Assembly: GCA_026874595.1 (NCBI GenBank)
Contig: CM049314.1
Span: forward strand, 33,736,229 to 33,800,228
Length of the DNA: 64,000 nt
Direction: 5' to 3'
DNA from: Sipunculus nudus
Lineage: Eukaryota; Annelida; Sipuncula; Golfingiida; Sipunculidae
Shown here: one piece after another, positions 1 to 64,000 of the stretch
Layout of the letters: each line of letters begins with the position of its first letter
Position numbering within the stretch: position 1 is the first letter of the stretch
Translations under genes and position numbers: made by a program
Notes under the pieces: generated by a model
The model's input: the letters and a program-made list of their open reading frames with translations, nothing else
What the model was told of the DNA's origin: nothing
The model's database searches: none

Positions 1-689
1 CTATCTGTTCCTTCACTCACCTGAGCCTGTCCAAAATCTATCCTGTTAAACCTGTACTGGACAGACTCTGTTGGACGTATGTTCTGAAATGATGAACATA
101 TAGAGTTACAAATGATGAACACACAGAGCTAACAACATGATTATTGAGCAGGCAACATGATGAATGTACAGTTAACTATTACGTGAACAAAAGGTAACAA
201 AGGTTAAACAACTAACAAGAAGTTCGTAACCATCAGGCTCTTAAATTATGAATATCAAGGAAATAAAATGTACACAAAGCTAACAAGAACCCTGATAGTT
301 TGATTAGAGACTGGTCTGGTATATCACAAGGTGTATTTGGAATACAAAAAGAAATAGTATATTCACAACATCTGTAAGCATGATAAATGTGAGAAGAAAA
401 CTGAGATGAAAAGTTAAACAAGTCCATTAAAAATCCTGTTCACTGTTAATTATGAACTTTTGATCTTCAGACATTAGAATCAGCGGGGTTCTTAATTCAG
501 GTATTAGTCTCACAAATGTGAATTTTGAATGAAATAATTAAATTGAGTTTATCCACTAAAAACCAACTTGTCAATGTCAAAAAGTTTGACCTTTGACCCT
601 TATTTAGATAGACATCTTTATCCTTGGATGTGTTACAACACTGGTAAGTGTTAACTTACACTTCTCTTAAAAAGAAGGAAAAATATGTA

Positions 690-1045
690 ACAAGAGCACA
701 GCAAGAGGGCACACATAATATGCCTCTGTTGATGGATATTTAAAGCGAGTTTCCTGAAAATCCATAAAGTTTTTGGTTAAATCATCACAGCAACACCCAA
801 GTCTGGTGACCCTAACCACATGTCGATTTTGCTGAGAGTCAAACTCAGACAAGTTACTATTTTGGTTAATATTTATAGTCTACTGAGTTTCATTAAATCT
901 GTCGTATTACTGATAAGGTATCATGGTGACATCACAAAGAAGCCTGATGACCTCTGACCTCAATACATATGCATTAACAGTTTCATGAAAGTTCGAAGTC
1001 AGTAATATTAATCTGATCCTTGGTAAACTATCAAAGTGACACTAA
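690..1045. repeat. Modular dispersed repeat (first of three in this window)
   Basis: Contains phrases shared with 4420-4760 and 18690-19095: gagtttcat...aatc, atcatggtgacatcac, tgatgacctctgacctc and aatacatatgcat. The phrases recur at roughly 150-bp spacing. No coding potential. This is the only structure I see in the first kilobase. Confidence 0.45.
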
Positions 1046-1052
1046 AGGTTAA

Positions 1053-1521
1053 AGGCGCCCATTCCCCTACTTTTGAAAAATAATTCATGTGATTTCTTGC
1101 TTCCTCAGTGTATATATATATATATGCTTTAAGGGAAATTTTGTTTGTGAAAAGTTCTTATAAGGCCTTAATAAAGGACGTATAAACTTGTTTTTCAACA
1201 ACATGTTTGAAAACAGGAATGCTGACAAATGGGGAAAAACATGTAACCTAAAAAGGTTGGTTGCATATATGTGGAGGCAGAAAGGTCCCTTGTTGCAAAA
1301 CGCCATTTGCAAATCCATTTTTTTCTTACTTGCTACCAGATGCTCTTGTTGAATTTGTTTTGATTATTTTGGTGGGCCACCACATATTATAAACATGTTG
1401 ATATAAACCAAACAAGCAGCCTGTGTTGGGTGATATCCATGTTTGCTGGCCTATTTTTATGAAAGCTCCAAGGGATTACCTTTAGTTTATAAAGGTCATG
1501 CAGATAGGTGATTGGGCCCCT
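1053..1521 (+). mobile_element. TTAA-flanked MITE, copy 1
   Basis: Flanked by TTAA at 1049-1052 and 1522-1525. The ends are imperfect inverted repeats (AGGCGCCCATTCCCCTAC and, reversed, AGGGGCCCAATCACCTATC). The interior is homologous along most of its length to the inverted copy at 41245-42066, including the phrase GTTGCAAAACGCCATTTGCA. No coding capacity. The TTAA target suggests a piggyBac-like origin; this is inference. Confidence 0.55.
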
Positions 1522-1909
1522 TTAAAGAACAGATAGACACTGCCCATACCATAAAATGACCTGTCTCAGATGAGTGTATGCTAAAAGGAAGAAACTGCAG
1601 ATAGGAGCACCAGTCTCATGCAGCAGCTAAAATTTTACAGCTATTTTTCAGTGTCTGCTCTCATGGTAGAATTGTCTGCATCTGTCTGCTATTTCTGCAG
1701 ATTTTTCATGACTGTGTAAGAAATTTTGAACATCTTCAGTTTGTGTTTCTGTCTTAATTCATGTCTGGCTGTATTGTTGCTAAAATGTACTTTGTTTTTA
1801 GATTTAAGATTTCTGCATACAGCTGGATGGCAAGCTGATTATAAACAGCCAAGTGGTATATTCCTGCATGAACAAACATTAGTTAAGTCTAAAAACTTCA
1901 TTAAGCTAA

Positions 1910-2189
1910 TCAACTGTGAATAGACTTTAGTACCTTTATTTGTTCAGTGATGCTTTCTTGTCGCTGTTGCTGGTTTGGAGCTCGACCCCTACGACCTCTG
2001 CCTCTCCGACCTCGGCCTGCTCCTCTGGCCTGTTGACCTTGACCCCTGACTGTGACCTGAACATCATTTATGTTAGAGTCTGCGTATGAGTGACTGAGAT
2101 TCTGTTCTTGCTGCATTTGTGATGCTGGACGTCGGATGCGGGGTGCTCTGGGCCTTCCCATAATCACCTGTACATCACCTTTTCTTGTT
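1910..2189 (-). CDS. FYTTD1: FYTTD1-like exon 6 (terminal coding exon)
   Basis: The acceptor is gtttttaattatag. It encodes TRKGDVQVIMGRPRAPRIRR, then a linker, RGAGRGRRGRGRRGR, and the end SITEQIKVLKSIHS before TGA. The last helix-like segment fits the conserved C-terminal end of UIF. The AATAAA hexamer at 1935-1940 lies inside the coding region 22 nt before the stop. I did not locate a clear poly(A) signal in the 1.9 kb downstream. Confidence 0.82.
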
Positions 2190-5100
2190 CTATAATTAAA
2201 AACAAAAATAGCATAAAACTGAACAATTTTCAATGCTAGCTTAAATAAGGATATGAACATTGCTTAATTTCACTCTGGTTTGGACTACATGACGGGGCAG
2301 TAATCACATGCTTTCTCTCCTGCTTTTCCCTGGTGTTAACCAGGCCCGGTGAATACTGCACCTGGAGGTCCTTGGGGGTGTAATACCACCCAGGAACCCT
2401 CAAAAGGCACACTTATTTAAGTGAAACATGGTGGTTGGGCACGGCCTGCCTAACCCTGGGTGGAGGCCTACCATGAAAAATCTCACCATCATGGCTGAGA
2501 CTGAAACTCACAATCTCCCAGCTTAAACTCCTGTGCTCTACCCCTGAGCTACAGAAGCTGGTGGGTTTTATATGTAAATCAAAATAAAGAAGTCCTAACC
2601 TACAAAAGCATGAATCTCTGAGGTTCTAGCGAGAGTTTACCATTTTGCCTTGGGGTACACTCCATAAGCAGCGGTTACGCTGTGTTCAACCATTCACAAC
2701 ACCAACCGCTGCAAGAAACCACCGTTGCCAGTCAAGTTTGGCCACAAGGCGCTGCTGTCTCTGGGGAATTCCCCCTGTGTAATATTTAACCAATCATATT
2801 GCAGGCATGATCAGCACAATAGATGCTGTTTTACAGGTCGATTTGCACTGTGGTTGAATGTGCTTGGTAGCACAGATGTTTTCCACCACCCTTTGGTATA
2901 CACACGAAGCAATTATCACCTTTAAAGACAGTCTCTATACTAACTTGATTTTTTGGCCTGAAGTCAGTTATCTCCCACTGTTTGCTTATTTCCTCTCTTG
3001 CAGTGCCGAATGAGTTTGGCATAGATGCAGCCATGTATGTTTCCACGCTGAGCCAATCAGATTTCTTTTAACATTTTTGCATCTTTGTTTACACACTTAA
3101 CCAATCAGATTTTAGCTTTTCCAGCAAAAACTGACTGGGTCCATGGTATCTTGCCAAACCTGAAGATTCCTTCTTTTTCTCACAGAGAGAGAGATCACTC
3201 GTTGTGTTCAGAGCATAGCCTTGGGGGTACTGGCAGTATATGAACCAAGGACCTTCAGTTCCGAAGGCCAAGACTCCATCAACAAGGGTAAGTCCTACCC
3301 CTCACATGTATAAAATTATTATCTCTCATACATTTGGATTACTTCATTCAAGTATATAAACAAGGCCATATGAGAGGCAGCAGAGCCAGAGATGGTGAAT
3401 ACTCAAAATCACACGGAGACTTAGTTACATTCCTATGGGAACCCTGTTTGACCACTCCTTGGTCACAAAAACTATCACTCCGTAGCTAGGACTCCAAAAC
3501 AGGGAGCAAAATTGGCATTACATACACATTAAAGATTTGTGACTTGATAGAACCTGCATTTGGAAAGTCTATAATTTGACAACTAACATAATGGAATGTA
3601 ATGATTCCTGTCTGATTTTATGCCAATGAATATAGTAAACAAAGTGATCATATCTGACAATTAAAATTAAAACACTAATGACTAATGTGAAATGTCACTG
3701 CTAACCATTGTCAATCCATAAAATAGTCAATGGGTTAACACACACTGTAATCAGTTTTCCTAACATTATTAAAGATATTTCTTTACTTTTGCATCAAAAT
3801 CATACTATGAGTAATAGTCTATGAGTTCTGAAAGGATACTATGATAAAATATGCGAATTCTGTAAAAACCGGATGTCACTGCCAAGTCTAATGTCATGTG
3901 ATTGCATACTAACTGGTCATTGGTCACACTGATGGTAATGATTGTCATGTGATTGCATACTAACTGGTCATTGGTCACACTGATGGTCATGATGCCTCCA
4001 CTTCCTCCCTCAGTGACCGTTGTCCTTCCCCATCTGAACAAAAAAAGATACATCAGATAAAATCCCAGCATGCAAGTTTACTTAATCTAAACAATACCCC
4101 CTTTATCTTTACAAGAATATCACTTTATAATGAAAGTTTTTAATTATCCTCTTTATATTATTAAAGTAATATATTTCTGACAACATTATCTTCTAATACA
4201 CACAATAATCTGAACAAGCTGTGACAAGAGGTGTCATCTGAATAAACATTAAATATTTATCATCTGCAAAATTCTGGATTATCAGATTTTTCATCAAATA
4301 TCACATTGGACATGCTTGGATTATAATTATTAAATATTTCAGTTGATCCCCCATGTTATCAATAGGTGGATATAACAATAGCACCACAACATGCATAACA
4401 GGCCAGTCTTGTGACCTCTAATATCATTAAATGTGAGTTTTGCTGAGAAATAATTTAGGTGAGAAACTGTATTGGTTAATACTTATACTGAGTTTAATCA
4501 AAATCCATCATACTCATTTTAAGTTATCGCAGCAACACCAAATTCTGATGACCTCTGACCTCATTAAATATGCATGAATTTTGCATGGAATAAAAATTAA
4601 CTGATATATTATATTGGTAAAATACTTCTATTGAGTTTCGTAAAAATCCATTGCAGCCAAGGTAAAGTTATCATGACGACACCTAAGTTAATGAACGGAC
4701 AGACAGATGGAGGTATACCATAAAAAGTCCCATCACGGACAAGTGTACAAAAATAAGCTGTAAAGGAATGGGCTCCTTTTATGTTATATTCCTGAATGAA
4801 TACATTCCTGATGTGTTATATTCATCTCACCTCCTCCTGCCCCTGTTCTGCTGTGGCTGCTGCTGTTGTTGCTGCAGGAGGATCTGATCAGATCTGAAGT
4901 TTCTGTTGATGCGGTTCTTTGGTAACACCTGCTGCCTCTGGACAGCCTGGAAGACAAATTAACCAATCAAATTACAGGAAACCTTTAATTAACCAATCAG
5001 ATCACAGTAAACCTTCACTTAACCAATCGAATAACAGTTGATCACCACCAAGCTTATCCATATCAACCAGAAAAGTCTGGCATCATTATTATCACTTTTC

Positions 5101-8100
5101 CCACAGATACTGCAAGAAAGGAAAATAAGGGTACCTCATGCTAACATCTTTGACACTGATGTTACACGGACAACCAGTATTTAAAGGGACATAATCAAGT
5201 ACAATATTATGCATATTCCTTCACACTATCAGTTCAGTTTTGCTTTATACAGCATTTTCCCAGCAAAACCATCCCACCACACAGTCTCAGTACCTTGCAT
5301 ATGGCTGTTTAAACCTTGTTATGGTTTTTGCATGTTTCTAAACATAGTCCATGTGTGTCTGTTTACCTTAACAAGGCCGCGAGACCTGAGGTCCGATTAT
5401 GAGCCGTGACACGCGATGTTGCAGCTAGCAGGAACATGTATTTCATTTTTCGGCCAAGTAAGTCAGAGCATATCAAGATTGGCAGATGATTTAGCTCAGC
5501 GATGCACAGAGTCCCACGTACTGTGTTTATGTTGACACGTGATTTCGCCTGATCCAATGTTTTTAACACTCCTTTAAAGGAGTCAGCAAACTGTTTTAGG
5601 GCAATATTTTGGCAGGTACAAACTTATTTCAAAGGGAAGAAGCTATTTTTCATGTCTATTCAACATGCTTTATAGATGATTGGTTCCCTTTAAATGGTTT
5701 GTGTCCAATCGAGCTATCAAAATCCTGGTTTTTGAGGAGGCAGCATTACAAGTATACAGTTCAATTTATAAAACAATCTTGAATATTCCTTAATATAAGC
5801 AGAGATCATGAGGTGTGAAATACCTGATTAGTCAGCAAATCTCAATAGTTTCCATTTATTAGTTTCCATTTCAGTTCCAGAGATGTGGTCAGCTTTTTTA
5901 TTTTAATTTTCTTTTATATATGTTATGCAATGAATATTACAGGCCATGTCCTCAGGATCAGGATAAATGGAAACTGATGCTAAGAGTAGCCAGAACCTGC
6001 TCAGGACAAGGGACATTGAACAGGATATGCATGTGTCTATATTTTATTGTACTGGGGGCAGACATATGTGCACAATGTGCATTCTTTCACACTTTTAATT
6101 CATTTTATAACTTGACTGTTGAACTTGAGCTGTGACATGACCATGACGCCTGCCACCCTCAAAAATAGGATAAAATTCCATGGAAAATATGACTTTCTAG
6201 GTGGCTATATAGCCTTGTACATCTGATAAAGACTTGCAAATGAACCCCTTCCAATTCAGATTAACATTAGAAAAGCTATTGAATATACAGACTTTACAAT
6301 GGTCCCGCAAATTTACCAAATTAAAAAAAAAGTAAATGTAAATTCTTGGCAAATACATCATATGGGTGTCCTAACAATCTACAGAAATCCAAATAAATAT
6401 GAAACATGCATGTTTGGTCTCAACAAGGGACCCATGGGTCACGGCGCTCAGCTGTTATATATGATAAAAAAATATGATTAAGAAATGAGGCACTTGCTTG
6501 TTTTGTGTGGAATTAAATATAAGCTGTATTATGAGTTTTGGGTGTTTAGCTTATGTATGATTTTGATAGTATCTTTGAAGACAGGGAAGAGGATTGATTT
6601 CATTTATTTTATTAACAAATGGAGTGCTATTGTCACACAGATTTTGACTTGGCCATTTAACTGATAAACAGCACATATAAGATGAGAGTTTAACTATTTA
6701 TTAAAATTTAATAACAAATATTGTGCCAAATATAATTTTTATTAAAAATAATAAGAGAATCATATGATTATTTAAAATAAATATAACTGAAATGATTATT
6801 AAAATAATATTATAGAATATATTCATGAATGCATTCATGAATACATTTTGAAAGTATCTGCACTGGTATTCAAATACTTTCATTTTTACCTGAATTCCCA
6901 TTCTTATGCAATAAAATTTTATAATGGAGTACATATTTATATTCGTATTCAAATACATTTGCAAAGTATTCGCACCATGTCTGGTATTTATTCAGTTTTC
7001 ACCAAACAATGATGTTGAGAATCCAGAATATACAAAATTCACACATTTAAATAATAATCATAAGTACCTGGTTTTATGGCTTTTATTCATATTAAAAAAA
7101 AATAAATGTAATATATTTATTTTGGACTTATTTCAAATCAATGTACACACTAGACACAGCAGGTATCTAGATTAATATTATCAACTGCATCTTTGTCTAT
7201 CATTAATTTCCTTCATATGATCCCTAATGATTAGTAATGAATAATTTGATTTATTTTTTTATCATTACAATTGAACTGAAAAATACCATAGGTGACTGCA
7301 TGGTGTTATTTGGAATATGTGACATTCTATCAATCGATACAAGATTCTTTTATCATCAGTAACTGCAAGTTAATTTCCTGTTATTATCAACTAACAAATT
7401 CCTTTTCCATTTTTCTTTAATTTGTTATTAAAAACCAATAAGAATTTATTAATTTATTGTTCATTGTTATGTTGTTAAATAAAACTACTAGATGAGTTGG
7501 GTTGGACACCTGGATCAACGGTGGCTGGCCATAAGCTGCCTTGCTGCCCCAGTGTATGCCTCACATCAAGCGTGCATAATTTGATGAAAGGTCAACAAGG
7601 TCAACATACAGGTGACTCAAGAGGGGCTGGAGAGAGCTAAGGTCTGACTTGGTCTCATAAAAACATTAATAAAAGCTACAAATTTTGGCCAATTTCTTTC
7701 AGCTTTCTATTAAACTAAAAAGCTGAAATCCTTATGTGTGCATGATATGAAAGTTATATCAATAGTGCTCACAGGAAACAAACATGCCATGGTCAAAGTT
7801 TGGCAAATTTTAAGGTACTAATTTTATATTTATACTAATAACTTATAAAATTTGAAAAATTCAGAACTAATTTTGGGTATTCAATTTAATCTTGATAAAA
7901 TAATGTTACATCCCTGACAAAAAATCTCTAGCTTCAGCAATCCTCTTGTTAAGGGAGTAAATATATTTCTTGATTTTTTACAAAGTGCATTATGTTTGGG
8001 CCCATAACTTAAAACAATTACGCAATACTGACATCATTTCTGGCATGTGCATAGAGAATGTATAGAAAAATATGTATATTATATATGATTAAAGTCAGAT

Positions 8101-11100
8101 CAGTGGTTTTGATAATAGGCAGTCTTGAAGTGTAACAATGGGTTTTTAATGGAACAAGGGACCTATGGGTCACTGTGCTCAGCTGAAGTTGACCTTGAAG
8201 GTAAAAATCTAAAATAATATCAAATGGAGATGCTGTGTAAGAGGAAGAGGTAATAAAGGCCATGATTGGTTTATATGATTGGTTTGTATTGATGAGCAAG
8301 AAATTGTTGCAAATAATATTTTGTGACCTAACCATGTGTTTCCTAATGTTGAAATTGAAGCATTTGAGCAGTTTGTGAACAAATGATCTGTAATATTACC
8401 ATGATCATTAGTTGGCTTTTTGATTAACTGTTGACATTTCAGTAGTTTACACATTTGTTCAATTGAATCTATTTTTTGTATAATATATATTATTAAATAT
8501 AAATTTTTTTAATGAAATTTATACAGTTGAAATATAACTTATTAACAACATAAAACAGGGCAAACAAAGCCTGATCTCAAATTCTGCTGAGGCAGAAAAA
8601 TAATGAACAAATGTTTGTATTAAATCCTCATTTTTTTATTACATCAATTTTTTTTTATTATAAGTTTATATTTCTATACATTTCCAATATAACATATATA
8701 TCCGAATATAAAAGTTGATTCACAATTCTTAATTGCATCATCATAAATCTCAATCTTGTCAGATAACACCACATCATGCATACAAATGTTTATTTATTTT
8801 TTTTCCACAAAAATATATCTTTTAAATCTGCAAAACAATAAATATCTTAAAATAATACTTGATTTAGATTTCACAATTTTTAAATGTGTCTTTATTTATC
8901 CATAATGTGCTTCATATTTTATAAATTTAAGCATACTGATGGGTTCAATTATATTTGTTAAAATCATTTAAAAGAAAATTGATTTCTTTAAAAATGCCAC
9001 ATTACACAACATTGCATCTTCAGGATTTCACCTTGAATTACCTTTTCAAGGAAAGTTTTTGCATATCGGAGTGGAAACAGCATTACAGTGAAGGAGATAC
9101 AGTGAAAACAATAACAATTACTGCATAACACTTGGTGGATTGGGTTTGCAGGGGGGGGGGGGGTGATTGAGATGGTGATATGAGAATAACTGTACACCTG
9201 TCACAGCAGGGGATCTCCCCCAGTGACTGTAACAAATCAGAAACCCTGGCATAGCTGACTTCCATTGACCTGGAGTGGGACCCTGCATTTGTAATCTGTA
9301 ATCAAAGCAAATGACTACAACAGAGCCTCAAGAAAAAATCAATAACTAGCCTTATTTTCAAGCTTTTATTTTCAACTTTCAGATTTAAACAAATTAAATA
9401 TTTATGTTTACATGCTGTGAAAATTAAATCAATGGTACTAACAGAAAAAAAAGTGCCATGGTCAAAGTTGGGCAAAATTTACGGTACTGATTTTATTTTT
9501 ATGTGAATAACTTACAAAATTTACAATATTCAGATCTAATTTTGGGTAAACAATTGAATCTTAATTAAACATAGTAATATACTTGGGAAAATAGACTCTA
9601 ATTTCAAAATTTTTCATGTTAAGTGAGTAAATATTTTTCCTGATTTTTTACAAAGTCCATTATGTTTGGGCCCATAACTTAAAGAATTTATACTTAATAG
9701 ACTTAATTTCTGGCATGTACATAGAAACTATATAGAGGAATATTTATGGTAAATATGAGGAAAAACATATGAGTGGTTTTGATATTAGGCAGTCCTGAAG
9801 TGTTAAAATAGGTTTTTAATAAAAAATTGAGGTTTTTCCTTAATTTCTCAAAGGAACCAAGTCACAAAGACCCAGTTTTCGGCTTGGTAGGAGATCTTGG
9901 GGACATCTAACATTACGCCAAATTTTGGATTCCTAGGTCTTACAGGCAAGGGGGGGGGGGGGGGTGAAGGAGCTCCACATATCTTGTCATAGAAGAGTCA
10001 TGGGGAAATCTTGGCATTTTAGGCTAAATGGGTACTAGGCCATTTCAAATTTAAGGGCAATCCATGTGATGCCTTAAGAACATAACCACTGGAATTTTAT
10101 TTAACAGTGGCCAATCATATTATAATTACCTTGACCTCCCTTTCTCAATGCCTATTTAGTTTACATAAAACTAATTGTAAAAGAAGTGAAATTATGGATC
10201 TGCATCTATGATTTCAGGATCTACATAAAAGTAAACTGTTTGCAAATAAGATTAAGACAATCGGTAAACCCAGTTTTGGACAAACTGTTGACACTGACCG
10301 GCAGTCCTCGGCGCTGATTCACCACATTTTGTCTGGATGTTTGCTGGATCTGCTGCGTCCCTCTCATTGTCAGTAACTGCTTGGCCTTCCTGACTCTCTG
10401 CTGGATATGTTGCTGAGCTTGTACGTTCCCCTGTCTCAGTGCTGCCAGCCCCGCCCCTCTTCCTCTCCGCCGGATGCCTCGCCCTCTGCCCCGACCTCTA
10501 TTTGAACGTACTGACTGTTGAGACATCTGTTGGTGAAAAGTGAATTATATCAGTTGGTAAGTACAACATTAAAGATTAAACTTGTTCAAGTTTGTCAAAA
10601 CTGTTTGGTCTGGCAGGGCAAAAGGGGTTCCAACAGGGGATCTGGATAATTATTGCACCAAGGAAGGTTTTGTAATAATTAAACTCTTATCATTTCTTTC
10701 CTGAAATGTAGTTTGATAGTAGATGTGGTGGGTCACCACTCTCAATGCTCGAAATCACAGATTGGTCTCTGATGAATTAGCCAATGGTCAAGGTTGGGAA
10801 TAACGGAAACGCCTGATTTCTGAGGTACAGCAATTGGCTAACTGCTCAACCAGCAGCGAAGAAACTAGGAGGGTTAGAATATTGAACATCTCAGGATAAG
10901 TATTTTTTCAACACCAGTTTGTTTCTTTCAGGGTAATGCTTTTCCATGGTAAAACAAAAGTGGCTGAACTGATTCCCACAAAATTTTGTGGGTGATTTGG
11001 ACACGGAATAGGAGAGACCCTATCAAATTTATGTGTAGATCCAAATAATGGGGCAGACCAAGAAGGATATTTGTCTTGATGGAGGTATCTCCTCTAAGAA

Positions 11101-14100
11101 GTGTCATTCCGATATTTTACTGTACATACCTGGGATCCCAGCACTTAATGGAAACAAATTTATCATATCAGTTTGACACAACTTCAATGTTGTGAACAGC
11201 AGTTTCCACAAACACAGTGAATATAATACATTGGTATGTACTGTACTGTGCCATGGTATGTATGTTCACTACTTGTTATGTAATAAAGATAGGTGATTAA
11301 AGGCTGTTCACACAGTTATGTTGTTTGGCCATGAGTATAAACATAACAGACTGGCCATTTCCCCATAAAAGCTGATCAAATTTCCTAACTTTCCTGATTT
11401 CAAGTATATTTCTCTAAGTCTCTAACTGGAAAAGACATTAACTCACAGGTTTTCCCTCATTGCAGTGATGGCCGGTACACAGAATGCTGTTGATTGGTAA
11501 GCAAATAACACTTTCACAATATTAAAATGATGCACAAAATAAATAAAAGATTAATTAATTAAACTTTACATATTAGTGAAGGTACCAAAGCATAATTTTG
11601 ACAGTATCAATCATTCTTACCAGACATGCATGTAATTTTAAATTATTTTGCCATCAAATTTTGAAGGCTGTTTTTGAAATTTTAACTTTTAAAACTGTAG
11701 ACTGGTGATCTAAATACAATGTTAGGACTGCTCTTACCTTTGTATTTGTTTACCAATCCCACCATTTGGATAAGCAAAACTGTCATATGAACCATAATAT
11801 AATAATTCTTGTCATAAAATCCATACCTGTGACTTTGCTGATCCTGGCCTGCTTAACTGAGTCTGTGCTTGGTTTTGTCTTGCCCCTCGTGACCTGATCC
11901 CACCTCGTCCTCGCCTGGCACCTCGCCCTGCAACTCGTCCTGTACCATGTCCTTTTGTGACTACCGCTGCCTGAGATGAGACGCGTCCTCCTCTCTGTCT
12001 TTGTCTGGCACGCCCAGCTCTTCCTCTGAACTGTCGTATGCGACTTTGAGGTCTGACTGGTGTTTGTTTTGGGGTCCTGAGTTTCTTTGTCTTCTTATTT
12101 TGTTTAATAATATCATCTGCAAAAGAAATATAATTGAATTAGTTACATATATCAGCAAAAAGATGAGTTAAAACACTGCAGGGTTGTTAATTTCCAGTAA
12201 ATTTGAATGTTTCCCAGGGCAGTTGGAATTCCTTGGAAATACTGGGAATTACTGGGAACTAAAGTATATTTTTTTAGTTATTGCTCTGACTTCATGATAG
12301 CATAATTGCCTTTGTGACCCTGAAAATGTGACAAAATCAACCAAATTCGAATTTGACCTAGCCCTCCATGAGATCCCTCAGTGGTGTGAGTTTGACTGTG
12401 CCTGTAATTCTTTTGAATTAATGTGCTTACATAGTTTTAGCATGATCACATGTGTCCTTGAAAAATGTTTCAAGGTCATCCATATTAAACTTTGGCTTGC
12501 CATTCATGAGAGGCATTAATGATCTGAGTTTAGTAACTGTGCCTCTAATTCTTTACAAGTTATAATAATTACATATTTTAAGCATGATCGCATCTGAAAC
12601 CTTGAAAAATGTGTCAAAGTCACCAATATTAACTCTTTACCTCAATTTCACTGAGGTGCATCTATGGTGTAAGTATGGTTACTGTATGTCTATTGGTTTT
12701 CAGGTTATTGTGCGAACACAACATTTTTGGCCTTTTGTGACAGCAGGGGACAATTAAAGCACAAAACCTACTGGTATCAGATTTTATGGACCCATCAGTA
12801 AACTATTACTTAGTAACACAATAATAAAAACAAGTGACCCATGGGTCATGACGCTCAGCTGCCAAGCATGACCTGTGACATCATGGACTGAGATTCACAA
12901 CTTCCAGTCAAATTTTGAAGAACCAATTTGCCAATTTGTTGAAAATTTTCTATGACAACAGAAATATATATAACCTATGTCTGGTTAAAACACAGTGATT
13001 TGATGGTCTGAGGAAAATGCATGATTGTTAAGCTATCAGGAACTATTCCAACAGCTTGCTTGAAACCTGTCAGTCTCAAAAGGAACACCATAAAGGGCAA
13101 ATATAAGATCAAAATATATAGCAAAAATCAAGGAAATACATGCAAGAATTATTGAGAAACATGTGCTTCTGTATGAATTTTTATTCAATACAAGCCAACT
13201 GTACTGCACTTTTATAAATGATGGTAATATTTATTCAGAAATATTTAACCCAATCCTTTACAAGATTACATAAATATACATCCAACTGCATTCACTTTAA
13301 CTGTTCTTGAGATAATATGATCAAAAGGAATTAAAAGATGGTTGCCTGGTGGCCATATTGGACTTCTGACAAGTCTGAAATCAGACAACAAACATTCTCC
13401 AAATCGGACCAAACATTAAAGAAAAATTACTGAAACTGCCCTGAAAAAAGAATTTCTAAGGTGGCTAACTGGCAGACATAATGGATTTCCGACAAGTATG
13501 ACATTTGATATCCCACATTCTCCAATAAGAGATCAAACTTGGGGCAAATTATCCAGTAATAAATGCCAAAAATAATTAAAAAGGCATGTCCAGGCCCTCA
13601 TATCAGATTTATAGATATGCAATTGTAAAAAGTTAAGTCCAATATTTTTATTATCACTCTGCTTTTCAATGGGGTCAGCAGGGTAGGTAAACTGCCAAAC
13701 CTGAAAGAAAAGAAATGCAGAAAGCATGACTAAGAGTCTTGAAATAAAACAAAAAGCCATCCTAAATCAAGGTACACATCCACATATTATGAGAACAAAC
13801 ACTTGCTTTTATATGTGGTGATATATATTAAAATATTCAGATATCTAGGAAACTAAGTTTATTGCTAGGATTCCATAAAATAAACTGCAAAATGTTCCCA
13901 TCATCTTATAAATCAGTAGCTAAACCTTAATACTATACTCTCATAGTCTTAATGCCTGGCTGAAGCAGTCTGACAACAGTGTTTTTGTTATGAAGTAACG
14001 AGGTACTTATCACTGAGCCTTATTACTTAATAGGCTGATACAAAAGGGAGTCATATGTCACCAGTGTCACTCACAATTACAGCCACACAGGAAGATGTAC

Positions 14101-17100
14101 CAGCTGGAGTGGGATGGTTATATATACAAGAAAAATAGAGATGGTCTATAAAAAAGTAATTGTGAACATCCCTGACCTATGACCTTGGCCTTTTGCCCAT
14201 ATATCAACTGGATTCTTTCTAAATGATGGGTAACTACTGACCACTTAAATCTGGTGTAATTACTTGGCAACCAATGGGTGAATAACTTTGACCTGCAACC
14301 TTTAACCTGCTGACCAGCTGACCCCAAAATCAATAAGTTATTTATTCAAGCAAAAAGACCCATAAATATGAAGTTTGAGTCAAACTGAGTGATGCATAGA
14401 TGTGGCATATGTGAAAGACTGAAGGTTTGGGTTGAACAGTTACACTTGAAATATGCTCACAAGCATTTGGAACAATTAAATATTGTGACCCTGACCTTTG
14501 ACTTTTTGACCTCAACATCAATAGGCTTCTTCCCTTATTGGTAGGTAAGCCATATATGACAGATGGAAGGTACAGATTGAAAAGTTTGCCTGAAAATGAC
14601 TCCACACAAGAAGTGGGTGCTGTGAACTTGACCTTTGACCTCAAAATCAACAGGTCTTTTCCCCTGTTGGCAGAGAAGCGATATCAGTGCTGGAAGGTTT
14701 GGAATGAAAAGTCTAGCTTGAAATGTGTCCACTACCTTTTCAAAGAAGTGGATCCTGTGACCCTGACCTTTGACCTTGTGACCTCAAAATCTATAGGATT
14801 CTTCTCCAACTTAGTAGGTGAGCTATATGTGAAAGATCAAAGAATTGGGATGAAAGGGTTGGCTTAAAATGCATCCACAGGCTTTTCAAAGAAGAGGCTC
14901 CTGTGACCTTGACCTTTTGACCTAAAAAAATTATGGTTCTTTCCCTGTTGGTAGGTGAGCTGTATGTGAAAGATGGAAGGTTTGGGATGAAAGTTTTGTC
15001 TCAAAGAGTTATTTCTGGGGGGTGCAAACACACCCCATAACTTCGAGAATATAGGTCGCAAAGACCTAATTTCAGGTTTGCAAGGAGATCTTTTTATAAC
15101 CTCTAAGACTGCATAGGGTTCATGGCCCTAGCCCCTACAGTTACGATTTGTCCCCTGCTAACGGACGGCCGGCCGGCCGGAGGGCCGGATGGACAGACGG
15201 AAGGACGCCGGACAAAGACCCATCGCTATAGCCCAGCATGACTGAAAGTCAGCTGAGCTAAAAACTGTCAAAACCCAAAACATTTTATTTTCTGGTTATA
15301 TTTATTTAGCATTACATGCCAAAAATCTGAAATAGAACAAATTCATTATCATGTTTACACATTAAATTTTGCAGTTTAAAATTTAAGCAAGGTTTTATAG
15401 ACTGCTGGGAACCTTGAATGAATCTTAATTTGCATAAGAATATATCTTTCAAAACATGCAAATGTGATGTGAATGAATTAAACAAGTGACCCATGGGTCA
15501 TGATGCTCAGCTGCCAAGCATGACCTGTGACATCATGGACTGAGATTCACAACTTCCAGTCAAATTTTGAAGAACCAATTTGCCAATTTGTTGAAAATTT
15601 TCTATGACAACAGAAATATATATTACCTATGTCTGGTTAAAACACAGTGAATTGATGGTCTGAGGAAAATGCATGATTGTTAAGCTATCAGGAACTATAC
15701 CAACAGCTTGCTTGAAACCTGTCAGTCTCAAAAGGAACACCACAAAGGGTAAATATAAGATCAAAATATATAGCAAAAATCAAGGAAATACATGCAAGAA
15801 TTATTGAGAAACAGGTGCTTCTGTATGAATTTTTTATTCAATACAAGCCAACTGTACTGCACTTTTATAAATGATGGTAATATTTATTCAGAAATATTTG
15901 ACCCAATCCTTTACAAGATTTCATAAATATACATCCAACTGCATTTAATTTAACTGTTCTTGAGATAATATGATCAAAAGGAATTAAAAGATGGTTGCCT
16001 GGTGGCCATATTGGACTTCTGACAAGTCTGAAATCAGACAACAAACATTCTCTAAATCAGACCAAACATTAAAGAAAAATTACTGAAACTGCCCTGAAGA
16101 AAGAATTTCTACGGTGGCTAACTGGCAGACATAATAGATTTCTGACAAGTATGACATTTGATATCCCACATTCTCCAATAAGAGACCAAACTTGGGGCAA
16201 ATTATCCAGTAATAAATGCCCAAAATAATTCAACAGGCATGTCCGTGCCCTCATATCGGATTTATAGATATGCAATTGTAAAAAGTGTAAGTCCAATATT
16301 TTATATTATCACTCTGCTTTTCAATGGGGTCAGCAGGGTAGGTAAACTGCCAAACCTGAAAGAAAAGAAATGCAGAAAGCATGACTAAGAGTCTTGAAAT
16401 AAAACAAAAAGCCATCCTAAATCAAGGTACACATCCACATATTATGAGAACAAACACTTGCTTTTATATGTGGTGATATATATTAAAATATTCAGATATC
16501 TAGGAAACTAAGTTTATTGCTAGGATTCCATAAAATAAACTGCAAAATGTTCCCATCATCTTATAAATCAGTAGCTAAACCTTAATACTATACTCTCATA
16601 GTCTTAATGCCTGGCTGAAGCATTCTGACAACAGTGTTTTTGTTATGAAGTAACTAGGTACTTATCCCTGAGCCTTATCACTTAATAGGCTGATACAAAA
16701 GGGAGTCATATGTCACCAGTGTCACTCACAATTACAGCCACACAGGGAGATGTACCAGCTGGAGTGGGATGGTTATATATACAAGAAAAATAGAGATGGT
16801 CTATAAAATAAGTAATTGTGAACATCCCTGACCTATGACCTTGGCCTTTTGCCCATATATCAACTGGATTCTTTCTAAATGATGGGTAACTACTGACCAC
16901 TTAAATCTGGTGTAATTACTTGGCAACCAATGGGTGAATAACTTTGACCTGCAACATTTAACCTGCTGACCAGCTGACCCCAAAATCAATAAGTTATTTA
17001 TTCAAGCAAAAAGACCCATAAATATGAAGTTTGAGTTAAACTGAGTGATGCATAGATGTTGCATATGTGAAAGACTGAAGGTATGGGTTGAACAGTTACA

Positions 17101-20100
17101 CTTGAAATATGCTCACAAGCATTTTGAACAATTAAATATTGTGACCTTGACCTTTGACTTTTTGACCTTAACATCAATAGACTTCTTCCCTTATTGGTAG
17201 GTAAGCCATATATGACAGATGGAAGGTACAGATTGAAAAGTTTGCCTGAAAATGACTCCACACAAGAAGTGGGTGCTGTGAACTTGACCTTTGACCTCAA
17301 AATCAACAGGTCTTTTCCCCTGTTGGCAGAGAAGCGATATCAGTGCTGGAAGGTTTGGAATGAAAAGTCTAGCTTGAAATGTGTCCACTTCCTTTTCAAA
17401 GAAGTGGATCCTGTGACCCTGACCTTTGACCTTGTGACCTCAAAATCTATAGGATTCTTCTCCAACTTAGTAGGTGAGCTATATGTGAAAGATCAAAGAA
17501 TTGGGATGAAAGGGTTGGCTTAAAATGCATCCACAGGCTTTTCAAAGAAGAGGCTCCTGTTACCTTGACCTTTGACCTTTTGACCTAAAAAAAATTATGG
17601 TTCTTCCCCTGTTGGTAGGTGAGCGGTATGTGAAAGATGGAAGGTTTGGGATGAAAATTTTGTCTCAAAGAGTTATTTCTGGGGGGTGCAAACACACCCC
17701 ATAACTACGAGAATATAGGTCGCAGTGACCTATTTTCAGGTTTGCAAGGAGATCTTTTTATAACCTCTAAGACTGCATAGGGTTCATGGCCCTAGCCCCT
17801 ACGGTTACGATTTGTGCCCTGCTAACGGCCGGCCAGCCGGCCGGACAGACGGAAGGACGCCGGACAAAGACCCATCGCTATAGCCCAGCATGACTGAAAG
17901 TCAGCTGAGCTAAAAACAAAAAAGTGAAAACAGGTTGATTTTAATTAAAATGATTACTAATGTTAACTCCGTCCAGAATAGTAATAAGCACACTGATGCC
18001 ATTATGATTCCGTCCAGTGATGTCCATATAGTGATATACTATGAACATGTGTGTTCAGAATATTGGTGAAGGCATCGTTAATCATTGACTTGTGTCACAT
18101 GGTGCACTGACATGTGCAAGCTTTCCCAAGCCCCTACAGAGTCACTACTATCCCCGGCCTGTGTGATGTGCAAAACACCAAAGAAAAGTGGTACTTGTAT
18201 TCTATAGAGCATGAACTTGTGTGACTACTAGGGTCAACTGATACCGGAGCAAGCACAGTCTACCCCAAGTCACATGATACCTTCTGTGTTTGACAGACAA
18301 CAGATGTTTATATAAATCAATGTGGACACTGATCACAATTTGTTACATTACTGACATTGCATTCAAATAAAGCCAAATGATGAAAATCAATGAAATCACC
18401 CATTGTACACGTGAGCCAGATTTGAATAACTCAATTTATATTAGAAGAGGGGGTTAATGTGATTCCAAGTGCACTTATATGCATGAACTGGTACATGTAC
18501 TGAGCAGTACAGAGGTTCTAGTAGGTTTTCCTTAAAAAAGATTGAGGAGTGACATAATTTTACTCTGAATCCTTGAATTAATGCAGACCCTATGCATGAA
18601 GATTGCTCCTGTGGCAATTGCATGCATATACACATGCATACCCCATTTAACTTGCACATGAAAACACAGCTTAACAAATAATACATGCATCATGAGTTTC
18701 ATGAAAATCCATAGGATATATATCACGGTGCCTCAAAAGTGCGGTGACCCCTGACCTCACTAAATATGCATGGATTTGCTGGAAATCAAACTTGGGTGAC
18801 ATATTTTATTAATTAACATTTCTGATGAGTTTTATCAAAATACTTCATATTCTTCGAAAGTTATCTAGCAACATAACTAAGTAGCCTAGTGACCCGTGAC
18901 CTTATTAAATATGTGAGGATGTTGCCCATAATTGAACTCAGGCGAGATTATCTGTTTGTAAGTAATGATGATTTCCTTGAAAAGCCATCAAAGACGCCGT
19001 TAGTTATCATGGCGACACTAAAATATAACGGACGATGACCAGAAGGACAGTGGGCATTCCATAATACTCCCGTCAAATGAAGGGTGTATAAAAAACACCC
19101 AGCCCTCAGTTTAACAACAATGACCTTGTCTCACACACATGAACAATAGTCACGTGTGGTAAAAAAGTTCCCTCTGGATTCAATAGTGGATGTACACTAG
19201 CTGTCACTGTACTCCGATCACTGTCAACTTGTCTTTCATAGCGCTGGTGGGTAACCTGTAGGCCTTATTATCAGATGGTTGCTGGTTCTAGCCATGGTGA
19301 AGAGCTTCACAATGGCATGTCACGTTCCATTAACTAATCTTTCATGTGTTTTTCTCTCAGCCTCTGATTACAGGTTTACCAATACCGGTATATAAAGAAA
19401 CACACACACCACCAATTTAGCTTTCCAGTTGTCTGCACTGGCCTCACCCTAGACCCGAAAATTAAAGTTAGTGATCACCAGTTAGTGATGGACTGATGAT
19501 CGAATATAACCGTTGATTGGTCGGGTTGATGCAAATTATCCGATGATCAATCTTGCTGTGTCATAATTGACTGCAAATTTTTGCATGTAACTAAGGCTTT
19601 TTTATGGGAAATGTATGCTTTGATATACATCTTGTACAGAAACTAGAGAATAGTCTGCATTTACTAAAATAACTTAATTCCTTAGTTACTGTATAGATAT
19701 ATATGCTATATGTTTTTGACATTATTAGCCTGAATATAGGCCTCCATATCAGCTGAGATGATATACTGGTCTATATATGGTCCAAAAGTTCATACTTCTA
19801 AACAACCGATTATTTTTTATTATCAGTCTATACAGGTCAACTGATTTTTACTGATGATTGATCGTGAAATTAAAACCAATTCCATCAATGGACAGCCAGG
19901 ATGTGGCTCCCCTCACAGGGCCAAAAACTAAGGGCCAATTACTGTCACCAAACTACCGTAAAGTATCAAGTTTAAGCTGGAGAATTTTGCATGATCTGCC
20001 GGCCAAGACTTACAAACCGTTCTTAAAAATTGCCTTATCATTGAGGCCAATGCTGTAGAGTCAACTGACGTGTTATAAAAAAATGCACACTAAATAAAAA

Positions 20101-20418
20101 CAATAAAGAATTTATATGCAAGTCTTGTTGTTGTTTATGAAATTAGATGTAAAGGTTAACCTGCTTAATTACACCACTTGGCTTATGGACACATGTCCTG
20201 CCAATGTCATATACAAACATTGTTACCATACCACTGATTTCATCTTAAACATTTTCAATGATGTAACTGTGGTGTCAAAAAAGGTGCAAATTACCAGAAC
20301 TTTGATTAAATATAAAATTTAAACTAAAAATGTAACATAGGGTTCTTTAAGGCTATTGTCACTATCCTGAATACATAGATTTGAATCTCAAAGGTAAGCC
20401 CAATAACATTCATTTTTT

Positions 20419-20489
<71 letters not shown>

Positions 20490-21782
20490 TCAATGTTATT
20501 GTATAGAGCTGCTGTAAATGAATATCTATTCTAAGAAATGCTTTTCTGTTACATCTAACATGGGGATCGGTAATTCCCAGGGGGAGTGGAAATAAGCATC
20601 CCCTGGGGGAGTGGAAATAAGCACTACCTTTTTTTAAGCTTTTTGCCCACTCAACCCCTGAATTCCAACTCTTCTTGCATGGTGCATTGACAGCGCAAAG
20701 GACTTGTTCTCACACGGTTGCTGGTTCAAGACCCGGTGAAGAGCTTCACAATTGCATGTTATGTGTACTAATAAATCATGAATTTCTCCCTGCAGGTTGC
20801 TACCAGACGGAGACACAGCAGATATACTAACAACAGACGAAAACCACATAGGTAATACTAGGCACAGACACCATGAACTTTTTCCTTGACTAAGACCATT
20901 TCCCACAGGTAATAATTTTATAGTTTCTCCAATGAATTTCTATTCTTACAGACACTAAACTCAGGTCCTATTTAATACCAAAAATCCGAAATATCCAAGA
21001 ATACTGCATAATGACAAAATAAATGCATAAATTCTTCCAATATTTCACAAACAACAGGAATAGTAATGACATAACAGCCATATTATTAGGGGTCTGTCTA
21101 AAATGCGGAGAATCTGCGGAGAGATGGAGAATTCGCGGAGAGCTATTAAATGCAATGATACTTTTTAAATACCCATTAAAATCACTTAAAATCTCCAACT
21201 ATATTACTCGTAACATATTTGTTCACTGTTAAATGATCGAAATAATTAAAAATCTGTACATTCACGTAAAATTCAGCTCTCAGTTGTTTGGACAAGCAAG
21301 TTCTTCTCCGATAAGATTTCATTTCTGCCATACCAGAGACAACGAATAGCATCAGGAGACTGTGGACTATTTGCAATTGCAAATGCACTTGATTTTTGTA
21401 TCATTCAAGAAATTAAACAAATTGAAAATTTTAAACAGGGATAATTGCAAAAACAATTAGTTTCTTGTTTCAGTCCAGACATTAAGTTTTTACACCACTT
21501 CCTAAAACAATACTTTCTCCTACTAGTAGAATAACAACGCCTAAATATAAGATATGATTGAGTATGATAAAAAAATTTAAAATATATAATATGTGGTAAT
21601 AGGTGGTTTCATTTAATATGCGCATTTGTCTTTAAAATAACTAAAACAACTTGATTAATGAAATGGTTTTGTGAAGATTGTTCAAATAAGTTCTTGTACT
21701 TTTGCTGTACGTATGTGTACATTGTGCTATATTTTTCATTTGTTTTATTATTATTGTACTCTGTATTGTTATGGTCAGAAAG

Positions 21783-21818
<36 letters not shown>

Positions 21819-23969
21819 TATTAAATATATATATTTAAATTTTCTTTTATATAAACCTACTGCCAAGTTGATTCATTAGCTTAAAGGTGCAATCTTTGTT
21901 TGTGTATAAAGTCGATGTCTGTGTTTCAACTTTTATTTGGGCATGTCGGGTAAATATGGTCTAAGCCTATACGTACACTATTAATGGTGATGGTGTTTTT
22001 TATCTATCAATAAATGTAGGTAAACATATGATTTATTTATTATATTATATATTTCGTTCACCACCTATAAACACCTGCTTGTTAAGGTTTGCACAATAAA
22101 CTGTTGAAACATTAATATAAGAGTGTTGCGGTTTCGTCTCTAGATCTGTCAGTGTCAGCTGGTGACTCAGACGTTTGTTACATTTTGCGTAACACATTCA
22201 CCCGGCAGTTAAGTCTACATTGTTAAGCATAAAATGCTTAATTATGTACACATGTTTTAATTATTTCGGTCATTTAACAGTGCGCAAATATGTTAAGAGT
22301 AATATAGTTGGATATTTAAGTGATTTTAAAGTGTATTTAAAAATAACATTGCATATAAAAACTCTCTGCAAATTCTCCATGAATTCTCGGCAAATTCTCC
22401 ATCTCTTCACGGATTCTCCGCGTTTTAGATAGACCCTATTATTAGGAGTTTATGACATAGGAAACTTTTCAAGCTTTATTCCAATTATTTTTAAACAATT
22501 CATAAAATGGAAAACAAGGCCCAGTAACCATTCACAGTGGGAATTAGACCATGCAATATTTGAGTTATTTGAACCTTTCTGGGAGTGGACAAATTCTGTG
22601 ACACCCAATGCCTGGGTTTCAGTTGTTATGGGTTCATAACTGAAATGAGATTTCAGTTATGGGGATCCTCTTATGGAAAAGCGTAGCGGGGGTATATTGG
22701 GATATTTGCAAAATAAACAGAGAAAATGGAGGCAATTTAGCAAATTTCTTACCAATAATGGCTAATAAACTGTTCTGGAGTAAAAATAAATTATGTAGAA
22801 GTGCCCTTATAAGGAAATTGTTAAGATTTCAACTCCTGTGTTTTTTTTTAGCCTGCCATGCGGTCATGTTTATCTTTTGTCACATGACCCTGTCCTTGAC
22901 CTTATTGATATGAGAAAAGTTGTCCTCTGATGATTGTTCCAAATAAATTATAGTAAATATTGTTTCCATAACTTCCATAAGCAAATTTGTTAAAACCTTA
23001 AATGATATAGCCATAAACTTATAAAGGACTTATTAAAGCCATATATTATCATTTACTCATAAGTATTATTCATGAAATAAGATTTTTTTAATAGATTTAT
23101 TAGCAATAAATTACTCTGGTACACCAGAGGTCAGGTCACAGGTCAGGTCATGGGTGACCAGAGTTCATGCCTCAGCAACATGGCTGTGTCAGTGATGGTC
23201 TTCTGCTCTTCTTTTCATGATAAAATGCTGTTATATCATATATAACATAAACAGGAGACTCCACATGTATGGAAACTGATATATAAAGGATATATAGGTA
23301 GAGTGAACATAGTTTAAGCTGCATCTTATTCTTAATTACTCTTTTATTCTTTCCTTCTGATACATCAGAAGGACCGCTACGATATTTCGTAAGAACATAC
23401 TCAAGGCTGAGTATGGAGCCCGGGTCACCTGGTGTGTAATTCCCAGCCTTGCACCAAGGCAAGGGTTTCAGGAGACTGTTCGCGATTGTTATCTCTCACT
23501 CGTTTTTTTTATTTGCAATAAAAAATTCTCTGTTTTAACTTTTATTGCTTGACATTCATATTATTTTGAAAATTTTGGGAATAAATTAAGATTATGAGAG
23601 GGAAAATAAAGCAGTATTGCAAAGTATTCTGGGATATTTTGAGGTATTTCAGTGTGCTGTAGGACTGCTACACTCTTCTGTCTAACATGGGGAGTGGCAA
23701 CTCGTGGTGGTGGTGGTGGGTGGGGTGAGTAGTAGAAATAAGCAATTACAAAAAAAAAATGAATCTGAGAAATTTGATTATTTCTTTATCATCAAACGTC
23801 GACGCCACGACCCATGCAATAGACACGGTGATTGGTTGAGAAAATGTAATTCAGACTGAATCACTTGATCAGCATGCGTCTATATTGCATTTGTTTTCAG
23901 AACTAATTTCTAAAAAAATTATTATTAAAATGTAACTGACTTACCTAATGACATGTCTATCCTATCCAT
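1910..23969 (-). CDS. FYTTD1: UIF/FYTTD1-like mRNA export adaptor, six coding exons (whole gene span)
   Basis: Joining 23969-23945, 12116-11827, 10526-10299, 4946-4831, 4033-3965 and 2189-1910 gives 1008 nt (335 aa plus stop). Every junction has AG/GT sites and compatible phase. The N-terminus MDRIDMSLDDIIKQNKK is the UAP56-binding motif found in UIF and ALYREF. There is no RRM, which argues against ALYREF. The middle is Arg/Gly/Gln-rich with RGRGRGRG runs. The segment RWGRTTVTEGGSGGIMTISV resembles the W-R-T...GGILTVS segment of vertebrate UIF, and the end (SITEQIKVLKS) resembles its LNERFGILKEQ. Length fits the human protein (about 318 aa). By family knowledge it is a nuclear factor that recruits the DDX39B/UAP56 helicase and NXF1 for mRNA export. 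A TAA lies in frame 12 nt before the start codon. The UTR boundaries are unresolved. Confidence 0.85.
2275..2562 (-). repeat. tRNA-derived SINE-like element
   Basis: On the minus strand it begins with a tRNA-like head: an A-box-like TAGCTCAGGGGTAGAGCA near 2554-2537, then a B-box-like GTGAGTTTCAGTCTCA about 45 nt further on. An unrelated GC-richer body of about 200 bp follows. The head lacks good acceptor pairing, so this is not a functional tRNA. It lies just upstream of FYTTD1-like exon 6, in intron 5. Confidence 0.5.
3892..3993. repeat. 51-bp tandem duplication covering a splice donor
   Basis: Two adjacent copies, 3892-3942 and 3943-3993, differ at one position near the exon-side end (gatggtaatg versus gatggtcatg). 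Each copy has the end of FYTTD1-like exon 5 and the start of the intron, so the donor CAGTTAGT occurs twice. The period is 17 codons and both copies are open in the gene's frame. Confidence 0.95.
3965..4033 (-). CDS. FYTTD1: FYTTD1-like exon 5 (with an alternative downstream donor at 3914)
   Basis: The acceptor is ttttttgttcag. The exon encodes WGRTTVTEGGSGGIMTISVT and NDQ, matching the most conserved C-terminal segment of UIF (W-R-T...GGI-T-S). The donor CA|GTTAGT is present twice, 51 bp apart, because of a tandem duplication. Using the second donor (position 3914) gives a 120-nt exon and 17 extra residues with no frame change. The phase joins correctly to exon 6 from either donor. Confidence 0.78.
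4420..4760. repeat. Modular dispersed repeat (second copy)
   Basis: Two degenerate modules, each with gagttt-atcaaaatccat, gttatc-gacacc and gatgacctctgacctcat. The end is a purine-rich gaacggacagacagatgg tail. Similar to 690-1045 and 18690-19095. Intronic in the FYTTD1-like gene, less than 80 bp from exon 4. Confidence 0.5.
4831..4946 (-). CDS. FYTTD1: FYTTD1-like exon 4
   Basis: 116 nt. The acceptor is tttgtcttccag and the donor AG|GTGAGA, phase 0 to 2. It encodes AVQRQQVLPKNRINRNFRSD, a Gln run and QNRGRR. The Gln run comes from a CAG/CAA-rich tract and may vary in length between individuals. Confidence 0.78.
5185..5689. mobile_element. TTAA-flanked MITE of a related type
   Basis: TTAA at 5181-5184 and 5690-5693, with short inverted ends (AGGGACATAATCA and, reversed, AGGGAACCAATCATC). 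The interior is not like the 1053-1521 element and has no long open frame. It lies in intron 3 of the FYTTD1-like gene. Confidence 0.4.
7690..8200. repeat. Diverged direct repeat, copy 1
   Basis: Homologous to 9370-9860 in the same orientation, with shared phrases such as gccatggtcaaagttkggcaaa and tatgtttgggcccataactt. The copies are clearly diverged. A phrase like the 5' end of the 2.4-kb elements (gggacctatgggtcactgtg) follows at about 8156. It is non-coding. Confidence 0.6.
9370..9860. repeat. Diverged direct repeat, copy 2
   Basis: Pairs with 7690-8200. It is followed by a segment (cacaaagacccagttttcgg ... ggagatcttggggac) resembling the 3' part of the 2.4-kb elements (cgcaaagacctaatttcagg ... 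ggagatcttttta). These therefore belong to one family of modular repeats. A 15-G run is at 9950-9964. Confidence 0.55.
10299..10526 (-). CDS. FYTTD1: FYTTD1-like exon 3
   Basis: 228 nt, exactly 76 codons, phase 0 to 0. The acceptor is ttcaccaacag and the donor CCG|GTCAGT. The first residues are MSQQSVRSNRGRGRGRG; this Met is internal, not a start, because the splice site lies directly before it. The rest is Gln-rich (QAQQHIQQRVRKAKQ, QIQQTSRQNVVNQRRG). The phase-0 symmetry means that skipping this exon would keep the frame. Confidence 0.8.
11827..12116 (-). CDS. FYTTD1: FYTTD1-like exon 2
   Basis: 290 nt. The acceptor is tttcttttgcag and the donor CAG|GTATGG. It encodes DIIKQNKKTKK and then an Arg-rich basic stretch (RGRAGRARQRQRGGRV, GRGARRGRGGIRSRG). 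It starts in phase 1 and ends in phase 0. It carries the second half of the UAP56-binding motif and probably RNA-binding basic residues. Confidence 0.85.
12831..15261 (+). mobile_element. 2.4-kb modular repeat element, copy 1
   Basis: The left end carries the perfect palindrome TGACCCATGGGTCA (12835-12848). The right end is gactgaaagtcagctgagct, a short hairpin followed by CTAAAAA. The inner right half holds about six degenerate modules of 110-190 bp, each built on TGACCTTTGACCT followed by caaaatcaataggcttctt-like sequence. A second, highly similar copy starts at 15483. Terminal hairpins and a core of tandem modules recall non-autonomous Helentron-like (pearl-type) elements of bivalves; that assignment is inference. 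It lies in intron 1 of the FYTTD1-like gene. Confidence 0.6.
15483..17912 (+). mobile_element. 2.4-kb modular repeat element, copy 2
   Basis: Near-identical to 12831-15261 from palindrome (15487-15500) to the terminal hairpin. There are scattered substitutions and a few short indels. The 220-bp spacer before it and the sequence after it differ, so the homology ends at the element boundaries. That fits a mobile unit inserted twice better than a simple tandem duplication. A 109-codon open frame occurs at the same place in both copies but looks like repeat sequence, not a gene. Confidence 0.6.
18690..19095. repeat. Modular dispersed repeat (third copy)
   Basis: Modules with gtttcatgaaaatccat, ggtgacccctgacctcac, taaatatgcatggat and ttatcatggcgacact, ending in ggacagtgggcattccataa and tactcccgtc. 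Same family as 690-1045 and 4420-4760. Confidence 0.5.
19236..19305 (+). repeat. SINE-like tRNA-related fragment
   Basis: gttgctggttctagccatgg and gtgaagagcttcacaatg closely match 20695-20760, where the B-box form GGTTCAAGACCC is better preserved. Only the tRNA-like part is recognisable. Confidence 0.35.
20424..20486. repeat. (AT)n microsatellite
   Basis: About 63 bp of uninterrupted AT dinucleotides. Other AT runs lie at 21785-21818, 29059-29100, 30505-30562, 38221-38284, 55255-55274 and 59419-59442. Confidence 0.98.
20672..20765 (+). repeat. SINE-like tRNA-related fragment
   Basis: Contains ggttgctggttcaagacccg, a good B-box match, with an upstream degenerate A-box-like tgcatggtgcattg. 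It shares the tail gtgaagagcttcacaa with 19236-19305. Confidence 0.4.
21090..22436. mobile_element. MULE-like non-autonomous element with about 170-bp inverted repeats
   Basis: The termini are GGGTCTGTCTAAAATGCGGA and, reversed, GGGTCTATCTAAAACGCGGA. They extend as imperfect inverted repeats for about 170 bp on each side (21090-21260 and 22250-22436). The 9-bp direct repeat TATTATTAG at 21081-21089 and 22437-22445 is a target-site duplication. Long inverted repeats with a 9-bp duplication are typical of Mutator-like elements. The 1347-bp unit has no transposase; its only long frames are an AT microsatellite read on both strands. It lies in intron 1 of the FYTTD1-like gene. Confidence 0.75.
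23945..23969 (-). CDS. FYTTD1: FYTTD1-like exon 1 (start codon)
   Basis: The 25-nt coding part encodes MDRIDMSL plus the first base of the next codon. It ends at a consensus GTAAGT donor. The G left over joins the AT opening exon 2 to make Asp, which completes the motif MSLDDIIK. The upstream in-frame TAA at 23979-23981 fixes this ATG as the start. It was found by looking for the missing 5' half of the UAP56-binding motif and is too short for ORF callers. Confidence 0.82.
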
Positions 23970-24610
23970 ATTAACAAATTAGGTTTGTAAACACTGATTA
24001 ACTTCACTCCAAGACCTCAACCGGTAAAAGTGTTGTGGGGCTTCCCCGAAGATGGCTTCTACGACGGCCTTGACCCTGCAATGACCCAAAGCAAGTTCAC
24101 TGAGGAACTGTTGAAGTTGGTACAGACTAATTCGGATGTTAGATGTCGGATGTCGGATGCAAACTCAGACGCCAAGGTGGATGCCAATTAAGCCGGACGC
24201 CGAGCTCGGTTGATTCACTGTGCACCAGCTAAAAGAAGAATCGCAATAATATGTGTGTACAGTGTAGTATTAAATAAAATCTTTATAGTAACTTTCTGCT
24301 TTATATTCAAATAAAAGTAACGACGTCTATTAAATCCTTTTTATCATTATATACGTGAAATGGTCAATTCCTTTAACAAATACATAATATATATTATTTT
24401 CAGATGAAGATAACTGAATAAATCTATTGAATAATGCATATCGACAATAAGTAATTATTCATAATCTTAAGACACTTAATAAACAAGTTCTTTGCTATAA
24501 GGCTATACTGAAAATAATGCAATTTTACAAAATACTAACCCTCGCCCCTATTATTTTAATCTGTGCGAAATCGAGGTACCATTAGTGGTATTGGTATTTG
24601 GCAAAAAAAA

Positions 24611-24889
24611 AAAGGTATGGTTCTCAGGCACTTTTTTTTAGAAATCACTGCGGGCGGGCGGTATTTTATACTTGACCTTTTTTGTATGTTTCGATAACAA
24701 TTTCATATGATCAGGAAATAGCAAGAAAATAACAGGATTCTTTTGCTAAAGAGGTAAAAAGCACAACATAAAAAAGGAAATCGTATCAAATTCGTATTAT
24801 TATATCTTCTTGAAAGATGAACTCAGAATAAAAATGTTTGATCCGGGGGGTTAAAATTGACGCGGGCGGTGCCTGAGAACCATACCTTT
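24611..24889. mobile_element. 279-bp MITE with 21-bp perfect terminal inverted repeats
   Basis: The left end AAAGGTATGGTTCTCAGGCA and the next base are repeated in reverse complement at the right end. Each is followed inward by a GC-rich gcgggcgg patch. The target duplication is ambiguous because the insertion is in a poly(A) tract. No coding capacity. Confidence 0.6.
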
Positions 24890-26766
24890 AAATTTTTTTT
24901 GGCCTTATTCATATTTCTTTATATACCCACAACGATTCAGTCATTTTATCAATTACTGTTTTTCAGGAAATAGCTTTATTAATACATTTTAATTGTATCT
25001 ATGCTACATGTAAGCTGTAAGTGTAATAAAAAATCTTAGCGGTGGATCAAGGATTTTTTAAAAGTCCACGAGGATAAATGACAAAACCTAAAGCTTTAAG
25101 TTCCCAAAGTCCGGAAAAGGTGGGTCCAGGAAGCTGAAATTGGTCTGGAACTGGTGAACAAAGGTAACGGGGGTTGCAAGAGGGGACATCTGGACTTTGA
25201 AAATTCAACCATGTTGCTCTTCACATGTTTACAAATGTTAAAACATCGATTTAATCAATAATCCCTGTCTAATTGTTTAAAAGTACATACAGACATAGGC
25301 ATAATGGGTAATACTATGCAATTTATCTTAATTATGGATGAATTTTAAAGTTATAGACTTACATGCAAATAAAAAAAATTATTAATGAAGCCCATTATAG
25401 AAATCAGTTTTCATGAATTTCTTAACATGTTAAGTGGGAAATAGGCCTAATTATACTTTCATTGAAAATCATATATGTGGACTTCCATCTCTTACCTATA
25501 AACAATGAACATATATTTATAGAGGTCTTTTGTTTAAACAATCTGTAAGTATATATATTTTAAATTTTCTTTGGACATAGCCCATTTAAAATGAAGCATT
25601 TCGTTTATGTCACATTTTATGAAAATTTGATGGTAATTTGCAGATTTCCAGGTCTATATAGGTATATATTCTCCAAGTTGAAGGAAGTCCTACATAAAGT
25701 GTTACAATTATATTACATATATAATTTATATTTATTACTAAATGCCGGAACAATTGCAAATGTTCTGGTAGGTCCATCAGTCAATGCCGGAAAATAGCTG
25801 CCATAGATGTGTCCTGCAGTGTCAGTGTGCATGCTTATTGGAAGTGCCTGCACTTTAGCCTTTATGATAGGTGTATGGGTCCAGACCTATAGCAACAGCC
25901 TATTGAAAATTAAAATAATATTCGTAAAATTTATAATATCTTAATTTACATTAAATTTGTAAATTAAGGTTGTACATTACCTTGTACATGATGCAGACAC
26001 CTGTAATTTGTAAGATATATTCATGTACGTAAATGGCAATTGTAAAATAATGCGGGCTGAGGTTAAAACAGTGTACTTATATGTCTACTCTAGACACGTG
26101 CAGGTGATGAGAGGGATGGATGGTGGATCTTCGTACAAAGAGTTATGCACTCGATCCAGTCCTTACAACTTTATACTGTAACATTCTTGCCCTTTGACCT
26201 GGACCTCAGTTGGCCATGCAGGGGTGGGGCATCAACACTGATTGACAGTCAATATAGAGATGCCCCATAACCAATCATAATGCAGGGTTTTTACCCTGCC
26301 TTCTGTAGCCTGTATTTAAGGGAGAAAAACTCAGAAACTCATCCTTTTTTTGGACCAGACAAGTGGGCCCAATAGAAGGGTGGCCTCTCCGGCCAGCCAG
26401 GGTATAGCTTCTTTTTCACCTTTGGGTTGGTTTTACGACAGTGTCGGCTACCCAGTCGAAGAGCCACCCACTTCCAGGGAGCAGTCTTTTTATCTAGTCT
26501 GGTAAGCATCTTTCTGTTTCATTTATAAGTTCAGATAATAATATGCAGTCCTGATAATTTGAAGGTTTAGGCTCTAAATTTTATTCCAGTTAAAAAGTGT
26601 TATTTTATCTCTTTAAATTGTGCGAGTGCATGTTGCCCAAGCCCAATTTCCTCCCAGAATAAATAAGCAGCTACAATACAATGTGATGACTTTTCAGTAC
26701 AAACAACGGTGTCCTTTCTCTAAAAAAAATTATGTCGCCTCATGTATTTATTAAATGGTGGTTTGA
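24890..26766. other. No gene seen (24.9-26.8 kb)
   Basis: Mostly AT-rich unique sequence. At 26300-26515 there is tgtatttaagg, a moderately GC-rich stretch, and a good donor-like site (ctGGTAAGCAT). This could be a promoter and 5' exon of the transposase relic that follows, but I cannot show it. Confidence 0.5.
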
Positions 26767-28140
26767 ATGGGCGGCAGACCAGAATTTGACTTTCGCAAGC
26801 CATGTCAATTCTGTAAACATTCTCCAAAACCGTTAGCTTGTGATGGAAGAGAAATTGGTGTTAATTTTTAGTGTATGGACATAGAACCTATTGAAACCAG
26901 AAAAGAAGCCGGTGTTCTTGATTGACCACATGGTAGGCATACACGATGTTTCTTCTCTTACACTGCTGGAAAGGACCTTAGAAGCGTAAGAAATCATTGG
27001 AAAGGGAGGATGCCCTGTCACTAGCAAAACACGTCTTGAAGGAACATGTGGGTTCAGTCGAATCAGTGGAGCTGAAAGCTGCACAGGTTATGGAACATTT
27101 TCCATATATGTGTCGGCCATCTTTCCAAAGGTTATGTTCGGGTCACATGGATTCCAGTGAACAAACGGCTTATGCTAACGTCCTTAAAATCCTTTCAACA
27201 ACAGCATCTTTGAGTTCATTGATACCATCTCGGTTTGTTCTAGCATCAGAAACCTGTACCAGCCAGTGTTTGATGGGTTGCTGGATCTGTTTTCCTGCTA
27301 TGTTTACTGAGACTTTGTATGAAATGGGCTTTTATGCCCCAGAGCTTAAAAAATTGATTGCTGCATCAGTACAGTGTTCCAGCAATCTGACAGGGTGTCC
27401 TCATCCAGATATTTTAGATTTATAACTGTTTATAATACAAAAGGTAGAATTGATGACCTTGGTAGAGCCAAAGAAAGCAGTTCCACAGGACAACACATAT
27501 ATAATTCTCCAAAATTTGGAAGAGCCTATTATTTCTCGGAATCAGGAAAGAAACTGAGAAATATAAGAACATGCACTCAGGACCTTGTCACCAAACAAGC
27601 TGTGATGTATGAAGATGAGCCCATGGGCTTTAAGAAATGTCCCAAGATTTTCCCCAAGGTTTCTGAGAAAGGCACCTCCTATTTGTTTGTTTGGTTTTGT
27701 GTTCCCCATGGACACTGCTATGGCTTCCACATGATTCCAGGTTCTGAGGGTCTTAAGGACCAATATGCGTCATTGTACAGTTACCTTGAGCGTCCACCTG
27801 ATGGGATATTTTATGACTCTGCATGTAACTTGCATGAATATTGTCTCAATAGAGAGTCTGGTTATTATCAAATTTAAGGGTTTCCCATGGTGCATTTCGT
27901 AGTTATGCACTCTTTTGCAGTGACACGTACAAGCCAGCAAGACTGAATGGTTTTGAAGCTGTAAATTCAGAAATATGTAAGAAGTTCAACAGCTTTATTC
28001 ACGGTATTAAATATTCTGCATGTGAGATTTCAGAGATACACCTCCTATATTTTCTGCAATTCTTCATTCATTTGTGGAATGAGCGCAAAGCTACACAGTT
28101 TCAGAGAAGGTTGTTAGTAGCACTTGCTGGGACTGAGTAA
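26767..28140 (+). pseudogene. Decayed KDZ-like DNA transposase
   Basis: Pieces of one protein run through several frames. 26767 onward reads CQFCKHSPKPLACDGREIGV, a zinc-knuckle-like start, with internal stops. 26997-27425 is open. 27400-27875 reads STGQHIYN, RAYYFSESGKKLR, KGTSYLFVWFCVPHGHCYGF and DGIFYDSACNLHEYCLNRES. 27877-28140 continues as ALFCSDTYKPARLNGFEAVN ... WNERKATQF. The D-S-A-C-x-L-x-E-Y-C-L-N-R-E core followed by a C-S-D-x-Y segment is characteristic of Kyakuja-Dileera-Zisupton transposases as I know them. There are at least two frameshifts (before 26997 and near 27873) and several stops, so it cannot be active. No terminal repeats were found. Confidence 0.62.
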
Positions 28141-29056
28141 AGATTGGCATTAAAGAAGACTGTTGATAACTGTTCTTGGTCTTTCTGTAGCTTTTCTGTG
28201 AACAAATACTTGGCAGATCATACTACTGGTAACTTTCTCATTTGTTATTAAAAAATCATTGTTCTACCAGATTAAAACTTTGCTGACAAGCTCAAGATTA
28301 TCATATGAGTAATAGTGGTCAACTGTTATTGTGGCCGACTTACATCACTGCAAGTTATCCATATTGTTCTGCATCGAAATGGATTATTTTAGTGTAATCA
28401 GGAAATAAGCTCAGCTTATGTTTTGAGCACTAGTGATAGCATTGCACGTATTGTATCTCTCATGTTTCTCCCTACATTCTCTCATGTTACATTAGGTATT
28501 CTATATTGTGATTAGGGATATGCTTTGATACATACTTGCGAATGTTGTGTAATAAAAAATCTGTATTTTAGAATTGTGGATTGGATGAAACCTAATGGAG
28601 TGATCATGCACCATTAACCTTAAACATAGGATTGTTTTGATGGTTTCCAATTTGAAATAATCTTTTAATAAGTAAGGTGGTCCTTACATTTAAAATGTGT
28701 GTAAATTATAGTAGAACGGAATATAATCAGAACACAAGTAATTGAATGCAAGATTTTGTATGGAGATTGAAATATATAGAAAAAAATTGAACATATAATA
28801 GCAAAACAGAAATATAAGATTACTAAACATTTGGAAAAATGAGACAAAATAAGGAAAAATTATAACATACAGTTACTGTTGTCGTTTTAGCATTAGAAGG
28901 CAAAAAGCATAGGAAAAATTTGTATTCTGTGGGGACCACTAGAAAATGTATATGCTTCATGTGCAAATAACAAGCTTTGAAAGTTTGAAGTATAGGTGAA
29001 ATAATATCCAGGAACTGTGCTTTGTATAAATCGTTTACATATTGTTTGAGTTTTGA

Positions 29057-29103
<47 letters not shown>

Positions 29104-30504
29104 AAAGGACCTTGGTGAAGTAGATTTCATCACTGATGTGTATAGATAACCTTCAACAAGTGTTCAAAAGTGTGGACTAACTCAACTTATATAGCAAATT
29201 CAAGGACTGCTGCTTTCGGCAATCCAAAAACATCCCTCATCTCACCTATCCTCTTCGGGCCTTCTATATCATATGGTTGCAGTCTGCTCCCTCTAGCTTG
29301 TTCCATACCAGGCTATGGTTCTGGTTATTTTCCAACCACTACAACCTGGTTCTTTTCTTTCACTTCCAACGGTTTTCCCACGTGGTTAAGGGACTTCCTA
29401 CCTTTCTCTCCAGCCTCCATGTCAACGCCACTCCGGGAGACAGTTATCATCCTCCTCCATCCTCAAGACCTGCTCTATATCCACCTCCATCTCTTGATCT
29501 TCTATTCATCCTTCTCTTCATTGAACTGTCGTTATTGGATGGAGTATATGGCCATTTTATTTTTAGAAACTGTAATCCCAACATTTTCTAGCTGATTTTT
29601 TTTTTTTTTTTTTGTGGTTAGGTCTAAACATTATAATATTTTGGACGAAAGTCGCCGTGAATTTTAGGGATGGGGGCATACCCTGCTCAGCAGTGTACAT
29701 ATAAGGATGTTAGGTTCAAAGGCCTGAATCTTTTCGGCAGTCTAAGGACCCCCCACTAAAAAAGTCAATAAATAAATATAAAGCGAGTCATGTGACATTA
29801 CAGGAGAAGTAATACATGTTATGTTCATTTATTATAAATTACCATATTTAGATACATTAATCGAAAGCTGTATTAGGCCCTATACAAATGACACAATAAA
29901 ATTCCATATATAATTCTGTTTCCCCGATACAAGTAAAAACGGTGAGGTAAACTGTGAAAAAATATCCCTTCCTGGAGTAAGTTTTGAAAATTATATCCTA
30001 TACTTAGGAATAAACTCAGTGAAAATGACCCCCGTCCGCAACAAACATCCAGGGGCGTACTGTTATCGTTCCCTGAACATGTTCCTGTTGATACTTCTGT
30101 ATCAAAGATGTTTTTATTCACGGACCCGAACACCTTAACTCCTGTTCATTGGATTTGGATACAACACCAGAGGGCAGAAGAACGATTTCAAGGCTGCCAA
30201 CAACGGCGGCAAGGAAGTGGCAATTTATACGTAAACATACTCGGAATTTACATTTTAATTTCATTGAATTATAAAACGACATTTTTTTTCTTATTCGAAA
30301 TGGAACTGTTTTCTTTGATAAACATCAATGAAATCAAACGACATACACTACTGATTGGTATTTTAAAGATACACATTTTTTGTTTATGAACAATGCATTT
30401 TTGTCGGAACATTAACATGTTCCATTTACATAACTTTTCTTTGCGAACCGGAACATATTTAGAGAACGAAGACACGCACCATGTATTATATCACATGAAA
30501 TGTA

Positions 30505-30566
<62 letters not shown>

Positions 30567-30672
30567 GTGACCGTCAGATGGTGGACCGCACAGTCAGCTC
30601 AATAGCATCAACTAAAAATCCGAAAAAAGATTGACCTGTTACCAATCGAGCAACAAAAAATTATATTACGAC
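28141..30672. other. No gene seen (28.1-30.7 kb)
   Basis: AT-rich sequence with two AT microsatellites (29059-29100 and 30505-30562). A pyrimidine-rich open stretch at 29170-29595 is open in two plus frames but shows no conserved features. Confidence 0.5.
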
Positions 30673-30678
30673 TTTATT
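30673..30678 (-). terminator. Poly(A) signal of gene A
   Basis: AATAAA on the minus strand, 50 nt after the stop codon of gene A. Genes B and C have the same hexamer 29 nt after their stops. Confidence 0.6.
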
Positions 30679-30728
30679 ACTACATCTGGCTGTTCGTGTT
30701 CTGTTTTTCATTTAGCCCTCAGCTTGTT

Positions 30729-30941
30729 TTAAATTTCACACCCCCAGATGCGAAAGTTTGGGAAGAAGGCTCCCTCCACGACAGGAGTCAGGTTTGGGCA
30801 TCCAGCCACGGGAGGCAGCACCGGTTGCCGGAAGTTACTGTGGTCCTGCATGAAGCTCTGTATCTCAAGGCCGCAGGCATGCTGTTCGTAGAAACTGTAC
30901 TCTTGTACTGCTGGTATTCTAGCATTAAACGTAACCTCGCC
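30729..30941 (-). CDS. Gene A exon 7 (C-terminal module, second half)
   Basis: 213 nt including the stop, acceptor ccatatttgcag. It encodes GEVTFNARIPAVQEYSFYEQ, HACGLEIQSFMQDHSNFRQP, PPVAGCPNLTP and a final NFRIWGCEI. The same 213-nt exon exists in gene B (50374-50586) and copy C (60712-60924). Confidence 0.88.
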   Translation of the reverse strand, partial: GEVTFNARIPAVQEYSFYEQHACGLEIQSFMQDHSNFRQPVLPPVAGCPNLTPVVEGAFFPNFRIWGCEI

Positions 30942-33900
30942 CTGCAAATATGGCATGGAACTTTTATACAATACATTCACATTGAATTATGATATTAACT
31001 TGAGTCAATCTAAACAGTTTTACAGCAAGCGACATAGGCCTATGTTTGCAGCACAGCCCGTGGTGTTCAGTCTCTCTCCATGTAGGTAATGATAAGATAA
31101 GATAAGATATGATAAGATAAGATAAGATAAGGTAAGGTAAGAAATGATAAGATAACATTTATTAGCTTTCAGTTCAACATTTGATGTTGATGACAATTCA
31201 TTAAATAAAAATAAATAAATTCCATAAAATAATACATAAAAATAACACAAAATATTGACTGTGCATTTAAAAATAAGTATGTAAAAATGATAAAACAGAT
31301 AATTCTGCAGGTAAAGCATAATTCAAAACATTAAATACATGTATCTAGAGGGTTGCGAGTTCAAAAGTTTAATACTGTATGACAAAAGAGATTTTTTAAA
31401 ACGAGTTGCAAACGAATGTTGCATCTAAGCGTTTAAAAAACTGAACTCTGAATGTAGGGGATGTGTTGTGAAGGCCATTGATTTGGTTTCACAGATTTCC
31501 TGGTGTGAGGCAAGAGAAGTACTAGTTGTTCTACAACTTCTCTTCATGATATTATTTAACTGTTTCTTTAACTTATCAGATATATTTGTAAACCAGCACT
31601 CCAGTGATTAGAGATTAAGAGACTAAAGTTTAGATTCCATATGTACGGAATGCGGTATGCGGAATTGGCATCGACTAAATAAATAAGGCGATGGGCAATG
31701 TGTATCCTGCAAAAAGAAACGCTACTTGTTGCGACTTTTGCCGGTTCTGCATGGTATCCTGGACCGACACATTTAAAATATGCATGTTGCGCTGCCGATA
31801 AATATGAATTCTCTCAACAAGATGCCGCATGCTGCATTCTGTACAAAAGGAAACTTAGCTTAATTAAAATAACAAACAAATAAATACCAAACTCTTCATT
31901 TTCTACGCTCTGTGCTTAGTGTTTCTATGCTGACATCATTAAACAGATTGCAATCAATATTTATGCAAATTGAAGTTTAAAATAGTGAAAGGAATGGCAA
32001 AACCACTCCCAAAACAGAGGTAAGTGTAGGTAACGCCATCTACTTTCAGACCTTATCAACGATTGTATAGAATCCTTTTGAAATAAAATATAAGATCATG
32101 CTGATCCATATCATCTCCAATATTTACAAGATTTTGGCTGACTATTCTTTATATCTCTACAAAATTTGTCCGAAAAGTAATTGGGTAAAGTTGCTCACAG
32201 ACAAACCTACAAATCAAGTAACCAATTTAGGGGGGAAATATGCGACCTCAGGACCGGACAGAGGTTCGATAAATCCAATATTTAGATTTACCTCGATTAA
32301 TGCTTCCGTGACTTCTATACCCACGCTGTACTCCAGAATAAAGGCGGAGCCTGCTGGGAAGAAAGGACACAACCCGTCACCTAGCAACATGTTGATCTGC
32401 TCTATGACGTCACCAGCTCGCTGAAGGAAGGCGTTGTAGTGACGTTCTTGACAGTCCTGCAATAGACGGTCATCGGCCATGAAGAAACCACTGACAGAGA
32501 TCTCCTGAACCGGCGGAACTACGTCATCTGGTACTACAGGTACATATGCAAACACAAACATATCAATATAAATAATGTTTATGGCATTTCTAATTATTAT
32601 TTTATATTATTGCCCCAAAGTTATCTATTTTTGTTTGATTACAATGCATTTTTTTCACTTCTGTTTGGATGATGAATCAATATTGAAACTTTTACATGAA
32701 ACTGCGTTGTGCCATGATCAAGAAAGACGAGAAACTCAGAAATTTTTAATTGCGAGAGAAGGTATTACGTATAAACTTATATATCGGCTATATTACATTA
32801 TATAATATCTAATTATATTACATTTTATTATATTATATTATTTCCGCTATACTATATATGATGTTATATTATAGGATATAAATTTATACTGTATTTTTTT
32901 TACAAATTGACTAGATGTCTGTATTACAGTATGGTCAACGTGTTTGAAAACATCTTCAAACCTGGTGCTGGTGTGGTTGGAATGATAGTAATGACTGGTT
33001 CTTCGGTGGTCACATGGGGAACTCCGGGCGCTGTGGTTACCGGTTGTACCTGTGTTGTTGGTGTAGGCTGGCCAGCAGTGGTCGCCACCGGCGCCTGTGT
33101 AGTTTCTTGAGCAGATGTTTGGGTTGTCGCTACTGGCGCCTGTGTAGTTTCTTGAGCAGACGGATAGGTTGTTGCCACTGGCGCCTGTGTAGTTTCTTGA
33201 GCAGATGGTTGGGTTGTCGCCACTGGCGCTTGAGTAGTTTCTTGAGCAGACGGTTTGGTTGTCGCTACTGGCGCCTGTGTAGTTTCTTGAGCAGACGGTT
33301 GGGTTGTCGCTACTGGCGTCTGTGTAGTTTCTTGAGCAGATGGATGGGTTGTCGCCACTGGCGCCGGAGTAGTTTCTTGGAAAGACGGTTTGGTTGTCTG
33401 CACTAACGCCTGTGTAGTTTCTTGAGCAGACGGATGGGTTGTCGCTACTGGCGCCTGTGTAGTTTCTTGAGCAGACGGTTGGGTTGTCGCCACTTGCGCC
33501 TGAGTAGTTTCTAATGCAGAAGGTTGGGTTGTCGCAACTGGCGCCTGAGTTGTTTCTTGGAAAGACGGTTGGGTTGTCGCCACTGGCGCCTGTGTAGTTT
33601 CTTGAGCTGACGGTTGGGTTGTCGCCACTTGCGCCTGAGTAGTTTCTAATGCAGAAGGTTGGGTTGTCGCCACTGGCGCCTGAGTAGTTTCTTGAGCAGA
33701 CGGTTGAGTGGTCGCCACTTGCGTCTGAGAAGTTTCTTGGGCAGACGGTTGGGTTGTCGCAACTGGTGACCGAGTAGTTTCTTGAGCAGGTGGTTGGGTT
33801 GTCGCAATTGACGCCTGTGTAGTTTCAGATGGTTCGGTAGTAACAACTGGCGGCTGCGTGGTTTCTGTTGGTTTAGTGGTTGTTAAAACTTCCTTCACAA

Positions 33901-36900
33901 CTGAAAAAATCAGTATTTATGGTTTTGGAAAAAAATTTACAACATTTTGCGACCTTGTCCATATTAACAGTTGAATTTACAATTCTGAATGTTGATTACT
34001 AAACCGATTTACAAATGATGGCGACTAAGTAGTGCGTCCGTAATTTTACATTTTATTTACGAAGACATGTTTTTGACCTGCATATTGTTAGATAAAAAAT
34101 ACTTGTTAGAAAAAAAAACACTTTAGGAATAATGTTTCTACACTGTCGACGAAAAGGTCAGACATCAGGTAGCTCTCATCTTGTGGTACAGATGGAAGCC
34201 ACAAGAAATCGATTGCAGATGGCGCCACCGGTCATGAGGACAAAATTGAGGAGTCCAAGATCTATAGATATGCACAATTTCAGGCCAATAATGCAAATCA
34301 ATCCTGAGAAAAGGGCATTTATTTATTTAAAAAAACCGAAGGGTAGATGGCGCCACATCTCTGGCACCCCTGAGGTGTCCACATGCAGCTTTGAGGGGCA
34401 TGACATCCATGAGGTCATCACATGCAGCCTTGAGGAAATGAAGCTGAACTGACCTTATGACCCCTGGCAGACTCAGTGTGCACTAAATAAACTCTTGATC
34501 TGTACCTGGCTGCCCTGAGTAAACTCTTGACCTGTTGCATAATCCGATATAGCTGGCAGTCTGCCAAAGCTATAAATAGACCCAGACTGACCTTTGGCCT
34601 GTTGTCAAACCTGAAACAGTTAGAAGTCTGCCAAGCTATGTATAAATACAGACACAATCTTGGCCTGTTGGTAAATCACACACTGAAAGACCTTGCAAAA
34701 AATGCTTTTTTCAAGCTGACACATGAGACTTTTTATCTAAATGATTAGAATAATAAAAGATGCAGTCCTTTCATTGTTAAAGATCCAATAATTCTGCCAA
34801 AATCATTCAAGTCAACTTGAACAAAGGCCACCTAAGAATTATTTTTGTGCAATGTTACAAATGTTATAATTGAAACAACATTTTTGTTGAAGAAGACTAT
34901 TGCAGCCTTAAATTTGATAAAGACTTACTAATGGTTACAAAAGTAACTTCATCTTTCTTTGACTCAACCAAAAATCAAATAATCCAATCTATTCTTAAAA
35001 ATTGAGAGAACTTATAAAATGCTTGTGAACACTAAAACCATTCAGCTTCAGTTTCATCCTGAAACATTTTTAAGCTGAAAGAGGCAAAAATTACAGGGTT
35101 TTTATCCATAAAATAAACAGGTCGATGAAGGTGGCAACACAAAACCTCAATTTCAAACATGACTCATGGTGCAACATTTGCACAAAACTTAATGATCCTA
35201 GCGCCTGTCGTTTTTTTTAAGACTCTAATGTTAGGGTGCTCGCTTGGCCAAATGATTAATTTCAAATTCCTGTAACTCGGCCAAAACCAATCGAACAAAC
35301 TTGAGAGCGCTTATCCCTGGGGTCGTTTTTTTTTTTTGTGAAATATTGAACAATTTGGCTCAATGATTAAGGAGCAGAGATTTTCAAGATTTTTCCCCGT
35401 AAAATATACAATGATGCAAGTGGCGACAAAGCGACAAGCTGTATCCAACAACATTTGATATGTGACTGATTTTTGTGTAAATTTTGGGGATGCTGCTGTT
35501 CATGAGAAATTATGGGTTAATGTACTGATAACCGAGGATCCCCGTACAAAAAAGGTTGATGCAGGTGGCACTACCAATACCCAAATTTCATATATGACTA
35601 ATGTGACCAACATTGGCAAAAAACCTTGTTGATGATAGCTCCAGCCGTTTCTGAGATGGCAATTTTAGTGTGCTTTTTGGACAGATGACTAGGTTCATCT
35701 TCCTGTAACTCGGCCAAATATCACCTTACTAGGGCCTTTCGAACAAACTTGAGAGGGATTATTTCTGGAATAATTTCTGTGAAATATTGGACAATTTGGC
35801 TGAACAGTTTCGGAGAAGAAGATTTTCAAAGGTTTTCAAGCTTTTCCCCCATAAAATGTAAACTGATGCATGTGGCATCGAAAAAGCTGTATCCTACAAC
35901 ATTTGATATGTGACTGATCTTTGTATAAAATTTGGGGATGCTAGCTCCAGCTGTTCCTGAGAAATTATGGGTTATTGTACTGATAACCGATGACCTCCGT
36001 ACAAAAAATGTCAATGCAGGTAGCGCCCCCAATAACTAAATTTCAGATATGACTCATTTGACCAACATTGGCATAAAAATTGGTGATGATAGCTCCAGTA
36101 TTTTCTGAGATTGAAATTTTAGTATGCTTTTTTGGACAGATGACTAGGTTCATCTTCCTGTAACTCGGCCAAAAAATCACCGAACATGAACCATTCGAAC
36201 AAACTTGAGAGGGATTATTCCTGGAATAATTTCTGTGAAATATTGGACAATTTGGCTGAATAGTTTCGAGGAAGAAGATTTTTCCCCTATAAAATATAAA
36301 AAAAAATGCAGTTAGTCAAAAAATAAGCAAAATCCGATCGAGTTTTTTTAGATGACTAATATTTTGCATAAAATTTGATGATGTCGTTTTTGAGAAAGTA
36401 TGGGTTAACGTACAGATGACGGACAACGCCTCGCCATCACATAAGCTCACAGGTTCGCTAATAAAGCAAAACTGAACTGATAGTGTTAAAGAATAATTAT
36501 AATATTGTTCCTTATAATGTCCCTTTATGTATTGTGTGGATTTCAACATCACGCAGGTATCACCTCCAAAACATTTTGAATGGTGTGCTACACATGACCA
36601 AGCTAATGTATGAGCCCTCACACATCACGTCAGCAAGAGGGTCTGCAAAAGACACCATGCCGATTTCAGTTCTGCGCGATGGGAGGGTGAGCCTGCTGCA
36701 AGGACTGTACACCAGCACTACCAGAACAGTTCCCTGAACCCGATTTTGAGCATTAAAAAACTAAGCTTTGGTTCCGTCAGCTTGTCTCTGAGGATCCCCA
36801 ATATAAGGCCAGGCCATAAAACATCGGATGTGTCATTGCTAAATATCCCAGTGTAATTTCAGAGATCTTAGAGCGAACACATGTCATTTTCCAATTCCAC

Positions 36901-38231
36901 CTTTCCCTTAACCCTTCGGTGCTCCAGGGCCCAGTTAACAGGCCAGGATGAACAGGGCCAGGATATATATAGGCCTACTGAGTGACATGTGAACAAAGAT
37001 GGATTTGCTTTGGATGCAGTCTCTTCGTTATCATTTTAACATTCAAGTTATATATTTGTTTTGCTTTGTTACCGCCTACACCTGATGACAGAAACTAAAC
37101 GAATTGTTATATGAAGCACAATGTGGATCGGACGAACATCCGTAGCCACCAAAGGTTACTAATACGTTAAATATATCTAAGAGAACATTTTAATCATCAT
37201 CCCCCACATGCACTTTGGTAGGATTCTAAGCTCCGCATGATCTGCGTAATACCCATAATATCTGGCATTCCATTTTATTTGGACATACTTAAGTCACGGT
37301 AAGTTAAAATGCATAAATTCCCAGTTTAAATACGTGTATATCAATTGTAGGTATGGGGATACTACACAAAGCAATCTCGCCACTTCTTATGTCATGGCGG
37401 TTATAAGCAGTACGGCCCATGTCTTCTTGGACCTAAATCAGAAGCGGATCCAGGGGGTCCGAACCCCCCCCCCCTTTTTTTTCATCAGAAACAACGTTTT
37501 TTTAAGGGCTTCAGACAAAATTTTGCGGCCTGGACCCCCCTTATCCAGACCTGGGGACCTTTTTTAGGGTTTTCATAGTCCACCTGGGTTGGACCCCCCC
37601 CCCCTTTTCCTAGATCCTGGATCTGCCCCTGTAAATACTAGGGCTGTGTATCGGTCCGCCTCTTTCGGTACAATACGTATTGCGATACAGTCAATTCGAT
37701 ACCGATACGTATTGACGATACGTTTAATTTTTCTTTGTATATCATTTCTAGATAAAAGTTCTGTTTCTTGTATTTTTATATGTTTTATTTTATTTTAACA
37801 TACCACGTATTTAGTATGCTATGCTCTTAAGCAGCTTAAGCTTTATGTTAAGTAAATAAACAGACCAGTTGATTTTAATTATCAAATTCTATCTGATCAA
37901 GACTAACAAAAAAGCCTTTTTCATCCTCCCCCCCCCCCCCCCCTTTATATGCACAAACACTGTTTCATTGCATTCGGTGGGGAGGTTCATAGGCTGTATT
38001 TTATATGTCATGTAATTACACTGTTTCTTTCTGTGAATATGAATCCCATAAGTCACTCTCATGTTTGTACAGGATTTGTCTCCAGGCTTTAACCATTTAT
38101 TTTACATCTATTGTCGAACGAGTAACCTTTGACCGGCTGTGTAAATAAAAAACGTTAGAGATAAAATGATTTATCATAAGCGAATAAGTTCCCTGCTCAG
38201 GTCACAGAATTGAAACATAAATATATATATA

Positions 38232-38287
<56 letters not shown>

Positions 38288-41200
38288 AGATAGGATATAT
38301 ACATGAATGTACCATAATCCTAATAACAATATGTGATGTGAATATCAATTTCATTAATAAAGAGGAACGTCAGTATCATTCTTTTTTTTATCGCTCACAT
38401 GCGCCTGTTTGTTATGGAATTACTGACGAGCATGCGTATATACATTTATTGACAGGTCTTAAAAGCCAAAGCAACAAATATACAGTGCATTAAGATTTAA
38501 AAATCGTCATGGTTATATTAAAGTAAGAGTTATATCCCTATTCATTAGCAATCAATCGATACGACCAATACAGCATGCAACGCATTTCGGTTATCGTATC
38601 GACGCCGTGTATCGATTCGTATCGATATATCGATATATTGATACAGCCCTAGTAAATACAAAATAACAGTAGCAAAATGCACTTCCTTTTGCCAGTGTGT
38701 TGCAGTTGTTTTAAAAATAAGATGCGTATACCATGTTGTAAATGTTTTCATGTCCCACCGTCAGTGAAACGGAATCGAAAGCTCAGTTTTCCAGGTATTG
38801 TGTACCAACACCACTAAGCTGTATATAAGGGTTCGCTAAAGGTGGCTACAACAGATGGTGCCCAAGAAGCATCAGGGTAGGTCTTCCCGGAAAATGCCGG
38901 TACTTCCAGATCCAGCAGTTCTTGTTTATTTAAGATCCCGTGGGAAGTGTGCATAGTGAACAAATATTGTGATTTGGTAACTTTATTATTGATATGTAGA
39001 TAGGTTTGAATGCAAATATGAATTCTCTTTTGGTTTCTGTGTTTTATCTTAGTATTAAACAGTGGGATTTTTTGTGTGTTTAATATAGATGTTTTGTTCA
39101 TAGTTGACCATTTTGGAAGCTGTTTTCCTGTTTGTAATATGAAGCAGATTTGACGGTGTGTTTACGCCACTCTTAATTTGTTGCAGAGAACATTTACTTC
39201 CTGTGTGATCTCTTGCCTCTGGGAAGCAAAGCTAACGTCTTTGTGTTTATGATTTCCTACGTGCTTATTTGCCTCTCTCTAGCACAATAGACGGCTGTGT
39301 TTATGTTAAAATTAGCAGCACTGCGTGTGTCTGTGTGTTTATGTGTCTCTGTCTAGCAGAGTAGACGGACTTTCTGATAGACTGTTTTAGGTACCACTAT
39401 GTAGCTGAGAAGACTTTCGTTTGTGTCTCTGTGGAAGTTTCTATGTATATATATACTTACCAGCTGGGCCAGCAGGGTACCCATAAGCCTCTTCTGCGTT
39501 CCCAGCATGCCCGTAAGTGAAAACCGCCATCATGACGTCACGGTCTTGATGTCCTATCACGTTTTGGAATTCTCGGACATAAGTGACAATAGTGCTGAAG
39601 CCACTGCTAATTACAGGCGTCCAACTGCCTTCTAAAGCCATCCCATTGAATCGCACGCCGCCCGTGCTATTTGTAGGCGCGACTATACTTACATAGTTTT
39701 CGTAAACAGTGAAAGTCTCACGCCTTGCCGTCATCCAAGAGAAGCGGTTCGCGTAGCGGTCGACAGGTGTCACTACCATGCTAAACGGGTCGGTTCTTTT
39801 GCCATCCGGCCACGCCCCCTTGTTGTACTGGACCACGAGACAGCCTTCAGAACATGTGACCACAAGAGGGACCCCTGTCTGATGCGTTTCAACCTCCCTG
39901 TACTCCCCGGCTGTCAATGTGACGTCAGCATATCCGATGACTGAGGATATTGTGTTTCCCCTGGCGGCAATTATACGAACTACATACCCGACCTCCGGAT
40001 GCCTGCCAGCTAGCGGCGGCACAATGAACTTCCGGCCAAGCTGAGACAGCGGTGGTACAGCGATCAAAGTCTGATCAGCGTAACGAAGGCCGGAAGGGAC
40101 CCTTCCGCATTCATTACCTGAAAACACGGCAATGGGCTTGTTAGATGTTATAAAACTTCCTGTATAGTCTATATCCGGTGACCACAACCCGAAAGTGTCG
40201 TATCGGTTCAGTGTTAAAGAGATATCGATCCCGTTCTTTGGGCGAATGGTAACGTCAATGTGATCGTCACTTCCGGTCACGTAGAACTGGGAGCTCCCGT
40301 AACCTGGCGACAAGTATGATCCTACGACGAACTCCGTGGCATCTGACGTCAGAGGTACTGCTAAAAAACCATCCGACGAATCTAGGACTTGGTTGATCCC
40401 GTGAACGACGATGTCGTCATCTGATTGGATGATGATTCCCTGACGCTCTGTGGCGTTAGTCCTATCTGTGCGGTAGTTTTCACAAGGGAAGTCGATGGTC
40501 ACATTACCGTCACTATTCAAACTGAAGGATGAGTTAAAGCCCTGACCTGAAGTCACCTGTGAAAATGAAATTAAAAACATGGAGCACATATAGATTTGTT
40601 ATTTATCCGTGATCTTAATCCTCAACGGGTGTTTGAAACCTGAATGCGAAAGTTAAATATTCGGAAATCAAAGACCTTTACCGGTAAATACTACATGTAC
40701 AACAACAAAAAATAATAATAATACAGGGTGGTAACTGCATATCACACATTACCTAAACAAGGTTACATCCACTTAATGTGTATTATGTATGTGAATTTAT
40801 TAGCATGTCAAATATACTAGCATATATTGATTATCGGACTTATGTAGGATTATATAGGATTTCCCTAATAAAAACAGAAATAATCTACAATATCAAGGGA
40901 TACACATTACATTACCCATATTATAATTTAAGGTGGTGGCATTGAAACGTTGTAACGCAACCTCTTTGTGTTAATGCCCGTTCATGTTTTGAAACGTCGG
41001 TATCGATGCTAAATGTGTCTTTAGGAGAGTAATATTTCAATTCTGTTAAATCCTGAGATTTACAGCACCATTTATTCCAATTCGCAACTACACCAATGTA
41101 TCGAGTAGGTAACTTACAGCACCATTTATCGTATTATAATAAAACTATTCTGCATGGTCTTAATGTACAGAAAAAATAATGAATGGGGAATATGCTTTTT

Positions 41201-43524
41201 GGATAATAGGAGAACAGAGACTGGTGCAGACTAAATTTCTTTAAAGGGGTCAATTCACCTATCTGACCTTTTTGATTTAGGTTGTTTTTGCTTTGTCGAG
41301 CTGCTACAGGTTGCTGTGGTCATTTACCCAGCCCTGTGCACTTCTGAAGCATAGTTCTGAGAGCCAATAGACGTGATGCCACCAAGCCAAGCAGGAAGAG
41401 ACCGCTACCGTTTTACCCGCACCGGTGACTTCACAGAAAAGCCACAGCAATCACATCCACAAAGGCAAAAGCAGCATACATTCCCTCCACCGATCCCATC
41501 AGCGAAGACCTAGCCATGAACTCGAACTGTGAAAGGACAGAGCGTTGAGACGAGAGCCATTTTATACTTGCAGTTTCGGCCATGTAGACAGTTTTATCAA
41601 GTTTTTCGTCATAAGCCACCTATCTGATCTTTAAAACTAAAGGTAATCCCTTGGAGCTTTTATCAAAATAGGCCAGACAACCTGAATATCACCGCACACA
41701 GGCTTTTTGTTTTGTTTATATTAACGTGTTTATAATATGTAGGGACCCACCAAAATAACAAAAAATAATTCACCAAGGGCATCTGGCAGCAAATCAGATA
41801 AGCCACAGCTTTGCAAATGGCGTTTTGCAACAAGTGACATTTCTACCTCCGGATATAGGCAACCTACCACCTTAGGTTACATGATATTCCTCTTTGTCAA
41901 TATTGCTGTGTTTACCAACAGATTGTTGATAAACAAGCTCACACATCATTCAGGAAGGCCTCATAAGATTTTTTCACAACCAGAATTACCCAAATATCAT
42001 TTAATATATACAGAGGAAGCCAGACATCACAAATATTTTGTCAAGGGGTAGGTGATTCGGCATTTTTTAAGGTTTTGTGTTTTTGCTCTTATAATCTGAC
42101 CAAACAAGGGGCGCCCATCGGTTTTTGGCAATAATTTGGACATGCTGATATTTCTGTCCATTATGTTACGATCACAGAAAATGATGTGCTTATAGGCTAT
42201 AGAGAATGAAAGATTTAAGTCAAACCTGTTAAGTGTATACTTTGCAACATTCCAAACGTTTCCTCAAGAAGTGACAGTCCAGGACGCTGTGAATGTTTTT
42301 TATCAAAAGAATCCTTGGCCCTATTACCTTAGTAAGTATGCTGTAAGAAGAATCGATTGTTTTCTCTTATTTAAACTAAATGTGTCACTATTTTTTTCCC
42401 ACTGTATGGTGGTGTTTTTCTTTTAAATAACTGCCTGAGTGCCTTATTTTAAATAAACTGACTTTATGTATATTATGTAAATTAATGTTAAATTATTCAA
42501 GTTAAAAACGCCAAAAACTTATGGTCACCCCTTGATGGGACGGACTATAGACACGTTGTAACTTATTTGACCTGACCTGTACAGTGACCGCTTCCTGTCC
42601 CGTGGTGATGTACAACTCACAGACACCACCAATAGCTCCCTCACGGTTCCTAGGAAACAGCACTGTGTAGGTCTGTCCATAACCGCTTACTGGACCTGGT
42701 CAAAGGTCAAAAGTTATGTTGGACATATTAAAATTACTTTTCCAAAACCACGACCAGTTGACATTAAGTATTTTTTTTTCACATTTAGGCTAATATGATA
42801 ATATGAACTTAGCTAACACACTAAAACATGTGTAAACGTCGGTTAAGCAGAATTATCTCGATGAATTATTTAAAAAAATAATAGATCTTGAAGGTAGAAT
42901 TAAATATTCATGAGGTGAATTATCAGTTGATACTTGTTATTTTAACATGTGGTAAAACTTACCAGCCTCCAAGAAAAGGTACCATACTGAAAAAAGACAT
43001 AACTATTGTAGAGTTTATGCAATGCCATGTAATGTATTTGTTTAACAAACATAAGACGCTCGCCCAGTTACAGATTAGTTCTTCAATGACTGAGTCCTGC
43101 TGAAGTCATACTAAACTCTCGTTTGGATAGCAAGCACAGTTGTTTTTAAATGTGCAACTAGGATTCCTTAAAATAAAGTGTGTTATCAGTATACAAGAGG
43201 CACACGGTATTGATTTAGATACTGAAATATTTAGGTGATTATCAATTTATTGAATGGTCAGTTCAATAGTATAATTCAGAATGTACATGTATTTTTTTTT
43301 AAATATGTCGAGGGTGCCTTCTAAAACGTGTTGAAGTATTTATTCATGTACAACATCTGTACAAACCAATACCTTGCTTATGTACATTTATTGACATAGG
43401 CTACTTGGGTAAATGAATTTTTTTGGTATATGAGCCTGTGTGTACGGGCACAGGTGCGCGCATATGTGTGTGTGTGTGTGTAACCATACTTACTTATGAT
43501 AGGCAGGGCGTTGGCTGCTGACAT
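30729..43524 (-). CDS. Gene A: secreted IgGFc-binding-domain/mucin-like protein (whole gene span)
   Basis: Seven exons: 43524-43494, 42986-42963, 42695-42577, 40556-39461, 33900-32962, 32533-32292 and 30941-30729. They sum to 2664 nt (887 aa from the first ATG, plus stop). Order: hydrophobic signal peptide; IgGFc-binding N-terminal domain as in FCGBP (about residues 35-425); Thr/Pro-rich repeats of 15 residues (about 425-738); then a Cys-containing C-terminal module of about 150 residues. It is probably secreted, with an O-glycosylated stalk. Function is unknown. FCGBP relatives are mucus proteins, and mollusc members are often suspected of immune roles. The first ATG is at the start of a spliced exon, so a further 5' exon may exist. 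Gene B, 7 kb upstream on the same strand, has the same exon plan. Confidence 0.8.
31089..31155. repeat. (GATAA)n pentanucleotide array
   Basis: About a dozen units of gataa with a few gatat/ggtaa variants. It lies in the last intron of gene A and is dense in GATA-factor-like motifs, which may be coincidental. Confidence 0.9.
32292..32533 (-). CDS. Gene A exon 6 (C-terminal module, first half)
   Basis: 242 nt, acceptor tacctgtag, donor GAG|GTAAAT. It encodes PDDVVPPVQEISVSGFF, DCQERHYNAFLQRAGDVIEQ, INMLLGDGLCPFFPAGSAF and a beta-rich end. It aligns well with gene B exon 6 (DCRQRHQDAFLQRASSVVEQ, GMCQFFPQGAAYIFQY). I recognise no named domain. Confidence 0.85.
32962..33900 (-). CDS. Gene A exon 5 (Thr/Pro mucin-like repeats)
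   Basis: 939 nt, acceptor gattttttcag, donor CCAG|GTTTGA. About 18 tandem 45-bp units encode 15-residue repeats of the type TTQPSAQETTQAPVA, with variants (ALETTQAQV, SFQETTPAP). It is dense in Thr and Pro, so probably O-glycosylated and extended. It starts and ends in phase 1, so loss or gain of the whole exon would keep the frame. Confidence 0.9.
35080..36420. repeat. Three degenerate tandem units of about 430-460 bp
   Basis: The phrase ttcctgtaactcggccaaa recurs near 35268, 35698 and 36157. Each is followed by tcgaacaaacttgagaggga, gtgaaatattggacaatttg and acatttgatatgtgactgat. The units are clearly diverged. The right end has cgcctcgccatcacataagc; 54830-54860 has a similar phrase, gccgcatcgccatggcataa. 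Confidence 0.65.
37439..37632 (+). mobile_element. C-rich MITE-like repeat
   Basis: The ends are near-inverted: CAGAAGCGGATCCAGG on the left and, reversed, CAGGGGCAGATCCAGG on the right. The interior is poly-C plus tctggacccccctt-like sequence. A partial inverted copy is at 44522-44651. The next element (37639-38651) inserted directly at its right edge. Confidence 0.5.
37639..38651. mobile_element. hAT-type non-autonomous element with perfect 8-bp target duplication
   Basis: It begins TAGGGCTGTGTATCG and ends, reversed, TAGGGCTGTATCAATA. The subterminal regions are rich in ATCGATAC-like motifs on both sides. The direct repeat GTAAATAC at 37631-37638 and 38652-38659 flanks it exactly. An 8-bp duplication and the AGGGCTGT terminus fit hAT elements. 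The 1013-bp unit has no transposase and contains an AT microsatellite (38221-38284). Confidence 0.8.
39461..40556 (-). CDS. Gene A exon 4 (IgGFc-binding domain)
   Basis: 1096 nt, acceptor tttcattttcacag, donor G|GTAAGT. It carries the main IgGFc-binding N-terminal domain: DDIVVHGINQ, DGFLAVPLTSDATEFVVGSY, SNKPIAVFSGNECGRVPSG, AVPPLSQLGRKFIVPPLAGR, GYVVRIIAARGNT, SEGCLVVQYNKG, MVVTPVDRYANRFSWMTARR and a final FTYGHAGNAEEAYGYPAG. It has exactly the same length as the gene B exon at 53177-54272. The conserved Cys pairs fit an extracellular disulphide fold. Confidence 0.92.
41245..42066 (-). mobile_element. TTAA-flanked MITE, copy 2 (inverted and enlarged)
   Basis: Reverse-complement homologue of 1053-1521, with TTAA at 41241-41244 and 42067-42070. 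It is about 350 bp longer: the terminal phrase CACCTATCTGA occurs near 41258 and again near 41619, with extra unique sequence between. This indicates a partial duplication or a nested insert. It lies in the intron between exons 3 and 4 of gene A. Confidence 0.5.
42577..42695 (-). CDS. Gene A exon 3 (start of IgGFc-binding domain)
   Basis: 119 nt, acceptor tttgaccag, donor CAG|GTCAGG. It encodes SGYGQTYTVLFPRNREGAIG and VCELYITTGQEAVTVQ. The F-x-x-N ... E-L-Y-I-T-T pattern opens IgGFc-binding domains. The gene B exon at 55287-55399 is homologous (NGVCEFLLTTP). Confidence 0.8.
42963..42986 (-). CDS. Gene A microexon 2 (24 nt)
   Basis: Acceptor gtcttttttcag, donor CTG|GTAAGT, phase 1 to 1. It adds the hydrophobic residues IWYLFLEAG across its junctions and so completes the signal peptide (LPIIIWYLFLEAG). 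Gene B has a 24-nt microexon in the same place and phase. Confidence 0.65.
43494..43524 (-). CDS. Gene A exon 1 (31 nt, signal peptide start)
   Basis: Acceptor-like ttacag, donor ATAA|GTAAGT, encoding MSAANALPII plus one base. It is supported by an exon of the same length and phase in gene B (56515-56545) that also contains Leu-Pro-Ile. The ATG may be the start, or it may be internal if an upstream exon exists. Gene B has GCC at this place, which favours an upstream exon at least in B. Confidence 0.6.
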
Positions 43525-43549
43525 CTGTAATATATGACATGAAAGACTC

Positions 43550-46500
43550 TGTTATCAAACGTCTTGTTTAAATAAGCTGGCACAGATACTAAATGTAACT
43601 GTGGGCCAGCCTGGTGATCAGGCGTCGAATAGAGGGACGGATCCAAATCTCTGAAAAAGGGGTGGGTGGGTGGGCCCAACACCCTAACACAGGTGTGGAA
43701 AAGAGACAGAAAAATTTCCGAGAAAACTATTTATTGTAGTTACATCCTTATATTGCATTTAATAAATTTAAAATAAACCCCAGTTCATGTTTTACAACAT
43801 GAACATCTTTACAATGATCTGGCAGATATGATGTGTCACTGCATGAGAAGCCATCTTTGTTTTAGCTGGTTATATTTTGTAGATTGTTAACATGACATCA
43901 TCCAATCAGCAGCTGTAAATTAAGCTGTGTTTGCATGAGACCAATGACCTTGACTGCAATAAGTGGGTCTGATATGTTCAAAATGTAGACTTATTTCTCA
44001 TGTTTTCATATAATTCTGTTTCTTTTTAAAGTGTAAGATAGGTATTTGTTTACCTTGTTGAAAATTAGGTCTTTTATTACTCAATTCTATAACTGTTTCC
44101 CTATAAATGTAACTTATAACAATTTTTCATAGCGAAGAACATGTGGTTGTGAGGGGATGAAACGGACTATGATAAGATCCCAAGTTCTTTTAGGTTACAA
44201 ATGGGTGGGGGGGGGGTCGGGGACTTGCGTCCTGTACATAAGTGTGCAGCCTTAGACTGTTCCCACGAAAACATAACAACAAAATAAAAGGAATATGGTA
44301 CCGAATTTTATCTACAAGGCATGGCAGCCAGATTTAACTTATAACACTTACCTTAGGTAAGTATGGAAAAGGAGTAGAAGACTGGTCGTATAGGGTAGCC
44401 ACCGCTTTTTTATTGCCTCGTGGAAATTCGTGACAGGAAAACACCTGGTTTAGTTGAAGATAAAACTATACTAACATGAATGTTTACCTGACATGAATAA
44501 CCTTTATCGTCTGAAGAAAAGGGGGGTCCAACCAAGGAGGACTAATGACAAACCCTAAAAAAAGGTCCCCAGGTCTGGAAAAAGGGGACGGGGTCCAGGC
44601 TGCAAAAATTAGCTTGACCCCCTTTTAAAGAAGTGATCCGCTTCTGTTATGAGCTTATTTGCGTTGTTTCCTTTTCGTAAAAAAAATTTCTGGTGTGTCT
44701 AACATGGTATACCAGCATTTATGCTTCGTTCAGGCTTTGATTGTCTTAGCAGATCATTTCGCTCCATAGCCTCTCTTGTTTTTGATCCGCAAATTTGTGC
44801 AGTAAATTGATTTCCCTAAGTGACTCAGCCGATTATTAAGGAATGCAGTCATGCTTTCAATGCATCTTTGACACATTTCTTCTTTAGTAAGTGTGACCGT
44901 TTGCCTTGTGACAGTTCCCCATATATATACGGCTTTTGAATGCGCCCATCTTACATTCCGACAATGTGATAAGTCCACACAATGATCCTCATATTCTTAG
45001 GTGAAACAGGTTCATCACACTTATTTGATCTACTTAAGGTTCGACATCAACAGTGATAGTTTGGGTGTCTCCGGATAAAAGTTACTCCTTACCTGTGCCC
45101 TAGCAAAAGGCGGCCCTTAACAAGAGATGGACCAGGTTGCCTTTGGTTTAACGCACGTGGTAAGTAGAGATTTTGTGTTTTTATGGCGCACTCATCGTAT
45201 CGGCACTCAGGTACACAGCAAATCACAAGACAGTGGCTAAGCAACAGGAATTATTTATATTAAAATAAAAGTACAGAATCCAAACCTACCTACCAGATAA
45301 GGTTCCCAGTCTGTTACGCCTTGCACCACAAAGGAATACACTGGTTGCACACTAAGAAAAACCCTATCCGGCACTCAGTCTCTAGACCATCCATATTCAA
45401 ATGAGACTAATACAAAATAAGCTGAAAACAAATTCACTTTTATAATGGCAAACCTCAAAGCGGATGACCACTCTGAAATCCCCTGTTGTCTCACAACCCA
45501 AGGCAGCTGACCTGCGTCATTAGCCTACTTACATCACATATAAAGATACAGAAAACCCGAGAAATAAAAATAAAATATGATCAAACAAAACGACACGAAT
45601 CATTTCGTGACACTGAGAGAGGGTCCTGCCCAGATATATGCTGCCTGCTGACGTTCCTTCAGCGTGATATTGAGTTTCGTATATGGCATGAATGGGACTG
45701 GTTGATCTCCATCTTCTTCCATCGTACTCTAAAAATCAAAGATATTGCATGCAATTGAGAACTTGTTTGGCTATGCAGTCTCACATTTCTAGCTCAAACG
45801 AAGTCATCAACAGAGAGGAAGTTTCAAAGATGTCTCCTGCCCTATTACGTTACCCTGTAAGTGGAAGGCTTTCCATCCATTCTGAACTTTAGTCTATCAC
45901 ATTGTCTCAACATTGTCTCAGTCCTGGAAGATATCTGTGAGCAAGCCTGTTAACATGATGTTGAAAGAGGTTGGTGTTACGCGCAGCCGTACATGACATC
46001 ATTACAGACCTGGAATCCTTCAGATTCATCTCCCTAATCCAGCCCTCGTGTCACCAAGCCTTGTGGAGGTGACGTATCATAAGGTTAAATCTACCCAAAA
46101 AGCAAAAGTTTGACAAGATCTTTCAAGAACCCTGGCAGCTGAATGTGTAGAAGACATTTGTGAATCTACGAAGTGGTGTAACGCTCGCGGCTTCGCTCAG
46201 AACAAATCTCAGGAAGTTGAATTCAGCGATTATCATATCTGTAGTTCCACGACCTTCACTGACATCACACAATGCCTCTTGCAACATGCTAAGCTTCAGA
46301 TAAACAATGGACAGTTTAGGACAACTGCACGGGTTGAGGTCCCTAGAATGCATTTAGGGATGGAGATTTCGTCTTCTTCCTTTTCTGCGAAGCCTCGAGA
46401 CTTTCATCTTGCCAAGCTTTATTTGTACAGCTATACGTGGTCTGGTGAAAGAAAACTTCATGGACCAGACATAGGGTCATACGTATTGAAACGAGGAATA

Positions 46501-47510
46501 CAGTATGTCACCCAGTCGGGCCTTTGCAAGGTGAAAAGTGCCAGTGCCTCCAGTCGCACTATTTGTCCTCCAAAAATACCTCCGACGGTGCCAAGGAGTG
46601 ACTCCCTACTCTTGCACTGAAGATGCTAAGCAATATTAGCTTGTCAATGCACTTGCTTGATTGAACATCTAATGTTCTTTATCTGGTAAGACTTTGTACA
46701 TGGGTCACGGTGCAGGACTGATTTCTGCACTGTTTCGAAAGCGGCTACGGTTACCAACTGACCATTAACAGATTTGCTTGTATGAGCACAAGTTGAACCT
46801 TCAAAGTGAAGCCATTTCAAGCTTCGCGTCACTCATCAATGCACGGCCAGCACAAGATGATGCCAATCCGATCTCTTTTCTTCAGTTGCAACTCTCCGTC
46901 AATGGTAACCGGGACATTCACCCAGAGCTGTATTTTGCAAATTCTATGGCAATAAAGGTTGTCCTTTCTGATCGGTCTTCTTAAGAATTGTCCTCAAGCG
47001 TTCGCACATTCAAGGTGCAGATTATGAGAGGTGCCACCTTTCCTGTTCAGCATTGCCACAAGGGGTGACAGGAATGCGTCCAATATAGAAGTGTATTGTG
47101 TATAATGCTTGCACCCTCTCGCTTTCAGCTGAACCTGTTTTCTGGCTTTATTAAAAAAAAAGGGGACCAAGTGCTCAATTCCCCAGAGACAGTTCAATGT
47201 TCACGCACCAGGGTTCCTTTAGTGGTTCCATCTGGCGAAGCATGGTAACTGTGTCCCTGCACCTAAAATTGAATCTACATGGGACCTCGGAGGATTTCTT
47301 GCTTTCAGAGATGTGACATCCTGGTCCATCAGCGTGTGTATATGGAATTGATTCAGCTATGCCCCAGCTATGGGCCTAATGTGATTTAGGATTTTTCTAT
47401 TTAGGATTTTACTAACTGGACCCCAGCGGAATACATGGACAGCACCCACTAGGGCTCAACTAAGGAGATATGTCATCCTAATTGCAAAAAGATTTTCAAA
47501 TATTATAATA

Positions 47511-47546
<36 letters not shown>

Positions 47547-50230
47547 CAAATGATTTATCCTAATATTACCCTTATATAAAGAACGCTTGAAAAGGGACAA
47601 ATAAGAAGGCTGTGAAGGATTATTTATCTTCAAAATATTATTTCAACGTTGATCAAAGTTGAAACTAAGAAATGTCGATAGAAAATTTGTCGAAACGACA
47701 GTATATGACCTCTGGTGTTTAGCTTATAAACATATATTCTTATTGTATGTCTGTCTTCATTAATATTCAACAGACATATCCGTATAATGAAGAAATTGTA
47801 TGAATCATAATAATGAAAGAGGAGCTCATGGATGCGTTTTACATTTCTTCAAGGCGCTATTTACGTTACTCGATCAGATTAACATATGTTCAATGTCAAT
47901 ATTGGCGGATGAAAAATGTTCAGACTTGGCTGCCGGTTTTTTTATTAATGGAGACTGAAGTATTTGTGTCTGAAATAGACCGCAGGGAAAATAGTTGAAC
48001 TGAGTAAGGAGCAGTAAATTAATATGGCCTGTCCAACATACATTGCATCCATAAGGAAAGATTACTCATTATCTTAATTATTTTTATTATTAAATAAGTA
48101 CAGAATATATTATATTGAAACGACCATTTTAATTCATCACACACACTAAGAGAAATTCCTCTTCTGTCATATCAGGTAAAAACGATAAATCGGATCGTAA
48201 TTCGTTGGAACAGTGTCATGTTCCACCAGAAGAAGTGATTTTAGTTTATCATTCTACCATCTGCTGTGGCGCACGACTTGCTTGAACAGTCAGAAGTATT
48301 TCACGAAAATAAAGGTCATTGATGGTATTTGGTTAATATTCTTGAAGTCATAAAGTTGGTGTGTATGTCTTAGAAGGCTTCTTTTTATCCCAAGTCCTAA
48401 TGTGCTATATACATTAAGTTTCATAGATCATAAAGTTATATAATCCAGAAGTATGTTTCTATGATATAATCATTGTCCAGAGAGATACTCGTAAAAAAGC
48501 AACACGTAAATCCACGGGTTTATACACACATTCATTTGCATTGACAAATGCATAGAAAAATACATTAGTACGATCATTCCTTTACTCCCTTTACTCCATC
48601 GCCTGATTAGGAGTGAACTTTGTGGACAACTCAGGAGTCGAAAACAGGTTATTTTAACTTTGTCATGGACTCATATTTACTTTGAGGCCGCTGTGGTCTT
48701 TCTGACCTGACCTGCAATTAAACATTATCAGTAAAAGCATGCCCTTCGGATCATTTTTGCCAAAGTTCGTACCGAAGTTAAGATTGGGATGGTGCCACGC
48801 AAATTCGGGTGTACTGGATTGCGCTGTGATCTCATCAGTCATTTTCATGACGCTGTCTAATCATTAAGTTGGGAATTCAATGATGCATGAGTTGAATCAT
48901 TGTTCCAAAGACGGTGCGACGTTAAAGCGGGTCTGTCTGTATCAGCTGCTCGTCATGGAGTTGTTTTATACAGCAGCAACATGATTACAGAGTATCAAAT
49001 GGACACTAATACTGCGAAGTCGTCAGAATTCTTAATTGGCTTTTATTATCCTTTCAACAAGTTATTTGGTGTAGTTGATAGAAATGCAAAGTTACACTAC
49101 CTGTGCACTATCAGAAGACTTCATTCCGATGCTGTAAACAACGACTAATAATGTCCATCTCGTGTGCTTCCTAAGCATATTGCATTCAAAAAGGTCTTCT
49201 TTAATGGAATAAGTCAGTTCAGCAAACAGTACATCCCGGACGTAATTATTAAATTTAGGGTCTGACAGTCCAGTGCCTAAGGACGTTCATCTTGTAGTGT
49301 ATCGAAACATGTTATAGACGACAGTCCCTAGGACACTGCTCTGCTTCATCCTTTTAGATCCAAAACAGGTCTGGATTGTTACATCTGGATGTCATTTAAA
49401 CAAGTCATCACAAAAGATCCTATTGACCTAATTCTTTCCAGTTTGGACAAGAGAAGAGCTATCCACGACTTCGAAAGTCTCATTAAGGCTTATAATCACG
49501 TTATACAGGTCTTAATTCATGCAGCATCTTTCAAGGACCTTATGTCACTCTGAATATTATGCTTCGTTTAACATTTGGGCTTCAAGTTGACCCGTCTTTG
49601 AGATTTTCCAAGTTTGAAGCAACAAACAAACTCATGGAATTTATGCCCTCCGCTTCCGCCTCTTGTTATTTTAGCTTCCTGTGATCTTCATGGTTGTCTT
49701 GTCAATATTTTTTAGTATTTATCTTCCAAAGAAGATGTCTCCATATATCATTTGTTTAGTTTTCATTATCAGTTGAATATGTCTCCACATGTCTTAATTA
49801 TTTTTGAATTGGGAACATAAGGGAATTTTTTGTGTTTCGGAGCTGGTGATCTTAAATTTTCAGACAGACACTCCACCAAAAAAATCCAACCAAGGTATCC
49901 ATGAGAGCAATCAGTGACCCAAATGTGAATGAAATCAGATAATATTTAGGAAAGTTATCGCACGGAAAGAAAGTTGGACGGACGGACAGGCAGACGGACA
50001 GACAGACAAACCCAAATCAGCGTTCCCCGTTCGGCGGACATAATATGACAAAAACGTCTCTCGAACGATGGAGTTAGTTCAAACACCTTGGCAATTTCTA
50101 GTATCCACTGACATCTTCAGACATTGTGTCTGATCTGAGGGTGCAAAAATTATCATGGCTAGAGACGTGTATAGAGTCATTTTGCATTCTATGTATGCAT
50201 TCTATTGAGACATTGGTCTCACAAACCCTA
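43550..50230. other. No supported gene (43.6-50.2 kb)
   Basis: Intergenic DNA between genes A and B. It contains an inverted C-rich repeat fragment (44522-44651), an AAT/GAT microsatellite (about 47505-47546) and a repeat tail with gacggacaggcagacggaca near 49980. Modest open frames at 46279-46620, 48900-49148 and 49345-49553 look more regular than background but match no family I recognise. They may be decayed transposon protein. Confidence 0.5.
44522..44651 (-). repeat. Partial inverted copy of the C-rich MITE-like repeat
   Basis: Contains ggtccccaggtctggaaaaa and ends gaagtgatccgcttctg, the reverse complement of the left end of 37439-37632. The other end is missing. Confidence 0.5.
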
Positions 50231-50338
50231 AAATGAACAAAGAATGTCTTTTACTTTGCTGGGAGCCTAGATTTCTTAAAATGTGTCAAATGTTAAAAAA
50301 AGAAAGATTCAATAGAACATTTTCGACAAATACAAAGA

Positions 50339-50344
50339 TTTATT
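50339..50344 (-). terminator. Poly(A) signal of gene B
   Basis: AATAAA on the minus strand, 29 nt after the stop of gene B. The 3' flank around it is homologous to that of copy C, where the same hexamer lies at 60678-60683. Confidence 0.65.
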
Positions 50345-50373
50345 GTCGCGGATCTTTCTCCATAAAAGAGTCC

Positions 50374-50586
50374 CTAAAGCTCACATTGCCACCTGCGGAA
50401 GTTCTCCTCAAACCATCCAGGAACATCAGGAGTGAGATCCGGACAGCCCTCAACAGGGGGAAACACAGGTTGCTCGTAGTTGCTGTGATCTTGCATGAAC
50501 ATCTGGATCTGGACTCCACAGTTGTGGTTGTCGTAATAACTATGCTCCGGTACAGCGGGCACCTCAATAGTAAAGTGAACCTCGCC
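50374..50586 (-). CDS. Gene B exon 7 (C-terminal module, second half)
   Basis: 213 nt including the stop, acceptor tttcattttgtag. It encodes GEVHFTIEVPAVPEHSYYDN, HNCGVQIQMFMQDHSNYEQP, VFPPVEGCPDLTP and FEENFRRWQCEL. It is more similar to copy C than to gene A. Confidence 0.88.
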   Translation of the reverse strand, partial: GEVHFTIEVPAVPEHSYYDNHNCGVQIQMFMQDHSNYEQPVFPPVEGCPDLTPDVPGWFEENFRRWQCEL

Positions 50587-53500
50587 CTACAAAATGAAAT
50601 TATAAACACTAACACAGTCAAGCATTCCATTTACACAGCTGGTTCACGTGAACATATTATTCACAAGTTCGATAGATACTGGACCGCGTAACTCTATTTA
50701 TTACAAAAAACAACAACAACAACAAAACTTCGATGTGTAAACATGTACTATTTAAGGTGCCCACGATTTTGCGATGATTGCGATCAGTGTATTGGTTCAA
50801 GCTCTTACTCGACCGATAATGATGCCTTACAAATTAAACTAGAGGTATCAATTAATATCCTTGCCTGATTGTCAGCAGGCCTATAGACGACTAAGTACAC
50901 CGTATACTGGAAAATATAGGCCGCTCCCTGCGGGAAGAATTGGCACATGCCTTCACCCAATAAGATGTTTATCTGTTCGACGACACTGGATGCTCGCTGA
51001 AGGAAGGCGTCTTGGTGACGTTGCCTGCAGTCAGGGGAGATAAAGGAAGCAGCAGAAAAGTATCCCACAACGGAAATGAGCTGAACTGGAGGGATAACAT
51101 CATCAGGGCCTGTGGAATACAAAAACTCAGTTTTCCAGGTCACAGGAAAATCTATACTCGGCGATTATGTGTTTCTTTTAATGTTAGGGGTCTAAGGTTA
51201 ATCATAGAGTTTATATATTGTTTTTTAAATTTTCAACGATAGTTTTTTTACAGAAATGCATTTTCAAGGGACCACATATTAAATGCAGAATTGCTGCAAT
51301 CTGTATTTTAAAGAAGGGATTTCATACCTGGCGCTGGTGTCGACAGAGGGATGGCTGTGGTTTCGGGTGGTTGTGTGGTTACGACTGGTGGTTGTGTGGT
51401 TTCCAAGACAGGTGGTTGTGTGGTTTCAACGACAGGTGGTTGTGTGGTTACCACTGGCGGCTGTGTGGTTTCCACGACAGGTGGTTGTGTGGTAACCCCG
51501 GGTTGTTGTGTGGTTTCAACGACAGGTGGTTGTGTGGTTATCACTGGCGGCTGTGTGGTTCCAACGACAGGTGGTTGTGTTGTTACGACTGGCGGCTGAG
51601 TGGTTTCTACAACAGGTGGCTGTGTGGTTTCAACGACAGGTGGTTGTGTGGTTACCCCTGGCTGTTGTGTGGTTTCCACGACAGGTGGTTGTGTGGTTAC
51701 CCCTGGCTGTTGTGTGGTTTCAACGACAGGTGGTTGTGTGGTTACCACTGGCGGCTGTGTGGATCCAACGACAGGTGGTTGTGTTGTTACGAATGGCGGC
51801 TGAGTGGTTTCTACGACAGGTGGCTGTGTGGTTTCAACGACAGGTGGTTGTGTGGTTACCCCTGGCTGTTGTGTGGTTTCCACGACAGGTGGTTGTGTGG
51901 TTACCCCTGGCTGTTGTGTGGTTTCAACGACAGGTGGTTGTGTGGTTACCCCTGGCTGTTGTGTGGTTTCAACTTCAGGTGGTTGTGTGGTTACCACTGG
52001 CGGCTGTGTGGTTCCAACGACAGGTGGTTGTGTTGTTACGACTGGCGGCTGAGTAGTTTCTACGACAGGTGGCTGTGTGGTTTCAACGACAGGTGATTGT
52101 GTGGTTTCCACTGGTGGATGTGTGGTTTCCACGACAGGTGGTTGTGTGGTTACCCCTGGCTGTTGTGTGCTTTCAAGGACAGGTGTTTGTGTGGTAACCC
52201 CTGGCTGTTGTGTGGTTTCAACGACAGGTGGTTGTGTGGTTACCACTGGTGGCTGTGTGGTTCCAACGACAGGTGGTTGTGTTGTTACGACTGGCGGCTG
52301 AGTGGTTTCTACGACAGGTGGCTGTGTGGTTTCAACGATAGGTGGTTGTGTGGTTTCCACTGGTGGATGTGTGGTTTCCACGACAGCTGGTTGTGTGGTT
52401 AACCCTTGCTGTTGTGTGGTTTCAACGACAGGTGGTTGTGTGGTTACCACTTGCGGCTGTGTGGTTCCAACGACAGGTGGCTGTGTTGTTACGACTGGCG
52501 GCTGAGTGGTTTCAACGACAGGTGGTTGTGTGGTTTCCACGACAGGTGGCTGTGTGGTTTCAACGTCAGGTGGTTGTGTGGTTTCAACTGGTGGATGTGT
52601 AGTTTCAACGATAGGTTGTGTGGTTATCACTGGCGGCTGTGTGGTTCCAACGGCAGGTGGTTTTGTGGTTACCAATGGTGGTTGTGTGGTTTCAACTACA
52701 GGTGGTTGTGTGGTATCTAAGATAGGTGGCTCTGTGGTCACCACCGGCGCCTCTGAAGTTGGTACTGTGGTTGGAGGTTTTGTTGTTGTTGTGGTAGTTG
52801 TTGTTGTCAACTCAGACCTAGGAACTGAAATGGGAATTCACGTAGTGTATTCCTTACAATCTATAATGAAGTTCAATGTCCAAAGAAAGTTATTACCAAT
52901 ACTGTTTGGGGACCTCATTTTGTCTAAGTATATGCTTATATACAAATTCTTTCATATATAATTGGTACATTGACGTTGAAAAATATTATATTGAAAGTGA
53001 AAAACTATATCGCCGTTTAGTGACATAGCATTTCTTAACCGAACATCTTTAAGAAACAAAATTAAATATATGTAAATTCTGGAAAGGGCTGAATAATTCA
53101 GAACTACAACTTACAACTAATCTCACTATTCATTTGCTGTAGCTAAAATGCTATTTAATTGTTTCTGTATACTAACAGTCGGTTCCTGCAGGGAATGCGT
53201 AGGCCTCGTCTGTTGCAAAGGAGTGTCCATACGTGAAGACTGCGATTTGGACGTCGAGGTTTACATGGTGAACGGTATGCTGCCCGTCATCAACACCAAG
53301 AGAGGTGGCGCTGTAATCGGACCCCTCAGCGACTGTCCAGTCACTCATTGTTAATGTTTCTCCGTCAAGTCTTACTCCTTCCGTTTCATCGGTGGGAGCT
53401 ACAATGCTTACGTGATGATCGTATTCAAGCGTGCCTTCCCTTGATGGAGTAATCCACGTGAATCGATTTGCGTAATGCTCAACAGGTGTCACTACCATCA

Positions 53501-56500
53501 TAAAAGGTCCGGTAAACATGCCATCAACCCCTGAACCTTTGTTGTATTGCACAACCAGGCACTCATGCGAGCACGTGATTCTGACAGCCTCTTCTTCGTT
53601 TGGAACGTTCATTTGAGTGAATTGTCCAGCGTTCAGCGTTTGAAAGCCATACGAACCCGCATCGACGAAAGTGTTATCCCTAGCGGCAACCACGCGTACT
53701 ATATACCCACTATCAAACCTACCGTCGATCGGTGGAACTATGAACTGCTTCCCAAGCTGCGCTACTGGTGGAACAGCGCTTACTAAATGGTTACAATTTT
53801 CTTGGTTGTGAGGTACTTGTGCACATTCATGCCCAGAAAACATAACAATCGGTTTGTCGGATGTAACCATGGTACCCGTGTAATCATATTCGTTAGATTG
53901 ACGTCCATACGTCTCAAACAGGTTCAGTGTGACTACTTCAGTTGACTGATTTGGATACCTTATGGTAACTTGAGTTTCGTTTGATGACGCCGCCAGGAAA
54001 AATTGAGAACTGTAAGAGAAGAATGGCCTGAAGGAGGATACGACGAACTCAGTGGCGTCCCCTGTCGGTGGCACGGCCAAAAATCCATCAGCTGAACCCA
54101 CGTTTTGGTTTATACCCTGAACGACGAAGATCTGGTCTGAGGTCAGAAGAAGGGCCTTTCTCTCTGTCTGTCCAGATAGACTTGTACGGTAACTATCGCA
54201 GTCCACCCTGAGTCTTCGGCCATTTTGTGCTGTTACGGGGTATTGCTCATCCAGGCCTAGGTCAGACCGTACCTTGGAAACATTGAAATGAACATGCAAA
54301 ACCAAAAGTATGATTTTTATGCCTTTAATGTTAGTTTCCATATTAATTTTTATGTATATATTGCATATAAGAGATATAAGAGGGAATTTTTTATTGTAAT
54401 GTTATTGCGACCTTAACTAGATTTTATGTATCTCTGTAATTGGAATAGCATATAATATAATTATTCCTATAGTGCTTGTAGGGGAAGCCTCATTCCCTAA
54501 CTTTAGTAAACCATTTCTAGTTTTACAACTACAATTTTTCACGATATTTTTATAAATACCAATAAATACCTATAACTCCACGGCAACGGTTGTATTAGTG
54601 ATAGTAATATATTAAGATATATTGTTGTTGTATTTCCAAACAATATTAATTAATACATTAAAATACCTAAAGTAGAAGAAATATTTTCAGAGGATTTGAA
54701 ATGCGTTAACATACATTTGTGTTCTTACCAACTTCAAAATTCTGTGTAATAAAATCGGTCAAGAAATAAAGGGGAGGCAGCATTTTGATAACTGCGGAAG
54801 GAAACCGGACGCGCGCTTGGCAGATGAACTGATGCCGCATCGCCATGGCATAAGCTCATCGGACCTACTGCCGGATGAGCCAAACGTGTATCTTTTCGGA
54901 AAATTAGACACCAACAAATTATTTTACTTTGCAACACATGTTTGGTACTGCACTAAAGGCAAAAACTGTCCAAAGTCAATTTAAACATGCACATTGGAAA
55001 AAACAACAAACTCTTATAACACTCGCTCGGGATATGTACGCACTTTTGTCCGAACTGCTATTTTAAAAGTAACTTTTTTTCAAATGGGAGGACATGCCTC
55101 CTGTCTCCACAGGAAACAAGGCCCGTGTTATAAAATAATTCGCATAATTACCATTTTACTTGTAAAACAATAACGGTCGTTCTTTTTAAATGTTGGTTCC
55201 TTAACTGATAAAGGAAGCCCACAAAATTCTGAAACATATTACGAATAATTCTGTGTATATATATATATATATATTGTATGCAATACCCGAATGGTGGCGG
55301 ATATTGCCGGAGTTGTCAACAGGAACTCACAGACTCCATTATCCAATCCAAGGGAAGTAAATATGACTACGTGGTCCAGTCCTTGCGCCTCGCAGTGTCC
55401 TGTCAATGGTAAGACCTTAGTCTCACAATTGTATGGACACTATTCATTGTATACAACTGATAAACCACCTTAAAAGGCAGTAGACTTGCACTAATATTTT
55501 TTTATATATCTGGGGAAATGTTAATTTTATTCTTACAAGGCCGAATTCTCGTTTTCTCAAGTTGCAATTCCCGTTTTAATTAACATTGATATAACCTTCA
55601 TTTTCAATTAGATCGGTAAGGTTCTAAAGTCCATGAAATTATTGTTTTAGTTACAGTAGCTTAATAACTACAGTGCAAGTTTCTTTTTCCAATATTATTG
55701 GAAGTCGCTGGGCCTTCGGATTTATTGAGTCCTATAATACAATATATAATGAAGGATGTTCAAGAAATAACAACTGAAACGTCCATCAGGGTAAGATAAA
55801 CTATTTATTTTAATGTTTTCGTTCCCTTTTGCAAGAAAAAAGATTGGTATTTAAGATGAGATAAGGCAATTTCATTTAGCTTATATAATTATGTAGTGCA
55901 GGTCATTGTCGTGCTCTTAGCAATATTGCATAAAGGTCAGAAAGGACAGTGATAAAAACCTGATACTTCATAATAGCCTAAAACTCTAAGAATTTAAAGG
56001 GAAATCTTAATCCAGTTATTTTGAAATTTCTATGGGTCAATTCCTTTGTTCGTTCCTTGGCTCTCCTTGAAGAAAAGTATATTTTGTAATTAAAATTTGG
56101 GGAAAACTATATGATAATTAACCCACCTGACAGAAGGATCAAATAGAGAGCTGAAAACACAAGAAGAATATGCATTAATAAACAATCATTTCTGTCCCGA
56201 GTAAGCTAAGCTTTGAGACCACAAAAGCACCCTGAATAACCAAGGAGCTGTATGTTACAATGAAAATTAACATTACATGAGAGTTTTTTTATGGGCAATA
56301 AATAATAACATTACGTCAAAGTATCTTGATGCGTAGTGAATAATAACACTACATGAAGTATTTTGATGCAAAGGTGTATGTATGGTACTGCTTAGAAAGT
56401 CAGAATACACAAATCAAATTCTGCCTTAAACCGCATATACTGATTATTGATTATCGTAACTTACTCATAAAAACATATTGTGTACATGTTTACATATTGA

Positions 56501-56545
56501 ATATTCAAACCTACCGATTGGCAGCCACAGTAATTTACAGGCGGC
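50374..56545 (-). CDS. Gene B: secreted IgGFc-binding-domain/mucin-like protein (5' end incomplete)
   Basis: Seven exons: 56545-56515, 56150-56127, 55399-55287, 54272-53177, 52824-51328, 51109-50865 and 50586-50374. They sum to 3219 nt (1072 aa plus stop). The plan, exon sizes and phases match gene A: signal peptide KLLWLPIALYLILLSG, IgGFc-binding N-terminal domain, a much longer Thr/Pro stalk (499 codons versus 313), then the same Cys-containing C-terminal module. No ATG opens the 31-nt exon, so a start exon must lie upstream, or transcription starts in the intron at an in-frame ATG (see exon 2). Intron 6 begins with GC, not GT. Probably an extracellular, heavily glycosylated adhesive protein; function is inferred from the family only. 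Confidence 0.8.
50865..51109 (-). CDS. Gene B exon 6 (C-terminal module, first half)
   Basis: 245 nt, acceptor gtattccacag. It encodes PDDVIPPVQLISVVGYF, DCRQRHQDAFLQRASSVVEQ, INILLGEGMCQFFPQGAAYI and ends PADNQ. The donor is CAG|GCAAGG (a GC-AG intron). Only this junction keeps the frame into exon 7 and aligns with gene A. Confidence 0.83.
51328..52824 (-). CDS. Gene B exon 5 (long Thr/Pro mucin-like repeat)
   Basis: 1497 nt, acceptor cccatttcag, donor CCAG|GTATGA. A Thr run opens it. Then 7- and 8-residue units alternate (TTQPPVV, TTQPPVVE, TTQPPVVG, TTQQPGV), arranged in higher-order blocks of about 204 and 249 bp marked by the TTQPPVVG unit. Repeats differ from those of gene A. All Thr/Pro/Gln/Val/Glu, so probably an extended O-glycosylated stalk. 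Long open frames on the opposite strand are a by-product of the repeats. Confidence 0.9.
53177..54272 (-). CDS. Gene B exon 4 (IgGFc-binding domain)
   Basis: 1096 nt, acceptor caatgtttccaag, donor T|GTTAGT. Motifs: SDQIFVVQGINQ, DGFLAVPPTGDATEFVVSSF, SDKPIVMFSGHECAQVP, AVPPVAQLGKQFIVPPIDGR, GYIVRVVAARDNT, SHECLVVQYNKG, MMVVTPVEHYANRFTWITPS, VSIVAPTDETEGVRLDG and FTYGHSFATDEAYAFPAG. The Met 23 codons upstream of the acceptor makes an open frame, but it reads intron, because the length match with gene A fixes the acceptor. Confidence 0.92.
55287..55399 (-). CDS. Gene B exon 3 (start of IgGFc-binding domain)
   Basis: 113 nt, acceptor accattgacag, donor CGG|GTATTG. It encodes HCEAQGLDHVVIFTSLGLDN, GVCEFLLTTPAISATIR. 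It aligns with gene A exon 3 (GVCELYITTGQEAVTVQ), has identical phases (1 to 0), and was found only through this homology. Confidence 0.78.
56127..56150 (-). CDS. Gene B microexon 2 (24 nt)
   Basis: Acceptor cttgtgttttcag, donor CAG|GTGGGT, phase 1 to 1. Joined to exon 1 it reads LPIALYLILLSG. Reading upstream into the intron in the same frame gives an ATG and MHILLVFSALYLILLSG, also a good signal peptide. An alternative first exon starting there is therefore possible. Confidence 0.65.
56515..56545 (-). CDS. Gene B exon 1 of those found (31 nt)
   Basis: Acceptor tatttcttccag, donor ATCG|GTAGGT. It encodes AACKLLWLPI plus one base. Same length, phase and Leu-Pro-Ile ending as the 31-nt exon of gene A. 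Hydrophobic after Lys, as in a signal peptide. Confidence 0.6.
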
Positions 56546-57445
56546 CTGGAAGAAATACAGGATAAAGGTCTATACACATGTTTTGACATCTATGCTTTAA
56601 AGAAAACTTAAATGATGCAAAAGAGGTTATATGTATTACGTCGATATAAATAAGCCTTTATCAGGATGCAACATTATTATTTTGGTTTAAACTGCATAAT
56701 ATTGAAATCCATTTGATATATTAAGAAAATACTGAGGGTTATGTTAATTGACAGACTAAGAGGTTGCTTTGTATCCAATAATGGATAAGCTGAGCCCAAT
56801 ATTACTTATATCATATTTAAACCAAGTTTTAGTAATCATGAGGGAACCAAAACTGCCTGCAGCCTACTAAGTATTCTAGCATTTGGTATAAGATCTGCTC
56901 GTGTTTCAGTTGGTCGTGTACAAACAACTGAAACATCAGCAACCATTATGTGTCCCTATGGTCCTTTACGTGAATAAATAAAAAAAAGCAAGCATGGCAA
57001 TATTATGCTATTATGTGTTATGCTATTATGTAAGTATGCTTAATGTTGTACTTTAAAGGAAAAGAGCCAAGAAATGTGACAGTTATAATGTACAGGGATA
57101 CCTTTGTTTTCTACTTAGCAAAATTCTGCTCTGCTCTGGCATAGTAGCATTGTTTTAAACTGTCAACATTAACAGCTCAGAAGAGTCTACATACGATATG
57201 ATACGAGTCAAAAGCCAGTTATAGAAAATTTGCAAGCAAAGAGTATTTAATCAAAATCTAGCAGAAGCAAGTTAATACTAGAACCTAAATTTGAGGAAGG
57301 TATCCTTTACATTGCATGTGCGTTATGGGGTGTTCCAATAATGCTTTTGATTATTAATTATAAAAAAGAGAGAAATATTCTAATAATAATATAATGCTTT
57401 GGTCTTGATTCTTAGTGTTGTTACGGAACCTAATATAAACAGATC

Positions 57446-58131
57446 ACGTATGCGTGATGAATAACAAATTTTGTTTCTGTAACACTAGGCAGCGTGAAAT
57501 GTCTAGGGGAATGAATAAAGAAGTCAGTGTTTTTTGTTAACAAATAACCATAATTTATTCTTAAAACAACCCTAACATTGCGATACACTAAATCAATACA
57601 ATTATACAGTAAAACAGCGGTATAACAACACATCAATAAAATCACACAGTAAAATACACAAAGTGCACAGTACCTGGATAGCACCACCTTCAAAATGAAA
57701 AGTTCTTTAAATGTATACTCACAAAGAATGACAGTCCAGTGTAAAGCTCTTGTAACAATCAAAAACGTAAACTTAAGTCCAAGCAAGACTCGTCATAAAA
57801 TTCAAGAGAAAGTCTGAATAAAATCTATAATTGCAGCACTCGTTGGATAAGGTCTCAGAAACTGACACACGCTTCTGCGTCCGTTGGAAATCTTTTCTGC
57901 TGCTCTCTGGGCTCTAAAACACAGCCCCTTTATATACTCTTCACCCCAAGCCGAGAATTTTCCACTTCTCAAACAGTCTAAAAGATCTTGTACAACATAG
58001 TAAACACGCGTTACTAGAATCATCTAGAAAAACATCGCCGTGCCTCTACACACCATGATGTACACGTGATCTCCACCAGGCGAGAAAGCCAGACACGAGT
58101 GCCACAACACGAGTTACGCCCGTGTCACACA
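57446..58131 (-). mobile_element. Possible solo LTR or promoter-like segment
   Basis: On the minus strand it begins TGTGACACGGGCGTAACTCG. It has a TATA box (GAGTATATAAAGGGGC) near 57935 and AATAAA-type signals further on, and can be read to end in TGTTACA. That is the order expected of an LTR. No target duplication or internal retroelement was found. It could also be a real promoter; it lies 1-1.6 kb upstream of the first gene B exon found. Confidence 0.35.
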
Positions 58132-59619
58132 ATAAAAAGAGCACCTGTAACAGTGTATAGAAGGTTAATTGAATATGTATGGTTTTGCAAATGTTGGCTG
58201 TAAGGGGGGCCAGATATGGATAATGTACTTTTGTAAAACTTCTAGGACGAGGGATACATCACAAATATTAAATTATTTTATAATTATTATATTAAAGTTA
58301 TCGATAGCAATAATATTCTAGGAAGTAAAAGGAACTGTAAAATAGTCAGGAAGGCAGATATATAACATGAGTTCTCTGTTCTGTTCAGCTTACCATGTAT
58401 GCATGTATGAAGAGTTTAGGGATATGTTTCCTCCAAATATAAAGATATTTCTTCCAAATAAGTAAGGACATATCAAGACTGTGTAATACAAAATTATATG
58501 TCTCAATCCAATGTGTGTGAATACTTGGTCCAAGTAATTGAATAAGATAAAAATTAAATTTTCAACGAAAAAAGAAGTTTTACATAACACTTTAAAGTAG
58601 TTCTTCAGGTCATACTTATAATCGGTAAAAAATACCCTGGAGATGGCTTAATTTAACACATTAAGGACATTATGAACATTGAATATTTTATTGTACCTGT
58701 TTTCATCTGCCGCAGAGTATTTAAGAGCATGTTAATTTAAGTTCAGGTTTACTGAGAGAAGAGAAATCGAATAGGATCTTATTCATATTTAAACGTTACG
58801 GTTGTCAGTCATACTGTGCGGACTATCTAGAATCATCTGTTTAATTACTATAAAAAATCGCATGGATATGATGTTGGTGGAATGCTGTTATATATCTGAC
58901 ATATATATTACTTAGGAAAGGGATCAAATGGGATCCCTGGGAACCTGTTATGTTGTATAATGACCGTTTTGCTAATTACAACAGGCCCCATATTTACATC
59001 CTAACTTCCACATTACAACCTATGCGTTTCCCACAGGTTTAACATAAAAAGCAATTAGCAGGTGACTGTGCTGTGAGACATGCTTTTATTTTGCACAACT
59101 GACGTGCCTCGAAAACAATACGCATCCACAGAAAGTATATTGACCATTTGTCTAATTCCTAGGCCTATATAACCTCATATTCCACCTATTGTCTATTTGA
59201 TTGTTTGTCTTTTGCAAAATCATACTTAGACATGGCTGTACAAATTATAAATCACAGTGTAATTTGATACATGAAATACACAGACTTTAAAAGCATAAAC
59301 CAGAATTTATGAATATAATTGACTGTAGGATCTTACCATTTTCAGCGGTGTGCTGGCCAAAACAGAAGGGAGTGGGATTTTGAACAGATGCCTCGACAGT
59401 AAAGATAACAGTGTGACAAATATATATATATATATATATATATTACGGCCTGACTATTAATATACCACGAAAAGCTTTGAGCCGTAAAAAACTCCGACAT
59501 GTACTGAATAAAGTATATTTAGTACATATAGAGGTATATATACAAACTCTTGGTCACTTCCCACCCGTTGGTGTGTCTGTTAGCTGTAGCCGGAAATCAG
59601 TTGACAATTTTCTCTTCAT

Positions 59620-60155
59620 CTAGTTCATAGTTCTGATGATTGCCTCATTGTTAAATTTGCAGATGGCACAACAGTTTTTGGGCTCATCCGGGGAAATAAC
59701 GAAAGTTTTTACCGCAGGAAATAACAACTTTAACTTCGTGGTGCTCTGAAAATAATCTGGAGTTAAATGTAAAGAAAACCAAGGAGATGACAATTGATTT
59801 TAGACGGAAGAAAACTGAAATATTACCCTTAGTAATTGACGGCTCCGGGATTGAAATCGTTGACTCTTTTAAAATTTTAGGAATTTTTATTTCTTCTGAT
59901 TTGAAGTGGGCCGAAAATGTTAATTATTGTGTAAAGGAGGCGCAACAACGTTTATTCTTTCCAAGGAACCTAAAAGATTTCGGGCTCAGTCAATCGATTG
60001 TATTAAAGTTTTATCGGGCGGTAATTCAGGGTGTTCTGACGTTGTCAGTCACTGTATGGGGAGGCAGTATCACTGTTGAGGAAAGGAACCGTCTTTCGAG
60101 GGTATTTTTGCTGGGTGGGCACGGAAAAACAAAAGCTAGTCATATGATTTGTTAA
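59620..60155 (+). pseudogene. LINE reverse transcriptase fragment
   Basis: Reads CLIVKFADGTTVFGLI, then after a frameshift TTLTSWCSENNLELNVKKTK, EMTIDFRRK, FKILGIFISSDLKWAENVN and LKFYRAVIQGVLTLSVTVWG. This is the C-terminal half of a reverse transcriptase of the CR1/L2/Rex1 kind. The catalytic F-A-D-D box reads F-A-D-G (59656-59667), and the frame breaks near 59710. Neither the 5' half nor an endonuclease domain is present. Confidence 0.72.
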
Positions 60156-60677
60156 ATTCCTTGTAAAGAATCATAAAATAGTAGACAGGGTGGCCAGGTA
60201 AAGAAAAGTCTCTTCACGAATGAGCGAGAGAAAAATTTGCTTTGAGGAAGATGCATCCATTTGAAAACCCCAACGTCTTTTTAACGTGCTCCCCAAAAAA
60301 TACCATTAGACGGACAATCCCGCTGTGTAACTAACGTATAACCAGGGTGCTTCAAGACTCGCGGTCACGGTCCTGGTCATATTTTCTGATCAGATAACGC
60401 TATGTTGGAACTCAAGAGATTTTTTTCGGTGCGCTGGTATGTATACCTATGGAAGGCTTAGATCAGGTTTCTTTCTGTCAGCAGTTTTAACTGGCGGTTG
60501 TATTTTGATCACCCGTTTCTGGGGACATAATGCGCATTAGGGCAAGTCTTAAGCACACTAAGTGGACGTTAAGGAGGGGCACTGTGGTCCATTGCACTAA
60601 TGATGGTGAGAAGAACGGGCTGAAAACCTGCCAAGAACACCAACTCTAGATACCAACACTTTCACAGAATACAAAGG

Positions 60678-60683
60678 TTTATT
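60678..60683 (-). terminator. Poly(A) signal of copy C
   Basis: AATAAA 29 nt after the stop codon of the copy C terminal exon, as in gene B. Confidence 0.55.
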
Positions 60684-60711
60684 GCATCTGACCTTCAATC
60701 CAAAAGCGTCA

Positions 60712-60924
60712 CTAAACCTCGCATTGCCACCTGCGGAAGTTCTCCTCAAACCAACCCGGAACGGCTGGAGTAAGATCGGGACAGCCCGCAACAGGGGGAA
60801 ACACAGGTTGCTCGTAGTTGCTGTGTTCTTGCATGAACGCCTGGATCTCGACTCCACAGTTGTGATTGTCGTCATAATTATGCTCCGGTACAGCGGGAAC
60901 CTCAATTGTGAAGTGAACCTCGCC
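60712..60924 (-). CDS. Copy C: terminal exon of a third family member
   Basis: 213 nt, acceptor tttctttttgtag, intact to TAG. It encodes GEVHFTIEVPAVPEHNYDDN, HNCGVEIQAFMQEHSNYEQP, VFPPVAGCPDLTP and FEENFRRWQCEV. Close to gene B exon 7, including the 3' flank. No other exon of the family appears in the next 3 kb. The rest of gene C may lie beyond the window, or this may be a stranded duplicate. Confidence 0.75.
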   Translation of the reverse strand, partial: GEVHFTIEVPAVPEHNYDDNHNCGVEIQAFMQEHSNYEQPVFPPVAGCPDLTPAVPGWFEENFRRWQCEV

Positions 60925-61039
60925 CTACAAAAAGAAACTTCTTGACATCAGCACAGCCATGCATTCTCAACTTTACAGCTGGTATAAATACACATTTTTT
61001 TTCTACAAGTTGGACATGGATTTTTATTGGCTCTATCAC

Positions 61040-62460
61040 TCACACAAACTAGACGACCATAGGTCGAACGCTTGCCGGAAATCGGAAGTGAAACACAGAC
61101 GGACAGACAGAACATATTGTCGGTTTTCTATTAATGGAATGACTCTCAGGGACATTGCTGAGAATATGTGGCCCGTAGAATGTCATATGAGACAAAAGAA
61201 CAGGCGAGCAGACAAAGCTGACAACAAAAGACGAACAGACAGACATACTGACTTTGTGAGACAAGATTGACACCAGATGACATAACCTGGTGATTGAGAA
61301 GATTCAAAGGAAGAAAATGAGTTATAATTTATGTAATTTAGATTTATAGTTTTGGAGGTATGGCGAATTAATGATATACTTGGGAGGCTCGACTGTAGCG
61401 CCCTCTAGCAGACATATTCCGAAGACGACAAATGCGTTTCGTATTATTAGTGTATGACATGAGATGTCCCAGTTTCAAAAGGATTCCGTCAAAGCTGTGG
61501 CCTGTAGAATGCTATATGTAAGGCGTAAGAACCAGCAAGCAGGCGACTTTGAGGATAACGGACAAACAGATGGACACACTGACAAAATGACAGAAGATTG
61601 AAACCATATGCCTTAATCAGGTTATGGAGAAGACTCAAAGGAAGAAAATAAGCTATAGCTTATGTAACTGAGGCTTTGGGTGTAGAGATATGGCCAATAC
61701 AATGGTATGTGTGTGAGGGTCGTGTGCAGCGCCCACTAGTGGCCATATCAGGAAAATGAAAAATTTATTTTTAGAAATTATTGTAAGACATAAGATGTAA
61801 TAGTTTCAAAAGGATTCCGTCAAAACTGTGGCATATAGAATGCTATATGTGAGACGCAAGAACCAACAAGCGGGCGAATTTTAGGACAACTGACAAACAG
61901 ACGAAAACACTGACAAAGTGATTCAAGATTGAGTCCAGATGACTACTCCAGGTTATGGAGAAGACCCAAAGGAAGAAAAAAGCTACAGTTTATGTTACTG
62001 AGGTTTATAGTTTTGGAGATATTGCCAAAGCATGATATGTTGGGAGAGGTTCGAGTTCAGCGCCCCCTAGCGGCCATATCCGGAAAATGAAAAATTGGTT
62101 TCGAGATATTAGTGTAAGACTTAAGATGTTATAGTTTCAAAAGGATTCTTTCAAAACTGTGGCCTGTAGAATGCTATATGTGAGACGCAAGAGCAAGCAG
62201 GCGAATTTGAGGACAACTGACAAACAGACAGACACACTGACAAAGTGTCACAAAAGTGTGACCAGATGACTACACTAGTATAATTTTGGAGATATGGCCA
62301 AAATATGATATGTTCGGGAGGTTCGCATCCAGCGCCCCCTAGCGGCCCTATTCAAAAAATGAAAAAACAATTTCGAGATACTAGTGTAGGACTTATAATA
62401 TGTCAGTTTCAAAAAGATTCCTGCAATAATGTGGCCTTTGGCGCAAGATGAATGAAATCT
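61040..62460. repeat. Satellite of about 331-bp units (about four copies)
   Basis: The landmark tagaatgctatatgtgagac recurs near 61170, 61502, 61834 and 62164 at steps of 330-332 bp. Units share gacaaacagacagacacact, ggagatatggccaa, cagcgccccctagcgg and agtttcaaaaggattcc. The last unit is truncated near 62460. Confidence 0.8.
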
Positions 62461-62699
62461 CGAAATATCTCTATTCACGAGATATTTTACGAGATACTGC
62501 AAGACTTGTAATAAAATCTTGAAGTACTAGATGAATGATACTTAATGCAAAAAACTAGATCACTCTAGCTTTAAAACTGACAAAGTTAGAAAAATAAGAC
62601 CCCTTATTTTCGAATATCATGATTTTCCCCCAAAATATGTAACCATGGTTACGGCAAATTTGAGTCAGCTACACACCAGATGACATGCCTTGGAATGAC

Positions 62700-63325
62700 G
62701 ATTAAAATGAGCTATCGTTGAAGTAGATACGACTAATAGTCACAAAGATATGAAGAAAAAACCGTTTTGAGAAGTTTTGATGACCTTGACCTTGACCTTT
62801 GTCCTATTTTGACCATAAACAATAGAGCACCTAGAAATTTAATTCTCCATCATCTCTGAAAGTTTCAAGGTGATTGCTGCAAAATTGTTGCCTGTACTGT
62901 ACTAAATGTCAGACAGAACATCAAGGCCGTTGTCAAAATTGACAACAACAGAGGAACAGACAGACATACTGACAAGGTGACACAAAGTCAACAAAAGTTG
63001 ATCATACCATGATATGGGGAAAGGAAAGACGAACAAAATGATCTTAGAATGAGGTTGATACGACCATTTTTGACCAAGTTATGAGGAAAATAAAATTTCG
63101 AGGTTTTTCGATGACCTTGACCTTAACTGTTGACCTATATTAACCAAAAACAATAGGGCACCTAGAAATTTTGTTTTCCATTATCCCTGTAAGTTTCAAG
63201 GCGATTATGGCAAAATTGTGGCCAGGAGAGTGATGACGAACAAACAGACAGACAGACAAACAGACATACGCAACTGACCAATATGCTTGCCGAAATCTTT
63301 GATTCCGGCAAGCAAAAAACATGTC
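62700..63325. repeat. Two further modular repeat units
   Basis: ttgatgaccttgaccttgac and aaagtttcaaggtgattgct recur near 62780-62880 and 63110-63215, with gacagacatactgacaaggt tails. The right end has an inverted pair, cttgccg ... cggcaag (63288-63315), like a terminal hairpin. Related phrasing at 61075 (gcttgccggaaatcgg) suggests that 61.06-63.32 kb is one large composite element. Confidence 0.5.
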
Positions 63326-63329
63326 AGTG

Positions 63330-64000
63330 TAACTATGTAATATTCTTCAAGATAACCACAGTTCTGAAAAAAAAGTCAGTTATCTTTGTCACATCTAAAG
63401 CCTCTTATTCCTATTAAAAAAATTAACAATATTAATGTACATTAATATAAGGGAGGGGACAGCATATTTTATTTGGTCTATCGGTTGCCAGTTTCATTTG
63501 CTATGGAATTCTCTTGATGATCGGGTGGTAGGCAGTATAATGCATCTTGATGAAAATGCAGTCAATCAAATATGCCCTCCGACGTAATATAAAATATGTG
63601 ATAATGTGTCTAATTAGACATCGTGTCAGTTTACCGCTGCAGAGAAAAAAGCGTGTATATTATTGTCAACATGCTGGATCAATTAATCCATCAGCTAATC
63701 ACAGTTTCTGTGGCTTTTTTTTCAACATGTCATCCGGCTGTCTTGTGGCCACACCCAGCAAACAAAAAAAAAGGTTCCCTACAAATACACGTTGTATGTA
63801 TAACGCTGTATAAAGAGTCTAAGGAAATCCTTGAGATTTCCTTTAAAATATAAAAAGGGGAATTTCTACATGAATGATTACAGCTACGGTAATACACAGG
63901 AGTGTTGTGTAAAGCGTGCAATAAAATTCTTTAGATTTCTTTAAAGTATAAAAAGAGAATATGTAGATATTTAAATCTCAAGGGATAAATTTCAGCAATT
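63330..64000. other. No gene seen at the right edge
   Basis: Short open frames at 63547-63853 overlap each other and lack conserved features or splice support. Confidence 0.5.

Follow-up and report, generated by a model that had tools for sequence, protein, structure and literature searches.

A tandem gene family joining IgGFc-binding heads, Thr/Pro-rich stalks and five-cysteine tails, and its possible place in mucus or adhesion

Introduction

Gel-forming mucins carry a repeat stalk between cysteine-bearing ends. A second described arrangement is that of FCGBP, a secreted, mucin-associated protein in which an IgGFc_binding domain (PF17517) stands at the N-terminus and is followed by VWD supradomains. 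In the frog-glue protein PRIT, as set out in the available part of its description (PMC11237159), IgGFc domains are combined with disordered repeats that are predicted to be O-glycosylated, VWD has been lost and the protein is bound by a galectin. Elsewhere the name has been applied more loosely. In the portions of the literature available to us, limpet, snail, abalone and clam proteins that are called IgGFc-binding are listed with other domains or bear the name by annotation, and PF17517 is listed in a mussel expression table (PMC11817969, in part). The oyster genes CGI_10010553 to 10010557, annotated as IgGFc-binding (zonadhesin-like), are among six genes so annotated that were selected at settlement (PMC6337334, in part), and a clam gene named FCGBP went down on challenge with LPS or peptidoglycan in the available table rows (PMC7430831).

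Here we analyse a row of genes in a window of 64,000 nucleotides (C9:33736229-33800228 of a genome assembled into 153 contigs, 1.43 Gb in all; positions beyond the window are given as window numbering carried on). Its plan is closer to that of PRIT than to that of the VWD-bearing FCGBP. With PRIT, as far as the available description goes, it shares a leader, one or more IgGFc domains, disordered repeats predicted from their composition to be prone to O-glycosylation, and no VWD in the exons scanned, and also repeated heads if the modules called G, F and E below form one gene. PRIT is there described as having many heads alternating with short repeats, whereas here the heads are followed by one long stalk and a five-cysteine tail; the likeness drawn here is one of plan. 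With FCGBP the genes share the N-terminal IgGFc_binding domain, but Pfam scans of the first two genes, A and B, which covered exons 4-7 (6 and 7 joined, 5 by itself), found no VWD. With gel-forming mucins they share a Thr/Pro-rich repeat stalk and cysteine-bearing ends, whereas the present stalks are shorter and Pfam gave neither a VWD nor a cystine-knot match. Bacterial PF17517 proteins (Bacteroidota, Chlorobiota) likewise have the domain directly behind a hydrophobic N-terminus, but in one uninterrupted frame that continues into other C-terminal regions. We recognised no description of a head-stalk-tail plan in the available parts of the open-licence literature searched.

Results

Genes A and B

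A first-pass annotation had proposed two genes of seven exons each, with a fully conserved plan, followed by a third terminal exon. Every exon length that it gave could be confirmed, on the minus strand throughout and in agreeing phases, and the exons of gene A are as follows.

43494..43524, minus strand, 31-nt exon with the ATG (ag/31 nt/gtaagt), leader part 1 (MSAANALPII)
42963..42986, minus strand, 24-nt exon, rest of the leader (IWYLFLEAG), parallel to B and C in position and length
42577..42695, minus strand, exon 3, 119 nt, first head segment
39461..40556, minus strand, exon 4, 1096 nt, IgGFc_binding head (PF17517, E 3.1e-47)
32962..33900, minus strand, exon 5, 939 nt, Thr/Pro-rich stalk with 15-aa repeats
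32292..32533, minus strand, exon 6, 242 nt, first half of the tail
30729..30941, minus strand, exon 7, 213 nt including the stop, second half of the tail; AATAAA starts 51 nt past the stop

Gene B lies upstream and has one exon more.

59337..59436, minus strand, conserved block within the 5' exon, with the start codon at its end (ATG/gtaag), 77% identical to its C counterpart over 106 nt
56515..56545, minus strand, 31-nt leader exon without ATG (ag/31 nt/gtaggt), conserved in C
56127..56150, minus strand, 24-nt leader exon, with its counterpart in C at 71746-71723
55287..55399, minus strand, exon 3, 113 nt
53177..54272, minus strand, exon 4, 1096 nt, IgGFc_binding head with an AAG acceptor (PF17517, E 4.1e-51)
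51328..52824, minus strand, exon 5, 1497 nt, Thr/Pro-rich stalk
50865..51109, minus strand, exon 6, 245 nt, with a GC donor that is also present in C
50374..50586, minus strand, exon 7, 213 nt including the stop; AATAAA starts 30 nt past the stop

Splicing of A yields an uninterrupted frame of 887 aa, and the exons of B from the 24-nt exon to exon 7 splice together without a stop. Splice sites in both genes are GT-AG except for the GC donor (gcaagg) of B exon 6, and intron 4 measures 5560 bp in A and 352 bp in B. Exon 3 of B was the best of 16 phase-compatible minus-strand candidates between B exon 4 and the terminal exon of the third gene when scored against A exon 3 (42, with the next candidate at 20; none of 2000 shuffles reached 42). 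Exon 3 was missed in both A and B by a profile built from eight bacterial N-termini, so that this exon rests on the similarity of the copies and on phase. The leader of A (31+24 nt), taken alone, is less certain: among 100 simulations of the upstream sequence, 7% gave as many such exon pairs under a strict donor rule and 21% under a loose one.

Comparison of the copies showed constraint on the protein. Exon 4 is 45% identical between A and B, and synonymous change exceeded nonsynonymous change between these genes in exons 4, 6 and 7 (Fisher p 2e-32, 4e-9 and 2e-10), with no such excess in exon 3 alone (ratio 0.88). In the closest pair, B and the third gene, C, the ratios were 0.083 for exon 3, 0.333 for exon 4, 0.194 for exon 6 and 0.165 for exon 7 (Fisher p 2e-4 for the last), and purifying selection is evident in all four exons tested.

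Gene C and the start codon

The third 213-nt terminal exon that had been announced is present, and it ends a complete gene, since exons 3-6 of that gene were found past the window. With no exon 6 between 60925 and 64000 this exon could have been an orphan; the genome search, which found the rest of C, ruled this out.

72166-72136, minus strand, 31-nt leader exon without ATG (ag/31 nt/gtaggt)
71746-71723, minus strand, 24-nt leader exon
69421-69303, minus strand, exon 3
67076-65984, minus strand, exon 4
65581-64802, minus strand, exon 5
64266-64022, minus strand, exon 6 with a GC donor, starting 22 nt past the window
60712..60924, minus strand, exon 7, 213 nt including the stop; AATAAA 29 nt past the stop

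Aligning B with C revealed two conserved blocks upstream of both genes, namely the 31-nt exon and the block with ATG/gtaag. Because the latter places the ATG in an extra 5' exon, B and C have eight exons, of which the first codes for the start codon only; the seven-exon plan therefore stands in its lengths and phases for A and B but not in its exon number for B and C. Together, the start codon and the 31-nt and 24-nt exons encode the leader MAACKLLWLPIALYLILLSG for B and, for C, MAACKWFWLPVASYLLVLSG. An ATG-starting 31-nt exon of B at 56589-56559 was dropped after C had revealed the conserved exon and the ATG exon upstream of it. For A no counterpart of this upstream exon was found; its own 31-nt exon starts with ATG. 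Leader-like N-termini are thus present in A, B and C, in line with the proposal that the family is secreted. An in-frame ATG at 54341, just 5' of B exon 4, opens a further hydrophobic leader (2.76 over 9 residues) and may be an alternative start of B, but its use would skip the conserved exon 3.

Extent and phase of the cluster

The row extends past the window and comprises genes A, B, C and D and a fifth gene, probably G-F-E. A genome-wide PF17517 search placed seven IgGFc modules in about 67 kb, which agrees with the local expansion that had been suggested. The exons of D are the following.

82052-81931, exon 3
81233-80144, exon 4, whose acceptor is AAG or an AG further on
79472-79074, exon 5
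78632-78388, exon 6
77594-77343, exon 7

Over A to E, exon 4 measures 1096, 1096, 1093, 1090 and 1105 nt and exon 7 measures 213, 213, 213, 252 and 216 nt, the latter being constant in A-C only. The plan is hence fully conserved in phase, whereas lengths are not strictly equal. All module boundaries are in phase 1 (1-1 for head and stalk alike), which allows either module to be duplicated with the frame kept, and the copies appear to differ chiefly in how many heads they have and how long the stalk is. We hold the gene structure of the family to be very nearly certain: it is a real gene family, larger than the window showed and built from duplicable phase-1 modules, and as such it offers a clean case of exon phase explaining possible changes in head number and stalk length.

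Beyond D lie E exons 3-7, then exons 3-4 of F and exons 3-4 of G, with no stalk or tail adjoining F or G. Heads can succeed one another in frame because phase 1 is found both at the start of exon 3 and at the end of exon 4, and heads E, F and G form one clade (support 100/99 in a tree of 15 rows). No 31-nt leader candidate was found in the gap between G exon 4 and F exon 3 (536 bp) or in that between F exon 4 and E exon 3 (2455 bp); 24-nt candidates were present in the second gap only, as two copies of one weak sequence. Judged from this arrangement, G-F-E is probably a single gene in which three heads precede one stalk, made of 14-residue repeats, and a single tail, next to one head each in A-D. 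Against a single gene stand the non-consensus donor of E exon 3 (gttgat) and the hydrophobic start of E exon 5, whose acceptor is maybe misplaced. Leader exons of D and of G-F-E were looked for and none were established, which for G also counts against a single gene. A sixth gene, H, has tail exons 6-8 kb beyond a PF17517 match (C9:1297074) and on the strand of that match, and its head was seen in part only.

Head, stalk and tail

The presence of an IgGFc-binding domain was borne out by the PF17517 HMM search, in which A scored 161.7 and B 174.4 bits against a cut-off of 25.6 and all seven modules of the cluster exceeded the cut-off. Genome-wide there were 59 matches from 68 candidates, a piecewise count that in some cases enters fragments of a single split domain separately, and none of 14 control genomes gave a match. 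Ecotin and DUF2118 also appeared in the Pfam scans, below cut-off. Among 72,556 plasmid records a single one, from Bernardetia (NZ_CP147021.1), matched. A scan of bacterial genomes that used only A and B as queries returned 57 pattern matches, among them no relative, and one with the Bernardetia protein gave seven loci from 81 pattern matches, four of which were scanned with Pfam and all four proved to be PF17517. With 59 matches in one genome and the domain present in bacteria, "IgGFc-binding" is a poor functional label and gives little indication of what these proteins do. An AlphaFold2 model of B exon 4, made with two sequences, was beta-rich at a mean pLDDT of 55.5, which is too weak to rely on.

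Some further observations concern the head. The Bernardetia plasmid has its PF17517-like stretch in a long open frame (L001 970-3885) with no gene in the plasmid table, a table known to be incomplete. Two more IgGFc clusters lie at C10:27.349-27.398 Mb (eight matches) and C6:33.947-33.953 Mb (three matches); tblastn found no tail exons near either. Ser/Thr-rich frames occur close to the C10 cluster, and a Pfam scan of four ORFs close to the heads of these two clusters gave one Ig-like match, at C6, below cut-off.

The predicted mucin stalk has its counterpart in Thr/Pro-rich repeats in exon 5 of A and B. These two stalks contain 27-28% Thr and those of C, D and E 29-39% Ser+Thr, all with zero cysteine, and stalk length ranges from 132 to 498 residues. 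Acidic residues prevail throughout (Asp+Glu against Lys+Arg in A-E: 22/5, 37/3, 19/3, 18/2 and 55/5). In A, 16 of 19 pieces are 15-residue units with the consensus ETTQAPVATTQPSAQ, and in B 21 of 38 pieces are such units with the consensus ETTQPPVVTTQPPVV; across 17 units of A and 25 of B the third codon positions are the most variable. The period is 15 in C and 14 in E, and the D stalk is short and non-periodic.

The small cysteine module that had been proposed for the C-terminus corresponds to a tail of ~150 residues over exons 6-7, with five cysteines invariant in all six tails (A, B, C, D, E and H). D has a sixth cysteine, located in an extension, so that an odd number is not universal. 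The tail had no match in Pfam or, by phmmer, in the PDB, where a profile search returned one unconvincing match (E 0.58). Exon 6 was found at six places in the genome, those of the same six genes, each ~7 kb or less from a PF17517 match, and exon 7 gave nine matches, three of them weak. To judge by these searches, the five-cysteine tail could be a new family, which in this genome was detected only close to IgGFc heads. The three weak matches to exon 7 (C9:33848510, plus strand; C9:33849446, minus strand; C17:49541569, plus strand; E 3e-6 to 7e-5) have no listed exon 6 match beside them and are possible distant relatives of the tail. In A and B the C-terminus showed no hydrophobic stretch resembling a membrane anchor.

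Proposed function and alternatives

From their leader-like N-termini, the products of A, B and C are predicted to be secreted, and a mucus, adhesive or immune use of the family can be envisaged. On the sequence features described above, we lean, by a narrow preference, towards secreted, mucin-like glycoproteins, the products of a tandem family, that would form a mucus or adhesive component; we give the reading as a mucus or adhesive network roughly an even chance. The protein would be exported through the hydrophobic leader seen in A, B and C, and the stalk, once O-glycosylated, would become a stiff, hydrated and negatively charged rod. A beta-rich head might bind glycans or other secreted glycoproteins, one of the conserved tail cysteines, being odd in number, could stay unpaired and form a disulphide with another chain, and the product would be a component of a cross-linked layer, slime or glue, with the head apparently copied to three in the fifth gene. 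A more specific version, which we put forward tentatively and consider possible rather than probable, is a VWD-free covalent mucus or glue network: the five-cysteine tail would join mucin-like chains by disulphide, head number and stalk length would be tuned by duplication of phase-1 modules, and the three-headed member would parallel frog glue. A role of the tail in joining chains is directly testable, and the row of genes provides a concrete case for the evolution of slime or glue proteins in which the IgGFc head is set apart from the VWD machinery usually discussed alongside it.

We think it rather improbable, though the strongest of the alternatives, that the genes are a diversified secreted set for immune recognition, with heads that bind microbes, stalks that project them and duplication adding variety. 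The tandem expansion fits such a set, as does the strong response of the clam FCGBP-named gene to LPS and peptidoglycan, but in the available part of that study the clam gene bears its name by annotation only, with no domains displayed, and the heads tested here are under purifying, not diversifying, selection. Less likely still is a structural matrix or permanent adhesive, as in shell or larval cement, with the stalk as a spacer rather than a gel-former. Proteins named IgGFc-binding do occur in shell-matrix lists (PMC4023409, PMC6003135), and the run of oyster genes selected at the settlement stage points the same way; in the parts of these sources available, however, chitin-binding domains accompany the shell proteins in the lists and VWD and EGF domains are mentioned for oyster, none of which was found in the exons scanned here. 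That the copies are decaying or unexpressed and the exon plan a relic is highly implausible, since several copies combine open frames with splice sites and AATAAA signals and show purifying selection, and since internal stops occur in none of the seven cluster matches against 9 of 59 genome-wide.

Other features of the window

Scans of the whole window for tRNA genes and with Rfam gave no match. Three Arg/Gly-rich open frames on the minus strand (1910-2263, 10221-10544 and 11812-12138), which had no Pfam match, are possibly a second local gene family. A 2.4-kb direct repeat, containing 146-bp units, occupies 12828-15265 and 15480-17917, its two copies being 97% identical and almost head to tail. 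Between B and C, a remnant on the plus strand (59703-60155) resembles the end of a reverse transcriptase (ALKBH8_N, 1.2e-6; RVT_1, 0.049, below cut-off). Within the last intron of C, a tandem unit of 331 bp is present in 3.4 copies at 61167-62272.
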